Shown piece after piece: positions 1 to 64,000 of a stretch of DNA of 64,000 nt. This stretch comes from Cytobacillus dafuensis (GTDB lineage Bacteria; Bacillota; Bacilli; Bacillales; Cytobacillaceae): positions 1,034,001 through 1,098,000 of the forward strand of contig NZ_CP042593.1 of assembly GCF_007995155.1 (NCBI RefSeq). The letters are read 5' to 3'. Both the position numbers and the translations under genes were made by a program. Positions within the stretch are counted from its first letter, which is position 1. The number at the start of each line of letters is the position of its first letter. The notes beneath the pieces were generated by a model. It was not told the origin of the DNA and made no database searches. It saw only the letters and a list, made by a program, of their open reading frames with translations.

Positions 1-514
1 TGTAGTAAATAAAAATAGCAGCGATAATAAGTCCTAAACCAACCTTACCGTTCATTAAATTATAAAGTAAGTCAGCTGGCGCTGTTACGAATACTGTACC
101 AACTAATAAAAGAAGAAGAATGGCAAAGGCATTGACGACATGCTTCATCACCTTTCCAAGAAACTTACCAGCTAGCTCAGGAAGATGAGCCCCACGGTTT
201 CGAATAGAAATCATTCCTGTTAAGTAATCATGGACAGCCCCAGCGAAAATACAGCCAAGCACGATCCATAGGAACGCTACAGGTCCGTAAAGAGCTCCCA
301 TAATCGGTCCGAAAATCGGTCCAACACCTGCGATATTTAAAAGCTGGATTAAGGAATTTTTCTTTGTATTCATAGGCAGGTAGTCTACACCATCTTCATG
401 TGTGAAAGCAGGCGTTGGTCTTCCTTCATTAACCACGAATACTTTTTCAACAAACTTGCCGTAAGTAAAGTATCCGACAATTAAAAGGGCAATACAGGCT
501 AAAAAAGTAATCAA
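1..514 (-). CDS. cstA: CstA-family carbon starvation / pyruvate-peptide transporter (5' part only)
   Basis: The first 171 codons of a membrane transporter are present; the rest lies beyond the window edge. The start is TTG at 514-512, preceded by AAGGAGGG at 521-528. The N-terminus is hydrophobic and is followed by a region with GPIFGPIMGALYGP, a conserved stretch typical of the CstA family (Pfam CstA). Known relatives move peptides or pyruvate: E. coli BtsT and CstA are pyruvate transporters. It lies downstream of, and co-directional with, a LytS/LytT-type two-component pair, which mirrors the E. coli BtsSR-BtsT pairing and suggests that the pair controls this gene. A cre-like site sits just upstream. 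Family assignment is confident; the substrate is inferred. Confidence 0.9.
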   Translation of the reverse strand, partial: MITFLACIALLIVGYFTYGKFVEKVFVVNEGRPTPAFTHEDGVDYLPMNTKKNSLIQLLNIAGVGPIFGPIMGALYGPVAFLWIVLGCIFAGAVHDYLTGMISIRNRGAHLPELAGKFLGKVMKHVVNAFAILLLLLVGTVFVTAPADLLYNLMNGKVGLGLIIAAIFIYY

Positions 515-539
515 AAGATTCCCTCCTTATAATAAAAAA

Positions 540-553
540 TGAATGCGTTTACA
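540..553 (-). promoter_or_regulatory. Candidate cre site (CcpA) upstream of cstA
   Basis: TGAATGCGTTTACA fits the Bacillus cre consensus TGWNANCGNTNWCA with one mismatch. It lies 26 bases upstream of the TTG start of the CstA gene. CcpA control of cstA is known in B. subtilis; binding here is inferred. A shorter inverted match (AAAACGCATTTA) is seen at 640-651. Confidence 0.5.
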
Positions 554-610
554 AAAATTATAAAAGAATTTCAGTAATAAAGAACATTTTGTGATCAAGA
601 TGTAGAAATA

Positions 611-624
611 ACAGGTTAACATGT
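611..624. promoter_or_regulatory. Near-perfect palindrome between lytT-like gene and cstA
   Basis: ACAGGTTAACATGT is a 14-bp palindrome with a single mismatched pair, centred about 104 bases upstream of the CstA start. It lies in the 206-bp gap between the response regulator and the transporter. It is a candidate operator for the regulator or another factor. I could not match it with confidence to a LytTR direct-repeat consensus. A purine-rich, GC-richer patch at 690-715 has no clear terminator form. Confidence 0.3.
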
Positions 625-720
625 AGCTAGAAAAGATTAAAACGCATTTAAGAATTAGATTAACTAGGAAATTATGTAACGATATAAAAAAAGCAGCGGA
701 GGCCGACGCCTAAGATCATA

Positions 721-1452
721 TTAAATTTCTAGACGAACTCGTAAAGACTTAACATAATTCCTGCTGACGGATAGCAATTCATGTCTTCCTTCTATTTCAA
801 GCTGATAGGCGCCATTAAACCAAGGGGTAAGTCGAGTAACATAGTCAAGGTTTACAAGGTAACTTTTATGGATTCGAAAAAAGGAATAAGGATTAAGTCG
901 ATTCTCAAGGTCTTTTAAAGGAGTCTTTGCTTCGAATTCTCCAGATTTTGTAATTATTTTTGTAACTTTATCATCTCTATACATATATAAGATATATTTT
1001 GGTTCAATATAGAAGATTTCCCCATTCTCCTCCACAGCAAGCTTTCCCGTTGATTTAGTAATTTTAATATTTCTTTGAGAACGTAATTTTTTTTCAATGC
1101 GATGAATCGTTTTATGAAGCAGTTCCTCATCATATGGCTTGAGCAAGTAATCGATTGCTTCATAGCGAAAAGCCTCTGCAGCAAATTGTGGATAAGCAGT
1201 TGTGAAAATGATTAATGGATTTTTCTTTAATTCCATTAACGATTTTGCAGCTTCCATCCCATTCATTACTGGCATTTCGACATCAAGAAAAACAACATCA
1301 GGCTGTAATTGAATAGTCTTCATAATAGAGGCGTCACCAGATTCTGCCTCACCTACAATTTGAATAGAAGGAAAGCTTTTTAATAAATGCTTAAGTTCAT
1401 CTCGACTGTATCGTTCGTCATCAACAATTAAAGCTTTAATGATCTGTTCCAT
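721..1452 (-). CDS. lytT: LytTR-family response regulator (LytT/BtsR-like)
   Basis: This 243-residue protein has an N-terminal receiver domain (about 5-120) with the acidic pocket DDE at 11-13, phosphoacceptor D57, a TT pair near 84-85 and K105. The C-terminal LytTR DNA-binding domain (about 140-243) contains FFRIHKSYLVNLDYV and ends in the usual LSVSRNYVKSLR-type segment. The start ATG directly abuts the stop codon of the upstream sensor kinase gene (TAA-ATG), so the two are co-translated. Regulators of this type are known to control LrgAB or pyruvate transporter genes. The CstA-type gene immediately downstream makes that transporter the most likely target. Confidence 0.93.
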   Translation of the reverse strand: MEQIIKALIVDDERYSRDELKHLLKSFPSIQIVGEAESGDASIMKTIQLQPDVVFLDVEMPVMNGMEAAKSLMELKKNPLIIFTTAYPQFAAEAFRYEAIDYLLKPYDEELLHKTIHRIEKKLRSQRNIKITKSTGKLAVEENGEIFYIEPKYILYMYRDDKVTKIITKSGEFEAKTPLKDLENRLNPYSFFRIHKSYLVNLDYVTRLTPWFNGAYQLEIEGRHELLSVSRNYVKSLRVRLEI

Positions 1453-3189
1453 TTATTTTTCCTCCGAAAGCGGGATAGAAAATGAAACGGCGGTTCCTCT
1501 ATGAAGTTCACTCCTCGTCTGAATAGCTGCTTCACTTCCGAACATCATAGTTAGTCTTCGATTGACATTATAAAGGGCAAGACCGGTTCCGGATTCCGAA
1601 TGGATAATTTTTTTTCCAACCAAATTGGCTCTCTCCTTATGCATCCCCTTGCCGTTGTCTTCAACTGTGACAAGAGTGCAAGTGTCCTCTATCTTTATCA
1701 AGATTTTAATCATACAATCCCTATCCTTATCCTTTATTCCATGTTTGATGGCATTTTCAATAATCGGCTGCAAGGTTAGTGGCGGAACCTTGACTAACAA
1801 TGCTTCATCATCAATATCATAAATAACCTCAAGTTTATCGATAAATCGTGTTTCTTCAATTTCAAGATAGGCTTTCACATGCTTGAGCTCTTGTTCAAGC
1901 GTTGTCATGCTTAATGTTGTTCCCGCCAAATTTTGACGCAAAAAATGGGAGATGGAAACAAGCAGCTTTCTTGCTTTTCCTGGATCAATGCGTATTAAGG
2001 AAACAATTGTATTTAAAGAATTGAATAAAAAATGTGGACTAATTTGGGCTTGCAGCGCCTTGATCTCTAATTCCTTTGCCAACTGGTATGCCTTATCAGC
2101 CTCGGCAATTTCAAGCTGATGGCTGAGAAGAACACTTAGTCCAGCTATTATTTCTTTAGCAAAAGGGGTCACTTCCTTTTCTGAACGAAAATAAAACTTT
2201 AATGTTCCAATTGTTACACCCCTTTGTTTCAAAGGAGCAATGACTGCCGCACCAAGAGGGCAGTTATGACTTTGGCAATGGATCGTCTCGTCATTAGCGA
2301 TAGTAATTTTTCCCTCTCTAATCGCATCTTTCGTAATTTGCGTTTGAATGGGAATATTAGCACGATGATGCTCATCACCGACACCTACATGAGCTAATAT
2401 TTCAGTTAGATTTGTCATGGCAACGGCACTTGTTTGTACTTCCTTGTGTAGAATTTTGCAGACTGCTTCTGCAGAATAGTTGTTCATGCCTTTCCGAAGA
2501 TAGGCAAGTGTTTGATCTGCGATACGCAGTGTTTTTTGTGCTTGAAGTGCAATGGCTTTTTCTTCTTCGTTTACTACATTTTTTATGATTAGTAGAAAGA
2601 GCGCTGAGCCTAACCCATTTGCGAGAATCATAGGCATGCCTATTACTTCAACAAGGGAGAGCGCTTTATCAAAGGGACGGGAAAATAATAAGATAATGAG
2701 CATCTGAATTGCTTCTGCAACAGCTCCAATTAGGAAAGCAGATGAAAGCTTGACATGCTTATTTTTTCGGTAAAAAGCCCCAGCAATAACTCCAGCAATT
2801 ATAGAAGCGGCACCACATGAAAAGGCAGTAAAGCCACCTATTGTAAACCGGTGAATTCCCGCTATTAAGCCTGCACCTATTCCAATTTTATAGCCACCAA
2901 GAAGCCCAGCAATTACAACCCCAATAACTCTAGAATTTGCAAGAGCTTCATCGGAAGAAAGACCTGAAGCCCATCGATTGAACTGTAGAGTTTCTGTACT
3001 AAATGCAAGACCAGAATAAGTGCCGATAATTCCAAAAAAGCCAAAGAAAAGGATGGCTTTATACTGCTGCTTCAGATTTAATTGTTCTTGGTAAATCATA
3101 TCTCTAAAGAACCGCAGCCGTGTTAGGATAAAAGCAATCGTCACAATAATTCCTAGACGTTCTAGCATCGTAAAGAGCAATTCAAACAT
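1453..3189 (-). CDS. lytS: LytS/BtsS-type sensor histidine kinase
   Basis: A 578-residue sensor with about six N-terminal membrane helices (residues 1-205, 5TM-5TMR_LYT type), a GAF-like domain (about 225-365), a His_kinase domain with the phosphoacceptor motif SPHFLFNSLNT (about 385-400), and a HATPase domain with ENAIKHG and GTGLALYN. This order is diagnostic of the LytS/BtsS family, whose members sense extracellular pyruvate or membrane state. The start ATG is preceded by AAAGGAGAAATCAT. It forms an operon with the LytTR regulator with no intergenic base, and the CstA-type transporter follows. No truncation or frameshift was seen. Confidence 0.93.
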   Translation of the reverse strand: MFELLFTMLERLGIIVTIAFILTRLRFFRDMIYQEQLNLKQQYKAILFFGFFGIIGTYSGLAFSTETLQFNRWASGLSSDEALANSRVIGVVIAGLLGGYKIGIGAGLIAGIHRFTIGGFTAFSCGAASIIAGVIAGAFYRKNKHVKLSSAFLIGAVAEAIQMLIILLFSRPFDKALSLVEVIGMPMILANGLGSALFLLIIKNVVNEEEKAIALQAQKTLRIADQTLAYLRKGMNNYSAEAVCKILHKEVQTSAVAMTNLTEILAHVGVGDEHHRANIPIQTQITKDAIREGKITIANDETIHCQSHNCPLGAAVIAPLKQRGVTIGTLKFYFRSEKEVTPFAKEIIAGLSVLLSHQLEIAEADKAYQLAKELEIKALQAQISPHFLFNSLNTIVSLIRIDPGKARKLLVSISHFLRQNLAGTTLSMTTLEQELKHVKAYLEIEETRFIDKLEVIYDIDDEALLVKVPPLTLQPIIENAIKHGIKDKDRDCMIKILIKIEDTCTLVTVEDNGKGMHKERANLVGKKIIHSESGTGLALYNVNRRLTMMFGSEAAIQTRSELHRGTAVSFSIPLSEEK

Positions 3190-3287
3190 ATGATTTCTCC
3201 TTTAGCTAGTAATTGTTTCATCTATTTTAAAATAAAAACATAAAAAATAATATAAATTTCGATTATTCAAACTATTATTGTATCGAT

Positions 3288-3310
3288 AAAAAAACAGCCT
3301 TAATGGCTGC
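3288..3310 (-). terminator. Rho-independent terminator of the 3317-3934 gene
   Basis: Read on the minus strand, GCAGCC / GGCTG pair around a five-base loop and are followed by seven Ts. It lies 7 bases past the stop codon. Confidence 0.75.
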
Positions 3311-3316
3311 TAATTC

Positions 3317-3934
3317 TTACCGTTCGAATATAACTTCCTTATCCAGAACAACCTCCTTACGGGGGAGCTCCATTGGAGAAGCAAAGGGAATTAAGGAAAA
3401 ATGAATATTAATTAAGTCAAAAGGCAATGTAGGTGTGACGAGAAAACTCACTTGTGTATTTCCACCACCACCATGGGATCCATTTCTCCTAACCTTGTAG
3501 TCTGCAGGTCCTGTAACCTCCAGCATTAAATGAGGGATAATATGTCCAATATTTTCATCCTCTTTTAAGTTATAGTTGATTTCTAATGTCACAATGCTTC
3601 CATGCTCATGCTGCATGGAATGAGTTAGAAGATAATCAAAATCGTCAAGTGTTGATTTTTCCATAATTTGGATAACAGCTAAAAGCTCCCCTGGTCCTTC
3701 AGGCATGTAGAATGGCACGCTTCCATCATTAAGCTGGTTTATCAGCCAACCAATCTCAGAAACCTCCATCTCAAATCTATTTGACCATTCTTCAATCAGC
3801 TCAGTTGGAGGAAAGAATCGCTTTCCATTTGCGGAAGCCTTCCGTTCGTTCATGATTCTTAATATCTCTTCATCTAAGCTTTTTATTTCATCATTGTATT
3901 CAGACCGTACTCTACCAAACTCTGACCAACCCAA
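3317..3934 (-). CDS. Conserved hypothetical protein with chorismate-mutase-like N-terminal helix
   Basis: A 205-residue soluble protein that I do not recognise by name. The start is TTG at 3934, with GGAGGGATGAGGA ahead of it. Residues 8-35 (R-x-E-Y-x-x-E-I-x-x-L-D-E-E-I-x-x-I-M-N-E-R) resemble the first helix of AroQ-type chorismate mutases, but the remaining catalytic pattern is not evident, so enzymatic activity is not claimed. The C-terminal half is beta-rich with a GSHGGGGNTQ loop. It has its own terminator and diverges from the MerR regulator gene across 380 bases. It could be a stand-alone cytoplasmic protein; function unknown. Confidence 0.75.
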   Translation of the reverse strand: MGWSEFGRVRSEYNDEIKSLDEEILRIMNERKASANGKRFFPPTELIEEWSNRFEMEVSEIGWLINQLNDGSVPFYMPEGPGELLAVIQIMEKSTLDDFDYLLTHSMQHEHGSIVTLEINYNLKEDENIGHIIPHLMLEVTGPADYKVRRNGSHGGGGNTQVSFLVTPTLPFDLINIHFSLIPFASPMELPRKEVVLDKEVIFER

Positions 3935-4240
3935 TCCTCATCCCTCCAAATATTTACTGTATTTGGAATCATTTTAACAAATATTAGTTTAAAAACCCAA
4001 TTTAGGTGCATTTTGTTTTTTTACGATCCTTGATAAGTTACATTGAATATACAAATTCCATTTCAATTATTAAGACCGTTTTCCCACGATTTTGAGGATA
4101 ATGGCCGTTATAGAGAGTTCATTCGTGTTCAATGAGAACAAGTAAGATTGACTTTCCCTATTTTATAGACTTTTATTGAACCCATAAAGCTTATTCGCCA
4201 ATTACAAAGTTAGTGAATTATGTAATTTTAAATTTTATTG

Positions 4241-4271
4241 TTGCACCTACAGTTACGTTAGGGACTATGAT
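4241..4271 (+). promoter_or_regulatory. MerR-type promoter/operator with 19-bp spacer
   Basis: The -35 box TTGCAC (4241-4246) and -10 box TATGAT (4266-4271) are separated by exactly 19 bp, the over-long spacing typical of promoters twisted open by MerR-family activators. The spacer holds an inverted repeat (CCTA at 4247 region / TAGG at 4259 region) around GTTAC, similar to known MerR/TipA operators. It lies just upstream of the MerR-type gene at 4315, so autoregulation is inferred. The rest of the 3935-4314 gap shows no other feature that I can support. Confidence 0.7.
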
Positions 4272-4314
4272 CGAACTATAAAGAAAACTATCTATTTAGC
4301 AAGGAGGAACTGAT

Positions 4315-5097
4315 ATGAATGAGAAGAAAACATTTTTAATCGGAGAATTCTCTGAAAAGACAGGTACTTCGGTGAGGACATTACATTATTATGATGAAAT
4401 TGGCCTTCTTAAACCAGATAAGGATCCAAGCTCAGGTCACCGGCACTATTCAGATAAGGATGTATTAATATTGCAAAAAATAGTAAGCTTGAAATTTCTA
4501 GGCTATAGTCTAGAGCAAATTAAAGGAATGATCGATGAGCCAAGTTTTGATGTGAGCTTAAATGAATCATTGCAAATCCAAAAGAAGGCTTTAGAGGAGG
4601 AGAAATTTCAGATTGAGACGGCACTTACTTCCATTAATCGAACTATTAAGCTGCTTGAAGAAGAAGGAGAAGTAGATAGTGCGATCTTAATGAGTTTAAT
4701 CAATACGGTTCAAACAGAAAAAAACACGCGTGAATGGCTTGAGCAGCGGACTACTAAAGATGTAGTCGATTATTTATATAATAAATCTGAAGATGATGTA
4801 TTGTCGTTGGATAAGGAATATATTCATTTATCAAAAAAGGTAAAGGAATTAGTCGGATTGCCAATAGAGGATCCGCAAGTACAGGAGCTAATTGAACAAT
4901 ATATGAAAGCTACTCTTGATTTCATTGGAGAGGAAGCGATGCACGCTTTGGCAGAAATGGATTTGAGTGAAGCGGATAAGCTGCAAGAGATGATGCCTTC
5001 TCCATTTACAAAGGAAGAAGAGGACTGGTTAAATCAGGCGATGGATTATTATATGGTTCAAAACGGAATGGTTGATCCACAGAATAATCAAGAATAA
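4315..5097 (+). CDS. MerR-family regulator with TipAS-like effector domain
   Basis: 260 residues. The N-terminal winged helix (about 7-75) contains FSEKTGTSVRTLHYYDEIGLL and the HRHYSDKD segment typical of MerR proteins. A long dimerisation helix (about 80-120) follows, then a helical C-terminal domain resembling TipAS/Mta antibiotic-recognition domains (about 140-250). Such proteins activate multidrug or self genes when they bind drugs. The RBS AAGGAGGAACTG precedes the ATG. The gene is monocistronic, with its own MerR-type promoter upstream and a terminator directly after it. No adjacent efflux gene is present, so its regulon beyond itself is unknown. Confidence 0.88.
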   Translation: MNEKKTFLIGEFSEKTGTSVRTLHYYDEIGLLKPDKDPSSGHRHYSDKDVLILQKIVSLKFLGYSLEQIKGMIDEPSFDVSLNESLQIQKKALEEEKFQIETALTSINRTIKLLEEEGEVDSAILMSLINTVQTEKNTREWLEQRTTKDVVDYLYNKSEDDVLSLDKEYIHLSKKVKELVGLPIEDPQVQELIEQYMKATLDFIGEEAMHALAEMDLSEADKLQEMMPSPFTKEEEDWLNQAMDYYMVQNGMVDPQNNQE

Positions 5098-5107
5098 GGT
5101 TCATTTT

Positions 5108-5138
5108 AATAGAGTTGCCAATGCAGCTCTATTTTTTT
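5108..5138 (+). terminator. Terminator of the MerR-type gene
   Basis: AATAGAGTTGC pairs with GCAGCTCTATT (one G-U) and is followed by seven Ts, just after the MerR gene stop. Confidence 0.8.
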
Positions 5139-5318
5139 GTAAATAGGAATGTTAAAATTAATAAACGAACTGAAGCGAAATTGCCATTTCGATAAAGTAT
5201 CAGCGATAAAGAACGCATAAGAAAAATGTAGAAATCCACAAAAGGACTTAGCTTTCGCAAAGTTTTTCTTATGTTTCTCTAAAATAGAATATAATAAGAA
5301 AAGAAAATCAACTAGTGA

Positions 5319-6077
<759 letters not shown>

Positions 6078-6116
6078 TATGGATTGAAAAGATAATGGAT
6101 TGCTGTAAAAAATTTT

Positions 6117-6168
6117 AAAACTCACTGTTTATAGCGAGAATTTCTCCTATAAACAGTGAGTTTTTTCT
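6117..6168 (+). terminator. Strong terminator after map
   Basis: CTCACTGTTTATAG (6121-6134) pairs perfectly with CTATAAACAGTGAG (6147-6160), flanked by an A-run and followed by six Ts. It could work in both directions. Confidence 0.9.
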
Positions 6169-6329
6169 TTAGTTAAAAGGCAATGTTTAAAATATGCAAA
6201 AAGTTTACAAAAAATTTACATATGGTATGGTCAATAAGTGATTTTCCTCACTGAATAGACATTTGTATGCATGTGATAATTTCAAGGGTAATTCTTCCTG
6301 AAAAATTTATATTTAGTTTGGAGTGTACA

Positions 6330-8033
6330 ATGAAAAGATCGATTATTTCAAAATTAACATGGTTGGTTGTTATTGTAGTTTTTGGAAGTTTAACACTCTT
6401 TTCTTTAACAAGTTATTACATGACCTATGAAAAGGTTAAGCAGGCAGCGGGTTTGGAACTACTAGGATGTGCTAACATTACTACTGGTCTCTTAACTGCT
6501 GAAGATATCAAGCTTTTTTCACATATAAATAAGGAAGAGGCAGATCGAATTAGTGAAAAAATAAACTGGACAATTGCTCATAAGCCGATCTTCGAAAATC
6601 AATATATTTTGTCATTAGATGGAACCGTTTTAGTCGCTGATCAGCATCTGCAAAAACAAGGTGTAAATAACGGAGATTCCTTCTATATAGATCCAAAGAT
6701 TTTACAGGAAATCAAGAAATCGAAACAGCCTGTCTATTCTGATGTATATCAATTTGCAGGCATGAAAAGATTATCTGGTTATGCCCCTATTTTTGAGGAT
6801 CATGATCCCACGAAAGAAGTTGTTGCAATAAGTGCGATTGACTTTGATGCTGAGATTTTAAAGGAAAGAACAATGAGTATGGTGGCATTGCCAATTAGCG
6901 TTGGAATCATCTCATTATTAGTCTCAGGAGTGATCATTGTACTCTTTGTAAGAAAAACAATTTTACCTTTAAAACCATTAACCTACTATACGAAAAAAGT
7001 TGCAGAAGGCGACTTAACGATTGAAATAAAGAATGAAAAAGCTGAGGGAGAAATTCATGAGCTCCAAATACACTTCAATCGAATGATAGAAAGTTTAAAA
7101 AATAGCTTGAATGTTACCACAAACAGCTCAAAAGAATTAGCAGCTGCGACAGAGCAGCTCTCAGTTAATGCAATAGGTGTAACGAATTTGGTCGAAGAGG
7201 TAACGGCAAGCTTTGGAGAGGTCAGCAGCTCAGTAAAGCATCAAGCTGCAAATGTGGAAAGAGTAAAAAATGTATTTAAAAATATTGGAGAAGAAACAAA
7301 TGAAATGACGCAGCAAATTGAAAATACAACAAGTCAGTCTATCTATGCTTCCCAAAAAGCCATTAATGGGGAAGAAATTATGAACGAATCCATTAAACAG
7401 ATGAATGATATTTATAGACAAACAATTAATGTTTCATCAGCTATGAATGAATTAAGTGAAAAGTCAATAGAGGTTGGAGAAGTATTAAACATCATTACAA
7501 CAATTTCAAAACAAACTAATATGTTAGCTTTAAATGCATCAATTGAATCTGCCAGAGCTGGCGTGCATGGGAAAGGATTTGCTGTCGTTTCTGAAGAGGT
7601 TCGCAGTTTAGCGGAAGAAACATCTGAAAGCGTTCATTTGATTCGTAAAATTATAGCTGAAATGCAGATTAAAACAGCTGAAGCGGTACAAGTAACAACG
7701 GAAGGAAATCATACAGTAAGCGATGGAATGAAAAAGGTGGAGGAAGCTAAAGCTGCTTTCGCAGATATTAAAAACTCTATCGAGCAAATGAGCAAAGAAT
7801 TTCAACTAATCCTGCAGCATATTCAAAAAATTAATTTAGACGTTCAAAATTCTAATATTGATGTTGAAAGAATAAATGAAGAAACGAATGCCATTTTTCA
7901 AAGCATTCATGCTGTTGCCATTAACTCACAGCAGCAAACAGCTGCAATTGAGGAAATTAGCTCATCCATTGACGTGTTGTTGCATATGGCAAATGATATG
8001 GAGGATATCGTAAATAATTATAAATTGCCTTGA
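6330..8033 (+). CDS. Methyl-accepting chemotaxis protein
   Basis: The start was set at ATG 6330 (TTTGGAGTG upstream), giving 567 residues; an upstream in-frame ATG would add a non-typical leader. Architecture: TM1 (about 8-32), an extracytoplasmic single-Cache-like sensor (about 35-205), TM2 (about 206-228), HAMP (about 230-285), then a cytoplasmic signalling domain with the conserved hairpin tip [16 protein letters not shown] and FAVVSEEVR. It would relay ligand binding to CheW/CheA. No che genes are nearby, as is usual for dispersed chemoreceptors. The ligand is unknown. I saw no convincing sigma-D promoter upstream. Confidence 0.94.
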
Positions 8034-8054
8034 TTGGTTTCCATTGATCATCAT

Positions 8055-8081
8055 GTAGGGGTTCAAAGTTGATACCCCTAC
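8055..8081. terminator. Hairpin between convergent genes
   Basis: GTAGGGGT (8055-8062) and ACCCCTAC (8074-8081) form a perfect 8-bp stem between the convergent chemoreceptor and lactonase genes. No clear T-run follows, so terminator function is tentative. Confidence 0.45.
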
Positions 8082-8111
8082 TGATTGATTAAAACGCAGA
8101 TTTAGTATTGA

Positions 8112-9179
8112 TTAGTTCTGATAGTTAATAGTGATGAATTTTATACATACTGGTTCCGAAACAAAGATATTTGATTGTAATAAAGTAAGTTTTCCAGACA
8201 TTTCATTCCTTGAAAATAAGACGAGATTATTTGATTTTTGATTAGATGCAACGATAAACTTTTCAGTAGGATCAAGTACAAAGTCTCTAGGCCAATGTCC
8301 TTCTGTAGAAGTGTGTTCAATGAATTGCAGTTCTCCTGTTTCTGAATGAACACTAAACACTGCTATGCTGTCATGTCCGCGATTTCCTGCATAGATAAAG
8401 CGCCCATCAGAAGAAATATGAATTGCGCTGCCTTGGTTGTTCTCTTTAAAGTTTTCTGGAAGCGTAGAAACAATTTGAATCTGAGTAAATTCCCCGGTTT
8501 CTGAATCGTATTGTGTTGCGATAATCTCTGAGCTAAATTCAGTCATGAAATAGGCATATTTTCCATTTGGGTGGAATACAAGATGTCTTGGTCCACTGCC
8601 TGGTTTGACAGAAAGGCTATTCTTTTCAGTTAACTCTCCCCGATGAGCTGTATAAGTAATAATTTTATCGATTCCCAGATCAACAGCTACTACATATTTC
8701 TCATCAGGAGTAATGCCTGCATAATGGGTATGAGCTTTTTCCTGTCTTTCGTCAGGTCCTGAGCCTATATGCTCGATAATAGATGTCGGTGGATTAACGG
8801 AACCGTTATCAGTATTTAGTAAATAAGATTCTACTGTGCCCTTATGGTAATTTGCGCTAAAGAGAGTGCTGTTATCACGATTAACACTTACATGACAAGG
8901 AGGGGCACCTTCAGAAACATTTTGGTTCAATGGTTGCAATTCAGTGGATTCAGCATTAATTTTATACGCAGCTACACCACCAGATGAGCCTTCCTTTATT
9001 ACTGAATACAGAAACTGATGATCCTCACTAATAGCTAAATACGTTGGATTATCAAGCTTCGCAGCTAATTTCACCTCAGAAAGCTGTCCCTTTTCACTAT
9101 CTAAAATAAAGGAATAAATCCCTTCACTTTTCTCATTTGTATATGTACCGACATACCCAATATATTTATTGTTTTTCAT
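8112..9179 (-). CDS. pgl: Lactonase-family beta-propeller protein (6-phosphogluconolactonase type, YkgB-like)
   Basis: A 355-residue protein with repeated blades and the family opening YVGTYTNEKSEGIY, plus PSYLAISEDH-like and GPRHLVFHPNGKYAY segments typical of the Pfam Lactonase (PF10282) seven-bladed propeller. In B. subtilis the homolog YkgB hydrolyses 6-phosphogluconolactone in the oxidative pentose phosphate pathway. CGGAGGTCATTC precedes the ATG. It is monocistronic, with no zwf or gnd neighbour. The family call is strong; the precise substrate is inferred from the family. Confidence 0.88.
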   Translation of the reverse strand: MKNNKYIGYVGTYTNEKSEGIYSFILDSEKGQLSEVKLAAKLDNPTYLAISEDHQFLYSVIKEGSSGGVAAYKINAESTELQPLNQNVSEGAPPCHVSVNRDNSTLFSANYHKGTVESYLLNTDNGSVNPPTSIIEHIGSGPDERQEKAHTHYAGITPDEKYVVAVDLGIDKIITYTAHRGELTEKNSLSVKPGSGPRHLVFHPNGKYAYFMTEFSSEIIATQYDSETGEFTQIQIVSTLPENFKENNQGSAIHISSDGRFIYAGNRGHDSIAVFSVHSETGELQFIEHTSTEGHWPRDFVLDPTEKFIVASNQKSNNLVLFSRNEMSGKLTLLQSNIFVSEPVCIKFITINYQN

Positions 9180-9299
9180 TTTTGAATGACCTCCGTTTTA
9201 TTCCTTAACTCTATCATAGAAGATCACGCTGGCAAAACGATCTATTATTAAAAAAGTATGCGTTTTTTGACCTCTATTAGATAATTATCCTTATTTCTA

Positions 9300-9839
9300 T
9301 CATTCTCTTCTATACTCTATCAGCCAGCAATCACGATATTCGCCCTCATGAAGCTCATTCTTTGGGAGAAGTTTAACTTTTTTGAAGCCACATTTTTCGT
9401 AGCACTTAAGAGCTCTTTCATTACAAACTTGTGGATCCATCACAACAAAGTCTGCGTGTTTTTCTATTATCAAATATTCAACCATTGAATGTACTAGTAT
9501 TGTTCCGATTCCTTTATTCCAATAGGCAGGTTCACCAATGAATTGATCAATCCCATAAATTACTTCTGTGTTTTTAGAATATCCGTACTTTTCCCTAGTT
9601 TCATCATCCAGCTCATAATATTGGATATATCCTATATCTACGCCTTCAAATTCAATAATACAGCCATTGACGTCATCATTTGGATTATAAAATTCCGTAT
9701 TTACCTTTTCTAAATCAAACGGATTATCTCTGCCTTCATAAAATTCCAGTACTTTTGGGTCGGACAGCCATTTCGCTAATAAATAGTTGTCTTTTTTCTC
9801 CAATTTTCTTACATTTAACTTACCATTATTAAATAACAT
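9300..9839 (-). CDS. GNAT acetyltransferase resembling the AAC(6')-Ie aminoglycoside domain
   Basis: 179 residues, close to the length of the AAC(6') half of the bifunctional Gram-positive enzyme AAC(6')-APH(2''). Shared features that I recognise include KWLSDPKVLEFYEGRD, the acetyl-CoA loop region FIGEPAYWNKGIGT and LPKNELHEGEYRDC near the C-terminus. D98 aligns with the catalytic Asp99 of AAC(6')-Ie. The start ATG is preceded by GAGGTGCTCTGA. It is divergent, across about 100 bases, from a phosphotransferase-like gene. Chromosomal members like this may be housekeeping acetyltransferases; resistance activity is inference only. Confidence 0.85.
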   Translation of the reverse strand: MLFNNGKLNVRKLEKKDNYLLAKWLSDPKVLEFYEGRDNPFDLEKVNTEFYNPNDDVNGCIIEFEGVDIGYIQYYELDDETREKYGYSKNTEVIYGIDQFIGEPAYWNKGIGTILVHSMVEYLIIEKHADFVVMDPQVCNERALKCYEKCGFKKVKLLPKNELHEGEYRDCWLIEYRRE

Positions 9840-9940
9840 TCAGAGCACCTCAAATTTAATGTTTAATAAGATTTCGTTTATTGTGATGAATTATCCTTTA
9901 AGGAAACCATTTTTCAGCTAAAAAGCAACGGAGGGATGAT

Positions 9941-10864
9941 ATGGTTTTTATAGAGCATTTGCGAGAAAGGATTCCTTTTCTTAATGTTTCAACAGATATT
10001 CAGGAGATACATAAAGGTTTTTCAAAAGACAAGAAGTATATCGTTCATTTTGAACATAGAGAAAGTTGTATTATACGGACAGCAGATATCGAACAATATG
10101 AAAGAAAAAAAGCAGAGTTTGAACGAATTACAGAACTGCAAACATTTGATGTAAAGACATCGGATCCCATTGAAATTGGCCGACTTGATGAATTAGGGAT
10201 ATGCTATTATGTGCTTTCTTATATTGAGGGCGAGGATGCGCGAGATTTATTGCCATCATATAGCAGCAAGGAACAATATGAAATTGGTCTTGAGGCAGGA
10301 AGGGATTTAGCCAAAATTCATTTGATTCAGGCATCATCGCTTTATGATCCTTGGTACGACAGGATTATGAAAAAGTATACAAGTTATGTGGAGGCTTATC
10401 ATTCTTGTGGAATAAAGATAGATGGCGATAGCATAATCATTGATTTTATAGCAAAAAATGAACGGTACTTGAAAAATCGCCGCAACTGCTTTCAGCATGA
10501 TGATTTTCATGTAGGTAATATTATCGTGAAGGATAAACAATACGCGGGTGTAATAGACTTCAACAGGTTTGGTTGGGGAGATCCTATTCATGACTTTCTT
10601 AAAATAGGCTTATTCAGTAAAGAGGTCAGCATTCCTTTTTCGATTGGTCAGATTATCGGCTACTTTGATAACAATATACCTGAAGAGTTTTGGAGTCTGT
10701 ATTCAATCTATTTGGGAATGAATGTCTTTTCATCTGTTGTCTGGACTAAGAAAGTTGTCCCTGAAAAGCTGGATGAAATGATCGAGCGCTTATATTGCAT
10801 TTTGGAAGATCATAAATACTTTGAAAATATTAAGCCTTCTTGGTATAAAGAAGCAACTTATTAA
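9941..10864 (+). CDS. Aminoglycoside phosphotransferase-like (APH) kinase
   Basis: 307 residues with the APH/choline-kinase fold signature: HDDFHVGN (H186, catalytic D188, N193) followed by GVIDFNRFGWGDP with metal-binding D206. The N-terminal lobe is less conserved but has an expected HFEHRESCIIRT strand. Such kinases phosphorylate aminoglycosides, macrolides or unrelated small molecules. The RBS CGGAGGGATG precedes the ATG. The divergent neighbour is an AAC(6')-type acetyltransferase, so the pair recalls, in split form, the fused AAC(6')-APH(2'') enzyme. Substrate unknown; the family is secure. Confidence 0.85.
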   Translation: MVFIEHLRERIPFLNVSTDIQEIHKGFSKDKKYIVHFEHRESCIIRTADIEQYERKKAEFERITELQTFDVKTSDPIEIGRLDELGICYYVLSYIEGEDARDLLPSYSSKEQYEIGLEAGRDLAKIHLIQASSLYDPWYDRIMKKYTSYVEAYHSCGIKIDGDSIIIDFIAKNERYLKNRRNCFQHDDFHVGNIIVKDKQYAGVIDFNRFGWGDPIHDFLKIGLFSKEVSIPFSIGQIIGYFDNNIPEEFWSLYSIYLGMNVFSSVVWTKKVVPEKLDEMIERLYCILEDHKYFENIKPSWYKEATY

Positions 10865-10927
10865 AATATTTATTTTTAGAAGAAAGGATAGATCACGCTG
10901 GAGAGTAGGATATATGTTAATTGGGGA

Positions 10928-10956
10928 GGGCACCATGTAAAGCTTACATGGTGCCC
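10928..10956 (+). promoter_or_regulatory. Perfect 13-bp stem-loop just upstream of the Nudix start
   Basis: GGGCACCATGTAA (10928-10940) and TTACATGGTGCCC (10944-10956) form a perfect stem with a three-base loop. It ends one base before the GAGG ribosome binding site of the following TTG-start Nudix gene and has no T-run. The left arm contains GGGGAGGG followed by ATG-TAA, a minimal start-stop. It may control translation or mRNA stability of the Nudix gene. Confidence 0.55.
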
Positions 10957-10969
10957 GAGGAAAATAATC

Positions 10970-11389
10970 TTGGATACAAGTTTAGTAACAAGCGTCCACG
11001 GTTATTGTTTTCACGAAGGCAAGATTCTATTAGTTTATGTGAAAGGTAGAGTATTTAATAATCCTGGTGGACATATTGAAATAGGCGAAACACCTGAAGA
11101 GGCTTTTCATAGAGAAGCATTTGAGGAAGGCTATGTTGAGGGGGAAATTAGCTATTTAGGAGCCATTGAAGTAAGCCATGAAGAAAACCTATTATTTGAT
11201 CCAAATGGGAAATATCCAAAAATAGGGTATCAGCTTTACTATAGGATGGACATTGAAAAATGCCTCCCATTTGAGCGTGAAAATGAAACAATATCCCGTA
11301 TTTGGGTGGAACCCGAAGAAATTCCCTACATATTAGATGATCATCGGCTTTCATTAATTATTCTTAAGGAAGCTTTGAAGAAAGATTAA
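10970..11389 (+). CDS. Nudix hydrolase
   Basis: 139 residues starting at TTG 10970, with GAGG nine bases upstream. The Nudix box is GGHIEIGETPEEAFHREAF with EEGYV after it. It fits G-x5-E-x7-R-E-U-x-E-E-x-G-U except that Tyr replaces the last conserved Gly. Metal-binding REAFEE is intact, so hydrolysis of a nucleoside diphosphate-linked compound is plausible. It lies 105 bases after the APH-like gene, so it may be read from the same transcript past a perfect stem-loop. Substrate unknown. Confidence 0.88.
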   Translation: MDTSLVTSVHGYCFHEGKILLVYVKGRVFNNPGGHIEIGETPEEAFHREAFEEGYVEGEISYLGAIEVSHEENLLFDPNGKYPKIGYQLYYRMDIEKCLPFERENETISRIWVEPEEIPYILDDHRLSLIILKEALKKD

Positions 11390-11601
11390 ATAATGAAGTC
11401 CATGTGTATGCGTGCCCAATGTCTTTCTATTTTGGGCTTCTCGGTAACGAAAAGGCCATTTAGGTGCCCGATAAGATTTAAATTTCAAGATCACGGTAAC
11501 ATAGAGTCATTCAATGTACCCGTTATGCTTCTAATTACAGCAAAAGGAGGATATTAAATAAAAAAATTTTTTCTAGTATGAGAATTGACTTAATCATTCT
11601 A
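11390..11601. other. 212-bp spacer with weak hairpin and orphan Shine-Dalgarno
   Basis: GCCCAA and TTGGGC (about 11413-11437) can pair but lack a T-run. AAAGGAGGATATT at about 11541 looks like a ribosome binding site, but only a few codons follow before a stop. It may be a gene remnant. Nothing else is seen. Confidence 0.3.
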
Positions 11602-12189
11602 CTAATCGCTCACATATTCCTTCACTTCAACCGCATATAGACTATTAGGCAAATACAAAATTTCCAGCTGCTTCCCTCTTAAATTCGATTCAAAAAAGCT
11701 TTCGTGTATCTGGAGATTGTGTGCATCAATCGTTTTGTTTTTAAAGACTAATTCAAGTACATAGGCGGGGCCGACATCTGGGTCATCGTATTCTACTTGA
11801 TCTGGTATACCTACAATTCTTTCAAAACTTTGATTTTCGTAAGCTTCCTTATCTTTATGCAGCAACAGAGAGGTATTGATGAAATGAACTCCGGCACTCA
11901 AAAAAATAATGGTAAAAAAGAGAGAAGCGATAATACCAAAAATGTTTCGAGTTGAGGTGGCAATTAACAAAAAAGCGGCGGCAAAACAAAATGAAATGCT
12001 AGCTCCACAATATGTATTTATCATTTCATGTAAAATGAATTGCTCCTTGACCATCATAGAAGCAAGCCATAATAGTAATGCGAGGACAAAAAATACTGCA
12101 CATAATGCAACTAAAATAATAAAGAAACGCTCTTGAATCTGCTTGAATTTCCCTTGTTCAGGCCTATTCTGTAATTTTTTCTTTTTCAT
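11602..12189 (-). CDS. Predicted membrane protein, three transmembrane helices
   Basis: 195 residues; I do not recognise the family. A lysine-rich N-terminus is followed by three hydrophobic segments (about 22-47, 60-80 and 84-110), then a mainly soluble C-terminal domain with VGPAYVLELVFKNK that reads like a small beta-domain (DUF3592-like in style, not asserted). A good RBS (AAAGGAGAGAGCA) precedes the ATG. It stands alone between the Nudix gene (convergent) and the MFS gene (co-directional upstream, separated by a terminator). Function unknown. Confidence 0.75.
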   Translation of the reverse strand: MKKKKLQNRPEQGKFKQIQERFFIILVALCAVFFVLALLLWLASMMVKEQFILHEMINTYCGASISFCFAAAFLLIATSTRNIFGIIASLFFTIIFLSAGVHFINTSLLLHKDKEAYENQSFERIVGIPDQVEYDDPDVGPAYVLELVFKNKTIDAHNLQIHESFFESNLRGKQLEILYLPNSLYAVEVKEYVSD

Positions 12190-12284
12190 TGCTCTCTCCT
12201 TTCATCTCTTCACTTATACTCCTTCCTTAATTACGTTTAAAAGTCAAAAAAGTTTTAATTATCTCTTAATTAATTACATAAGAT

Positions 12285-12334
12285 AAAAAAGCTGTCCCGT
12301 GGATGAATATCCATACCAAAGGACAGCTTTTTTT
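12285..12334 (-). terminator. Terminator after MFS exporter gene
   Basis: On the minus strand GCTGTCC pairs with GGACAGC across a 23-base loop containing a second small stem, flanked by A- and T-runs. It overlaps the end of the MFS gene. Confidence 0.75.
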
Positions 12335-13547
12335 ATACCGATTCTCTAGCTAATTTTGTTTTCGGATAACGGTTCATCGCTACTAATAATATGACGCCGC
12401 TGATGATAAGGAGAATACTTGTCGTGACAAAAACGGAAGAGAAGCCAAAATACCCAGAAATGAGTCCTCCCATCATCGGCCCAATAATATTCCCGAAGAA
12501 CCTCAGGCTCGTGTTATAGCCTAAGACTTCTCCTTGCATGGCAATCGGTGCTTCTTGTCGAATATAGGCGATTCGGACAGGGATGATTCCGCCAATTGTT
12601 ACACCCAGAGTAAACCGAATGAATACAAGCTGCCAATAATTCGTAACAAATCCACCAGGCAAGTAGAATATTCCAGCAAGAAATAACAGAATGACAAGGA
12701 CTTTAATATAGCCATATCGATCGGCTATTTTTCCCCATTTTCTAGCCATTATTAAGTTTCCAAGGCCTGCAACTGAGAAGGCGATTCCTGCAAAGAACGC
12801 TAGATTTTCAGGGCCATGCAGCTCACTCACATATAAGGATAATATCGGTTGGATGCTGAAATGTGCCATCTGAATTAATGCTGAAATAAGCAGTACAGTT
12901 AATAAAACGGGATTCTTCACAATATGAAGAATAACTTCTTTGCTCGTGTAATTAGCTTTTTTGTCCTTCTTACTTTGTAAAATGATCTCTTTAGTTAAAA
13001 TGACAAGCATTGCTGAAATGAATATAGAAATTGAAGTCCATTTAAATGTATTCGCATAACCAAATATGTCCGCTAAAACACCGCCAAGCAAGGGGCCCAT
13101 TAATGAGCCAGTGATACTTCCTGTTTGCAAAGTCCCCATAACCTTACCTGCAATTTCTTTAGGCGTCTGTGTTGAAATAAAAGCCTGTGACATAGGGATA
13201 AAGCCAGTAAATATGCCCATAAACAACCTAAGTATAAAAAGCTGCCAAACAGAAGTGCAATAACCCATTAGAAAAATAGAAATTCCCATCCCAACTCCTG
13301 AAGCGATGAGAATTTTTTTTCTTCCATATAAGTCCCCGATTCTTCCCCATATGGGGGAAAACAGAAAGGCTGTGACAAAGGTTATGGCAAAAATCCAACC
13401 TGACCAATGTTGTACATAGGTTGTTGAAAAATCGCCAAATGTTTCAATATACAAAGAAATAAACGGCAAGACCATTGTCATGCTGCCAGCTACAAAGAAA
13501 TTAGCGAACCACATGATAACTAGATTACGCTTCGAATCAGGATTCAT
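12333..13547 (-). CDS. MFS multidrug/drug:H+ antiporter (DHA1-like)
   Basis: 404 residues with twelve predicted membrane helices. Loop 2-3 carries GRIGDLYGRKKIL, the classical MFS motif A, and a corresponding degenerate copy (GKIADRYGYIK) is present in the second half. Motif C-like GPLLGG lies in helix 5. These are features of proton-driven exporters of the DHA1 group. The substrate cannot be read from the sequence. The start ATG overlaps its own AAAGGATG Shine-Dalgarno-like stretch, and an in-frame stop lies just upstream, so no earlier start exists. Transcribed alone. Confidence 0.9.
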   Translation of the reverse strand: MNPDSKRNLVIMWFANFFVAGSMTMVLPFISLYIETFGDFSTTYVQHWSGWIFAITFVTAFLFSPIWGRIGDLYGRKKILIASGVGMGISIFLMGYCTSVWQLFILRLFMGIFTGFIPMSQAFISTQTPKEIAGKVMGTLQTGSITGSLMGPLLGGVLADIFGYANTFKWTSISIFISAMLVILTKEIILQSKKDKKANYTSKEVILHIVKNPVLLTVLLISALIQMAHFSIQPILSLYVSELHGPENLAFFAGIAFSVAGLGNLIMARKWGKIADRYGYIKVLVILLFLAGIFYLPGGFVTNYWQLVFIRFTLGVTIGGIIPVRIAYIRQEAPIAMQGEVLGYNTSLRFFGNIIGPMMGGLISGYFGFSSVFVTTSILLIISGVILLVAMNRYPKTKLARESV

Positions 13548-13672
13548 CCTTTAATAACACTTCTTTCTAGTCAACTATTTCGTTTCTCTAAATATATTAT
13601 AACGAAATTTCCAAAAATATGAAGCTTAATAGTTTTATCAAAAATGTAGTTTAAAAATGTGCATAAAAAATA

Positions 13673-13921
13673 GGCTGTGTTAAAGCTAGCTCAGTGGCGA
13701 TAATGCTAATTTGTTGTTGATTGAAGCGGAAGGCGCGAGATCCTCGAAAATGCATTCGCATTTCCTTCGTGCGGTGTTTATTCGGGGAAGATTATTCAAC
13801 GTCCTGCGGGAGAAGCGAGTCAAAGGGAGACCCCGCAGGAGCGATAGCGACGAGGAGGCTTCCGGACCGCCCGCGATCGCTAAGTGCCTGCAGCGGAAAT
13901 CAACAGAGAAGTTTAACATAG
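13673..13921 (+). repeat. MITE-like repeat class 1, copy A (~245 bp)
   Basis: GC-rich interspersed element. It begins TAGGCTGTGTTAAAGC and ends GAAGTTTAACAT; inner arms TTGTTGATT...GCGG and CCGC...AATCAACA (right arm read in reverse) make imperfect terminal inverted repeats. An internal stem is formed by TCCTGCGGG and CCCGCAGGA. The core is nearly identical to copies at 27480 and 37290 (the latter inverted). No transposase is encoded; short ORFs within it are shared only because the DNA repeats. Confidence 0.9.
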
Positions 13922-14013
13922 TAAAAAAATAAAAAAGTATTGTATTATAACAGTATTTATTTTATAATTTCTTTACTATAACAGAATAACTTTTTATTAG
14001 GAACATAGGATTA

Positions 14014-14042
14014 TTGACAATTGTAAACTTGAAAAATAATGA
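14014..14042 (+). promoter_or_regulatory. Sigma-A promoter of the sodium/alanine symporter
   Basis: TTGACA (14014-14019), a 17-bp spacer and TAATGA (14037-14042) lie upstream of the symporter start at 14120, leaving a ~70-base leader. Confidence 0.6.
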
Positions 14043-14119
14043 TTGTTTTATTATTACGGTTGTTTTATAATTCCTAATAGGTAAAAGATTCAGAATATAT
14101 AAAAAGAGGAGGAAAACAT

Positions 14120-15571
14120 TTGGAAGCTTTTGTTAACGGGTTGAATAATATTTTATGGAGTACACCAGTCATTTACATCTGTCTAGGTGTAGGGTTATTA
14201 TTCTCAATCTTTACTAGATTTCTTCAGGTTAGACATATTAAAGACATGATCATGCTCATGTTTCAAGGAAAAAGTTCCGAAGCGGGCGTTTCTTCTTTTC
14301 AGGCCTTATCTATTGCTCTTTCTGGCCGCGTAGGAACTGGTAACATTGCTGGTACAGCAACTGCAATCGCAATGGGAGGACCAGGGGCAGTATTCTGGAT
14401 GTGGGCTATGGCCTTCATCGGTGCAGCAACTGCTTATATAGAGTCGACATTAGCGCAAATTTACAAAGTAAAGAAAGATGGGCAATATCGCGGGGGCCCA
14501 GCATTCTATATTGAAAAAGGTATGGGTATTAAATGGTTTGCCGTTCTATTCGCTATTTCTGCCGTTCTAGCATTGTCTATATTAATGCCAGGTATTCAAT
14601 CAAATTCAATTGCAGCAGGTATGGAGAATGCATTTAATATTCCAACATGGATCACTGGTTTATTTATCATAGGATTATTAGGATTTATTATTTTTGGTGG
14701 AGTAAAACGTATTGCTAATGTTGCGCAATTAGTAGTTCCATTCATGGCTCTTGGATATATTCTTGTCGCACTTATTATTATGGCCATGAATATTGGCGAA
14801 GTAGGCAATGTTTTCGCCCTTATTTTCAAAAGTGCCTTTGGTGCTGAATCAATGTTTGGTGGTCTTGTTGGTAGTGCAATTGCGTGGGGAGTAAAGCGTG
14901 GAATTTACTCAAATGAAGCAGGTCAAGGTACAGGTCCACATGCTGCTGCAGCTGCTGAAGTATCCCACCCTGCTAAACAAGGTTTAGTGCAAGCGTTTTC
15001 AGTTTATGTTGATACATTATTAGTTTGTTCAGCAACAGCGTTTATGATTTTGTTCACAGGAACGTTCAATACTGTCGGTCCAGATGGAGAGACATTAATC
15101 GTAAACAATATTCCTGGTGTTGAGGCTGGACCTGGGTATACACAGGCAGCTGTTGAAACTGCTTTCCCTGGATTTGGCGCTGGATTCGTTGCGATTTCTC
15201 TATTTTTCTTCGCCTTTACGACAATAATGGCATACTATTATATGTCAGAAACGAATGTTGCTTACTTGTTTAAAAATGCAAAATGGCCAACGTTTATTTT
15301 GAAATTTGTACTGTTAGTTTCAACTTTCTATGGTGCTATTAGAACAGCAGATCTCGCATGGGCATTTGGGGATGCGGGATTAGGGATAATGGTTTGGTTG
15401 AATATGATTGCAATAGTCATTCTAGCAAAACCAGCAATAGTCGCCTTAAAGGATTATGAGCAACAGAAGAAACAAGGGCTCGACCCTGTGTTTAACTCAA
15501 CAAAGCTAGGCATTAAGAATGCCGATTATTGGGAAAATGGGTATCAAGAGGAAAAAGAGAAAGTATCATAA
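14120..15571 (+). CDS. Sodium:alanine/glycine symporter (AGCS family, AlsT-like)
   Basis: 483 residues, start TTG at 14120 after AGAGGAGGAAAAC. About ten to eleven membrane helices. The signature segment GRVGTGNIAGTATAIAMGGP (about 70-90) and the later AFTTIMAYYYMSETN region are typical of the AGCS (DAACS-distinct) sodium-coupled amino acid carriers. It would import alanine or glycine with Na+. Strong SigA-like promoter upstream, a class-1 repeat further upstream and a terminator right after. Substrate choice among Ala, Gly and Gln (B. subtilis AlsT/GlnT) is not resolved. Confidence 0.93.
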   Translation: MEAFVNGLNNILWSTPVIYICLGVGLLFSIFTRFLQVRHIKDMIMLMFQGKSSEAGVSSFQALSIALSGRVGTGNIAGTATAIAMGGPGAVFWMWAMAFIGAATAYIESTLAQIYKVKKDGQYRGGPAFYIEKGMGIKWFAVLFAISAVLALSILMPGIQSNSIAAGMENAFNIPTWITGLFIIGLLGFIIFGGVKRIANVAQLVVPFMALGYILVALIIMAMNIGEVGNVFALIFKSAFGAESMFGGLVGSAIAWGVKRGIYSNEAGQGTGPHAAAAAEVSHPAKQGLVQAFSVYVDTLLVCSATAFMILFTGTFNTVGPDGETLIVNNIPGVEAGPGYTQAAVETAFPGFGAGFVAISLFFFAFTTIMAYYYMSETNVAYLFKNAKWPTFILKFVLLVSTFYGAIRTADLAWAFGDAGLGIMVWLNMIAIVILAKPAIVALKDYEQQKKQGLDPVFNSTKLGIKNADYWENGYQEEKEKVS

Positions 15572-16063
15572 TAAATGGAAAAGATGCTTGGCATATGCTG
15601 AGCATCTTTTTTCGCTAATAAGCATACTTAAGTCAAAAATATGAGAATGAACTCTATTGAATTCCTTCAATAATTTTTCCATACTATTGTTTGAGATGAA
15701 AAAATAAGTATGATTTTCATCATCATAGGTCATTATGAAAGGCTTCCCTTCTTCAGGGAGGAAAATGATTATTTCATCAATCAGTGAATGTAACCATTGA
15801 TTTTGAACTGGAATAGGTGGGTTTAAAGGGATTTTTATCATTTGCCCCTTGTTAGGAATAGGGTTAAATTTTTTGTATACATCATGAATTTCCTTAACGA
15901 TTTCTTCTATATTCTTTTGAATCGTTGGGGTCATTGGAACTGTATGAGTGACCATTCCTTTTTCTATATCAAAAATCTCGATTTGCCCTACATTTTGTCC
16001 ATAAATGTTTGAAGTATTAAGAAATATACATAGCATGACAAGAACTATTATTTTTTGAATCAA
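15566..16063 (-). CDS. Small secreted hypothetical protein
   Basis: 165 residues if started at TTG 16063, which has AGGTGG seven bases upstream; the ATG five codons earlier lies within that Shine-Dalgarno and is unlikely. Residues 1-22 (IIVLVMLCIFLNTSNIYGQ) form a signal peptide. The mature part has no motif that I recognise; it contains IPLNPPIPVQNQWLHSL and YDDENHTYFFIS. Its last two codons overlap the convergent symporter gene, and the symporter terminator lies within its coding end, which is unusual but possible. Probably exported; function unknown. Confidence 0.6.
   Translation of the reverse strand: MIQKIIVLVMLCIFLNTSNIYGQNVGQIEIFDIEKGMVTHTVPMTPTIQKNIEEIVKEIHDVYKKFNPIPNKGQMIKIPLNPPIPVQNQWLHSLIDEIIIFLPEEGKPFIMTYDDENHTYFFISNNSMEKLLKEFNRVHSHIFDLSMLISEKRCSAYAKHLFHLL
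15578..15612 (+). terminator. Terminator of the symporter gene
   Basis: AAAGATGCT and AGCATCTTTT pair around a 12-base loop, followed by Ts. The hairpin lies inside the 3' end of the convergent gene at 15566-16063. Confidence 0.8.
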
Positions 16064-16241
16064 TATTAACCACCTCATTGCTAATATTTCCGAGATTTAT
16101 TCATATTATGAAATGCCTGATTATCGATGGACTAGACATCTCTCCTTACATGAGATAGTATCAATCAGTAGCAATAGAGGAAACTAAAGAAACTTATACA
16201 GCCTTGCTGTTCAAATAGAAAATGTATAAAAGGGGTTTCAT

Positions 16242-17384
16242 ATGTCAAATACACTAATTAGCCAATTAAAGCCATTTTTACAAGAAGTATGGAAAAAAGA
16301 AGGGTTTAATCAACCAACAACCGTTCAGTCAAAAGCCGTTCCAGTTGCTATTGAGGGAAAAGATGTGATGGCAGAATCACCGACTGGTACTGGAAAGACC
16401 CTTGCTTATTTACTTCCAGTTTTAGAGAAAATGAATGCAGAAGCAAAGGCAGTTCAAGCTGTCATTATTGCACCATCACAGGAGCTTGTTATGCAAATAT
16501 TGCAGGAGATTCAAAAATGGGGAGAAGGCAGCGGAATCCGAGCAGCATCCTTTATCGGTGGTGCGAATGTGAAGAGACAGCTGGAAAAATTAAAAAAACA
16601 TCCACATATTGCTGTTGGAACACCGGGAAGAATGCTGGAATTAATTAAGCAGAAAAAGCTAAAAATGCATGAAGTCAGGACTGTCGTGCTTGATGAGGTA
16701 GATCAGCTGCTTGTTCATGAGCATTTGGATACAATTCGTCAGATCATGAAATCAACTTTGAGTGAGAGACAAACGATTCTTTTTTCAGCCACTTTGCCAA
16801 AAGGAATTGAGCAGCTTGCATTGGAGCTAACAAATGATCCTGTCATCATCAGAGTTGAAAAAGATGAGACCATTCAAGCGGCCGAGGTTGATCATATTTA
16901 TTTCGTTGCAGAGCAAAGAGACAAACTCATGATGCTCGAAAAAATTTCTAGACTTGAATCCATTAAAGCACTCGTTTTCGTGAGAGATATAGGGAATCTT
17001 ACGGTCATGTCAGAAAAATTAGCCTATAAGAACATTCATACCAGCTTTCTTCACAGTGATTTAAATAAAACAGATCGTCAAAAATCTTTACAGGATTTCC
17101 GTACAGGCAAAACAAAAATGCTGCTTGCAACAGATGTGGCTGCAAGAGGATTAGATATTAAAGATGTGACACATGTTGTCCATTTCGATTTCCCTAAGGA
17201 TCTTAAACAATATGTTCACCGTTCAGGCAGAACTGGCAGATTCGGGGCCAGTGGGGTGGTTATATCACTGGTGACGGATAGAGAGGAACGAGAGCTAAAG
17301 AAATTTGCGAAGGAGCTTCGTATTCAAGCAAATAAAAAAGTGATGCGCGGTGGAAAAATTGTCGATCCAGATCAGTCGAAATAA
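16242..17384 (+). CDS. yfmL: DEAD-box ATP-dependent RNA helicase (YfmL-like)
   Basis: 380 residues, a minimal two-RecA-domain helicase. Q-motif-like GFNQPTTVQ (21-29), Walker A ESPTGTGKT (45-53), motif Ia PSQEL, TPGR (127-130), DEVD in place of DEAD (151-154), SAT (182-184), then HRSGRTGR near 330. The short C-terminus and DEVD variant fit the Bacillus YfmL type, implicated in 50S ribosomal subunit assembly. AAAGGGGTTTC precedes the ATG. Likely monocistronic, with the 44-codon gene following 68 bases later. Symbol assigned by resemblance. Confidence 0.88.
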   Translation: MSNTLISQLKPFLQEVWKKEGFNQPTTVQSKAVPVAIEGKDVMAESPTGTGKTLAYLLPVLEKMNAEAKAVQAVIIAPSQELVMQILQEIQKWGEGSGIRAASFIGGANVKRQLEKLKKHPHIAVGTPGRMLELIKQKKLKMHEVRTVVLDEVDQLLVHEHLDTIRQIMKSTLSERQTILFSATLPKGIEQLALELTNDPVIIRVEKDETIQAAEVDHIYFVAEQRDKLMMLEKISRLESIKALVFVRDIGNLTVMSEKLAYKNIHTSFLHSDLNKTDRQKSLQDFRTGKTKMLLATDVAARGLDIKDVTHVVHFDFPKDLKQYVHRSGRTGRFGASGVVISLVTDREERELKKFAKELRIQANKKVMRGGKIVDPDQSK

Positions 17385-17452
17385 TCCCTGCATAATGTAG
17401 CCATAATCGCCCATACTACTTTTTGAGAAATAGAAAAGGGGTAGAGACAATT

Positions 17453-17587
17453 ATGGGCAGAAAAAAGCTTGGAAATGCAAATGCACAGCGAAATAATAAT
17501 GTTAAAAAGGGAAACCACACAAGTTCTGAATTAGTTGAATTTACAACAGGACAAGAAAAATCGCAAAAGAATCTCCGCCAAGAGTAA
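17453..17587 (+). CDS. Small (44-residue) hydrophilic protein
   Basis: ATG at 17453 with AAAGGGG about ten bases upstream. The product begins MGRKKLGNANAQRNNN and is rich in Asn, Lys and Gln with no hydrophobic stretch. Composition recalls small acid-soluble or minor spore proteins of Bacillus, but I cannot match it to a named family. It lies between the helicase and a large terminator structure. The good RBS and the position right before a terminator argue for a real gene. Confidence 0.55.
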   Translation: MGRKKLGNANAQRNNNVKKGNHTSSELVEFTTGQEKSQKNLRQE

Positions 17588-17593
17588 AAGAAC

Positions 17594-17717
17594 AGGGGTT
17601 GTCCCAAAAGGTGTCTGGCATCCACATAATACTCAATATCTAGAATTTCACTCGCTTATTGATAATAGATATTGTTCGTGGTGCCTGACACCTTTGCTGT
17701 TGGGACAACCCTTTTTT
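17594..17717. terminator. Terminator whose loop holds a class-4 repeat
   Basis: GGGTTGTCCCAA (17596-17607) pairs perfectly with TTGGGACAACCC (17700-17711), followed by six Ts. The ~92-base loop is a class-4 inverted-repeat element. Symmetric base runs suggest that it serves both the 44-codon gene and the convergent Rieske oxidoreductase gene. Confidence 0.7.
17607..17696 (-). repeat. Class-4 repeat (GTGTCAGGCAC element), copy 1
   Basis: A ~90-bp imperfect inverted repeat with ends AGGTGTCTGGCATCCAC and GTGGTGCCTGACACCT. Reverse-complemented, it aligns along its length with the copy at 51055-51142, sharing GGTGTCAGGCACCACGAACA (20 bases) and the opposite end with TATTATGTGGATG. No coding content. 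Confidence 0.75.
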
Positions 17718-17719
17718 AC

Positions 17720-19246
17720 TTAATCAAGATCAACCTTTCTCAATGGCCTTTTCGTTGGTCCATTTAAAACTTCACCATCATACGTATATCGCGATCCATG
17801 GCAAGGGCAGTCCCATGTTCGTTCAGCTTCATTCCACTCAGTTTCACAGCCCAGATGTGTACATGTTGTATCGACCAGATGCAGTTTTCCTTCCTTATCA
17901 CGGTAAGCTCCTGCTCTTTTTCCATTCACCATGACAACAGCGCCCTCATCATTTTCTATGTCACTAGGTTCTTTTGGAGCTACTTCTAGTTTTCCACTTA
18001 TCAAATGTCCTGCTACATCGGTATTAATCGAGATGATTTGCTTTATGCTAGGGTCTGCTTGGAATCTTGATGGATCAAATAATTCACGATACTGATTTTC
18101 TTTTTCAGTGATAATATCCTTCAATAGCATGGCTGCAAAAGTCCCGTTTGTCATTCCCCATTTTCGGAAGCCAGTGGCAACAAGAATATTCTGCTTGGTA
18201 GAAGTAATAGGGCCGATGTATGGGACATTGTCAAGTGTTACTAAATCCTGTGCAGACCAGCGATATGGGAATTCATTAATTCCGAGCACCTCTTCGGCAA
18301 AGCCTTCAAGTGCCTCATAATGCTTCATCATATTAATGCCCTGACCTGTTTTGTGACCTTCACCACCAACAAGTATTAATTTTTCATCATTAAAAGGGGT
18401 ATATCTTAATGAGCGAGTAGGCTCATCAGCACTATAATACATCCCACCAGGGTAATCCATTTTTGATTTTACTCCAAGGACGTAGGATCTGCTAACATAC
18501 ATTCTTGCAAAATAGAAGCCCATCATATCTACAAACGGAAAGTGAGAGGCAACAATTACATGTTTGCAGTTTACTCGATGACCATCCCTCGTAATGATGA
18601 CTGGATGATCGCCTTCCCCTATATCTGTTGCGGTCGTTTTTTCATAAACAATTCCACCAGCTTCAACGAAATCTTCCAATAATTTTTTCATATATTTTAA
18701 AGGATGAAATTGTGCTTGATTATTCATGACAATGGTGGCCTTTGTTTTAATATCAAAAGGGATGCCATCTACAAGGCTGCCATTAATCCCAAGCTTTTGA
18801 TAGGCATCCATTTCGGTTTCTATTTTTTTTGCATACTTATCAGAAGTGGCATATATAAATGATTGTTCTTCACTAAAGTCGCAATCAATACTTTTTTCCT
18901 TCACCTTGTTACGAACAAAATCAATTGCACTGCTTTCCGCCTCAAAATAAAGCTTAGCTTTCTCAATTCCAAAGTGGTTAATTAGTTCGTCATAAATCAA
19001 TCCATGCTGGGCTGTTAGTTTTGCAGTTGTATGGCCTGTTGTTCCGGTTAGAATATTTCCAGCTTCTAGAATTGCCACTTTGAAACCTTCTTTTATTAGA
19101 AGATATCCAGCGGTAATTCCAGTAATTCCACCGCCAACAATGGCTATATCAACAGAAGTATGCTCTGTTAGCTTTTCGAATGATGGCAGAGGGATTTCTC
19201 TCCAATAAGACTCTGGGAACTGCGGCATTTTATTATTTGATGTCAT
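17720..19246 (-). CDS. yhfW: FAD-dependent oxidoreductase with C-terminal Rieske domain (YhfW-like)
   Basis: 508 residues from ATG 19246, which has AGGAGGAAAGGT directly upstream; the longer reading frame start lacks an RBS. The N-terminal DAO fold starts with DIAIVGGGITGITAG (about 31-45), the FAD-binding dinucleotide motif. The C-terminal Rieske [2Fe-2S] domain has CTHLGC and CPCHGSRY, supplying the Cys/His ligands. The domain order and length match B. subtilis YhfW. Its physiological substrate is not known to me. Monocistronic, ending in the shared terminator structure. Confidence 0.92.
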   Translation of the reverse strand: MTSNNKMPQFPESYWREIPLPSFEKLTEHTSVDIAIVGGGITGITAGYLLIKEGFKVAILEAGNILTGTTGHTTAKLTAQHGLIYDELINHFGIEKAKLYFEAESSAIDFVRNKVKEKSIDCDFSEEQSFIYATSDKYAKKIETEMDAYQKLGINGSLVDGIPFDIKTKATIVMNNQAQFHPLKYMKKLLEDFVEAGGIVYEKTTATDIGEGDHPVIITRDGHRVNCKHVIVASHFPFVDMMGFYFARMYVSRSYVLGVKSKMDYPGGMYYSADEPTRSLRYTPFNDEKLILVGGEGHKTGQGINMMKHYEALEGFAEEVLGINEFPYRWSAQDLVTLDNVPYIGPITSTKQNILVATGFRKWGMTNGTFAAMLLKDIITEKENQYRELFDPSRFQADPSIKQIISINTDVAGHLISGKLEVAPKEPSDIENDEGAVVMVNGKRAGAYRDKEGKLHLVDTTCTHLGCETEWNEAERTWDCPCHGSRYTYDGEVLNGPTKRPLRKVDLD

Positions 19247-19344
19247 ACCTTTCCTCCTATAGGCTTCTACATTGTCATACATAATTTTTCCAATTACATT
19301 CATTTGTATACAAAATGTATAGGAGAATAGGAAGTATGGATGAA

Positions 19345-19380
19345 TTAAAAAAGCTGGCTATACAAAAATAGCCAGTTCTT
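19345..19380 (-). terminator. Terminator of the 51-residue membrane protein gene
   Basis: On the minus strand CTGGCTA and TAGCCAG pair around an eight-base loop and are followed by CTTTTTT. Confidence 0.75.
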
Positions 19381-19383
19381 GTT

Positions 19384-19539
19384 TCAATCTTTTTTCTCAG
19401 AATCTTCATTTTGGGGTATTGGATCGATAGAACTTGAGTGTTCCTTATTTGTTGCATTATTAATAAAGTAGAAAAGTAAAATACCGACGATACCTAATGA
19501 AATAACAAAGCCTATTGTTGTAATGAGCATTAAACTCAT
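19384..19539 (-). CDS. Small single-pass membrane protein (51 residues)
   Basis: ATG at 19539 with AAGGGAGGTTAACTC upstream, an excellent RBS. The product has one membrane helix (about 5-27, MLITTIGFVISLGIVGILLF) followed by a hydrophilic tail ending EDSEKKD. It resembles other tiny Bacillus membrane proteins in form, but I cannot name the family. It has its own terminator and sits just upstream of, and co-directional with, the YhfW-like gene, separated by that terminator. Real-gene confidence comes from RBS, topology and terminator together. Confidence 0.7.
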   Translation of the reverse strand: MSLMLITTIGFVISLGIVGILLFYFINNATNKEHSSSIDPIPQNEDSEKKD

Positions 19540-19752
19540 GAGTTAACCTCCCTTTTCATTCGAACGATATCATTTGCATAAAAGATTTAATGGAGAAGAG
19601 AGAACTTCGTATATGTGTAAAAATAAGGCTATTTAATATAAATATATGCTTTAAGATGATTTATTTTGACAATAAAAAAAAGGGATTATTGCTACAAGGA
19701 ATGAATTAATCATGTATATATTGCTACCGTAATTAATCTGGAGGGATAAACG

Positions 19753-20232
19753 ATGAAATGGAAAACAGCAGATATTTGTGACGAATTCGGAATGGATTTA
19801 GAAGTGTGTCAGCAGGAGTTTCATTCATATGGAGGTAAGAAACAATTTTTCGGCCCGATTTCGGCAGTTAGAGTATTTGAAGATAATGTGTTAGTCGAGG
19901 AATCTCTCGAAACGATACCAGAAGGAAATGTACTCATTGTCGATGGGGGAGGATCGAAAAGATGTGCTTTGCTGGGAGATCGCCTAGGTGAAATCGCCGT
20001 ACGTAGAAAGCTTGCAGGTGTAATCATCAATGGTTGTGTAAGAGACACAGCTGACTTGGCTCAACTTGATGTGGGTATTCTAGCAATTGGAAGCAATCCA
20101 TTAAGAAGCAAAAAGGATGGAAAAGGTGACTTAGGCATTACAGTGACATTCGGGGGAATTGATTGGAGCCCAGGAGATTATGTATATGCAGATGAAGATG
20201 GAGTAGTTGTGAGTCCTAAAAGTCTTCTCTAA
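19753..20232 (+). CDS. rraA: RraA-family protein (putative HMG/CHA aldolase-like)
   Basis: 159 residues, the normal length for RraA. The conserved core is visible: VDGGGSKRCALLGD (about 63-77) and GVIINGCVRDT (about 89-99), the G-x-x-x-R-D region that binds ligand and metal in aldolase members. In enterobacteria RraA inhibits RNase E; Bacillaceae have no RNase E, so an aldolase or another role is more likely here. TGGAGGGATAAACG precedes the ATG. Monocistronic and convergent with the VanW gene. Confidence 0.88.
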   Translation: MKWKTADICDEFGMDLEVCQQEFHSYGGKKQFFGPISAVRVFEDNVLVEESLETIPEGNVLIVDGGGSKRCALLGDRLGEIAVRRKLAGVIINGCVRDTADLAQLDVGILAIGSNPLRSKKDGKGDLGITVTFGGIDWSPGDYVYADEDGVVVSPKSLL

Positions 20233-20292
20233 ACATTCTAATGTTGATTAAGGAAAACTGAATCCGTAAGCCTTCTGCAGATGAAATTTTCT

Positions 20293-20353
20293 AATCAGGT
20301 GGGGGAGAATCCCACCTGATTCCTAAATGTTTCAGCTGGCTGAAACATTTAGG
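20293..20353. terminator. Two adjacent perfect hairpins between convergent genes
   Basis: AATCAGGTGGG / CCCACCTGATT (11 bp, 20293-20321) is followed immediately by CCTAAATGTTTCAG / CTGAAACATTTAGG (14 bp, 20322-20353). There is no strong T-run directly after. They probably end transcription from rraA and/or vanW. Confidence 0.55.
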
Positions 20354-20398
20354 CGGTGTAGTGTTTTTACAAGTTAATTTACACTTTGTACGAGCACT

Positions 20399-21316
20399 CT
20401 AATTCATTTCCTTTTTAAGAATTTCTTCTGGAAGCATCTTGGAAGCTCCAGGAACGAATCTAGGTTCATAATCAATTTCATCTGAGGAAAATATTCGGAT
20501 AATCATTTGTCCCCCAATCGCATTCGCCCGAATTAGTAATGGAAAGCTATATTTATTTTTAAAGCTGAAATCCGGTCCGTACCAGCTTACTGTTGCATCC
20601 CGGCCAGGAGGAACGTACGGAACCTTTTTGGAGTGGGAATAACGCTCAATCATGACTAGACCAGCGCGATCAGCTGCATTAAATAAGGTGGAGGAAACTT
20701 GGCAAATTCCTCCTCCTATATCTTCTGCTAATTCCCCTCTTACAATAACAGGTGCTCGCATATATCCCCGTTCCTTCGTTCTTTTTCCGACAATCCGATT
20801 AAATGAAAAGGTTTCACCTGGGAATAGTACATAGTTATTAATCTCTTCGGCTGCTAAAGAAATATTATGAGAACGTGCTTTATTATTCTCGTTATAATAA
20901 GTGACATATCGACCAATTTGTTTAACTCGAATATGCAGCAGCAGATCCCGATCAACACGTGGGTGAATTGGAAGAGTAGGAACCTCAATGGTAGAAGGAT
21001 TAGAGTTATAAAAATATGTATAAAATAAATCGTTAAAAGCTCTTCGATGAAGTCTGCTGCCTAATTGTTCCTCAATTACCCTGCCTGTATGATCAATAAA
21101 AGCATTTCTTGGCGGTTTATATGTCAGTTTGTCGATTTTATCAAGGAGCTCATTATAATTTGATAAATCTATTAATGGAATACCAGGCTGTGGAATTAAA
21201 TAGTCTGACCGATTGATAATGGTTACAACTTCCCCTTTGCTTTCAATCAATAAGTCATTCTGTGCGTAACTTGGTTGAATAAATAGCAGAAGTCCGCAAA
21301 GCCACTTAAAATTCAT
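20399..21316 (-). CDS. VanW-family exported protein (YoaR-like)
   Basis: 305 residues from ATG 21316; GAAGGAG precedes it at short spacing, and a start 17 codons upstream would spoil the signal peptide. Residues 2-18 (hydrophobic, ending PSYAQ) are a signal peptide. The VanW domain covers about 135-260, with LFPGETFSFNRIVG and GGGICQVSSTLFNAA, the hallmark segment of the family. VanW proteins are common in Bacillus and linked to the cell envelope, with unknown biochemistry. It is the divergent neighbour of the lia operon, consistent with an envelope role. Confidence 0.88.
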   Translation of the reverse strand: MNFKWLCGLLLFIQPSYAQNDLLIESKGEVVTIINRSDYLIPQPGIPLIDLSNYNELLDKIDKLTYKPPRNAFIDHTGRVIEEQLGSRLHRRAFNDLFYTYFYNSNPSTIEVPTLPIHPRVDRDLLLHIRVKQIGRYVTYYNENNKARSHNISLAAEEINNYVLFPGETFSFNRIVGKRTKERGYMRAPVIVRGELAEDIGGGICQVSSTLFNAADRAGLVMIERYSHSKKVPYVPPGRDATVSWYGPDFSFKNKYSFPLLIRANAIGGQMIIRIFSSDEIDYEPRFVPGASKMLPEEILKKEMN

Positions 21317-21447
21317 ATTCTCCTTCACACCTCCTATCTCTAGTATGGATAAGTCATTACATTTCATGTAAATGATCTTTTGAATCTCATTTAGCTAACT
21401 GCTTTACTGCTTCAAAAATGATCTCCCACTTCCGACCACTCTTTTGC

Positions 21448-21463
21448 TACGTCTCAGGTCCTA
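21448..21463 (+). promoter_or_regulatory. Candidate LiaR-binding site upstream of liaI
   Basis: TACGTCTCAGGTCCTA resembles, from memory, the core of the B. subtilis PliaI LiaR box (ACGACTCCGGTCTTA). It lies about 80 bases before the liaI start, the expected position. Confidence 0.4.
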
Positions 21464-21540
21464 GCTAAAAATAAAGCTCAAGCTCGTTATTGAACTTAAG
21501 AAATAAAGGTAAGATGTAATCAAGAAAGGAGGAAACGAAA

Positions 21541-21888
21541 ATGAAAAAATTCGGTTTACTTTTAGCAGGAGGGATTGCAGCGATTGTGCTGTTGTCAAAT
21601 TTAGGACCGATGATCGGTCTAGCAATTAGCATCGCGATTTTATATATCGTGTTTAAACAATTTGTTAAAACAGATTCAACACTCATGAAGATTGGCTGGG
21701 GAATTATTGGATTAATGGCACTGATGGCATCTGCTTCTAATATCCCGGCAATACTTGGAATTGCAGCAGCATATGTCCTTTACCTTGTATATAAAAAATG
21801 GAATAAATCAAAAACAGCAGTAATAGTAGAAGAAAAAGACCCATTCGCCAATTTTGAAAAGCAATGGGCAGAATTAAAAAAGAACTAA
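21541..21888 (+). CDS. liaI: LiaI-like small membrane protein
   Basis: 115 residues with three to four hydrophobic stretches in the first 85 residues and a charged C-terminal tail (EEKDPFANFEKQWAELKKN). AAGGAGGAAACGAA precedes the ATG. It is followed after 31 bases by liaH, the same order as in B. subtilis, where LiaI anchors LiaH oligomers at the membrane under envelope stress (bacitracin, daptomycin, lipid II cycle inhibitors). Identification rests mainly on size, topology and gene order, since LiaI sequences diverge quickly. Confidence 0.85.
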   Translation: MKKFGLLLAGGIAAIVLLSNLGPMIGLAISIAILYIVFKQFVKTDSTLMKIGWGIIGLMALMASASNIPAILGIAAAYVLYLVYKKWNKSKTAVIVEEKDPFANFEKQWAELKKN

Positions 21889-21919
21889 ATCTATAAATAT
21901 TTTAAAGGAGAGATAACAA

Positions 21920-22567
21920 ATGACAAACTTATTTACTCGAATTAAAAATACAGTATTAGCAGATATCAATGAAGTATTGGAACAAAAGGAGAAGAAAAAT
22001 CCAATTGCATTGTTAAACCAATATCTCCGTGAGTGCGAGCTAGAGACTGAAAAAGTCCGTAAGCTGTTAGAGCGTCAATATTCTTTAAAAGAAGAGTTCA
22101 ATCGTGAATACCGTCAAGCTGAGGAATTAGCTGGAAAACGAAAGCGTCAAGCGGAAATCGCTTCACAAGCTGGAGAAAATGAATTGTACTTATTTGCTTC
22201 CCAGGAGCAAGCAAATTATGAAGATCGTGCGGCTCGCTTAAAGGATGCACTAAATCAGGCTATTCAGCAGCTTGCTGATCTAGAAAGAAAATATGAAGAA
22301 ATGAAGCATAAGCTGAAAGACATGCATATTCGTCGTATGGAATTAATGGGAAGAGAAAATATGACTCGTGCCGAAGTGAAAATGAATCAAGTGCTTAATA
22401 ATGACACTTATTCAAATCAATCATACTCTCGCTTCCAAGAAATTGAATCCTATTTAGATCGATTAGAGCATCAAGTAAATAGCTCTTACCATAGAAGCAC
22501 AATTGATGCCCGTATTTCACAAATAGAAAAAGATATGAAAAATAAAGAAACTCATTCTATTTCATAG
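21920..22567 (+). CDS. liaH: LiaH, PspA/IM30-family phage-shock protein
   Basis: 215 residues, almost entirely helical coiled coil, beginning LFTRIKNTVLADINEVLEQKEKKNP, a split form of the PspA/Vipp1 opening. PspA proteins form large rings or spirals that protect stressed membranes. AAAGGAGAGATAACAA precedes the ATG. It is the main LiaR-induced product in B. subtilis. A hairpin follows (22586-22612) that would reduce read-through into liaFSR, as in B. subtilis. Confidence 0.93.
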   Translation: MTNLFTRIKNTVLADINEVLEQKEKKNPIALLNQYLRECELETEKVRKLLERQYSLKEEFNREYRQAEELAGKRKRQAEIASQAGENELYLFASQEQANYEDRAARLKDALNQAIQQLADLERKYEEMKHKLKDMHIRRMELMGRENMTRAEVKMNQVLNNDTYSNQSYSRFQEIESYLDRLEHQVNSSYHRSTIDARISQIEKDMKNKETHSIS

Positions 22568-22585
22568 GGAAAACATGGTATTCTA

Positions 22586-22612
22586 AAAAGGCGTAGGACA
22601 ACTACGCCTTTT
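22586..22612 (+). terminator. Partial terminator between liaH and liaF
   Basis: AAAAGGCGTAG and CTACGCCTTTT form a perfect 11-bp stem with a five-base loop. The T-run is part of the stem, so termination is probably partial and lets some transcript reach liaFSR. Confidence 0.75.
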
Positions 22613-22664
22613 CGGAGCTATTAGAAAGTATTCATTTTTTGAGTTCCAGAAGGGAGGAAGCCCG

Positions 22665-23399
22665 ATGAAAAATAGAATAAAAAGCGAATACATTAGTTGG
22701 ATTTTATTACTGGGAATTATCGTCCTTTTCTTAGAATTTTCCTTTTTTAACCGGGGATTAATTTTCTCCCTTCTTGTTGACGTCGGGATGATTTACTTTG
22801 GTAGGAAATGGAAAAAACGTTCATTAGGAAAAATTTTGTTTTGGCTCGGTATCTTTTTATTGATCATTAGTATTTTTAGTATGATAACAATCAAATTTTT
22901 CCTGCTTGCTATCTTAATCCATTTCTTTATCCAATTTGTCCAGGCGAAGAAAAAACCTGATCATATTAAGCCAGTTATAATGGAGCCAAGTATAAAACTA
23001 GAAAAAGAGACAGTCATAAAGAAAAAACCTCTCTTTTCTAACCACTTTTTTGGGCAGCAAAAAACACCTGATCATGTATATGAGTGGAACGATGTCAATA
23101 TTCAAACAGGAATCGGGGATACGATAATTGACTTAAGTTATACGGTTCTTCCTAAAGGAGAAACGGTTATTTTTATCCGAAATTTAATAGGAAATGTTCA
23201 AGTTCTTGTTCCATATGATATCGAAATTAGTGTTATGCACTCTGTAATTGCGGGCTCAACTGAAGTATTTGAAAACCAAGAATCGAAAATAATTAACCAA
23301 ACAATACAGGTACAAACTCCTCTGTATGATCAAGCAGAACAACGCATCAAAATCTTCACTTCAATCATTGTTGGCGATTTAGAGGTGAAGCGAGTATGA
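22665..23399 (+). CDS. liaF: LiaF, inhibitor of LiaRS signalling
   Basis: 244 residues: four hydrophobic helices in the first ~90 residues, then a soluble beta-helical C-terminal domain (about 125-244; DUF2154/LiaF type) containing NVNIQTGIGDTIIDLSYTVLP. LiaF keeps the kinase LiaS off without stress. GGGAGGAAGCCCG precedes the ATG; the stop overlaps the liaS start (ATGA). A liaG gene, present between liaH and liaF in B. subtilis, is absent; only 97 bases separate them here. Confidence 0.9.
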   Translation: MKNRIKSEYISWILLLGIIVLFLEFSFFNRGLIFSLLVDVGMIYFGRKWKKRSLGKILFWLGIFLLIISIFSMITIKFFLLAILIHFFIQFVQAKKKPDHIKPVIMEPSIKLEKETVIKKKPLFSNHFFGQQKTPDHVYEWNDVNIQTGIGDTIIDLSYTVLPKGETVIFIRNLIGNVQVLVPYDIEISVMHSVIAGSTEVFENQESKIINQTIQVQTPLYDQAEQRIKIFTSIIVGDLEVKRV

Positions 23400-24442
23400 A
23401 TACTGTTCAGCGGCAAACCGTTTGGGGAGTAATCATGTCCATCATAATTTGTGCAATCTTTATTGCTTCTTTTCTGTTTCGCTTTCCTCTTATAGATTGG
23501 GGAGTGTTATGGGAAACAGATGTCATGGATATCCCATTTATCATATTTGTTCCAAGTGTAAGTATAGTCATTGGTATCCTCTTTGGCCTAGCATCAGGAT
23601 TATATTGGAGAAAGCAGATCCATGAAGTAGATAACTGGCTCTATCAAATTGAAGAGGGGCGCCCAGTTGATTTAAAAGATATGAATGCTTCTGGTGATCT
23701 CGAGTCTATTGTACACAGAATAGAAAAAATCCAAAAACAAATTGCTGAGCAGGCAAAATTATCACAAAAGCTAGCTACTGAAAAAGCAGAGGATATTGAG
23801 AATCGAATGCAGGAAATTATTTCACAAGAAAGAAATCGCTTAGCAAGGGAACTACATGATTCTGTCAGTCAGCAGCTATTCGCGGCATCCATGCTGATGT
23901 CTGCCATTAATGAAACAAAACCTCAGACAGATGAGAGGGAAACGAAGCAATTAAAAATGGTAGAGGAAATGATTCACCAATCTCAGCTCGAAATGAGAGC
24001 GCTTCTCCTTCATTTAAGGCCTGTTGCGTTAAAAGGAAAATCACTTCATGAAGGAATAAAAGAATTACTGATTGAATTGTCTCAAAAAGTAAATATGGAA
24101 ATAAAATGGAAAATAGAGGAGTTCCCTCTTGACAAAGGAATCGAGGATCATTTATTCCGAATACTTCAAGAAGCTGTTTCCAATACCCTTCGTCACGCAA
24201 AATCAACGATGCTTGAAGTCTTGCTGATTCAGAGAGACGAATTCGTTATTTTACGTATGGTTGATGATGGTATTGGTTTTGATGTAGATGAAGCAAAAGC
24301 TGGATCCTATGGGCTTCAAAATATGTATGAAAGAGCAGTTGAAGTTGGAGGAACAATCAAAATTATTAGTTTGAAAAATAACGGAACACGCCTTGAAGTA
24401 AAGGTTCCTATTATGAAGCAAGAGGGTGAAGCCAATGATTAA
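23396..24442 (+). CDS. liaS: LiaS sensor histidine kinase
   Basis: 348 residues: two membrane helices (about 10-30 and 47-70) with a very short extracellular loop, typical of intramembrane-sensing kinases, a HAMP-like linker, the HisKA_3 box [18 protein letters not shown] with the phosphoacceptor His near 155, and a HATPase domain ([14 protein letters not shown] ... [11 protein letters not shown]). It overlaps liaF by 4 bases and liaR by 8, consistent with a tightly coupled liaFSR operon responding to lipid II cycle damage. Confidence 0.93.
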
Positions 24443-25073
24443 AGTATTATTTGTTGATGACCATGAAATGGTGAGAATTGGGGTTTCTTCTTACTTGTCT
24501 GCACAGCCGGATATTGAAGTGATCGGTGAGGCAGACAATGGAAGAACAGCGATTGATCTAGCTTTGAGCTTACGTCCTGATATTATCTTAATGGACTTAG
24601 TCATGAAGGAAATGGACGGAATTGAGGCAACAAGGAATATCATTGAACAATGGCCAGAAGCAAAAATTATTATTGTTACAAGCTTTCTTGATGATGAAAA
24701 GGTATATCCAGCATTAGAAGCGGGAGCAACAAGCTATATGCTGAAAACCTCAAAAGCTAGCGAAATAGCTGATGCTGTCCGTTCTACATATCGAGGGCAA
24801 TCTGTCCTTGAACCAGAAGTGACTGGCAAAATGATGGTGAAGATGAGACAGAAAAAACAGCAGCTTCCCCATGAAGAGCTTACCGATAGGGAAATGGAAA
24901 TTCTCCTTCTAATGACTGAAGGGAAAACAAACCAGGAAATTGCGGATGAATTGTTTATTGCCCTAAAAACGGTTAAAACGCATGTAAGCAATATCTTAAG
25001 CAAACTGCAAGTTCAAGACCGTACTCAGGCTGTTATCTATGCTTTTAAGCATTCTTTGGTAGACAATGACTAA
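24435..25073 (+). CDS. liaR: LiaR response regulator (NarL/LuxR type)
   Basis: 212 residues from ATG 24435 (GAGGG upstream), preferred over the GTG nine bases earlier that has no spacing to an RBS. The receiver domain has DD at 8-9, phosphoacceptor D54 and a T/K pair later; the LuxR-type helix-turn-helix (about 145-205) includes [20 protein letters not shown] and [14 protein letters not shown]. It activates PliaI. A GAGCGG/CCGCTC hairpin follows the stop at about 25086. Confidence 0.93.
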
Positions 25074-25116
25074 AGCGAGCTAAACGAGCGGTGTCTGAAG
25101 CCGCTCGTGGGCACTT

Positions 25117-25797
25117 TTAATGATGTATGGACTGTACAAAAATACCGTCTTCTTCTAGCCATTCGGCTAAAAAGACATCTTCATAATGCGTAACACCCTT
25201 AGAAATAAGTTGATTTTTTAACCAAGATTCGTCAAAGCCAAGTTCCTTTAATTCGTCCCATAAGACGACTCCATCGCGAATAAGTGTTATAGGCATGTAA
25301 ACGGTTTGAGCGGGGAAATTAAAATTCTCCTGTTTTGTTTTTTGATATCGTGATTTTTTTAGGATGCTGAGTGATCCATTTCCCTCTAAATAGCAAAAAG
25401 CAACCTCCCTAATCGAAAAAGTCTCGCTTTCACGGAGCAAGCCTTGAAGCTGATTTAAATTCAATCTCCCTTTCTTCAATCCTTCTATATCAATAACCCC
25501 ATTTTTGATAAGTGCAATTGGTTTTCCATGAGTAAGTCCACGGAAAAATAAAAATTTTCGATCAAGGTATTCCACTGTAAGTAGCATAGCCCCCCATAAG
25601 CTCATTGAATATAGAATATAAAAAACACCGATTCTTTCCTCATACATCGCATTTCCAAGCATTTCGCTTAAGACGATTGATGTAATAAATGTAAAAGGCG
25701 AAATTTGATTTATTATTTTTCGGCCAACAATCTTCACGATGATATACAAAAAAATGAAGGCAACAACAAGGTCAATCGTTATATGTTTTAAGCTCAA
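25117..25797 (-). CDS. DUF421 membrane protein (YetF/YkjA-like)
   Basis: 226 residues, start TTG at 25797 with GGAG eleven bases upstream. Three N-terminal membrane helices (about 8-25, 38-55 and 60-78) are followed by two small alpha/beta cytoplasmic lobes that include GKPIALIKNGVID and AFCYLEGNGSLSILKK. This is the YetF/DUF421 layout; some members (YetF-type 2Duf) contribute to spore heat resistance and germination in Bacillus, others are uncharacterised. Convergent with liaR. Function not assigned beyond the family. Confidence 0.87.
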   Translation of the reverse strand: MSLKHITIDLVVAFIFLYIIVKIVGRKIINQISPFTFITSIVLSEMLGNAMYEERIGVFYILYSMSLWGAMLLTVEYLDRKFLFFRGLTHGKPIALIKNGVIDIEGLKKGRLNLNQLQGLLRESETFSIREVAFCYLEGNGSLSILKKSRYQKTKQENFNFPAQTVYMPITLIRDGVVLWDELKELGFDESWLKNQLISKGVTHYEDVFLAEWLEEDGIFVQSIHH

Positions 25798-25849
25798 TTC
25801 TCTAAGGCTCCTATCTAATGTAATAAAAACAAAAAGAACTAAACCCTTT

Positions 25850-25903
25850 TTTCCTCAGATTAACGGGCTGGATTTCCCCAACTGATTAAAGTTCCACTTT
25901 ATT
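25850..25903 (+). repeat. Deletion derivative of class-2 repeat
   Basis: CAGATTAACGGGCTG (left-end sequence of the class-2 element) joins directly to CCCCAACTGATTAAAGTT and CCACTTTAT, degenerate forms of its right end. The hairpins in between are missing. It sits in the 277-bp gap between the DUF421 and flippase genes. Confidence 0.6.
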
Positions 25904-26074
25904 AGTAATGAACTTTTCCGTTAAAAATATGAGTGTAATAACTTTTTCTTCAAAGTTTTTCTAATTCGAAAAGAAAAACAATTAAATATTTTATGGACTT
26001 GTCTCATATCTTATACAGAATACGAACTCGGCAATTTGCCGTGCAAACTAGGCTTATGTATAAGGAGAGGCAAA

Positions 26075-27400
26075 ATGAATAAATTTTTCAGGGGAACATT
26101 ATTGCTGGCTGCTGCTGCCTTTGCTGGTGAATGCATTGAATTTTTGGTGAATATGGTTTTGGCAAGGGAATTAGGGGAAAGAGGACTAGGCATGTACATG
26201 TCCATTTTGCCGACTATTTTTTTAATTGTTCTGCTAGCAAGCTTTGAACTGCCAATCGCTATTTCAAAATTTATAGCTGAAAAGGATAAAAAATACCATT
26301 ACAGCATGCTTAACCATGTTATTAAATTGACCATCATTTTCACAGCAATACTACTGCCGCTGGCGATCATGATTATCCCGTTTATTTCTGTATTTAATCA
26401 GTATCACCCATTTCTCAGATGGGTTGTAATTGCCTTTATTCCAATTGTTTCTTTTTCCTCCATAACAAGAGGGTTTTTTATGGGGAAACAGCAGATGGGG
26501 AAAATAGCTACTTATAATTTTGTAAGGAAGATTGTTCAGCTTATATTATTAGTGTTTCTCTATCAATTCTTTCAATTTGATACAGAAACTGCGGTTTTTA
26601 TCGCATTTTGTACATTTATTGGCAGTGAGGTTGTCGTCTTCTTGTACCTCTTACACATGTTTATTATCCAATTCCAGCAGGTGAAAAGGGAACCGAGTGT
26701 AAGAATGAGCAGTGGAGCAGTGTGGAAAAGTTTAATGGCTGTTTCCATTCCAACTACTGCCTTAAGAGTATTTCATGCCTTGACACATGCGGTCGAGCCA
26801 TTTCTTATAAAAGCAGCTTTATTAAAAGCTGGTGTTAGTGGTATTGTGGCAACGGAGCATTTTGGCATGCTTGCAGGTATTGCGATGACGATTGGCTTTT
26901 TCCCTGCTTTTATTGCACATTCTTTTTTAATTATGCTTATCCCAACTGTTTCAGAAGCCTATGCGGAGAAAAATAAAGAAAAGCTTCAAATCCTTCTCCA
27001 GCAAGTATGCGGTATTACATTCATATACGGAATACCAGCAGTCACTTTTTTTTATTTATTTGCTGAGCCTATAACAGTGAACTTTTTCCGTTCATCTGAT
27101 GCAGCCATTTACTTGCAAATGCTCTGGCCATTCTTCCTGCTTCATTATTTCATTATTCCAATGCAAGCTTTTTTAATCGGACTAGGATTAATGAAAGAGG
27201 CATTCTATCATTTCGTTTGGTCAACGGTTGTTTCCTTTGCTGTTATGTTTGTTCTTGGTTCCATGCAAAGCCTTCAAATGGATGGAATCATTATAGGTAT
27301 GAATGCTGGAGCTGTCGTCTTATTCCTCATGCACTATTTAACCATATGTAAAAAAATTGGAGTGAGCATGCTGCTTGCTCCAGTAAAGGAATTTCACTAG
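26075..27400 (+). CDS. MOP-superfamily polysaccharide flippase (SpoVB/YkvU-like)
   Basis: 441 residues from ATG 26075 (AAGGAGAGGCAAA upstream). About twelve to fourteen membrane helices; the opening FFRGTLLLAAAAFAGECIEF and MVLARELGERGLG are characteristic of SpoVB/MurJ-type flippases. Length and lack of a long tail fit the spore-associated paralog YkvU. The family moves lipid-linked glycans across the membrane; in Bacillus, SpoVB paralogs act in spore cortex or envelope formation. No partner gene is adjacent. Role inferred from family only. Confidence 0.85.
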   Translation: MNKFFRGTLLLAAAAFAGECIEFLVNMVLARELGERGLGMYMSILPTIFLIVLLASFELPIAISKFIAEKDKKYHYSMLNHVIKLTIIFTAILLPLAIMIIPFISVFNQYHPFLRWVVIAFIPIVSFSSITRGFFMGKQQMGKIATYNFVRKIVQLILLVFLYQFFQFDTETAVFIAFCTFIGSEVVVFLYLLHMFIIQFQQVKREPSVRMSSGAVWKSLMAVSIPTTALRVFHALTHAVEPFLIKAALLKAGVSGIVATEHFGMLAGIAMTIGFFPAFIAHSFLIMLIPTVSEAYAEKNKEKLQILLQQVCGITFIYGIPAVTFFYLFAEPITVNFFRSSDAAIYLQMLWPFFLLHYFIIPMQAFLIGLGLMKEAFYHFVWSTVVSFAVMFVLGSMQSLQMDGIIIGMNAGAVVLFLMHYLTICKKIGVSMLLAPVKEFH

Positions 27401-27479
27401 GGAAGCCTTTTTTTAACAAAAAGTGTAGGGAAGAACATAAGAAATTCGTCTATTAATATGAGAAACAATTTTTTATTTA

Positions 27480-27720
27480 TTGGTTGTGTTAAAGCTCAGT
27501 AGTGAAAATGCAATTTTGTTGTTGATTGGAGCGGCAGGCGCGAGATCCTCGAAAATGCATTCGCATTTCCTTCGTGCGGTGTTTATTCGGGGAAGATTAT
27601 TCAAAGTCCTGCGGGAGAAGCGAGTCAAAGGGAGACCCCGCAGGAGCGCTCTTCGACGAGGAGGCTCCCGGACCGCCCGCGATCGCTAAGTGCCTGCAGC
27701 GGAAATCAACATAGAGCTTA
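27480..27720 (+). repeat. MITE-like repeat class 1, copy B (right end truncated)
   Basis: Starts TGGTTGTGTTAAAGC; the central ~190 bases are almost identical to copy A at 13673. The right end stops after AATCAACATAGAGC and lacks the final GTTTAACA, because the class-2 repeat begins immediately. Short reading frames in it repeat in every copy and are not genes. Confidence 0.9.
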
Positions 27721-27938
27721 TTTTATCGCAGATTAACGGGCAGTAAGACCCTCACTTCAAGGATTCGCGTATGCAAAGAAGAGTAAGTGGGGGATCAACT
27801 GCCCGTAAATGCCCGACGACGGACACGATGTCCTAGTCAGGCGAAAGCCACAGGACGTGGCGTTTTGAGCGTGATTGGTTCAACTAACCATCAGTGGGGG
27901 ATGAAGAAAAACCCCCACTGATGGAAGTTTCACTTTAT
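27721..27938 (+). repeat. Class-2 two-hairpin repeat, copy 1 (with class-3-like insertion)
   Basis: Left hairpin: GGGCAGT and CCCTCACTT pair with AAGTGGGGG and ACTGCCC; right hairpin: CATCAGTGGGGG with CCCCCACTGATG; then AAGTTTCACTTTAT. Compared with copies 2 and 3 it carries about 58 extra bases (27814-27872), including GCCAC-AGGAC-GTGGC, that resemble the class-3 element at 46187. It forms the upstream region of the ECF sigma gene, whose RBS lies 10 bases past its end. Confidence 0.85.
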
Positions 27939-27961
27939 TTGTAAATAAGGAGTAATTTGAA

Positions 27962-28513
27962 ATGAAACCCCGTGTGAAGTTAGATTCAAAGCAAGCGATA
28001 GAGCAATATTTCGAGGAATGTATTATAGAGCATGGCCGCTCTTTATTAAATTATATTTATACATTAGTAAAGCATAAGGAACTTGCTGAAGATCTTTATC
28101 AGGAAGTATTAATATCGGCATTCATCGCATTACCATCCTTTGAAGAAAGAGCAAACGTCAAGAGCTGGTTATTTACAATTGCGATGAACAAATGCCGTGA
28201 TTACTGGAGAAAAGAAAAATCCGCAAAAGTTTTTTGGGAAGAGAAGGTTTATATGTATGTGAATGACACGAAAAGTGTTCACCTACCAGAGGAATCGGTT
28301 ATTGATCAATGCAACCAGAGAGAAATGAAAGACAAGTTGAAAAAGCTTCCGAAAATGTATCGTGATCCCTTATTATTATTTTATTATCATCAGCAGACAT
28401 TAATGGAAATAAGCAATACGACTAAATTGCCGCTTTCAACAGTAAAAACACGGATGAAAAGAGCAAAAGATCGGCTTCGTCCAAAGGTAGAAGAACTTGT
28501 TGTTACTGTATAA
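27962..28513 (+). CDS. ECF-type sigma-70 family RNA polymerase sigma factor
   Basis: 183 residues. Region 2 (about 22-90) includes LAEDLYQEVLISAF and VKSWLFTIAMNKCRDYWR; region 4 (about 120-175) includes MYRDPLLLFYYHQQTLMEIS and LSTVKTRMKRAKDRL. This two-domain form is typical of extracytoplasmic-function sigma factors (YlaC/SigW-like size). No anti-sigma gene follows: a terminator lies 6 bases after the stop. Its upstream region is wholly made of repeats (class 1 copy B plus class 2 copy 1), and another class-2 copy lies just downstream in the same orientation. Confidence 0.9.
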   Translation: MKPRVKLDSKQAIEQYFEECIIEHGRSLLNYIYTLVKHKELAEDLYQEVLISAFIALPSFEERANVKSWLFTIAMNKCRDYWRKEKSAKVFWEEKVYMYVNDTKSVHLPEESVIDQCNQREMKDKLKKLPKMYRDPLLLFYYHQQTLMEISNTTKLPLSTVKTRMKRAKDRLRPKVEELVVTV

Positions 28514-28518
28514 AAATA

Positions 28519-28543
28519 AAGAGCAGCCAAGAAGGCTGCTCTT
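28519..28543 (+). terminator. Terminator of the ECF sigma gene
   Basis: AAGAGCAGCC and GGCTGCTCTT form a perfect 10-bp stem with a five-base loop; the tail is A-rich rather than T-rich, so strength is uncertain. Confidence 0.65.
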
Positions 28544-28564
28544 AAAAATAATTACATATTTTTA

Positions 28565-28723
28565 TTTATCGCAGATTAACGGGCAGTAAGACCCCCACTT
28601 CAAGGTTGGAGAGAATTAAAGAAACCTAAGTGGGGGATCAACTGCCCGTAAAGGCCCGATTGGTTCAACTAACCATCAGTGGGGGATGAAAGAAAACCCC
28701 CACTGATGGAAGTTTCACTTTAT
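28565..28723 (+). repeat. Class-2 two-hairpin repeat, copy 2
   Basis: Same order as copy 1 without the insertion: GGGCAGT...CCCCCACTT / AAGTGGGGG...ACTGCCC, then GGTTCAACTAACC, then CATCAGTGGGGG / CCCCCACTGATG and AAGTTTCACTTTAT. The apical part of the first hairpin differs (AGGTT/AACCT pair). Its right end supplies the stop codon of the convergent thioesterase gene. Confidence 0.9.
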
Positions 28724-29218
28724 CCCATATGTATTGACTCTATTTTCACTATCTATTTTTCTTTTTTTTCTGATTTCTGCTCGTTCTTTTGCAGAATTAA
28801 ATAAGCTTTTCTCTTCTTCTGTCTGAGGAATGACTGCAGGAACTTGTGTTGGTTTCCCATCTTCTTCAACAGCTACCATTGTTAGAAAGGACATGGCACA
28901 TACATTGCTTTCGCCAGTAAGTAAATTTTCCGCCATCACTTTCACAAAAACCTCCATAGAAGTTCTTCCTGTAAATGTAACAAATGCTTCTAAGCAAACG
29001 GCATCTCCTTCATGAATAGGATGCAGGAAATCAACTGAATCAGTGGAAGCCGTTACGACACTTTTTCTGGCATGTCGCATCGCTGATATCGCCGCCACAT
29101 CGTCAATGTAAGCCATTAGCTTTCCACCAAATAATGTCCCATAAGTATTCGTATCTGGCGGCAGAACGATACTTGTTTTAACGACAAATGACTCTTTACA
29201 ATATTTTGATTCTTGCAT
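28715..29218 (-). CDS. ykhA: Hotdog-fold acyl-CoA thioesterase (YkhA-like)
   Basis: 167 residues. The acyl-CoA thioester hydrolase signature is seen in PPDTNTYGTLFGGKLMAYIDDVAAISAMRHA (discontinuous elements: N-x-x-G-x-x-x-G-G near 24-32, D near 39) and SVDFLHPIHEGD. Homologs (YciA/YkhA) hydrolyse short- to long-chain acyl-CoAs. GGGAGGCCAAT precedes the ATG. The last Lys codon and stop lie within the end of the class-2 repeat, so the native C-terminus was probably defined by that insertion. Convergent with the sigma gene. Confidence 0.9.
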   Translation of the reverse strand: MQESKYCKESFVVKTSIVLPPDTNTYGTLFGGKLMAYIDDVAAISAMRHARKSVVTASTDSVDFLHPIHEGDAVCLEAFVTFTGRTSMEVFVKVMAENLLTGESNVCAMSFLTMVAVEEDGKPTQVPAVIPQTEEEKSLFNSAKERAEIRKKRKIDSENRVNTYGIK

Positions 29219-29337
29219 ATTGGCCTCCCAAATCTTCTCGTATTTAAATTAATCATAACAAAGTAATATTAAAATTGATTAAAGATTTTTTTGAAAATGA
29301 TAAAAATATTGCAAAATGAAATTATAAGCTTTACAAT

Positions 29338-29356
29338 TTAATTGACCGGTGTTCAA
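29338..29356. promoter_or_regulatory. Putative TetR operator (upstream of its own gene)
   Basis: On the minus strand TTGAACACCGGTCAATTAA; its core TTGAAC-N3-GGTCAA is a near palindrome. A 16/19 match occurs at 30055-30073 before the epimerase gene. It lies 18 bases upstream of the TetR start. Confidence 0.55.
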
Positions 29357-29373
29357 AATGAAAGGTGATTGAA

Positions 29374-29946
29374 ATGACTCCTAGAAAACTTGCTAAAGAT
29401 GAATTGACAAAGGATGCTATTATTGATGTAGCTCGTGATCTGTTTGTAACGGAAGGGTATCGTTCTACTTCCATGAGGAAAATTGCACAAACCCTGAAAT
29501 GCAGTCACGGTGCCATTTACTATCATTTCAAAAATAAAGCAGAGCTATTTTATGAAATAGTGGAAGCGGACTTCAAAAGGCTTGATCAAGAACTAGATGA
29601 CGTAATGGCTGATATGGCCTCCTCAAATGATGAAAAAATCTATGCTATTTTGTATGGCTTTATTAGATTTGGTCTGACTCACCAAAAGCATTATGAAGTG
29701 ATGTTCTTGATTCGTGATGAAGAGCTTCAATGCAAAGTTGAAGACAAACCAAATAAAAGCTATGACAAATTTGCTCAGACTATTGCCAGCTTGAGCGCTA
29801 AAGAGCTTTCGCCAAATGAAATTTGGTCTCTATTTATAAGTATGCACGGCTTTGTGTCCCATTATTGCAGATCAGATATAAAATTTGATGATGTGAAGAA
29901 TCTTGCTTCATCACATGCACACTTTTTAATTAAGGCAATTAATTAA
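29374..29946 (+). CDS. TetR/AcrR-family transcriptional regulator
   Basis: 190 residues from ATG 29374 (AAAGGTGATTGAA upstream; the GTG nine bases earlier lies within that RBS). The N-terminal helix-turn-helix (about 10-57) has FVTEGYRSTSMRKIAQTLKCSHGAIYYHFKNKAEL, recognised by its spaced motifs. The C-terminal ligand domain is variable. An operator-like dyad sits directly upstream, and a related copy precedes the following epimerase gene, so the protein probably represses itself and that gene. A terminator separates the two genes. Confidence 0.92.
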   Translation: MTPRKLAKDELTKDAIIDVARDLFVTEGYRSTSMRKIAQTLKCSHGAIYYHFKNKAELFYEIVEADFKRLDQELDDVMADMASSNDEKIYAILYGFIRFGLTHQKHYEVMFLIRDEELQCKVEDKPNKSYDKFAQTIASLSAKELSPNEIWSLFISMHGFVSHYCRSDIKFDDVKNLASSHAHFLIKAIN

Positions 29947-30020
29947 AGAAACACAAGTTATAGTTAGTAAAAGAGTTCAACTTGATTTCATATGCTTAGT
30001 GAATTTTACTTTCAGATAGG

Positions 30021-30043
30021 ACTTGGCAAACGCCAAGTTTTTA
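30021..30043 (+). terminator. Terminator of the tetR-type gene
   Basis: ACTTGGC and GCCAAGT pair around a four-base loop, followed by five Ts. Confidence 0.75.
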
Positions 30044-30054
30044 AAAACACATAT

Positions 30055-30073
30055 TTGAACAGTGGTTAATTAA
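30055..30073. promoter_or_regulatory. Second putative TetR operator (upstream of epimerase)
   Basis: TTGAACAGTGGTTAATTAA matches the element at 29338-29356 (opposite orientation) at 16 of 19 positions. It lies between the tetR terminator and the epimerase start, where a promoter is expected. Confidence 0.55.
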
Positions 30074-30094
30074 TTATAAAAGGAGATTGATAAT

Positions 30095-31045
30095 ATGAAA
30101 ACAGCCGCAGTATTAGGTGCAACAGGTGGAATGGGAAATGCATTAACAGAGGCATTGATTGAAAGGAATATTAAACCGATCGCATTTGCGAGGTCTAAAG
30201 AAAACTTAATTAATAAGCAAATGGAATGGGGATTATCAAAGGAAGATATTATGGAGGGGGATGCTTTGAATCAACAGGATGTAGCTCAGGTTGTATCAAA
30301 AGCGGACGTCGTATTTCACACGATGAATATTCCATATCAAGATTGGGAGCCGAATCTTTCTACTATACTTTCTAATGTTCTAGAAGAATGCCGAAAGCAA
30401 AACAAACCATTTGTTTACGTAGATAATATTTATTCTTATGGATTACAAGATTCCAAAGTAACAGAAACAGCTAGGAAAAATCCACATACAAAGAAGGGAA
30501 AGCTAAGACAAAGGCTGCTTGATCAAATTGGACGTTCGAATATTCCCTATATCATCGCTCATTTTCCAGATTTTTATGGTCCACATACTGGAAATACCCA
30601 ATTGCACTATACACTTGAACAAATCGTAAATAAAAAGTCCGGTAGATTTGTTGGTAAAACTGATATTCAAAGGGAGTTTATTTATATAAAGGATGGAGCT
30701 CGTGCATTAGTAGATTTAGCATTGAAGGAAGAGGCATACGGGGAAGTCTGGAATATTCCAGGGGCTGGAACCATTACAGGAAAGGAAATAGAGCGGATTG
30801 CGTCTTCTTACTTGGAAAAGGAAATCGCACTAAAGCCTGTCCATAAGTGGATGATTCAAGCAATGGGACTATTCAATCCGTTTATGAAAGAGTATGTAGA
30901 GATGATGTATTTAAATGAAACTCCAGTCATTTTAGATGGAAGCAAATATGAAAAAATCATTGGGCCTGTTCCAAAAACGCCATATGAGGAAGGAATTAGA
31001 GAAACATTAAAATTCATTATGGAAAATAAGAAAGTTTCGTCATAA
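30095..31045 (+). CDS. NAD(P)-dependent epimerase/dehydratase-like protein (extended SDR)
   Basis: 316 residues. The N-terminal Rossmann motif is VLGATGGMGNAL (6-17). FVYVDNIYSYG (about 107-117) aligns with the strand and helix region carrying the usual Tyr of SDR enzymes, and HFPDFYGP follows the pattern of NAD-dependent epimerases. The C-terminal part (EVWNIPGAGTITGKEI) fits substrate-domain sequences of this group. AAAGGAGATTGATA precedes the ATG. It is a probable target of the TetR protein upstream, which suggests a ligand-induced detoxification or modification role. Substrate unknown. Confidence 0.87.
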   Translation: MKTAAVLGATGGMGNALTEALIERNIKPIAFARSKENLINKQMEWGLSKEDIMEGDALNQQDVAQVVSKADVVFHTMNIPYQDWEPNLSTILSNVLEECRKQNKPFVYVDNIYSYGLQDSKVTETARKNPHTKKGKLRQRLLDQIGRSNIPYIIAHFPDFYGPHTGNTQLHYTLEQIVNKKSGRFVGKTDIQREFIYIKDGARALVDLALKEEAYGEVWNIPGAGTITGKEIERIASSYLEKEIALKPVHKWMIQAMGLFNPFMKEYVEMMYLNETPVILDGSKYEKIIGPVPKTPYEEGIRETLKFIMENKKVSS

Positions 31046-31092
31046 TAATTTGAAGTAAAATGTAAAATATGTAAATTATATATAAGAAAAAG

Positions 31093-31179
31093 ACTACAAT
31101 CAGATTCTTGTATAATCCAAACTCCTTACTTTTGAAAAGGTCTGTCTAGGAGTATATATTTAATTTTTAGGATTGTAGT
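31093..31179 (+). promoter_or_regulatory. Nested inverted repeats in the ggt upstream region
   Basis: ACTACAATC (31093-31101) pairs with GATTGTAGT (31171-31179), and inside it ACTCCT (31121-31126) pairs with AGGAGT (31148-31153). A TATAAT hexamer lies at 31111. It may be a leader structure or operator region; no known riboswitch fits. Confidence 0.3.
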
Positions 31180-31252
31180 TTAAATTTTCAAACTCTTCTG
31201 TTTGTTTTGGTAAAATAGATTTGAAGTAAAACTAAAAATGAGGAGGGAAAGG

Positions 31253-33022
31253 ATGAAAAAGATATGGAAAGCTAGTTTAGCCATTTTATTTAGCGCCCTA
31301 CTGATCGTGGGGACATTCCCTTTTAGCACTCAAGCCAAAGGGAAAAAGCTTGAATACGATCGCTATAGCCAGGTTGCAGTTGGAAAGGACGGGATGGTAG
31401 CAACAGCACACCCATTAGCATCTGAAATAGGTGCTGATGTACTGAAAAAGGGTGGTAATGCGATTGATGCAGCTGTAGCCATTCAATTTGCGCTGAATGC
31501 TGTAGAGCCAATGATGTCCGGAATTGGCGGAGGCGGTTTTATGATGGTTTATGATGGTAAAACAAAGGAAACAACTATCATTAATAGTCGTGAAAGAGCC
31601 CCGCAAGGAGCAACCCCTAATATGTTTTTAGATAAAAACGGAAATCCCATTCCATTTGCTGAGCGTTCAACAGGAGGTACTGCAGTTGGGGTGCCAGGAA
31701 CGCTAAAAGGGCTGGAAAAGGCATTGGAAAGATGGGGAACTCGTCCGATGCAGCAGTTAATTGACCCAGCTATTAAGCTTGCTGATAAAGGTTTTCCGAT
31801 TGACTCTGTGTTAGCTGCAGCGATTTCCGATAATAAAGGAACGTTGTCGAAAACAGCAGCAAAAGATATTTTTCTTCCAGACGGCAAACCTTTGCTTGAA
31901 GGGGAAATACTTGTCCAAAAAGATTTAGCTAAGACCTTTAAACTGATTCGCTCAAAAGGGGCAGATGCCTTTTATAAGGGGCCGGTAGCTGAGGCACTCG
32001 CAAGTACTGTTCAAAAATATGGCGGTTCAATGACGACAGAGGATTTGAAAAAATATAAAGTAACGATTGACAAGCCAATTTGGGGCGACTATCAAGGGTA
32101 TCAGATTGCTAGTATGCCGCCTCCAAGCTCTGGCGGGGTGTTCCTCCTGCAAATGCTTAAGATATTAGATGATTTTAACCTATCTCAATATCATGTAGGA
32201 TCATGGCAAAAATATCATCTTCTTGCGGAGACAATGCATCTTGCATATGCTGACCGTGCCGCATTTGCAGGTGATCCAGAGTTTGTTAATGTACCATTGA
32301 ATGGACTCTTGCATCCAGATTATATTAAAGAGCGTCAAAAGCTTATTAACTTAAAAAGTGTGAACATGAATCCAACGGAAGGGAACCCATGGAAATATGA
32401 ATCCACTGCTGCAAATTATGAACAGAAAAAACAGCCAAATGATCGTAAATATGGAGAAACGACTCACTTCTCTGTTACAGACAGATGGGGAAATGTCGTT
32501 TCCTATACGACAACCATTGAGCAATTATTTGGTACCGGAATTGTAGTTCCAGGATATGGGGTTGTTTTGAATAATGAGTTGACTGACTTTGATGCTGTTC
32601 CTGGTGGAGCAAATGAAGTACAGCCGAATAAGCGTCCTTTAAGCAGTATGACGCCTACAATCGTGTTCAAGGATGGCAAGCCGGTTCTAACAGTTGGTTC
32701 TCCAGGTGGTGCAACGATCATCACATCTGTATTACAAACGATTCTTCATGCAATTGAGTATGATATGGAGCTGAAGGCAGCGGTTGAAGAGCCTAGAATC
32801 TATACAAATAACTTAAGCTCTTACCGTTATGAATCAGGTATCTCCAAAGATGTTATCGATAAGCTGAATTCAATGGGTCATAAATTTGGCACAAATCCTG
32901 TTACAATCGGAAATGTACAAAGTATTTTAATCGATCACAAAAATGGTACGTTCAAAGGAGTGGCAGATTCAAGCCGCAACGGAGCTGCTATTGGAGTAAA
33001 TTTAAAAGGGAAGAAGAAATAA
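31253..33022 (+). CDS. ggt: Gamma-glutamyltranspeptidase precursor
   Basis: 589 residues from ATG 31253 (AGGAGGGAAAGG upstream). A signal peptide (about 1-28, ending FSTQAKG) directs export. The large subunit carries the conserved GGGGFMMVYD and RERAP elements. Autocleavage would occur before T403 in the T-T-H-F-S motif, which starts the small subunit and is the catalytic nucleophile; PLSSMTPTIVF and GSPGG complete the active site. The enzyme hydrolyses or transfers gamma-glutamyl groups from glutathione, glutamine or poly-gamma-glutamate outside the cell. Monocistronic with a strong terminator. Confidence 0.95.
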   Translation: MKKIWKASLAILFSALLIVGTFPFSTQAKGKKLEYDRYSQVAVGKDGMVATAHPLASEIGADVLKKGGNAIDAAVAIQFALNAVEPMMSGIGGGGFMMVYDGKTKETTIINSRERAPQGATPNMFLDKNGNPIPFAERSTGGTAVGVPGTLKGLEKALERWGTRPMQQLIDPAIKLADKGFPIDSVLAAAISDNKGTLSKTAAKDIFLPDGKPLLEGEILVQKDLAKTFKLIRSKGADAFYKGPVAEALASTVQKYGGSMTTEDLKKYKVTIDKPIWGDYQGYQIASMPPPSSGGVFLLQMLKILDDFNLSQYHVGSWQKYHLLAETMHLAYADRAAFAGDPEFVNVPLNGLLHPDYIKERQKLINLKSVNMNPTEGNPWKYESTAANYEQKKQPNDRKYGETTHFSVTDRWGNVVSYTTTIEQLFGTGIVVPGYGVVLNNELTDFDAVPGGANEVQPNKRPLSSMTPTIVFKDGKPVLTVGSPGGATIITSVLQTILHAIEYDMELKAAVEEPRIYTNNLSSYRYESGISKDVIDKLNSMGHKFGTNPVTIGNVQSILIDHKNGTFKGVADSSRNGAAIGVNLKGKKK

Positions 33023-33031
33023 TTGAAGTGG

Positions 33032-33061
33032 TAAGCGCCTCATAATATGGGGCGTTTTTTT
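33032..33061 (+). terminator. Terminator of ggt
   Basis: CGCCTCAT and ATGGGGCG (G-U pairs included) form a stem with a three-base loop followed by seven Ts. Confidence 0.85.
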
Positions 33062-33102
33062 GACCTTTTACGAACAGTGTCAGGCACTGTTCGTAAAAGG
33101 TC
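33062..33102. repeat. Perfect 18-bp hairpin, class-4-related (GTGTCAGGCAC core)
   Basis: GACCTTTTACGAACAGTG and its exact complement CACTGTTCGTAAAAGGTC flank the loop TCAGG. The centre GTGTCAGGCAC and the CGAACA arm are shared with the class-4 elements at 17607 and 51055. It directly follows the ggt terminator. Confidence 0.7.
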
Positions 33103-33185
33103 AATTCATAATATATTGATTTGCTAAAGGAATAAGTTTTCAAAACTTTAATTGATGTTCATAAAATGAATGGAGTTACTAGCTA

Positions 33186-36104
33186 TTAATTTTTGACGGG
33201 TAAAATAACTTCAACGGTCGTACCTTTATCGATTTCACTATCGATCATAATCTGTCCTTGATGCTCTTTTATAATTTTGTAACACATCATTAATCCTAAA
33301 CCCGTTCCTTTTTCTTTAAGACTATAAAAAGGTTCTCCGAGATATGGAATACGTTCATTTGGAATCCCAATCCCCTGATCGCTAAAGCGAATCAATAACT
33401 GGTTGTTTTCAAGCTTCATTGTTTTCACATTTATTTCTCCACCGTTGGGCATTGATTCAATTGCGTTTTTTAAGATATTAATAAATACTTGTTTTAATTG
33501 GTTAACATCACAGGTAATCATGGGAATATCTGCTTCTGATTCAACAATGATTTGTACATTATTCATTAATGCTTCAGGTGATACAATCATCGAGACCTCT
33601 TCTATTAAGTCTTGTAAGGCATGTGATTGTATTGTAATAGCTTGGGGCTTGGCTACAGCCATAAACTGATTTGTTATCGACTCAATTCGATTAACCTCTG
33701 AAACCATTACATCTAAATACCAGCTATTTTTCTTATCGGTAGTAGAATCTAGTAAACTTAAGAAACCTTTAAGTGAAGTTAAAGGATTTCTAATCTCATG
33801 TGCAATTCCAGCTGATAATTGACCGACCACAGCGAGTTTTTCTGACTTTCTTAATAATTCTTCCGTTAGTTTCTTTTCCGTAATATCTCGCCCTATGATG
33901 ACGAGCCCGTTGCGACTGCCATCTGAATGAAAAATAGGAACCTTTATGACATCAAAAATGGTAGATTTGCCGTTAGGGTGTGAAATAACTTCTTCAGTTC
34001 GGAAAATTTGTCTTTTTTCCCATGCTTCTTCATCTGTTTTATCACAAAAAGTTAATGTATCCCGATAAAATTCATTATAGGAAGCAAGTTCCGAATTCGT
34101 TTTTCCTTGGTAAGAGACATTTTCAAGTTGAAAACAGGAACGAACATACTGATTTGCAACGAGCCACCTTCCTTCCCCATCTTTAAAGAGTACAGTGTCA
34201 GGCATTGCATTAATTAGGGTGCGTAATCGTTTCTCACTTTCTTTCAATGCCTTCTCCATTTGTTTACGTTCCGAAATATTCCTTAAGATCGCAACGATGG
34301 CTGTTACCTTTCCTTTATCGTTTATAATTGGCGAATAAAAGCTGCTGATATCTATAAGATTTTCATCTTTTCGTTTACAGATGGTTTCAAAAGACATAAC
34401 TTGTTTGTTTTTCAATATTATTGGAAGAATTTCAGTAAACTCTTTTAGTAGAAAATTAGGAACAATTGGTAATTTTCGGCCTAATACTTCATCTTCAGTC
34501 CAACCAAATATTTCTTCAAAAGCTTTATTCACTTTCATGATCTTTCCTTGTAAATCAAAAATAATGATAGAATCTATTGTATTCTTAAGGAATAGCTCAA
34601 GCTGTTGTTTCGTAAATTGCAAATCTTTTTCAATTTGCTTATTTTCGGTATTGTCTTTTATGATTTCATATATTCCAGCAATCTCGTTATTGATAAAAAG
34701 TGGAAAGCTTTTTACTTTTGCATCAATAAGATATCCATTTTTGTGTTTAAACGACACTTCATATTCCTGCATGATTCCTGTCTTTGTTTTTTTCAGATGT
34801 TTTAATCGGTTTTCAGCATACTCAGGTAGAATCAAAGTGGAAAGTGGCAATCTTTGAAGTTCTTCAACTGAATATCCAACGATTCGCTCAAAAGCCGGAT
34901 TCGCTGTTAAAAGATTTTCCTGTAAATCACATGAATAGATACCATCAGGATTATGTTCAAAAAGTGCTTGATAAAATTCTGTATCTCTGATAACTGGGTT
35001 CACAGGATCTTGTTCTCTTAAAGCGAGATCTTGGGATAATTCCAAATTGTTTGTTCTTGAAAGTAATGGTGCTGTTTCCTTTTTTACATGAGGAAAAATA
35101 TTGTCGATTCCAAATGTTGAGTCATAAGAATTAAAAATAGTTGGTGGAAATACATAAACGATAGCGCCTATTGACATTCCTCCATAAATATATGGATGCA
35201 ATTCAAAACGCCAAATTCCTTTTTGATGTTCTAATTCCCAATTCACCCTTGATGTTAAAGTTAAGGATAGTGAAGGGGACGTTACTAAGTAATGATTTGC
35301 ATTAATCAAGCCTTCTTCATATAAAATTGGGGATGCTTTAATTACATTCCATCCACGATCTAAGGCAATTAAATAAGAATTTGATCGTCTTGTGATTGCT
35401 TGTGCCTGATAATATTCAATTAGTTTATAACGTTCCAATTCTAATTGGTTACGAAGAATTGCTGCCGCATCATGTGCAGCAGAATTTACTGCTGATAATA
35501 ATTGAGGATGATTCTCTGTCCATAGTCCAGTCATATCGATTACTCCTAGGATTTCCCTTGTTGCAGGATCTAGGATTGGAGCAGCTGAACATGTCCATTG
35601 ATGTAATTCATGGCAAAAATGTTCCCCTGCGAACACTTGAATTGGTGAGCCAGTTGCAAGGGCAGTACCAATCGCATTTGTACCAGACGTATTTTCAGCC
35701 CAAGAAGAGCCTATAACAAAGTTTATATCCTCTGCTTTTAACCTTAATGCCAAATCGCCGTCTAAATAGGTTATATCACCAGAAGAATTACAATAAGTGA
35801 TTAGATGTCTAGAATCCAGAAAATGATCCTTTAAACGAGAAAGTATCGGTTTTAGAATCCGGAATAAGGAATCAGATGATAAAAAATCTCTGATTTGTTC
35901 TTCATTAAGATTAATAGAGGCCCTATTCTCATAAGGATTAACTCCATTGTCCTTGCAACGCATCCATGATTCATACATCAAAGGACTGATTATAGAAGAG
36001 GGGGAATTACCAGTAATAAACTGTTCCCACTCATGTTTCAGCTTTTTCTTCCTTGTTATAGGAGAAGCAAAGGTATCCAAAGCTATTTGATTATTCGTTT
36101 TCAT
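33186..36104 (-). CDS. Orphan PAS-domain histidine kinase with AcoR/DhaR-type N-terminal sensor
   Basis: 972 residues from ATG 36104 (TTGGAGGTATACAA upstream). Residues about 20-260 match the sensor region of sigma-54 activators such as AcoR/DhaR: SW-x-RC...GVNPYENR, GTNAIGTALATGSPIQVF, EHFC and CSAAPILDP followed by GVIDMTG. Then come three PAS domains (about 370-480, 490-605 and 615-730), a HisKA domain (GQLSAGIAHEIRNPLTSLKG, phosphoacceptor His near 755) and a HATPase domain ending about 970 (NAIESMPNGG, GTGLGLMMCYKI). There is no AAA+ or Fis domain. No response regulator is adjacent, so it could feed a phosphorelay such as Spo0. Unusual fusion; ligand unknown. Confidence 0.9.
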   Translation of the reverse strand: MKTNNQIALDTFASPITRKKKLKHEWEQFITGNSPSSIISPLMYESWMRCKDNGVNPYENRASINLNEEQIRDFLSSDSLFRILKPILSRLKDHFLDSRHLITYCNSSGDITYLDGDLALRLKAEDINFVIGSSWAENTSGTNAIGTALATGSPIQVFAGEHFCHELHQWTCSAAPILDPATREILGVIDMTGLWTENHPQLLSAVNSAAHDAAAILRNQLELERYKLIEYYQAQAITRRSNSYLIALDRGWNVIKASPILYEEGLINANHYLVTSPSLSLTLTSRVNWELEHQKGIWRFELHPYIYGGMSIGAIVYVFPPTIFNSYDSTFGIDNIFPHVKKETAPLLSRTNNLELSQDLALREQDPVNPVIRDTEFYQALFEHNPDGIYSCDLQENLLTANPAFERIVGYSVEELQRLPLSTLILPEYAENRLKHLKKTKTGIMQEYEVSFKHKNGYLIDAKVKSFPLFINNEIAGIYEIIKDNTENKQIEKDLQFTKQQLELFLKNTIDSIIIFDLQGKIMKVNKAFEEIFGWTEDEVLGRKLPIVPNFLLKEFTEILPIILKNKQVMSFETICKRKDENLIDISSFYSPIINDKGKVTAIVAILRNISERKQMEKALKESEKRLRTLINAMPDTVLFKDGEGRWLVANQYVRSCFQLENVSYQGKTNSELASYNEFYRDTLTFCDKTDEEAWEKRQIFRTEEVISHPNGKSTIFDVIKVPIFHSDGSRNGLVIIGRDITEKKLTEELLRKSEKLAVVGQLSAGIAHEIRNPLTSLKGFLSLLDSTTDKKNSWYLDVMVSEVNRIESITNQFMAVAKPQAITIQSHALQDLIEEVSMIVSPEALMNNVQIIVESEADIPMITCDVNQLKQVFINILKNAIESMPNGGEINVKTMKLENNQLLIRFSDQGIGIPNERIPYLGEPFYSLKEKGTGLGLMMCYKIIKEHQGQIMIDSEIDKGTTVEVILPVKN

Positions 36105-36450
36105 TTGTATACCTCCAAGTAGTTGTTGATTCTTATTAAGTTGAATAATCATAAATATCAATTTTAGTATCTTTGATATTCGGAATACCCAGATTAATTT
36201 AAGATGTGAGCAGAGGGTTATGTGGGAAGCATTTTACTCATTTGGTTTTATCTACTTAGAACATTTACAACATTTTCATTAGAAAAAATAAATTGATAAT
36301 TTAATGATTATTACTAATTCATTAAAAAGGAAGATTTTCCTTTATTTTTTTAAAAAATAGTGAGATTTTAAGTGAAAAAATGAATATTAATTCATTTTTA
36401 GCAGGAACTATTTAATCTAAGTTGAAAATAATACAGAGGGGTGAATTTCA
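36105..36450. other. 346-bp A+T-rich gap between divergent genes
   Basis: The stretch separates the histidine kinase from the frameshifted Nudix gene. It is strongly A+T-rich with several near-promoter hexamers, but I see no convincing operator, hairpin or reading frame. Confidence 0.4.
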
Positions 36451-36893
36451 TTGTTTTTCGTTAATGTGGAAGGTGCGTTTTTAAAGGAAATCAATGGCTA
36501 ATTATTGAGCGAAGTAAGAAAGAAGAACATGCGGGTGGACAGCTTTCTCTTGTTGGCGGCACAGTTGAGCAGGAAGGTCACTCAACTCAAATCTTAGAGC
36601 GGACTGTCAAACGAGAAATTTTCGAAGAGGTTGGTATTCTAGTAAAGGATCACATTCATTATGTGAGAAGTACTTCATTTGTTACTGATAAAGGCATCCA
36701 TGTCATTGATATTGTTTTTTTATGTGAATATGAAAGCGGTAAAGCTTTTCGAAAGAGTCCGGATGAGGTAGATGATCTATTCTGGATGTCAGCAGATGAA
36801 ATCATTAGTCATAAAAACGCGCCGATATGGCTTAAAGACAACATTAGGGAAGCAGAAGCATTAAAAAGAAAAATAGAATTGGTGGGAAAATGA
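36451..36893 (+). pseudogene. Nudix hydrolase gene with a single-base frameshift near the 5' end
   Basis: TTG at 36451 has GAGGGGTG upstream and reads MFFVNVEGAFLKEING then stops. From about 36477 the next frame reads VFKGNQWLIIERSKKEE and continues without a stop to 36893 through GGTVEQEG and the Nudix-type REIFEEVGI. Joining the two at the GCG-TTTTT run with one extra base gives a normal N-terminus (VEGAVFKG). So one base is missing, either a real mutation or a sequencing error in a short T-run. The Nudix helix is otherwise intact. It overlaps the SCP2 gene by four bases (ATGA), so the two were an operon. Confidence 0.75.
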
Positions 36894-37222
36894 ACATGTC
36901 TGTAAAAGAAGAATTACTTCAACTAATCGACAAAATGAATAACAATCCACAGCACATCGAGAACGAAAAAGATCGAGTTTTTCAAGTAAATTTAGATGGA
37001 AGCGGTCAATTGCAAATTGTCATAAACGACGGGAAAGTGTCGGTAGAGGAAGGTACACTTCACGAACCAGAAGTAACTTTAATTCTTTCAGATAAAAACT
37101 TTTCGAAACTATTAAAGGATGACTTAAATACGACGATTGCTTTTATGACCGGTGGTTTGAAGGTAGAAGGAAAAATGGGGCTTGCTTTAAAGCTTCAGGA
37201 AATAGTGAAGAAGTATCAGTAA
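36890..37222 (+). CDS. SCP2 sterol-binding-domain protein
   Basis: 110 residues comprising a single SCP2-like domain: FQVNLDGSGQLQIVINDGKVSVEEG, then EVTLILSDKNFSKLL and the helical end GGLKVEGKMGLALKLQEI (recognised by its spaced features). Such domains bind hydrophobic ligands such as lipids or acyl-CoAs. The start overlaps the Nudix gene stop; an alternative ATG lies two codons later. Followed by a hairpin terminator. No specific ligand can be proposed. Confidence 0.85.
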   Translation: MNMSVKEELLQLIDKMNNNPQHIENEKDRVFQVNLDGSGQLQIVINDGKVSVEEGTLHEPEVTLILSDKNFSKLLKDDLNTTIAFMTGGLKVEGKMGLALKLQEIVKKYQ

Positions 37223-37241
37223 ACAGTAGAAGTAGCGGAAT

Positions 37242-37274
37242 CAAGAGAACCAGGTTTCGTGTATGGTTCTCTTG
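37242..37274 (+). terminator. Terminator of the SCP2 gene
   Basis: CAAGAGAACCA and TGGTTCTCTTG form a perfect 11-bp stem; the tail is TAATTTATT. Confidence 0.65.
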
Positions 37275-37289
37275 TAATTTATTATTTAG

Positions 37290-37538
37290 CAATGTTAAAC
37301 TTCCCTGTTGATTTCCGCAGCATGCACTTAGCGATCGCGGGCGGTCCGGGAGCCTCCTCGTCGAAGAGCGCTCCTGTGGGGTCTCCCTTTGATTCGCTCC
37401 TCCCGCAGGACTTTGAATAATTTCCCCCGAATAAACATCGCACGAAGGAAATGCGAATGCATTTTCGAGGATCTCGCTCCTGCCGCCCCAATCAACAATA
37501 AAATAGCATTATCAAAACTAAGTATTAACACAGCCTAT
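37290..37538 (-). repeat. MITE-like repeat class 1, copy C (inverted)
   Basis: The reverse complement starts TATAGGCTGTGTTAAT and ends GGGAAGTTTAACATT, matching both termini of copy A, with the same interior and a few substitutions (for example CCCACAGGAGCG where A has CCCGCAGGAGCG). It ends four bases from the stop codon of the GNAT gene at 37542. Confidence 0.9.
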
Positions 37539-37541
37539 AAT

Positions 37542-38039
37542 TTAAAAAAATAAAACCATATGCTCTTCATCGTAATAGGTATTTCCTATTTTTAAAGCTC
37601 TTTTTTCCTCAGCATATACCTCAAAACCGAAAGATTCATAAAGCTTTTTGGCAGGCTCATTCGTTGCCTCAACAGACAAGTATACTTGCTCAACCTCTCC
37701 AAGTTCTTTTGCTTTTTCAAGTGCATTAGCTATTAATGCTTTACCGATCCCCATTCTACGCTTTTCAGGTGACACATACATCGCAACAATATTTGCTCGG
37801 TGTTTCAATTTGAGCTTTGTTTCCTTCAGTAGAGTAACAGTCCCTAATAATTCCTCGTTTTCAAAAGCTCCAAATGTGAACGAATTCTCCGTTTGAAATC
37901 GATTTTTATAAACATCCTTAGAGTATGCAGTTTCCTCCTCGTAGCTTGAGGCAAAGGCTTCAGGATGTTTCTGTAGAGCCATTAATCTTATATTTCTATA
38001 GGCATCAGAATCATTCGGCGCTAAAAGTCTAATATTCAT
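37542..38039 (-). CDS. GNAT-family N-acetyltransferase
   Basis: 165 residues from ATG 38039, preceded by AAGGTGGAGCAA; the longer frame start has no RBS. The acetyl-CoA binding loop is YVSPEKRRMGIGKALI (Q/R-x-x-G-x-G/A type), followed by VYLSVEATNEPAKKLYESFGF, the normal motif-B region. GNAT enzymes acetylate amines of proteins, antibiotics or metabolites; the substrate cannot be told. The 3' end abuts repeat copy C. Confidence 0.88.
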   Translation of the reverse strand: MNIRLLAPNDSDAYRNIRLMALQKHPEAFASSYEEETAYSKDVYKNRFQTENSFTFGAFENEELLGTVTLLKETKLKLKHRANIVAMYVSPEKRRMGIGKALIANALEKAKELGEVEQVYLSVEATNEPAKKLYESFGFEVYAEEKRALKIGNTYYDEEHMVLFF

Positions 38040-38238
38040 TTGCTCCACCTTCTTTAATTTTTCTTTAATTCTACCATTTTTAAACAAAATTTAAACAAGG
38101 CTAATAACAAATTTAACCTTTCAATATTTAAATAAAGGAGAATATAGAAGATGAAAACGGGTGCTTGCTTTTAAAGCCCATTCATAATGGAAATGATAGT
38201 TGTAATTAGCCTCTAATTTTTTGGTTTTGGAGAAGATG

Positions 38239-39753
38239 ATGATGAGAAAACGCCGGGTTGAATTTCTAATTGCTTTTATTTTATTTATTTCTCTTTCTTT
38301 GCTCTTATTTAGCAATCTCAGCTTGGCAGTAAAGGCATGGGTATCACTATTATATATTTCAACGATTATGGTGAGTATCTACTCGTTAATGCTGGAAAAT
38401 CGTTCCCCCCAGCATACACTCCTCTGGATATATGTACTTCTGTTTTTCCCGATTATTGGGTACTTGTTCTATCTATTTTCTGGACAGCTCTATTTAAAAG
38501 GTTATCTATTTAGAAGCAAGCGGAAAAAAGATAGGGAAGAATGGAAAAAGGTATTGCAGCAGGATACATCACCAGATTTAGCTTTTTTACAGGATTATCA
38601 GCATTCATTTGCAAAATTCGCGAATCATACATCCCCTACTCCAATAAGTACTGCATCCCGATCATTTATTTTAAAGAATGGAGATGAGACCTTTCCAGAA
38701 ATAATGAAAAAGCTGAAAGAGGCTGAAAAATTTATTCATATAGAATATTATATTTTTCGCTCTGATCGTTTAGGGAATGAAATCATTCGTATTCTGATTG
38801 ATAAAGCCAAAAAGGGAGTTGAAGTTTTATTTATATTTGATGCTGTTGGCAGTAGGAAAATTAGGCCGGAAGTTATTAAAGAAATGGAGAAGGCGGGAAT
38901 AAGAGTAAAGGCTTTTTCCCCGTTAAAGTATGGCTTTTTCAATCAAAAAGTAAATTTTCGCAATCACAGGAAAATCATCGTCATTGATGGAAAGATTGGA
39001 TTTGTAGGTGGACTAAATGTCGGAGTAGAGTACCTAGGTGAGAATAAAAAGGTTGGTTTTTGGCGGGATACCCATATGCTTCTTAAAGGGGAAGCTGTTT
39101 TTTTCCTCCATATGGTTTTCTTACTCGATTGGGAGTATATAAGTGGAGAGAAGATTCTCCAAAGATATTCAACCTTCAAAACTATTATTGATGATGGGAT
39201 CCTAGACGGGGCTGTTCAAGTTGTGGCGAGCGGACCAGATACTCAAGCTGGGCTCATGAGTGACTTTTATTTTTCAATCATCTCCTCTGCAACAAAGTCT
39301 ATATGGATTGCTTCGCCTTATTTTGTTCCGGATGAATCCATTCGGACAGCGTTAAGAGTAGCTGCTGCGAAAGGAATAGAAGTTCGCATCATGGTTCCGG
39401 AAATCAATGATGGCTTCTTAACCCAATATGCTAGTAGATCATATTTTCCTGAGCTCCTTCGCTATGGTGTCGAAATCTATTCTTATAAAAAGGGTTTTTT
39501 ACACCAGAAGGTCATCATTATTGATGGAAATCTTGCATCTCTTGGAACAGCGAATATGGATATGCGTAGTTTCCATCTGAACTTCGAAGTGAATGTTTTT
39601 CTGTATGGTTCAAGCTCCATACGCGATCTTGTGACTCATTATGAACAAGATATGAAGGACAGTGAGATCATAAACCCTGTCCAATATTATAAACGAGGAT
39701 TTCTTGAAAGATCAAAGGAATCCTTTGCCCGTCTTTTTTCAGGCGTCCTTTAA
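38239..39753 (+). CDS. cls: Cardiolipin synthase
   Basis: 504 residues. Three consecutive ATG codons occur (38236, 38239, 38242) after TTTTGGAG; the middle one is taken. Two N-terminal membrane helices (about 8-24 and 30-55) are followed by a phospholipase-D fold with two HKD motifs: H243-x-K245-x4-D250 and H422-x-K424-x4-D429. The enzyme condenses two phosphatidylglycerols into cardiolipin and glycerol at the membrane. Length matches bacterial ClsA. It is monocistronic with a terminator; Bacillus genomes often have two or three paralogs. Confidence 0.94.
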   Translation: MMRKRRVEFLIAFILFISLSLLLFSNLSLAVKAWVSLLYISTIMVSIYSLMLENRSPQHTLLWIYVLLFFPIIGYLFYLFSGQLYLKGYLFRSKRKKDREEWKKVLQQDTSPDLAFLQDYQHSFAKFANHTSPTPISTASRSFILKNGDETFPEIMKKLKEAEKFIHIEYYIFRSDRLGNEIIRILIDKAKKGVEVLFIFDAVGSRKIRPEVIKEMEKAGIRVKAFSPLKYGFFNQKVNFRNHRKIIVIDGKIGFVGGLNVGVEYLGENKKVGFWRDTHMLLKGEAVFFLHMVFLLDWEYISGEKILQRYSTFKTIIDDGILDGAVQVVASGPDTQAGLMSDFYFSIISSATKSIWIASPYFVPDESIRTALRVAAAKGIEVRIMVPEINDGFLTQYASRSYFPELLRYGVEIYSYKKGFLHQKVIIIDGNLASLGTANMDMRSFHLNFEVNVFLYGSSSIRDLVTHYEQDMKDSEIINPVQYYKRGFLERSKESFARLFSGVL

Positions 39754-39760
39754 AATGATG

Positions 39761-39790
39761 CAGCTTCTCGTTTCGAGGGGCTGTTTTTTT
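39761..39790 (+). terminator. Terminator of cls
   Basis: CAGCTTCTCG and CGAGGGGCTG pair around a three-base loop, followed by seven Ts. Confidence 0.85.
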
Positions 39791-39861
39791 ATTTAAAGCC
39801 TTGAAGCTCACGCAACGTGATCTTTTACAATGGAGTTATCAATGATAAGGGAGAGAGTTCA

Positions 39862-40800
39862 ATGGAGGAGAAAATATTCCATCTTAAAGACGGCAGAAAA
39901 TTAGGTTTTATTGAGTATGGAAAAAATGATGGAATTCCGGTGATGATATTTCATGGAACACCTGGATCTAAAATATGGTATAGGAAGGATGACGAGATCG
40001 CGCGAGAGCTTGGTTTAAGACTAATCTCGACTGATAGACCCGGATTTGGTACATCTGATCCAAACAAAAATAGAACTTTGCTAGATTGGCCGAATGATGT
40101 AAAGGAGCTGGCTAATGGCCTTGGAATCGAAAGGTTTTCTGTATTAGGTGTATCAGGCGGCGGAGCTTATGCTGCAGCATGTGCTTATCAAATACCAGAA
40201 AGACTTGATCATGTATCCATGATTTCAAGCGTAGCTCCATTCAAAAACGGCAAGCCGCCGAAAAGTATGATAAAAGAAAATCGAATAGCTTTTTCTTTAG
40301 GGAAATATGTACCATGGCTAGTCAAGCTTTCCTATCAATCACAGAAAAAAATGATCGAGCAGAAGCCAGAAAGATTTATTGAGGTAATGAAAAAAGGAAA
40401 TAAACATCTAAATGAGTGGGATCGAAAATATACTCAAACAGATGATCAGATTAAAGACATGATGGCTCATTTATTAGGAGCCTTTCGCATTAGGGTGGAT
40501 GGAATTGTAGAAGAACTCAAATTAATAACTAACCCGTGGGGATTCGAATTGGAAAAAATACAAATGCCTGTCCATATCTGGCATGGAAAAGAGGATGGAA
40601 TGGCCCCGTTTGAAGAAATTGAAAAAGTATCCAAGGAAATACCTATTTCAATCACTCACTTTGTTTCGAAGGCAGGTCATTTTTTAATCGATGATGAGAC
40701 AATTTGGAGATCCATTTTAGAACAAATTAAGGAAGATCATTTATTATTTGTGGGAAAAGAAGGCCTCATTAGTAGTAAAAAAAGGAAAAAATTAGTATAA
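39862..40800 (+). CDS. Alpha/beta-hydrolase fold protein
   Basis: 312 residues from ATG 39862 (GGGAGAGAGTTCA upstream). The oxyanion region is FHGTPGS, the nucleophile elbow is LGVSGGGAYA (Ser near 97 in G-V-S-G-G), the acid is probably in HIWHGKEDGMAPF, and the catalytic His is in KAGHFLIDD. This is a typical soluble esterase/hydrolase of the proline-iminopeptidase-like group; substrate unknown. It lies 50 bases upstream of tldD in the same direction and may be co-transcribed with tldD-tldE. Confidence 0.88.
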   Translation: MEEKIFHLKDGRKLGFIEYGKNDGIPVMIFHGTPGSKIWYRKDDEIARELGLRLISTDRPGFGTSDPNKNRTLLDWPNDVKELANGLGIERFSVLGVSGGGAYAAACAYQIPERLDHVSMISSVAPFKNGKPPKSMIKENRIAFSLGKYVPWLVKLSYQSQKKMIEQKPERFIEVMKKGNKHLNEWDRKYTQTDDQIKDMMAHLLGAFRIRVDGIVEELKLITNPWGFELEKIQMPVHIWHGKEDGMAPFEEIEKVSKEIPISITHFVSKAGHFLIDDETIWRSILEQIKEDHLLFVGKEGLISSKKRKKLV

Positions 40801-40850
40801 TTATATTGTTTTAATGATTCTGAATTATTAGATCATAAAGGAGGGGTCAT

Positions 40851-42242
40851 ATGCTATCGAAATCTATAATTGAAGACGTCCTAACGGCTGCACTAGCAAC
40901 CGGTGGAGATTTTTCCGAAGTATTCGTTGAAGATCGGTATACAAATAATTTGACACTTCAGGGCGGAAAGATTGAGAACAGCTTGTCAGGCAGGGATTTC
41001 GGGATTGGAATCCGCGTTTTTAAAGGCTTTCATAGTGTGTATACGTACACAACAGATGCAACAAAAGAAGGTTTATTAAAAGCTGCGAGAAATGCAGCAC
41101 ATGCTATTTCTGGAGAAACGATTATCCAGCCAGTACCACTTGTTAAAGAAATAATTACCTGTGCTCATCCGATAGCGATTCATCCACGAGAAACAGAAAA
41201 AATCCGAAAAGTGAATGTAATGAAGAAAGCGTACGAAATTGCCAAGAACTATCATTCGAGCATTCAGCAAGTATTGGTCCGTTATTTGGATGAGGAACAA
41301 AATGTTCTTATTGCTAACAGTGAGGGAATATTTGTTGAAGATAAAAGGGTAAGAGGGAGAATGGCGATTCAGTCCATCGCTTCAGATGGAGTACAAATGC
41401 AGCCTGGCTTTTACGGACCAGGTGCTCATAAGGGATTTGAGTTTTTTGAGAATCTCAATCTCGAGCACTATGCTGGTGAGGCATCACGAATTGCTGTAAC
41501 GATGCTAAGTGCAGAGCCTTGTCCGAGTGGAAAGTTTCCGGTAATTATCGATAATGAATTCGGTGGGGTTATTTTCCATGAGGCTTGTGGACATGGACTA
41601 GAAGCCACAGCTGTAGCAAAGAATAATTCTGTTTTCGCCAATCGAATTGGTGAGAAGGTCGCATCAGAAATCGTTACATATATTGATGACGGAACAATTG
41701 AAAATGAGTGGGGATCGATAACGATTGATGATGAAGGCGAAAAAGCACGGAAAAATGTTTTAATTGAAAATGGGATTTTGAAAGGTTACTTGATTGATAA
41801 ATTTAACGGAAGAAGAATGGGAATGCCTTCAACAGGATCAGGCAGAAGACAGTCATACCGTTTCGCACCTACATCAAGAATGACAAACACCTTTATTGCG
41901 GAAGGGAAGTCAACGCCTGAAGAAATCATTTCCAATACAGAGCATGGCATCTATGCAAAATATATGGGCGGTGGTTCAGTAACTCCGGCTACAGGCGATT
42001 ATAACTTTGCTGTTATGGAAGCGTATCTTGTGAAGGATGGCAAGATCGGCAAGCCGCTTAAAGGAGCTACTCTTGTTGGAAATGGCGCCGAAACATTACA
42101 GCTCGTTGACATGGTCGGAAATAATTTAGGACACGGTGCAGGGATGTGTGGCTCATTAAGCGGAAGTATCCCTGTTAATGTTGGTCAGCCAATGATTCGT
42201 GTAAGTGAAATGACGGTTGGCGGAAGTAAGGAGGCTGAATAA
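40851..42242 (+). CDS. tldD: TldD-type metalloprotease subunit
   Basis: 463 residues. The catalytic zinc motif is H243-E244-A-C-G-H248 followed by GLEATAVAKNNSVFANR, diagnostic of TldD. Other family features are STGSGRRQSYR and GGGSVTPATGDYNF. TldD/TldE form a heterodimeric protease known in enterobacteria to mature microcin B17 and degrade CcdA; in Bacillus the substrate is unknown. AAAGGAGGGGTCAT precedes the ATG. The tldE partner follows immediately. Confidence 0.94.
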   Translation: MLSKSIIEDVLTAALATGGDFSEVFVEDRYTNNLTLQGGKIENSLSGRDFGIGIRVFKGFHSVYTYTTDATKEGLLKAARNAAHAISGETIIQPVPLVKEIITCAHPIAIHPRETEKIRKVNVMKKAYEIAKNYHSSIQQVLVRYLDEEQNVLIANSEGIFVEDKRVRGRMAIQSIASDGVQMQPGFYGPGAHKGFEFFENLNLEHYAGEASRIAVTMLSAEPCPSGKFPVIIDNEFGGVIFHEACGHGLEATAVAKNNSVFANRIGEKVASEIVTYIDDGTIENEWGSITIDDEGEKARKNVLIENGILKGYLIDKFNGRRMGMPSTGSGRRQSYRFAPTSRMTNTFIAEGKSTPEEIISNTEHGIYAKYMGGGSVTPATGDYNFAVMEAYLVKDGKIGKPLKGATLVGNGAETLQLVDMVGNNLGHGAGMCGSLSGSIPVNVGQPMIRVSEMTVGGSKEAE

Positions 42243-42243
42243 G

Positions 42244-43602
42244 ATGAATGTTCAGGAATTCCAGCAAAGATTATTTGGACTTGCAGAGCAGCATGGCTTT
42301 AATGATGTGGAAATTTACTTTGAGCGGGAAGAAAAATTTGGCTGCGCCTTGTTCAAAGGAGAAATCGATTCCTACGAAACATCTGAAGTAGCAGGGGCAT
42401 CATTCCGTGGTCTTTTTAATGGGAAAATGGGGTATGCGTTTACAGAAAAATTAGACGAAGACACCATACAATTTCTTGTTGAAAATGCAAAAGAAAATTC
42501 TCAATTTATAGAAGAAGAAGTACAGGAAGATATTTTTTCCGGAAGTGAGACCTATCATGAAGGCAGCTTTTATTCTTCTGAACTAGCAAAAGTAACAATT
42601 CCGGAAAAGATCACTTTATTTAAAGAAATCGAGAAGCATATTTATGAGTATGATGAAAGAGTAACGGGAACGGATTATTTTATACTCGAAAGTGCTGATT
42701 CAGAGCGTTTTATCATGAATAGCAAGGGACTTTCGCTTAAAGGGAAACATAATTATATCGGGATGTATATTTCTGTTGTTGTTAAGCAAGGAGAAGAAAC
42801 GAAAACTGGTATGTATATTAAGATGACAAGAGATTTCTCTTCCTTTGTTCCCGAAGAAATTGCAAAGTATGCTGTGGAAGAGGCTCTATCAAAGTTGAAC
42901 GCTCAGTCAGCTGAGAGCAAGCGCTATCCTGTTTTATTGAGAAATGATGCAGCAGCTAGTTTACTTCAAACCTTCTCGCCTATTTTTTCTGCAGAATACG
43001 CACAAAAGGGTCAATCGCTTTTAAGAGATAAGGTAGGAGAAGTAATTGCTGCGGAAGAATTACAAATAGTAGATGATCCATTTTTAGAAGATGGGCTTTT
43101 CAGCAGTACGTTTGATAGTGAAGGTGTAGCAACAGTAAAAAAGGAAATTGTGAAGAACGGAAAGTTGATTACTTTGCTTCATAATCGCAAAACAGCTGAG
43201 AAGGCTGGACTAGAAACTACAGGGAATGCTTATAAATCTTCCTATAAAGGGTCTTTGACGGTATCTCCATCAAATTTATATGTCATCCCTTCAAATAAAG
43301 GCTATGAAGAACTCATTAGTTCTATAAGAGAGGGCATCATCGTTACGGATTTAGCAGGATTACATTCAGGAGCTGACTTTGTTTCCGGTAACTTCTCTTT
43401 AGCTGCAAATGGATTTTTTGTTAAAGAAGGAAAAATTCAAAACGCGGTTAAACAAATGACGATTGCCGGTAATTTCTACGATGTATTAAATAACATTGAG
43501 GAAATTGGCTCTGACTTGGAGTTTTCGATGAACTTTGTTGCGCCAGGCTATATTGGTTCCCCTTCGCTATTAATTAAAGAGTTAGCTGTAACAGTCGAAT
43601 AG
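42244..43602 (+). CDS. tldE: TldE/PmbA-type subunit
   Basis: 452 residues from ATG 42244, one base after the tldD stop, with GGAGGCTGAATAAG as RBS. It resembles TldD in fold but lacks the HExxxH motif, as expected for the TldE/PmbA subunit that completes the active site cavity. Recognisable pieces are NYIGMYISVV, FDSEGVATVKKEIV and LHSGADFVSGNFSLAANGFF. Forms an operon with tldD. Directly after the stop a 52-bp tandem hairpin array begins, whose first unit can act as the terminator. Confidence 0.92.
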   Translation: MNVQEFQQRLFGLAEQHGFNDVEIYFEREEKFGCALFKGEIDSYETSEVAGASFRGLFNGKMGYAFTEKLDEDTIQFLVENAKENSQFIEEEVQEDIFSGSETYHEGSFYSSELAKVTIPEKITLFKEIEKHIYEYDERVTGTDYFILESADSERFIMNSKGLSLKGKHNYIGMYISVVVKQGEETKTGMYIKMTRDFSSFVPEEIAKYAVEEALSKLNAQSAESKRYPVLLRNDAAASLLQTFSPIFSAEYAQKGQSLLRDKVGEVIAAEELQIVDDPFLEDGLFSSTFDSEGVATVKKEIVKNGKLITLLHNRKTAEKAGLETTGNAYKSSYKGSLTVSPSNLYVIPSNKGYEELISSIREGIIVTDLAGLHSGADFVSGNFSLAANGFFVKEGKIQNAVKQMTIAGNFYDVLNNIEEIGSDLEFSMNFVAPGYIGSPSLLIKELAVTVE

Positions 43603-43611
43603 CTTAAAAAG

Positions 43612-43950
43612 TGTGGTCTCATAACCTTCATGAGACCACATTTAGTTAATTTCATTTGGAAAGTGGTCACATAAACCTTTTATGAGACCACTTGAAGCTA
43701 AAATCAATTGGGTAAAGGTCACATAAACCTTTCATGAGGCCAAATGAAGCTAAAATCAAGTGGGTAATGGTCACATAAACCTTTCATGAGACCAAATGAA
43801 GCTAAAATCTATTGGGGGATGGTCTCATAAGCCTTTTATGAGACCAAATGAAGCTAAAATCTATTGGGGGATGGTCACATAAACCTTCCATGAGACCATA
43901 TTAAGCTAATATACCTTGAGGACTGGTCTTATAAACCTTCCTTTTAGCAA
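43612..43950 (+). repeat. Tandem array of seven 52-bp hairpin units
   Basis: Units begin with GGTC at 43615, 43665, 43717, 43769, 43821, 43873 and 43925, so the period is 52 bp (50 for the first). Each unit has a hairpin of the form GGTCWCATAA-CCTT-NATGAGACC, then a linker AAATGAAGCTAAAATC and TTGGG. Units 1 and 5 have perfect 8-10 bp stems; others carry one mismatch (A for T at position 5). The seventh is truncated. The period is not a multiple of three and no reading frame runs through it. A further stem (CATAAGTCG / CGACTTTGTG, about 43964-43991) follows. Confidence 0.9.
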
Positions 43951-44097
43951 AAAAGCAGGGACCACATAAGTCGATTTTTGCGACTTTGTGATGCCCCTTC
44001 TTATGTATTCGGAATATAAGGGTTTTTAAGATAACCTCGTCTTTATATTATAACAATAAATACCATCCCGATATTGACTGAAAAGGTGTGTATGCAA

Positions 44098-44637
44098 ATG
44101 GAAATTTTAAACGCAGAACAATTTTTTTTACGTTCACTTACTTTGGAAGATGCTGAAAAGGTAGAGGAATATGCAAGTGATTATGATGTGGCAAAAACAA
44201 CTTTAAATATTCCACATCCCTATCCAAAGGGTTCTGCAAAGGAGTTTATTGCTAATATTTTGGAGGCTGAAAAAGAAGGAAGAGTCATCACATATGCCAT
44301 TGTCCTTAAGGAGGATCATGACTTAATTGGCCTTATCAGTATTCGGCCTGTTATGGAGCATCGTCGCGGCGAGCTTGGCTATTGGATTGGAAAGCCATTT
44401 TGGGGAAAGGGCTATGGAACGGAAGCAGCAAAATTATTAATCAAATATGGATTTGATATTTTAAACTTAAATCGAATTTATGCTGCTGCTTTTACAGACA
44501 ATCCAGGCTCATGGAGAATCATGGAGAAATGTGGAATGAAGCATGAAGGGATTTTACGCAACCATATTCTTAAAGAAGATAAACCAATCGATTTAACGTT
44601 TTACAGTATATTAAAAGAAGAGTATATGAATTTGTAG
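44098..44637 (+). CDS. RimJ/RimL-type GNAT acetyltransferase
   Basis: 179 residues from ATG 44098, nine bases after AAGGTG; upstream in-frame starts at 44074 (TTG) and 44092 (ATG) have poorer spacing. It matches Acetyltransf_3 proteins: FFLRSLTLEDAEKVEEYA at the start, RRGELGYWIGKPFWGKGYGTEA (split features: G-Y-W-I-G and G-K-G-Y-G-T) and NPGSWRIMEKCGMKHEG near the end. Relatives acetylate ribosomal protein N-termini or small amines; target unknown. Confidence 0.88.
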   Translation: MEILNAEQFFLRSLTLEDAEKVEEYASDYDVAKTTLNIPHPYPKGSAKEFIANILEAEKEGRVITYAIVLKEDHDLIGLISIRPVMEHRRGELGYWIGKPFWGKGYGTEAAKLLIKYGFDILNLNRIYAAAFTDNPGSWRIMEKCGMKHEGILRNHILKEDKPIDLTFYSILKEEYMNL

Positions 44638-44746
44638 AATTTAAAGAGCAGTGAAAAGGCTAGAAGAAGTCAAGAAGAAAAAAGATGTTATTTTTACAGA
44701 TCAAAACAATCTAGCAAATGTTAAAATTTTCAATAGAATATAAAAA

Positions 44747-44772
44747 TAGAGTGGATCAAATAATCCACTCTA
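44747..44772. terminator. Bidirectional terminator between GNAT and yetJ
   Basis: TAGAGTGGAT and ATCCACTCTA form a perfect 10-bp stem with a six-base loop between convergent genes; A-rich to the left and partly T-rich to the right. Confidence 0.75.
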
Positions 44773-44808
44773 CTTTCAATGTTTACATATACAACTAGAA
44801 TTAGAATT

Positions 44809-45468
44809 TTAGTCCCTGCTTCCAAGTATTCCGAAAATACGCAGGATATTAATGAATAAGTTAACAAAATCAAGATATAAGTTAAGAGCCATTAAAGGCA
44901 CTTGTTCTGCTGTTACACCATATTGCTTCATACGGTTAAAGTCAAATAGAACGTAACCGCTAAATACTAATACCCCAATAAATGAGAAGGCAAGCATACC
45001 TGAAGAACTTAAAGGCCAGATAAGATTAAAGATTGATATGGCAATGAGTGCCAATAAGGCAGCCATTAACATACCGCCTAAGAAAGTTAAATCACGCTTT
45101 GTAGTTGTAGCGTAAATGGCTAGCCCTGTAAATACAGTTGCAGTAGTTGCAAGTGCTAACAGTACAGGCTCTGGACCAATTGTAGTAAGGTAATGTGAAA
45201 CAATTGGATAAGTTGTTAACCCTGAAATAAAGGTAAAGGCAAATAAGAAGGAATATGACATCGCCTTTTTACGACGAATGATAAACGCAAAGACGAGCAT
45301 TCCGATTTCAAGAAAAACGAGCGGCAGAAACATCGCCGGTGGGACAAAAACACCTGCCATTGTACCGGCAAAGGCAATTCCCAAAGACAAAGCAAAGGTC
45401 CTTAATACGGCTGGTAAATGGCTATTATTATAATTAGCTGTTTGCTGAACATACATTACTTTATTCAC
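44809..45468 (-). CDS. yetJ: Bax inhibitor-1 family membrane protein (YetJ-like)
   Basis: 219 residues with seven hydrophobic helices. The C-terminal signature VLFDFNRM and ALNLYLDFVNLFINILRIFG are the conserved BI-1 segments; the paired Asp residues there form the pH-sensitive latch seen in B. subtilis YetJ, a calcium-leak channel. An alternative start (ATG, residue 5) is equally possible. The adjacent gene is the mechanosensitive channel MscL, in the same orientation 60 bases upstream, so the two may be co-transcribed. Confidence 0.92.
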   Translation of the reverse strand: MNKVMYVQQTANYNNSHLPAVLRTFALSLGIAFAGTMAGVFVPPAMFLPLVFLEIGMLVFAFIIRRKKAMSYSFLFAFTFISGLTTYPIVSHYLTTIGPEPVLLALATTATVFTGLAIYATTTKRDLTFLGGMLMAALLALIAISIFNLIWPLSSSGMLAFSFIGVLVFSGYVLFDFNRMKQYGVTAEQVPLMALNLYLDFVNLFINILRIFGILGSRD

Positions 45469-45529
45469 CTCATCAAGATATGTCTATATATATTTATACG
45501 ATTGTCCATAAAAAGAGTTTCATAAAATT

Positions 45530-45907
45530 TTATTTTTCTTTTAATAAATCTCTTATTTCAGTAAGAAGAGCTTCCGTTTTATCCACTACGACTGGTGCAG
45601 GCTTTGGTTCTTCCTTCTTATTAAAGTGCTTATTAATGATCCTTATGAAAATAAAAATTGAAAAAGCTATGATGAGGAAGTCAAGAATGCTTTGAGCAAA
45701 TGCCCCGATATTTATTTCTGCTTTGCCAACTGTGATGACAAGCTGTTTGGTCAAATCTATTCCGCCAAGAAGTATACCTGTAAGAGGCACGATAATATTT
45801 TCAACCAAAGAGGTGACAATTTTGCCGAATGCTCCTCCAATAACAACCCCAACAGCGAGATCTAATACATTTCCTTTAAATGCGAATTTCTTAAAATCAC
45901 TCCACAT
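45530..45907 (-). CDS. mscL: Large-conductance mechanosensitive channel
   Basis: 125 residues from ATG 45907, giving the canonical opening [20 protein letters not shown]; the longer frame has eight extra untypical residues. TM1 (about 14-40, [20 protein letters not shown]) holds the gating constriction, TM2 spans about 68-92, and a charged C-terminal helix ends [12 protein letters not shown]. It opens under membrane tension to release solutes during hypo-osmotic shock. GGAAGGTG lies about 12 bases upstream. Confidence 0.95.
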
Positions 45908-45986
45908 AGGATACAAACACCTTCCATTCAAAATTATCGTTAATTATACTATTATGATAGGGGAAAATGCTAGATAATAGTATCTT

Positions 45987-46147
45987 TTTTATCGCAGATT
46001 AACGGGCTGTAAGACCCCCACTTCAAGAAGTTGAGCTAAGAAAAAATTTCTAAGTGGGGGATCAACAGCCCGTAAATGCCCGATTGGTTCAACTAACAAT
46101 CAGTGGGGGATGAAGGAAAACCCCCACTGATTGAAGTTTCACTTTAT
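45987..46147 (+). repeat. Class-2 two-hairpin repeat, copy 3
   Basis: Same architecture as copy 2. The outer stem reads GGGCTGT / ACAGCCC where copies 1-2 read GGGCAGT / ACTGCCC, and the second stem reads CAATCAG / CTGATTG where they read CCATCAG / CTGATGG: two compensatory base-pair changes. It is preceded by ATACTATTAT / ATAATAGTAT (45946-45983), a separate 10-bp stem. Confidence 0.9.
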
Positions 46148-46186
46148 AGAATTTTCAACTTTTTTTGAGTTTGAGCATGGTATTAT

Positions 46187-46362
46187 CTAGCTCCAGCGCC
46201 TACCCCCGACGTACAGGACGTACTAGTGTCGACAATGCGACAGGACGTCGCGTTTTTGTCGACCTCGAGGTCATAAGCCAGTCCGCCAAGAAGGTTAAAG
46301 AACAACCTTCCTGTTGGCCTGTCTTATGCTTGTCGGGGGTGATCAAGGCTCTTACGCTTTTA
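46187..46362 (-). ncRNA. Class-3 multi-branched repeat resembling the Bacillaceae-1 RNA motif
   Basis: Outer stem CCCCCGAC (46203-46210) / GTCGGGGG (46332-46339). Inside it are GTAC-AGGAC-GTAC, then GTCGAC...GCGAC-AGGAC-GTCGC...GTCGAC, then a long stem CATAAG...CTTATG with AAGGTT/AACCTT. Read on the minus strand both small loops are GUCCU, fitting the RUCCU terminal-loop consensus that I remember for Bacillaceae-1 RNAs (Weinberg et al.). Similar elements are dispersed in many Bacillus genomes. Strand and identity are inferred. Confidence 0.55.
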
Positions 46363-46428
46363 TTTTTTCTATGCAAAATTTTGATGTTTTTATACAATAC
46401 TAAAGGAAGGTAAATAAAGGAGGATAAA

Positions 46429-46719
46429 ATGAAGAAAAATAAGAAAAAAGATCCTCGCTTTAAAATAGCTGAAAAAGAAGCGTGGATCGGAATCGGATTA
46501 GTTCTATTTAATTTTATTTGGTGGTTTGGCTTTGCTTACGGAATGGGATCAGAGCCAGTTGAAAACTATCAATTCATCTTAGGATTGCCCGAGTGGTTTT
46601 TCTATAGCTGTGTAGTAGGATTTGTCGTTATGGTTATCCTCGTCATTATTGTCGTGAAATTTTTCTTTAAGGATGTCCCATTTGATGAAGAAAAAGAAGG
46701 GGGGACACCGAAGCAATGA
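46429..46719 (+). CDS. yhdT: YhdT-family small membrane protein (DUF997)
   Basis: 96 residues with two membrane helices (about 20-40 and 60-85) and the conserved EAWIG and WWFGFAYGMG segments of DUF997/YhdT. In many bacteria yhdT precedes panF, and the small protein may assist the symporter. AAAGGAGGATAAA precedes the ATG, and the stop overlaps the panF start by four bases. A class-3 repeat lies just upstream. Confidence 0.9.
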   Translation: MKKNKKKDPRFKIAEKEAWIGIGLVLFNFIWWFGFAYGMGSEPVENYQFILGLPEWFFYSCVVGFVVMVILVIIVVKFFFKDVPFDEEKEGGTPKQ

Positions 46720-48164
46720 ACTGGCAAGTCATCACTCCATTAATTATCTTTTTGGTTCTTATATTTATTGTAGGTTTTTGGGCAAGTAAGCAAATGAATA
46801 AATCCAATTCGTTTCTTCAAGAATATTTCCTTGGTGGGAGAGAGCTTGGCGGATTTATTTTAGCGATGACGATGATGGCGACATATGGAAGTGCCAGCAG
46901 TTTTATTGGCGGACCAGGTGTAGCTTATACACAAGGGCTTGGCTGGGTACTGCTTGCTATGTCCCAGGTTGTAACGGGATATTTCGTCCTTATGGTTCTA
47001 GGGAAAAAGTTTGCCATTACTGCTAGAAAGTATCAAGCAATCACATTAATTGATTTTTTAAAGGAACGATACAAAAGTAAGTGGGTTGTGTTGTTGTCTG
47101 CTTTCAGCATTATCATCTTCCTCTTTTCAGCGATGGCTGCTCAGTGGGTTGGTGGAGCAAGACTGATTGAATCCCTTACAGGACTTAGTTATAGCTCAGC
47201 GCTGTTTATTTTTGCTATTTCTGTAATGGTGTATGTAATTATTGGTGGTTTTCGTGCGGTTGCCTTAACAGATGCGGTTCAAGGTGTGATCATGTTTATT
47301 GGTACTCTCATTTTACTGGTAGCTGTTATTATTGCAGGTGGGGGAATACCAAATATAATAAATGATCTTATAGCAGAAAATCCTAATTTAATTAGTCCCT
47401 ATGGATTCGATAGAGGACTGACTCCATTGTACGTATCGTCATTTTGGGTTTTAGTAGGTGTCGGTGTTGTTGGGCTTCCACAAGTAACCGTTAGAGCGAT
47501 GTCCTATAAAAATTCAAAAGCAATGCATAGGGCAATCATTATTGGCACAATTGTTGTTGGATTCATTATGCTTGGTATGCATTTAATTGGCGTTTTTGCT
47601 CGTCCAATTCTTCCAGGAATTGAGGTAGGCGATAAGGTTATGCCGCTTATTGCTCTTGAAGTATTGCCACCATGGCTTGCCGGGGTTGTATTAGCAGCTC
47701 CGATGGCAGCCATTATGTCTACTGTAGATTCCTTATTGCTTCTTGTTAGCTCGGCTGTTGTAAAGGATGTATATATCAATTATATAAAACCAGATGCAGA
47801 AGAGAATACGATAAAGAAAATGAGTTTTGGTGTGACGACAATTTTAGGGATCCTTGTATTTTTAATGGCCCTTAGCCCGCCAGATCTGATCATTTGGCTG
47901 AATTTATTTTCATTTGGCGGGTTGGAAGCTGCCTTTATTTGGCCAGTTGTACTGGGATTATACTGGGGGAAAGGCAATAAATTTGGTGCCATATCATCCA
48001 TGGTTATTGGGATAGGATCCTATATCATATTTCACTTGTATTATCCAAATCTCTTCGGCATGCACACGGTCGTCCTTCCAGTTATTTTATCATTGATTTC
48101 GTTTATTATCGTTAGTATATTGACTAGTAATAAGATTAAAGAAGAAGCTGATCTACAATATTGA
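46716..48164 (+). CDS. panF: Sodium/pantothenate symporter
   Basis: 482 residues, about thirteen membrane helices, sodium:solute symporter family. Recognisable parts: LQEYFLGGRELGGFILAMTM near 32-52, TYGSASSFIGGPG near 57-69 (Na+/substrate region), and PMAAIMSTVDSLLLLVSSAVVKD later. The pairing with yhdT supports PanF (pantothenate uptake for coenzyme A synthesis) over other SSS members. The terminator downstream appears to have been split by an IS3-family element. Confidence 0.9.
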   Translation: MNWQVITPLIIFLVLIFIVGFWASKQMNKSNSFLQEYFLGGRELGGFILAMTMMATYGSASSFIGGPGVAYTQGLGWVLLAMSQVVTGYFVLMVLGKKFAITARKYQAITLIDFLKERYKSKWVVLLSAFSIIIFLFSAMAAQWVGGARLIESLTGLSYSSALFIFAISVMVYVIIGGFRAVALTDAVQGVIMFIGTLILLVAVIIAGGGIPNIINDLIAENPNLISPYGFDRGLTPLYVSSFWVLVGVGVVGLPQVTVRAMSYKNSKAMHRAIIIGTIVVGFIMLGMHLIGVFARPILPGIEVGDKVMPLIALEVLPPWLAGVVLAAPMAAIMSTVDSLLLLVSSAVVKDVYINYIKPDAEENTIKKMSFGVTTILGILVFLMALSPPDLIIWLNLFSFGGLEAAFIWPVVLGLYWGKGNKFGAISSMVIGIGSYIIFHLYYPNLFGMHTVVLPVILSLISFIIVSILTSNKIKEEADLQY

Positions 48165-48228
48165 TTAAGTAAAGAGCAAGTTCCATTATAAAGTGTACCC
48201 CTTGTAAAGGACATTTTTAAAAAAAGGC

Positions 48229-49107
48229 TTAAGCTGCCTGAAGAAGATGATCTCTGTATTGCACAGGGGTCATCTTTTTTCTATTCCATTGATATCGGGT
48301 ATGGTTGTAGTGACGAATATATTTGTTTATCTCTCGTTGAAGCTCCTCAAGTGATTTACATGCTTTGATGTTCACTTCGTCTTTAAGGTGACCAAAGAAG
48401 GACTCGATTGGCGCATTGTCCCAACAGTTTCCTTTCCTAGACATAGACTGGCGTAGTCCTAGTTTCTTAACGTATTTTTGAAAGTCTGGGTGCGTATAAT
48501 GAGTGCCCTGATCGGAGTGGATGAGGGCATCTTCAGCCTTCTTAAACCATCGGTTTTTCTCTAGTTTGTACAAGGTATTGGTGGCTAAATCCATCGTAAT
48601 TCGACTAGACATATGATGTGCTAACACTTCGCCTGTAGAACCATCTTTGATGACCGACAAATACGCTCTTTGTCCTCCGTGATAATGGAGGTATGTAATA
48701 TCAGTAAGAAGTACTTTTCCAGGAGTATGTTGATCAAATTGGCGGTTTAATAGGTTAGGAACCACTCGATGTTCCTGAGTTGCCTTTATCATTCTCTTGT
48801 ATGGATTTGCTTTTCGTGCAGGGCAAATAATGTCATACTTTTTCATAATTCTTCGGATTCTCTTTAAATTGTAGACACACTGAAATTGACCCGCCAAGGT
48901 CATCTTAATTTGACGTGCCCCTTTCTTGCGACCTTTAAATCGAAAGGCCTTTAAAATCAATTCTTTTGCCACTTCATCTTTGGATTCCTGTCGTTCTCTC
49001 CGTTCTACGGACTCTGGAGAGAAATAACGATAATAACCGCTGCGTGAAACATCTGCTGTATCGCAAAGGAATTTAACCATATGCTTCAAATTGTATTTTT
49101 CTATCAC
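48229..49107 (-). CDS. IS3-family transposase OrfB (DDE domain)
   Basis: 292 residues counted from GTG 49107, but the frame is open upstream into orfA, and the active product is probably the OrfAB fusion. The rve/DDE catalytic residues are visible: D in LLTDITYLHY, D in ALIHSDQGTHY and E in WDNAPIESFFGHLK, with the HTH_21 segment before them (GARQIKMTL and RIMKKYDI). The catalytic triad is complete, so the element may be active. Expression is inferred to depend on a -1 frameshift at 49176-49182. Confidence 0.93.
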   Translation of the reverse strand: MIEKYNLKHMVKFLCDTADVSRSGYYRYFSPESVERRERQESKDEVAKELILKAFRFKGRKKGARQIKMTLAGQFQCVYNLKRIRRIMKKYDIICPARKANPYKRMIKATQEHRVVPNLLNRQFDQHTPGKVLLTDITYLHYHGGQRAYLSVIKDGSTGEVLAHHMSSRITMDLATNTLYKLEKNRWFKKAEDALIHSDQGTHYTHPDFQKYVKKLGLRQSMSRKGNCWDNAPIESFFGHLKDEVNIKACKSLEELQREINKYIRHYNHTRYQWNRKKMTPVQYRDHLLQAA

Positions 49108-49145
49108 ATATCGAATAAGAACATATCTTTGGCTGATCGGTACTT

Positions 49146-49556
49146 TTACTTCAGCCCCCTTTCGAGCATTCGAATCTTTTTTAAGAGTTCATTTTCAGCC
49201 TCTAATAAGTTCATCTTGGCTTCCAAACGAGCGTATTTTTCTTCCAGGGATAACTCCTTTTCACGTGGTCTCCCAGAGTTCCCTTTCCTCGTATCTTTGA
49301 GACCCAATACGCCATCTTTCTCGAATGCTTTTTTCCAGCGATCCGAAGCTGATTTAATTCTCCGCCACCCTAGAATATCAATGTCAAATCCCGCTTCTTC
49401 AAATATTTGTCTTAAAAATTTCCCACTTCTAAATTCAGCAATATAGTGGTGCTTAAATTCCTCCGAGTAGGTAATCCCTTTTGAACTAACCGAAGTAACA
49501 TAAGGGTTTTTAGATAATATAGCGATCTCTTTCTCTGTAAAAAGCTTTTTAGTCAT
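49146..49556 (-). CDS. IS3-family transposase OrfA (HTH/leucine zipper)
   Basis: 136 residues from ATG 49556 (GGAGACGGAGAATT upstream); an ATG eleven codons earlier is also in frame. It contains a helix-turn-helix (about 30-85, with YSEEFKHHYIAEF and GRPREKELS) and a C-terminal leucine-zipper helix LEAKMNLLEAENELLKKI. The zero frame passes through A-AAA-AAG at 49182-49176, the classical IS3-family slippery heptamer, followed two bases later by the hairpin TTCGA-ATGC-TCGAA. From there the -1 frame is open into orfB. Confidence 0.92.
   Translation of the reverse strand: MTKKLFTEKEIAILSKNPYVTSVSSKGITYSEEFKHHYIAEFRSGKFLRQIFEEAGFDIDILGWRRIKSASDRWKKAFEKDGVLGLKDTRKGNSGRPREKELSLEEKYARLEAKMNLLEAENELLKKIRMLERGLK
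49176..49182 (-). promoter_or_regulatory. Programmed -1 frameshift site (A-AAA-AAG)
   Basis: The heptamer is in register with the orfA zero frame (TTA AAA AAG). A small stem-loop TTCGA / TCGAA follows, and the -1 frame continues without stop into OrfB (K-D-S-N-A-R-K-G-A-E-V-K-V-P-I-S). Confidence 0.85.
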
Positions 49557-49605
49557 AATTCTCCGTCTCCAAATTTCTCTAAATGTCATATTGATTATAC
49601 AAAAA

Positions 49606-49652
49606 GTACCCTATAGAGAGCACTTTTATTAAGTGTCTACTCTATAGGGTAC
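49606..49652 (-). promoter_or_regulatory. Long hairpin at the 5' end of the IS transcription unit
   Basis: GTACCCTATAGAG (49606-49618) and CTCTATAGGGTAC (49640-49652) form a perfect 13-bp stem; CACTT / AAGTG extend it inside. It includes the right IS terminus and lies 50 bases before the OrfA start, so read-through RNA entering the IS would fold here. Confidence 0.6.
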
Positions 49653-49685
49653 ATTTTATTAAGGTTCTTGCTCTTTTTAATTTTG

Positions 49686-49734
49686 TCTGTGTTAAAGCGA
49701 GTGCCTGCAGCGGAAATCAACAGTGAAGTTTAAA
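49686..49734 (+). repeat. Internal-deletion derivative of class-1 repeat (copy D)
   Basis: CTGTGTTAAAGC (left end) is joined to GAGTGCCTGCAGCGGAAATC and AACAGTGAAGTTTAA (right end). About 195 central bases present in copies A-C are missing. It lies next to the right side of the IS3 element. The rest of the 49735-49890 gap shows only A+T-rich sequence. Confidence 0.8.
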
Positions 49735-49890
49735 ATTAATAATCAATAACAGCTATTTAGAAAAGACTTTTTCGAAAAATGGGTATATTGGGAGATTTGT
49801 AGAATAGCTAGCTATTTGTTACACTTTTAACATGCAAAAATAATTTACTAAGAAATATTAAAAATGTTTTTAACCTACTGGGAGATTTTA

Positions 49891-51048
49891 ATGAGAAATT
49901 ATTTATATATATTAGCTTTAATCATGTTATCAGGTATTTTAGCAGCCTGTGTGAGTGAAACAAATACTTCTAATGAAATAGAAAAAAAACAGCAAAAACT
50001 AAGCACTACAGTCAATCAACCCGCTGTCATAAGTGAAAAGAAGGAAAAAAAGGATACTGTTTGGTTAAAAGAGAAATCGCTTTACCAATTCGAAGCTTAT
50101 GATGGGTCTTACGAATACACTGTATTTCTTTACGCAGAGGATGAACAAAGTTCCTTTAATGAGAATCTTGGGGTAAAGAATCAAGTATATACTGGCCATT
50201 ATTCCATTTATCTAGCTGAAAAGGATTCTACTATCGCATACAAGCAGGAAGCTTTAGATGAAGAAGGGACCACTCCATTTATATTTAATCCATCATTAAA
50301 CCAGGTTTATCCATTGAATTTAGGAAATAAGACGTTCATTACGATCTTGCAGCCTAGTGAAAATGAGAACTCAAAATTATTATTATTCGCTATTAAAGAT
50401 GGAGAAATAAAAAAGGTTCACTTTAGTGAAGATTTAACCACTATTTTTGGATATGAAATAAAATCAATATACCAGAAATACATTCAAACAGCTCATTTAC
50501 AAGGTGATCAGGAATGGAGATTTATTACATGGGAATTTGATGAGAAAGCCATGACGTTCAAAAAGAAGGACGAATCTACCTTGAAAGGTGAGAATGGAGA
50601 GAAATGGTATGAGCGTTGGAGTGAAAAAAGTGAAATTTATTATCCTTTCCAAAACCTCGAGCTTAGCAGTGATGTAATTGAAAAAGCAAAACAAGGCCTC
50701 CCAATTGGAAGTCCATATCCAATTGGGACGAATATTGCGAATATCAAAAAAACCGAGCCAATATTCATAGAGGAAGGGATTGATGCTGGAACTCCTTATG
50801 TAATGTATCCTGAAATCACCTATTATTATGAAAAAACGACTGGTATCGTGACAGCTGTTTCCATTCCAGGTGAACGCGTGAAAACATCATTAAAAATGAT
50901 AAAGAGTTTATTTGGAGAACCTGAAGAAGAGGGCTATGACCAATTGAATGGAGAAAAACGTGTGATTTACAATGCAGACAAATATGCGATCAAATTCTTG
51001 GCAGATGCTAATGAGGAAGTGCGAAGTATTTATTTGTGGAAAAAGTGA
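49891..51048 (+). CDS. Lipoprotein with DUF4309-like C-terminal domain
   Basis: 385 residues from ATG 49891 (TGGGAGATTTTA upstream). The signal sequence ends in the lipobox ILAAC (Cys about 20), so the protein is lipid-anchored on the outer face of the membrane. A Lys-rich linker (about 30-58) follows. The C-terminal part (about 265-385) with KQGLPIGSPYPIGTNIANI and IKSLFGEPEEEGYD resembles the DUF4309 domain of YjgB-like Bacillus proteins. The middle domain is not recognised. Stands alone; function unknown. Confidence 0.82.
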   Translation: MRNYLYILALIMLSGILAACVSETNTSNEIEKKQQKLSTTVNQPAVISEKKEKKDTVWLKEKSLYQFEAYDGSYEYTVFLYAEDEQSSFNENLGVKNQVYTGHYSIYLAEKDSTIAYKQEALDEEGTTPFIFNPSLNQVYPLNLGNKTFITILQPSENENSKLLLFAIKDGEIKKVHFSEDLTTIFGYEIKSIYQKYIQTAHLQGDQEWRFITWEFDEKAMTFKKKDESTLKGENGEKWYERWSEKSEIYYPFQNLELSSDVIEKAKQGLPIGSPYPIGTNIANIKKTEPIFIEEGIDAGTPYVMYPEITYYYEKTTGIVTAVSIPGERVKTSLKMIKSLFGEPEEEGYDQLNGEKRVIYNADKYAIKFLADANEEVRSIYLWKK

Positions 51049-51054
51049 AGAATC

Positions 51055-51142
51055 AAAGGTGTCAGGCACCACGAACATTATTTAGTATCAATAAGTGATT
51101 TAGATACTAAATAAAGTGTATTATGTGGATGTCAGACACCTT
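51055..51142 (+). repeat. Class-4 repeat (GTGTCAGGCAC element), copy 2
   Basis: Begins AAAGGTGTCAGGCACCACG and ends GTGGATGTCAGACACCTT; the inner part has TTTAGTATC / GATACTAAA pairing around AATAAGTGATTTA. Aligns end to end with the reverse complement of 17607-17696. It lies between the lipoprotein gene and the convergent aminopeptidase gene. Confidence 0.8.
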
Positions 51143-51175
51143 ATGAGATAAATCCTTCACTATGTCTTAAATCAA

Positions 51176-52408
51176 TTAAAATGCCCAATCACCATTTCGG
51201 AAGACAGGCTCGCTTGTTCCGTCTGCAGTAATACCGTCAATATCCATTTCTGCAGATCCAATCATAAAATCAACATGAGTGAGACTATCATTTAAACCAT
51301 GTTCCTTTAGTTCATCACTAGACATTTGCTTGCCGCCTTCAAGGCAGAATGCATAGGCACTTCCGATAGCGAGATGGTTAGAGGCGTTTTCGTCAAATAA
51401 CGTATTATAGAAAAGCAGGTTTGATTGAGAAATTGGTGAATTGAATGGAACGAGTGCCACTTCTCCAAGATAATGAGAGCCTTCATCTGTTTCTACTAGC
51501 TGTTTAAGAATTTCTTCGCCTTCTTCTGCTTTTACACTCACAATTCGGCCATTTTCAAATGTGATTGTGAAGTTGTCAATGATATTGCCGCCGTAGCTTA
51601 ATGGCTTTGTACTTGACACAGTTCCGTTAACACCAGTTCTTAATGGGACTGTGAAGACTTCTTCAGTCGGCATATTTGCCATGAATTCATGCCCTTTTTC
51701 ATTAATGCTGCCAGCTCCACACCAGAGATGCTTTTCTGGAAGCTCGATCGTTAAATCAGTTCCTGGTGACTTATAGTGTAGTTTTTTATAGCGTTTGTTA
51801 TTCAAATAATCTACTTTTTCATGAAGAGTGTTATCATGCTTTTTCCATTCTTCAACAGGGTTTTCTAGATCTGAACGTGTAGCTTTAAAAATGGCATCCC
51901 AGAGCAATTGAACTCTTGTTTCTTCAGGTGCTTCAGGAAAAACCTTATCAGCCCACGAAGGAGATGGGGCTGCAATAACCGTCCAGCTCACTTTATCAGC
52001 CATCATCATTTTTCTGTAGTTAGATAGTGCTTTACCAGCTGCTTTTTGGAAATTGGCAATTCGTTCAGATTTTACCCCTTTTAATAGGTCTGGGCTCGTT
52101 GAAACGATTGACATAAATGCAGCGCCATCCTTCGCAAGCTCTTCAACCTCTTTTGCACGCCATTCAGGATATTCATTGAAAGCCTCATCTGGTGCCAAAT
52201 CATACTTTGTACGAGATACAATATCATCGTTCCAGTTAACAACAACATTATATGCTCCAGCTTCATAGGCTTTTTTTACCACTAGGCGAACCAATTCTGC
52301 TGCATCTAGGGTTGTATTAATCACTAATGTTTGGCCGTTTTGAATATTAACTCCAACTTTTACTGCAAGCTCTGCATATTTCTCTAAATTCTTTAGAAAT
52401 TCACTCAT
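51176..52408 (-). CDS. M29-family metallo-aminopeptidase (AmpS/PepS type)
   Basis: 410 residues. N-terminal features LKNLEKYAELAVKVGVNIQNGQ and the C-terminal catalytic region with GEVALVPFNSPIS, NASNHLAIGSAYAFCLEGG and HVDFMIGSAEMDIDG are typical of peptidase family M29, whose metal ligands (Glu, His, Asp) lie in these segments. It releases N-terminal residues from peptides in the cytoplasm. GGAGAATACATATA precedes the ATG. Monocistronic, downstream of and co-directional with the MFS gene but separated by a terminator. Confidence 0.93.
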   Translation of the reverse strand: MSEFLKNLEKYAELAVKVGVNIQNGQTLVINTTLDAAELVRLVVKKAYEAGAYNVVVNWNDDIVSRTKYDLAPDEAFNEYPEWRAKEVEELAKDGAAFMSIVSTSPDLLKGVKSERIANFQKAAGKALSNYRKMMMADKVSWTVIAAPSPSWADKVFPEAPEETRVQLLWDAIFKATRSDLENPVEEWKKHDNTLHEKVDYLNNKRYKKLHYKSPGTDLTIELPEKHLWCGAGSINEKGHEFMANMPTEEVFTVPLRTGVNGTVSSTKPLSYGGNIIDNFTITFENGRIVSVKAEEGEEILKQLVETDEGSHYLGEVALVPFNSPISQSNLLFYNTLFDENASNHLAIGSAYAFCLEGGKQMSSDELKEHGLNDSLTHVDFMIGSAEMDIDGITADGTSEPVFRNGDWAF

Positions 52409-52530
52409 TATATGTATTCTCCTTTTTCAGAATCTTCATTATCATTGTAGCTTTTTTCTTTTAAAAAAGAAACTTTGAAGATTAAAATCTTTAAAGTTTT
52501 TCCAGTTAATGTCCAATTTTTTAAATAAAC

Positions 52531-52561
52531 AAAAAAGAGATCTCAAACAGATCCCTTTTTT
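52531..52561 (-). terminator. Terminator overlapping the end of the MFS gene
   Basis: AAAAAAG-A-GATC and GATC-C-CTTTTTT pair around a seven-base loop; the MFS stop codon lies in the loop region. Works on the minus strand with a T-run. Confidence 0.7.
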
Positions 52562-53823
52562 GCAGGAAGCAATTTTGTTTTTTCTGAAATAGAAAACATG
52601 ATCCAATACAACAAGGCACTTATAACGGCAAGAGCAGCGAGGATAATAAATGTCCAATCATAACCTATCCATACGGTTAAAGGAATAGATATGGGAGCTA
52701 TTGTTTTTCCGAATGTAAATCTAAGGCTGGCAGCAGCAAAATATTGCCCTCGCATATGTTCCGGAGCTATTTTTGAAACATAGCTTTGCTGCAAGCCAGC
52801 TGTCATCAGCTCTGCTAATGTAAAAATAGCCATAGCAATAATTAATCCCCAAATCCAAGATGTTTGCCCGAACATCAAAATCGCTGCTGCGTATGTAAGG
52901 GAGGAAAGGACAAATATATTTCTTTCTTTGAATTTGGTCATGAATCTTGTTACAACGACTGTAAATAAAGCGACAAAGAAGCCATTTTCAGCTAAAAGAA
53001 TACCAAAGGCTTGTTCTCCTTGAATGGTAAAAGACCAATCTCCTAATTTGAAAAGTGCTTGGTTTTGAACAAATTCACTCGTATATACAGGTATTAAGAG
53101 ATCAAGCTGCATAAATGTTTGTGCTGCTAATACACCTGCAATGATAAAAAGAAGAAAGGTTTTGTCTTTGAAGATAATTCCGTAATCTCTCATTTGATTT
53201 AGTAAAATTGAGTACCACTTATTATTCTCTTTCTTGCTATTAAGTTGCTCAGGCACAGTTTCTCTCGTCATTTTTGCTAATATTCCCGCTAAAGCAATAC
53301 AGATGATGCCAGCAATGACAAGAAGCTGAAAGCGATAATTCGCATAAAAAATGGCACCTAAAATAGGACCAACAACAACTGCGATATTAATCGAAGTATA
53401 GAAAATAGCAAATACATCACTTCGATACTTTTCCTCTACTACATCTGCCACCATTGCTTGGCTTGCGGGCCAATAAAATGAACCGAAAATACCAACAAAG
53501 GCAAAACAAATAAAAGCAAGCCATGGTGAATTAAGCCAAGGAGAATTTGCTAGTGCAAATATAAGAAAGCTAATGCCTTGACCAAAAGCTGAAAGAACCA
53601 TCATCGTTTTTCTTCCAAATCGATCTGCACAATAACCGCCCATTAAATTGGCTAAAACAGAAAATACTTGAGAAAAAATAAGGAGCAGTCCTGCTTTATC
53701 TTTTCCAAATTCACCTGCAAAATAAATCGTTAAAAACGGAAAGAACATCCAAAAGGTGATATTCATCGCCGCTTCCCCGAATAACCTAACTTTTAAATTC
53801 GAATCCCAATCTCTAATTCTCAT
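52543..53823 (-). CDS. MFS transporter
   Basis: 426 residues, twelve predicted helices. The MFS motif A region is GGYCADRFGRKTMMVLS (loop 2-3). Helix 4-5 FYWPASQAMVADVVEEKYRSDVF and helix 11 MRGQYFAAASLRFTFGKTIAPI are typical of DHA1-like efflux proteins of Bacillus. A GAGGATACATC RBS precedes the ATG. Substrate unknown. The region 53824-53925 upstream is plain A+T-rich sequence. Confidence 0.88.
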   Translation of the reverse strand: MRIRDWDSNLKVRLFGEAAMNITFWMFFPFLTIYFAGEFGKDKAGLLLIFSQVFSVLANLMGGYCADRFGRKTMMVLSAFGQGISFLIFALANSPWLNSPWLAFICFAFVGIFGSFYWPASQAMVADVVEEKYRSDVFAIFYTSINIAVVVGPILGAIFYANYRFQLLVIAGIICIALAGILAKMTRETVPEQLNSKKENNKWYSILLNQMRDYGIIFKDKTFLLFIIAGVLAAQTFMQLDLLIPVYTSEFVQNQALFKLGDWSFTIQGEQAFGILLAENGFFVALFTVVVTRFMTKFKERNIFVLSSLTYAAAILMFGQTSWIWGLIIAMAIFTLAELMTAGLQQSYVSKIAPEHMRGQYFAAASLRFTFGKTIAPISIPLTVWIGYDWTFIILAALAVISALLYWIMFSISEKTKLLPAKKGSV

Positions 53824-53925
53824 GATGTATCCTCGATATTTTTTTAGAATAACGCTATCATACTACCAAATTGGAAAGTAATTCAAGGAAATCTTTTCTG
53901 TTTCATTTGAAACTTGCGAAAAAAA

Positions 53926-53957
53926 AGAAATCGGCTAACCAGCCGATTTTCGTTTTT
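53926..53957 (-). terminator. Terminator of the lctP-ldh operon
   Basis: AAATCGGCT and AGCCGATTT form a perfect 9-bp stem with a four-base loop, flanked by an A-run and a T-run. It lies 95 bases past the ldh stop. Confidence 0.8.
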
Positions 53958-54043
53958 TTAAGTTGACTTATATCAAATTAATAAACAAATATGAGAAAAA
54001 CAGTTTTTTCTAATTATATGAGGATTGTAAATAAAGTTAAGTC

Positions 54044-56630
<2,587 letters not shown>

Positions 56631-56831
56631 ATTGTTAAACTCCTAGTTTGTTGATTAGACAAAATATATTATTCCCCAGTAATAATAATAAGTAAGACCT
56701 TTGTACTTATATCCCAACAAAATTTTTGAGTACAACTCGGGAACAAATTCATTTCCATCTAATTTAAAATATTTCCAATTCAATAAAGTAGTAGCCCATT
56801 GCATTGAAGAACTTTTATGATCAGGAATTTT

Positions 56832-58028
56832 TTATTTAAGACTTCTTGAGCCGTAATCATTAATTTTTATCTGAATGGAGTAATTTATTGGGATTTCTGA
56901 AAATGTAGAGTCCCAATTATTTTTGACCTTTTTCCAAATGTGAGGATGACTAATGCTTAATTGGTTTCCAAAATCAGCAACATCGACTCGGTATTTTTTC
57001 TGTGTTGTATTTAATGTTTTTTTAATAATTTTCCTTGTTTGCTGTTCGATTAGCTTTTCTGCATTTTTAATAAAGGCTTTTTCAGACTCCTTTGGAATTC
57101 CCCAGGTTTCAGTAAGAGTTCCTTCAGATTTAATTTTAATATCAAACGATATTTTATTTCGGTTAACGTGGGGAATTATTTTCGTTTTAAGTGACTTAAT
57201 TTCATAGATGATTACCTTTCCGGACTTTTCTTCTCTTGCTTTTATAAGTCCACCTTTTGTTTCTCCAGTAATCATGTTAATTCCTGTTACTTCATCTTCA
57301 GTTATCTTTCCTCGGAGTAAGTTTGTCTTTCCATCAATAATTACTCCGCCAGAAAATTTAATATCCCCATGATCTGAAAATACATTTTGCAATAAATAAC
57401 TTGAGCCCGAATGCATCTTACCCTCTAATTTTGCTAGAGGCATAGGGGGCAGGATTTTGTTACTTCTGTAGTCATTATCAATAATTCCTATAAGACGAAA
57501 TGAAGGGATGATTTCAGGTAGCTTTGTTTCTAGGGCATCCTTTGCAGGACCGCTACTAACTAGAAGTAAACAAGTTGGCCTCAATTCGTTATCACGTAAA
57601 TAAAGGTCCAACACCTCCGTCATTTTATTCACTTTAAGCACGTTAGCATTGATAATAATTACCTTGGTGTGGTGAAACATAATGGGATTTTCTTGTTTCA
57701 AAGCGACTTCTCGAATCATTTGATGATTAGAATCCCCGATTTCTGAAACGTTTATATACTGTTTTTTGCCTCCTCCTTTAGCCTCTGGTTTAGCAGAAAC
57801 TGTGTTCATATATTGAAATGTAACTTTGAGTACGTTCTTCTTTTCATAAGTTGCCCCTCTTTTTTGGGAATCCATTTCTTTAGCATCATCGTCAACTTTA
57901 TCGATGGCAACACCTATGTTAAAAGCACGATCTTCAATTTCTTCGCTACTGAAACATCCGGTTAGAATGAAAAGAAGGCAGAAAAATAGCAAGATTAACT
58001 TGAATCGTCTTTCATAATCCTTTTTCAT
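56832..58028 (-). CDS. gerC: Spore germination receptor lipoprotein, GerC subunit
   Basis: 398 residues. The signal peptide ends in lipobox LTGC (Cys about 26), followed by FSSEEIEDRAFNIGVAIDK, the normal Ger(x)C opening. The three-domain C subunit is anchored to the outer face of the spore inner membrane and works with the A and B subunits to sense nutrients. The start overlaps the gerB gene by 17 bases, so translation is coupled. The C-terminal DUF (YRVDVADFGNQLSISHP-HIWKKVK) is intact. The nutrient specificity is unknown. Confidence 0.93.
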   Translation of the reverse strand: MKKDYERRFKLILLFFCLLFILTGCFSSEEIEDRAFNIGVAIDKVDDDAKEMDSQKRGATYEKKNVLKVTFQYMNTVSAKPEAKGGGKKQYINVSEIGDSNHQMIREVALKQENPIMFHHTKVIIINANVLKVNKMTEVLDLYLRDNELRPTCLLLVSSGPAKDALETKLPEIIPSFRLIGIIDNDYRSNKILPPMPLAKLEGKMHSGSSYLLQNVFSDHGDIKFSGGVIIDGKTNLLRGKITEDEVTGINMITGETKGGLIKAREEKSGKVIIYEIKSLKTKIIPHVNRNKISFDIKIKSEGTLTETWGIPKESEKAFIKNAEKLIEQQTRKIIKKTLNTTQKKYRVDVADFGNQLSISHPHIWKKVKNNWDSTFSEIPINYSIQIKINDYGSRSLK

Positions 58029-59115
58029 TTTTTATCCCCTTCCATTTTGCTATGAAAAGTAAGGGGAGAGGGAGTAGTGTGAAGAAAATTATTGCAAATT
58101 TCCCAATTATATCTCCCATAAAGAATATCTCATCCAATGTCTTAGGAATCGATGCAACAATGTAGATTATTGGCAGTAGTGCATATAGAAATGGGTGAAT
58201 TTTTTTATTAAATATTTGACTAAGGCCCAATGCAGAAGAAAAATAGGTAATGCAAAATGTAGAGAAAAACTGCATGGTCCATATAACAAGTAGTAAGGAT
58301 TCGAATCGCTCAAAAAACATTCCCCTAACTTCATAGCTTCGAACAAGATCGAGTGTTGGCCAAGTTCGATGTAATACTCCATCAATCGAAAGTGCCCCAA
58401 TAACCATAATGATAGCAATTAAATTAAAGAATATTGGAATGGCAATTCCAATAATAATTATTTTTACCCCTTTTTTTGGTTCTTCCATAAAAGAGACGAT
58501 TAACAACATAATTTCGGCTCCTATAAAGGTGAAAATTGTTGATTTTATCCCTTTTAGTACCGGGAGGATGCCTTGTCCCATGAATGGACGTAGGTTATCT
58601 GGTTCAAAAATTTTAAAACTCAAAAGGAGCACAAACAGGAAAAAGATTATTGTTATTGGAAATATCACTTCAGAAATACGGGCTAATGGTGATATTCCAC
58701 CTAATAGTAGGTATAATCCAATCCAAAGAAAGGGCATAATGATTGCCCATTTTGGAGTTCCCTCTAGGAGAAAAAAGTTTGCAATTTCTGTCAATATTCT
58801 AACTTCATATGAAGATAAGGTAAGAAAATAAATAATCATACTAAGACTTAGGAAGTTACCAACCCACTTCCCTAAAAGGTCAGAACTATATTGATAAAAG
58901 GTTTTCTTTGGAAAGCATTGGCTCAGCTTGACCATAACAATTCCTAAGACGATAGAGATCAGTCCTCCTAATATGACACTGATCCAGACATCTGGAGTTT
59001 TGCCTGCTTCTAAAGCAGTTCTTGGAAGGATAATAATTCCTGCCGAGAGAATGTTATTGGTAATAATTACAGTAGTCTGGACTGAAGTAAGGGAGTTTTT
59101 TTCTTGTAAGAACAT
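58012..59115 (-). CDS. gerB: Spore germination permease-like subunit, GerB
   Basis: 367 residues with ten predicted membrane helices, APC-superfamily endospore germination permease (GerAB type). Features: TTVIITNNILSAGIIILPRTA near the start and the helix-6 region FTFIGAEIMLLIVSFM. B subunits bind the germinant. AAAGAGGGCTGATCA precedes the ATG. It lies 15 bases after gerA and overlaps gerC, in the order A-B-C. Confidence 0.94.
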   Translation of the reverse strand: MFLQEKNSLTSVQTTVIITNNILSAGIIILPRTALEAGKTPDVWISVILGGLISIVLGIVMVKLSQCFPKKTFYQYSSDLLGKWVGNFLSLSMIIYFLTLSSYEVRILTEIANFFLLEGTPKWAIIMPFLWIGLYLLLGGISPLARISEVIFPITIIFFLFVLLLSFKIFEPDNLRPFMGQGILPVLKGIKSTIFTFIGAEIMLLIVSFMEEPKKGVKIIIIGIAIPIFFNLIAIIMVIGALSIDGVLHRTWPTLDLVRSYEVRGMFFERFESLLLVIWTMQFFSTFCITYFSSALGLSQIFNKKIHPFLYALLPIIYIVASIPKTLDEIFFMGDIIGKFAIIFFTLLPLPLLFIAKWKGIKNEKGL

Positions 59116-59130
59116 TGATCAGCCCTCTTT

Positions 59131-60654
59131 CTATTCCTTACGTTTAGAATCTTTAGTATCAAGTATCATTGGTCGACGGTTCATCATAAACATTGGCATC
59201 CTAATGATAAAATCTTGCAAATCTCTAAGGCGAAAAGGTACTGCAGGGCTGGTATAAGGTACACCAAAACTCTTGAGCCTGACTAAATGGCTGCAGAGCA
59301 ATAGGAAAAACAAAACCACTCCGTAAAGCCCCAACATGGCTGCCCCTAACATAGCAATGAATCTCAAATAACGTAAAGCAATAGCAGAACTATACTGCGG
59401 AATAGCAAAGGAAGATATAGCTGTCAATGCAACGACAATGACCATAATAGGGCTAACAATCCCTGCCTGCACAGCTGCTTCTCCGATAATTAAACCCCCA
59501 ACTATTCCAACTGCCTGTCCGATTGGCTTTGGCAGACGGAGTCCTGCTTCTCTAAGTATTTCTATCGCTACTTCCATTATTATCGCTTCAATAAAGGCTG
59601 GAAATGGAACCCCTTGTCGGAAGCCGGCCATGGATATGGCAAGCTTTGTTGGAATCAAACCAGGATGGAAGGAAACAAATGAAATATAAAGGGCAGGTGC
59701 AAACAATGAGATAAAAGCTGTTATAAATCGAAGCATCCTTATAAGAGAACCAGGAATCCAACGCTCATAATAGTCTTCTGGTGATTGAAGTAACATACCA
59801 AAGGTAACAGGGGCAATCAATACAAAGGGTGACCCATCAAGTAATATTGCTACTCGGCCCTCCATAAGAGCACTTATTACACGATCAGGTCGTTCTGTAC
59901 TTTGGATTTGAGGAAAAGGACTTAAAAAATTATCTTCTATAAGCTGTTCTACATAGCCGGATTCTGCCAAATAATCAAGATCAATGGATTTGACTCTTCT
60001 CTTTATTTCCTCCAACAATTTTGGATTTACAATTTCATTTATATAAGCAATGACTAAATCTTTCTTCGAACGTTTCCCGACAGATATTTTAAGTAGTGTT
60101 AAATCTTCATTTTCACCACTGTTACGAAGAATGGCGGTGTTATCACTAAGAGATTCGGTAAATCCAATCCTTGGACCTCGAACCAATGACTCTGATAATG
60201 GTTCCATCAAATTTCGGGTTTTTTCTTTCTTTAGCCCCAATATTAATACGTCCTGCGATCCATCGATAAATAAGGCTGCCGATCCATTCAGGATTTTAGT
60301 AGTTATGAATTTAATATCGTTTGATTCTTGAATATCACTTATGGATAGGACATAATTCTTAATAAAATCCTTAGTTCCAACTTTTTCAAGTATCTCAAGG
60401 TCACCTAAGTTAAAGGGCATCATTAATTGTCGAAGCAAATCGGTATCAATCAATTCTTTATCTGACAGGCCATCAAGAAAGATGAGAACAGCTGATATAT
60501 CAGATTTTTTTAGTTTAAACTCTCGGTATTGAACATCTGAATTTTCACCAAGCTTTTGTTTAATCGCTGTTAAATCCAAATGATAATTTCCTGTAACATG
60601 AGTATTTACATTTTGGGAGAGATGGGATTTTTTGCTGTGTTTGTTCCATATCAT
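59131..60654 (-). CDS. gerA: Spore germination receptor, GerA subunit
   Basis: 507 residues, normal for GerAA-type proteins. A soluble N-terminal region (about 1-270), with [14 protein letters not shown] and [16 protein letters not shown], precedes four to five membrane helices (about 290-480) containing [42 protein letters not shown] and [19 protein letters not shown]. The ATG overlaps the stop of the small upstream gene (ATGA), so translation is coupled. Expressed in the forespore in known systems. Confidence 0.94.
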
Positions 60655-60779
60655 TTTCTTTGCTCAGCTGCTTGATTCACGGATTTAAAAGTTTTCGAAA
60701 AAAAATAGGGGACAATAAACACGATACTAGCTTGAAAAAACACCTTCCATTCTGGAATATAGGAAATTAGATTCTTCAT
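60651..60779 (-). CDS. 42-residue membrane protein leading the ger operon
   Basis: ATG at 60779 with AAGGTGGGATTTGTA upstream; its TGA overlaps the gerA ATG. The product [15 protein letters not shown] continues with a hydrophobic span (about 13-30) and a charged end [12 protein letters not shown], so it probably crosses or lines the membrane once. D subunits with two membrane helices accompany some Bacillus ger operons; this is shorter and may be a related or degenerate accessory. Good RBS plus four-base overlap with gerA support a real gene. Confidence 0.7.
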
Positions 60780-60826
60780 TACAAATCCCACCTTAATTAT
60801 AGAAGTCTGGAGATTTTTCTAAAATT

Positions 60827-60856
60827 TAGGGTTACCTTTATAAGGGGAATTATTCA
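60827..60856 (-). promoter_or_regulatory. Candidate sigma-G promoter of the ger operon
   Basis: On the minus strand TGAATA (60851-60856) matches the -35 of forespore sigma-G exactly; 17 bases later AACCCTA (60827-60833) is a weaker fit to CATAMTA. It lies 48 bases upstream of the 42-codon gene. Sigma-G control is the rule for known ger operons. The remaining gap to topB (60857-61079) shows nothing else. Confidence 0.4.
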
Positions 60857-61079
60857 GGGAAATAAATTTGATCATCCATTACAAAGTTGAACTGCAATAA
60901 TCCTTTTTTCATTGAATATCCCTTTAATAGAACAATTTTCTAATCAACTAACTGTCTAATTATTCATTTTTGGCTTTGTTTTCCGTAGTAGCCCTTTTAT
61001 TAGAATGATCGGAATAACTGAATCAATTAGAGACGTATGCTATATTTATCTTACGGAAACTCGAAAGGATGTTATAAAT

Positions 61080-63269
61080 ATGGCAAAAAGTGTTGTAATT
61101 GCTGAAAAACCTTCTGTCGCACGAGATATCGCACGTGTGCTGAAGTGTAATAAAAAGGGAAATGGATATCTAGAAGGAGATAAATATATCGTAACTTGGG
61201 CACTAGGACATCTAGTCACACTTGCTGAGCCAGAAAGCTACGATGTGAAATATAAAACATGGAATTTAGAAGATCTGCCTATGCTGCCTGATCGTTTGAA
61301 ATTGACAGTCATAAAGCAGACTGGAAAACAGTTTAATGCCGTTAAAAGTCAACTGACTAGAAAGGATATTAGTGAAATAATCGTGGCGACAGACGCCGGG
61401 AGAGAGGGAGAACTAGTCGCTCGCTGGATTATTGATAAAGTAAAAATCAATAAACCGATAAAACGTTTGTGGATCTCATCTGTCACTGACAAAGCGATTA
61501 AAGATGGGTTTGCCAACTTGAGGCCAGGTAAAAACTATGACAATTTGTATCAATCAGCAGTCGCACGTTCAGAAGCTGACTGGTATATCGGTTTAAATGC
61601 TACTCGTGCTCTGACAACGCGCTTCAATGCTCAGCTTAACTGTGGACGTGTGCAAACACCAACTGTTGCCATGATTGCCCAACGTGAAGAGGAAATTAAA
61701 AGCTTTAAAACGCAAACATACTACGGTATTGAAGCACAAACAGCTGATAAACTTAAGCTTACTTGGCAAGATGCAAACGGAAATACACGTAACTTCGATA
61801 AAGAGAAGATCGATACAATCATTCGAAAACTCACTAGGGAAAAGACGATTGTTACTGAAATTGAGAAAAAACCGAAGAAATCATTCTCACCGGGTCTTTA
61901 TGACTTAACAGAGCTGCAGCGTGATGCAAATAAAATCTTCGGCTACTCTGCAAAAGAAACATTAAATATTATGCAAAAACTGTACGAGCAGCACAAAGTA
62001 TTAACATACCCTCGTACAGATTCACGATATATCTCATCAGATATTATCGCAACACTTCCAGAGCGTTTAAAAGCATGTGGAATAGGGGAATATCGTCCAT
62101 TAGCAAACAAGGTGTTAAGTAAACCGATAAAAACATCTAAAGCATTTGTAGATGATAGTAAAGTATCAGATCATCATGCCATCATCCCAACTGAAGGCTT
62201 CGTACAAATGGCGAAATTCACAGACAAAGAACGTAAAATTTATGATTTGGTTATAAAACGTTTTTTAGCAGTACTTTTCCCAGCATACGAATATGAGCAA
62301 TTAACACTTCGTGCAAAAATAGGAGATGAGAACTTCGTTGCCCGTGGAAAGACGATTATTAACGCTGGTTGGAAAGAAGTATATGACAACCGTTTTGTCG
62401 ATGAAGAAGAAACGGATGATTTAAAAGAACAAATTTTACCTCGCTTTGAGAAGGGCGATGTATTAAACGTAAAATTAATTATGCAAACTTCTGGTCAAAC
62501 AAAACCACCAGCTCGTTTTAATGAAGCAACCTTATTATCGGCGATGGAAAACCCGACGAAATATATGAATACCCAAGATAAAAGATTAGCTGAAACATTA
62601 AAATCAACAGGCGGATTAGGTACGGTTGCAACGCGTGCAGATATTATCGATAAACTATTTAACTCATTCTTAATTGAAAAACGCGGCAAAGACATTCATC
62701 TTACATCTAAAGGCCGTCAGTTGCTTGACTTAGTGCCAGAAGAATTAAAATCTCCTGCTTTAACAGCTGAGTGGGAACAAAAACTTGAAGCAATTGCTGC
62801 AGGCAAGCTGAAAAAAGAAGTCTTTATTAAAGAAATGAAAGGCTACACGAAAGAAATCGTGTCCGAAATTAAAGCAAGTAATAAAAAATATAAACACGAT
62901 AACATTTCCACAAAATCATGTCCTGACTGCGGAAAGCCAATGCTTGAAGTGAATGGGAAAAAAGGTAAAATGCTTGTTTGCCAGGATCGTGAATGTGGTC
63001 ACCGAAAGAACGTGGCTCGTGTCACAAACGCACGCTGTCCACAGTGTAAAAAGAAATTAGAACTTCGTGGTGAAGGGGAAGGTCAAATCTTCGCATGTAA
63101 ATGTGGTTATCGTGAAAAGTTATCTGCTTTTGAAGCTCGTCGCAAAAAAGAAGGCAGTGGAAAAGTTGATAAACGTACTGTACAAAAGTATTTAAAGCAG
63201 CAAGAAAAAGAAGCTGAACCAATTAATAATCCGTTTGCCGAATTATTAAAAGGAATGAAGTTGGATTAA
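61080..63269 (+). CDS. topB: DNA topoisomerase III
   Basis: 729 residues from ATG 61080, giving the usual opening KSVVIAEKPSVARDIARVLKC; the longer frame start adds 25 untypical residues. Toprim domain (about 1-140, with ATDAGREGELVARW), type IA core with the active-site Tyr in LTYPRTDSRYIS, and two C-terminal zinc-ribbon-like modules (CPDCGKPM...CQDREC and CPQCKKK...CKCG). Relaxes and decatenates DNA by passing single strands. AAAGGATG lies about nine bases before the start. Monocistronic with a strong terminator. Confidence 0.96.
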   Translation: MAKSVVIAEKPSVARDIARVLKCNKKGNGYLEGDKYIVTWALGHLVTLAEPESYDVKYKTWNLEDLPMLPDRLKLTVIKQTGKQFNAVKSQLTRKDISEIIVATDAGREGELVARWIIDKVKINKPIKRLWISSVTDKAIKDGFANLRPGKNYDNLYQSAVARSEADWYIGLNATRALTTRFNAQLNCGRVQTPTVAMIAQREEEIKSFKTQTYYGIEAQTADKLKLTWQDANGNTRNFDKEKIDTIIRKLTREKTIVTEIEKKPKKSFSPGLYDLTELQRDANKIFGYSAKETLNIMQKLYEQHKVLTYPRTDSRYISSDIIATLPERLKACGIGEYRPLANKVLSKPIKTSKAFVDDSKVSDHHAIIPTEGFVQMAKFTDKERKIYDLVIKRFLAVLFPAYEYEQLTLRAKIGDENFVARGKTIINAGWKEVYDNRFVDEEETDDLKEQILPRFEKGDVLNVKLIMQTSGQTKPPARFNEATLLSAMENPTKYMNTQDKRLAETLKSTGGLGTVATRADIIDKLFNSFLIEKRGKDIHLTSKGRQLLDLVPEELKSPALTAEWEQKLEAIAAGKLKKEVFIKEMKGYTKEIVSEIKASNKKYKHDNISTKSCPDCGKPMLEVNGKKGKMLVCQDRECGHRKNVARVTNARCPQCKKKLELRGEGEGQIFACKCGYREKLSAFEARRKKEGSGKVDKRTVQKYLKQQEKEAEPINNPFAELLKGMKLD

Positions 63270-63279
63270 ATAAAATGTA

Positions 63280-63313
63280 AAGGCGAAGAAGCATTCAAAT
63301 GTTCTTCGCCTTT
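63280..63313 (+). terminator. Terminator of topB
   Basis: AAAGGCGAAGAA and TTCTTCGCCTTT form a perfect 12-bp stem with an 11-base loop. Confidence 0.85.
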
Positions 63314-63441
63314 GTGTTATTTATAAATAAAGATTGGTTAATTTGAATCATTCTCAGCAGGTTAGTTTAAAAAGGAATTATCTAAAAAATATAGAAATAT
63401 TATTATATTACAATTGGACATGTGAGATTGGATGTGGAAGT

Positions 63442-64000
63442 ATGAAAAAAAGCATTCTGCTAGTGGAGGACAACATAGAAATTAGTCAATTGATAGCCGA
63501 TACTCTTGTGAATGAGAGTTTTATAGTAACTGCTGCATTTGATGGAGAGGAGGCATTAGCATTTTTTAATAAAAAAGAACCAGATTTAATTTTACTTGAT
63601 TTAATGCTCCCTAAATTGAGCGGCACGGAATTATTGAAAAAAGTAAGAGAAAAGAGCAAGATTCCTATATTGATCATTTCGGCAAAAGGAAGTGATCTTG
63701 ATAAAGCACTTGGACTTGGCTTTGGAGCGGATGATTACATAAGCAAACCATTTTCGATGATTGAGTTAACAGCGAGAGTCCATGCGGCCATTCGCAGGTC
63801 AACGGAATATCTTCCACAGGATAGCAGCTCTTACCAAAATAATCTTCATTATAAAGATATCACCCTCGACATGCATTCATTCACTGCAAATATAGGGGAT
63901 AAAACGGTCCAGCTAACGTCAAAAGAATTTCAGATATTCAAGTTGTTTTTGACTAATCAAAGTAGAGTATTTACAAAGGAACAAATTTACCATTTGATTT
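63442..64000 (+). CDS. OmpR/PhoB-family response regulator (3' end outside window)
   Basis: The first 186 codons are present. The receiver domain has the acidic pair at E-D (9-10, LLVEDN), phosphoacceptor Asp in LILLDLMLPKLSG (about 53), and Lys in YISKPFS (about 103). The winged-helix output domain begins about residue 132 and is cut at EQIYHLI. GGATGTGGAAG is a weak RBS. A partner kinase is expected just beyond the window. The specific system cannot be named from this part. Confidence 0.92.
   Translation, partial: MKKSILLVEDNIEISQLIADTLVNESFIVTAAFDGEEALAFFNKKEPDLILLDLMLPKLSGTELLKKVREKSKIPILIISAKGSDLDKALGLGFGADDYISKPFSMIELTARVHAAIRRSTEYLPQDSSSYQNNLHYKDITLDMHSFTANIGDKTVQLTSKEFQIFKLFLTNQSRVFTKEQIYHLI

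Follow-up and report, generated by a model that had tools for sequence, protein, structure and literature searches.

Three copies of a two-hairpin repeat

The window, a 64 kb stretch of the Cytobacillus dafuensis chromosome, contains three copies of a short, gene-free, non-autonomous mobile DNA element of about 155 bases. The sequence-only reading had placed three repeats between 27721 and 46147, and all of them were located where it put them, with the fixed order it described: a left composite hairpin, the conserved GATTGGTTCAACTAAC and a right hairpin in every copy. Three stems can be recognised: GGGCAGT/ACTGCCC (outer), CCCCCACTT/AAGTGGGGG (inner) and ATCAGTGGGGG/CCCCCACTGAT (second). The T-G wobble of copy 1 and the changes of copy 3 (GGGCTGT/ACAGCCC, and AACA..TTG replacing AACC..TGG) are likewise present. 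That reading overlooked the TTTAT found at both ends of the three copies. No ORF of at least 80 aa lies inside any of them, and no terminal inverted repeats are visible when the two ends are compared by eye.

The anatomy is best followed in copy 2 (28565-28723, forward strand), which includes its TTTAT target (28565-28569) followed by the element proper (28570-28723). The outer stem of its left hairpin, which is about 71 nt long, has its 5' arm ACGGGCAGT at 28579-28587 and its 3' arm at 28641-28649, and the inner stem is formed by CCCCCACTT (28592-28600) with a 3' arm at 28628-28636. GATTGGTTCAACTAAC (28658-28673) forms a conserved foot on the 5' side of the right hairpin (about 37 nt), the arms of which are CCATCAGTGGGGG (28673-28685) and CCCCCACTGATGG (28697-28709); within the foot, AACT (28667-28670) is able to pair with AGTT (28711-28714), and the copy ends with the right terminal TTTAT (28719-28723). 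The predicted folding of this copy is far more stable than that of shuffled sequences, both as RNA (z -8.0) and as DNA (z -8.6), with 0/200 shuffles as low in each case.

Copy 1 (27722-27938, forward strand) consists of a TTTAT target (27722-27726) and an element proper (27727-27938) into which a 58-nt insert is nested, at approximately 27815-27872, between the left hairpin and GATTGGTT. This insert is missing from the orthologous site in the genome of a sister species, G029. Copy 3 (45988-46147, forward strand, target 45988-45992) is absent at the orthologous place of the same sister genome, where the flank has diverged. A short form, in which the left foot CAGATTAACGGGC is fused to the right foot CTGATTAAAGTTCCACTTTAT and the hairpin interior is gone, is found at 25856-25902 on the forward strand and looks like a deletion derivative of the element.

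Abundance, covariation and insertion sites

The genome of C. dafuensis (4.92 Mb) contains 179 exact occurrences of the right-end 12-mer GTTTCACTTTAT and only 2 of the reversed control pattern; the abundance of the repeat is therefore not due to chance. In the examined stretches of this genome, a left end precedes 79 out of 85 right ends at a distance of 100-300 nt; 2 others belong to short forms and 4 lack a left end. Among 120 named loci, a left-end match is found within 600 nt in 101, and 11 of the 19 others are copies from Evansella clarkii in which the left stems have been rewritten. The element is present in 118/193 genomes of the family and in 130/397 genomes sampled from the order, representing 64 of the 135 genera sampled; Cytobacillus, Neobacillus, Peribacillus, Evansella, Sporosarcina and Lysinibacillus are, with others, among the carriers. 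These model searches across many genomes used stricter filters, and the highest per-genome matches mean at least 26 (family) or at least 12 (order). A tRNA search and a search of a phage collection (E 1e-5) found nothing.

The compensatory changes that had been proposed from three copies are borne out on a larger scale, as the stems covary across 60 distinct copies. The number of doubly changed cells is 113, against a shuffled mean of 38.6 (0/500 shuffles as high), and 0/500 shuffles reach the observed value on five measures; these shuffles ignore the relatedness of the copies, but slid structures, which preserve it, score far lower. Of the covarying column pairs, the six strongest are inside stems or at most 2 columns away. 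The alignment was obtained by thinning 221 copies to 81 at less than about 91% mutual similarity and by aligning 59 of these 81 together with copy 3 of the window, the 22 omitted copies having mostly a poor or unclear left-end match and some being merely not carried over. As the named loci and the model (R1) matches were collected via the right half, the conservation of this half partly reflects row selection; the copy-collecting scripts also applied tolerant patterns of both ends. One proposed structure, the GGTT-CAACT-AACC hairpin, did not hold: its pair G143-C160 is formed in 27/60 copies with zero double changes, whereas the competing pair 160-196 is formed in 59/60 copies with 27 double changes.

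The insertion target is TTTAT. Four sites of the window's genome are empty in a sister species, every one of them joined at TTTAT: two are exact at the join (L274 and L275, both against G029), and two (L284/L155 and L272/L121) display minor flank differences immediately 3' of it. The TTTAT immediately 5' of the element already exists in the empty site, and the element itself ends on the right with another TTTAT. No wider consensus is seen across 196 sites. TTTAT is present at the right end of 223/239 distinct copies, which were collected with a tolerant search pattern that includes it, and at the left end of at least 140 of them. Five loci (L015, L025, L028, L433 and L436) carry head-to-tail copies with a single common TTTAT, the trace expected of a circle junction or of an element inserted into a right end. 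Longer forms, which carry additional hairpin cassettes, are found at many sites and are probably mobilised whole.

A probable miniature element and its possible mover

We consider it probable, at roughly 0.6, that the repeats are MITE/PATE-like non-autonomous elements and that a trans-acting transposase recognises their two hairpins, in single-stranded DNA form, as the ends. An HUH/Y1-type transposase would bind both subterminal hairpins, as in the IS200/IS605 family, and cut 3' of TTTAT at either end; the excised element would then circularise, and the circle would be inserted 3' of a fresh TTTAT, probably in the lagging-strand template. IS200/IS605 elements are described as inserting 3' of a tetra- or pentanucleotide, with no terminal inverted repeat and no target site duplication, with a guide sequence 5' of each hairpin and with a preference for the lagging-strand template (PMC7290912, PMC5934647, PMC6006769). 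The geometry of the element matches that of a miniature of this family, with insertion 3' of a fixed pentanucleotide, as read from the four empty sites, and subterminal hairpins at both ends. Its hairpins exceed, however, the 20-25 nt given in these sources for IS200/IS605 ends. A possible guide, TAAC, is found near the 5' base of the left hairpin in 49/60 copies, where it sits partly within the stem, and of the right hairpin in 60/60, a count partly fixed by the way the copies were collected. Its AA could pair with the TT of TTTAT as in IS608, but the IS608 pairing rule is not followed at every position.

The partner transposase was not found at the loci examined. The right end of the element is present at 0/31 Y1 loci and at 0/30 TnpB loci of the family (with at most 1.5 kb of flank per locus and one chance-level match in each set), and neither a parent element nor a Y1 TnpA with the same ends was seen at these loci. 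The IS200-like elements of six genomes (G036, G165, G167, G072, G075 and G186) were rejected as parents, their repeat boundaries differing from those of the element. No autonomous version, in which the two ends would enclose a gene, was found among the 85 right ends of the window's genome, and none was recognised at the 120 named loci. By eye, an ORF ending just upstream of the right end at L117 is solute-binding protein-like, and one ending just upstream of the right end at L116 runs into the element itself.

A mobile element of the same anatomy could alternatively depend on something other than a Y1 transposase: an unrecognised nuclease, a site-specific recombinase, or SINE-like reverse transcription of a structured transcript. 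This is a less likely alternative. In the genus (36 genomes), the element occurs without any match to PF01797 in 11 genomes, mostly in many copies, and 3 genomes have a PF01797 match without the element. Two carriers free of PF01797 matches contain many similar copies (median identities of 96-97%, best pairs 98%). G034 has 94 right ends, with a median identity of 96% among seven copies, and neither a PF01797 nor a RAYT match, its one TnpB match lying outside the 30 loci examined; G052 has at least 26 model matches and none to PF01797, RAYT or TnpB. The conserved structure is also compatible with an RNA intermediate. However, Y1 genes may come and go, and their present-day absence is therefore weak evidence, and the site preference, the end geometry and the lack of visible terminal inverted repeats all match IS200/IS605. 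A broader form of this alternative, a TTTAT-specific, hairpin-ended family across the Bacillales, moved by a non-Y1 enzyme or by host machinery and having bcr1 as one branch, is likewise tentative.

That the copies are cis-regulatory or small structured RNAs, retained for an RNA function, seems improbable. The earlier claim of selection on structure stands as regards the conserved hairpins and the controlled covariation, and bcr repeats of Bacillus cereus were reported within transcripts (84/165 and 62/155 in two strains; PMC3446304). However, recognition of hairpin ends as DNA would give identical covariation. That the element is primarily a structured RNA is not supported: the copies are mobile DNA insertions, with empty sites joined at TTTAT in a sister species and head-to-tail arrays that share a TTTAT; the cruciform DNA that the sequence-only reading mentioned as an option is a better fit. 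The gene contexts of 81 sites are also mixed (21 co-directional, 7 convergent, 6 divergent and 47 undetermined), nested inserts preserve the ends yet interrupt the middle, and in one copy (L013) a stem has been lengthened so that it forms a perfect palindrome, an apparent case of DNA template switching.

It is very unlikely that the repeats are REP sequences moved by a resident RAYT (TnpA-REP) protein. The window's genome does encode one RAYT-like protein of 189 aa, scoring 52.9 bits with NF047646, under the cut-off of 80, but no copy of the element lies within 1.5 kb of its gene. RAYT homologues are found in 146/193 genomes, including three that are element-free (G037, G038 and G049), and the homologue of G029 has in-frame stops. 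The foot of the hairpins is TAAC, not the GTAG/GTGG described for REPs (PMC6006769, PMC3733652). RAYT as a requirement is ruled out by the carriers G034 and G052, which have none. Least likely of all is an IS605-type miniature in which the omega RNA of a TnpB nuclease forms the right end. In general plan, a hairpin at the right end next to a TTTAT motif is similar to such ends, but the window's genome and 29 of the 36 genomes of the genus have no TnpB match, and the 30 TnpB loci examined lack the right end.

Relation to known repeats and strand bias

The closest known family, to judge by its description, is bcr1 (group A of the bcr repeats) of the B. cereus group. In the original 2004 paper, bcr1 was reportedly about 155 bp long and flanked by TTTAT at each end. 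It is described elsewhere as a MITE-like non-autonomous repeat tied to TTTAT motifs, of which strains carry between 11 and 130 copies (PMC6542083, PMC3446304), and, in B. anthracis, as a structurally conserved repeat of 147-167 bp (PMC2267715). The present element is likewise MITE-like, non-coding and about 155 bp long, with TTTAT at each end and tens to more than 100 copies; it differs in being found in many other Bacillales genera, whereas published descriptions confine bcr1 to the B. cereus group. The earlier statement that no named RNA has this form agrees with Rfam 15, which gives zero matches in the 64 kb window at gathering scores, but bcr1 is a named DNA repeat of such a form. B. cereus-group plasmids, searched as a source of bcr1, gave no usable match, the sole Bacillus record being from B. 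arachidis, which matched over 36 bases almost wholly outside the element. An open-licence literature search gave, among the matches listed, no account of the repeat outside the B. cereus group.

Like PATEs and other miniature IS200/IS605 elements (e.g. those described in Halanaerobium; PMC7290912), the element is non-coding, has hairpin ends and no terminal inverted repeat, and is inserted at a fixed pentanucleotide; it differs from them by its high copy number, its wide spread and the lack of a tnpA/tnpB parent with the same ends among the loci examined. REPs and REPINs are likewise hairpin repeats scattered over genomes, for which Y1 proteins are the presumed movers in trans, but the present element is much longer, ends with TTTAT, has no GTAG foot and is unlinked to the resident RAYT. 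What is new here is its breadth, its structure and the absent mobiliser. The analysis accounts for a repeat that is very abundant in Bacillaceae genomes, and it suggests that bcr1-like elements are not exclusive to the B. cereus group. With a structural alignment of 60 copies, defined ends and empty sites, the mover of bcr1-like repeats is therefore open to direct experiment. The analysis also calls for caution, as compensatory change within a repeat need not imply RNA.

Finally, right ends are biased with the direction of replication in three genomes (134/179, 58/78 and 68/94), which fits the Y1 model. Of the 179 places, 79 fell outside the listed rows, as did 22 of the 94 places of G034; since the list follows position, they were counted in the left half. 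Gene orientation alone would give a bias of about this size (72-75%). The best matches are in the replication-biased orientation in 21/22 cases in G165 and in only 18/26 in the window's own genome; G053 (11/12) and G535 (1/11) were excluded from the count, dnaA not being found at the contig start. At convergent or divergent sites, 10/13 copies are in the replication-biased orientation (P 0.09).

Mobility and target of the element

The element, present in the window as three copies (with the TTTAT target, 27722-27938, 28565-28723 and 45988-46147), is a real, structure-conserved, mobile and non-autonomous DNA, and we put the probability that it is mobile and TTTAT-specific at about 95%. Four sites that carry it in the window's genome are empty in the sister species (genome G029 and Cytobacillus citreus records; most long segments are 92-95% identical in the compared region), each being joined at TTTAT. 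The join is exact at two of the four: in one example, the empty site reads GCGGTTTTTAT directly followed by TCGAATATTAATG, and the occupied one GCGGTTTTTAT, the element, then TCGAATATTAATG. At the remaining two, a few bases immediately 3' of the TTTAT join are different. Copy 1 is also found in G029, minus a 58-nt nested insert, as is copy 2, there with other inserts; copy 3 has no counterpart in G029, where its flank is diverged. No flank conservation was found beyond TTTAT across 196 sites, and adjacent head-to-tail copies have a single TTTAT in common. Longer forms, mostly of ~210-230 and 260-300 nt, contain extra hairpin cassettes at many sites and presumably move as units.

The element is abundant and widespread. 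Copy 2 used as BLAST query gives at least 45 matches in the window's genome (one contig of 4,916,069 bases; 40 of 225 candidates scored), where occurrences of the right-end word GTTTCACTTTAT number 179 and those of the reversed word 2. R1, a covariance model of the right half, matched 118 of 193 genomes and 19 of 25 genera in the window's family, and 130/397 genomes and 64/135 genera in a sample of the order. Carriers among the matches listed from a pattern scan (at least 120 stretches) include Cytobacillus, Neobacillus, Peribacillus, Niallia, Evansella, Sporosarcina, Lysinibacillus, Psychrobacillus, Rummeliibacillus, Ectobacillus, Gottfriedia and Heyndrickxia.

A short relative, with its right half present and its left end truncated, lies on a Klebsiella-labelled record (locus L034, Klebsiella grimontii plasmid pNY3A), reflecting either horizontal transfer or foreign sequence within the record. 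In genus g90, five genomes (loci L398, L399, L401, L402 and L403) have a diverged right half inside a similar leader, with upstream sequence alike and a GGAGGGG motif following; this is possibly an old copy retained at one site. At L394, L396 and L397, in three genomes of this genus, the elements are diverged but share the same 15 nt on their right flank, and a further right end stands in tandem ahead of each.

Layout and conservation of the structure

With its target, copy 2 reads TTTAT, then CGCAGATTA-ACGGGCAGT-AAGA-CCCCCACTT...AAGTGGGGG-ATCA-ACTGCCCGT, directly followed by AAAGGCCC-GATTGGTTCAACTAAC-CATCAGTGGGGG...CCCCCACTGATGG-AAGTTTCAC-TTTAT. On its own, this sequence folds with much greater stability than shuffled versions of it (z -8.0 as RNA, z -8.6 as DNA). 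Re-inspection of the window found the three copies as the sequence-only reading had described them, and a search of the 64-kb window against Rfam 15 gave no match at gathering scores.

The covariation of the stems, claimed from three copies, is borne out in A2, an alignment of 60 distinct divergent copies. Across the 34 pairs of its structure, 92.5% of pairings are standard, 113 cells are doubly changed and covariation scores 0.166, compared with means of 86.6%, 38.6 and 0.065 in shuffles. None of 500 shuffles is as high on even one of five measures. Such shuffles break the relatedness among copies; structures slid by 1-3 columns, which preserve it, give at most 50.3% paired, 26 doubly changed cells and a score of 0.050. 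Moreover, the six strongest covarying column pairs (104 distinct copies of 140-172 nt, effective number 35.5) are all in, or at most two columns from, a predicted stem. Pairing in A2 reaches 98.5% of cells in the right stem, 94.4% in the left outer stem and 76.9% in the left inner stem, in which some rows are visibly misaligned. In Evansella clarkii copies, the left stems are rewritten and pairing is largely retained.

The GGTT/AACC hairpin proposed earlier is rejected, its outer pair being formed in only 27 of 60 copies, without any double change. AACT/AGTT pairing seems to prolong the right stem below an A-rich internal loop, although these columns hardly vary. As for the proposed selection on RNA or cruciform structure, the conservation of structure holds, whereas a primarily RNA nature is not supported, the element being mobile DNA. 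At the right end of one copy of the window's genome (L013), the right stem is extended so that GTTCAACTAACCATCAG.../...CTGATGGTTAGTTGAAC is perfectly palindromic. Template switching that corrected a quasi-palindrome would give this appearance; events of this type can make compensatory changes without RNA selection.

Likeness to IS200/IS605 and candidate mobilisers

The element resembles IS200/IS605 in its insertion 3' of a fixed pentanucleotide, its hairpin ends and the lack of visible terminal inverted repeats; the TAAC shared near both hairpin feet (left in 49/60 copies, right in 60/60) may be a further likeness. The Y1 transposase of that family acts on single-stranded DNA, according to passages of PMC7290912, PMC5934647 and PMC6006769. 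By analogy, a Y1-type enzyme is a rather likely candidate for moving the element.

In genomes with a contig starting at dnaA, the element in the orientation given here lies mostly in the lagging-strand template, both for right ends (134/179 in the window's genome, 58/78 in G005, 68/94 in G034) and for best model hits (G165 21/22, G271 10/12, G005 6/7, G034 7/10, G061 2/4, window's genome 18/26). Most of these values hardly differ from the proportion of genes that usually lie on the leading strand, so only G165 and the sites between convergent or divergent genes (10/13 in this direction, P 0.09) weakly favour an effect of replication itself.

The window's genome encodes one RAYT-like (TnpA-REP) Y1 protein, with no element copy within 1.5 kb, and has no TnpB match. 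At the best search matches, taken one per genome, the element's right end was found at 0/31 Y1 and 0/30 TnpB loci, a single match in each set being at chance level. In the window's genus, 20 genomes have both the element and the Y1 domain PF01797, 11 the element only, 3 PF01797 only and 2 neither. RAYT homologues occur in 146/193 genomes, with no evident relation to element presence, and that of G029 has in-frame stops. G034 has 94 exact right ends against 0 for the reversed control, a median identity of 96% among seven copies and one TnpB match, outside the 30 loci compared; neither PF01797 nor RAYT matched there. G052, with at least 26 R1 hits, has no match to PF01797, RAYT or TnpB. Given these carriers without Y1 or RAYT matches, either a Y1 element is gained and lost over time or a different enzyme is responsible.

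IS200-like elements of ~760 bp at loci L441-L449 (G036, G165) have left flanks including, by eye, T-rich, terminator-like sequence; their ends differ from those of the element.

Comparison with bcr1 and other repeats of the window

By anatomy, the element is of the same kind as bcr1 of the B. cereus group, the two being compared by description rather than by sequence. In a 2004 study, bcr1 was reportedly ~155 bp long with TTTAT at each end. Other papers describe TTTAT motifs and, per strain, 39 copies on average with a maximum of 130 (PMC6542083), a length of 147-167 bp in B. anthracis, where the structure is conserved (PMC2267715), and, for bcr1-bcr3, structure and function similar to MITEs, often in UTRs or operons (PMC3446304). 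Among the literature matches listed, mostly non-subscription papers, no account of the repeat in bacteria other than the B. cereus group was seen.

The window also contains a tandem array of 52-nt period (43575-43938), whose 156-nt stretches are 66-84% identical to each other, and a long dispersed repeat of ~220-245 nt, GGGAGACCCCGCAGGAGCG...GAGGAGGCTYCCGGACCGCCCGCG, with copies at 13688-13932 and 27493-27715 that are 95-97% identical. Directly downstream of copy 3, a second dispersed repeat (46157-46367), with motifs like GACAGGACGTCGCG, has dozens of matches across genomes of the genus.
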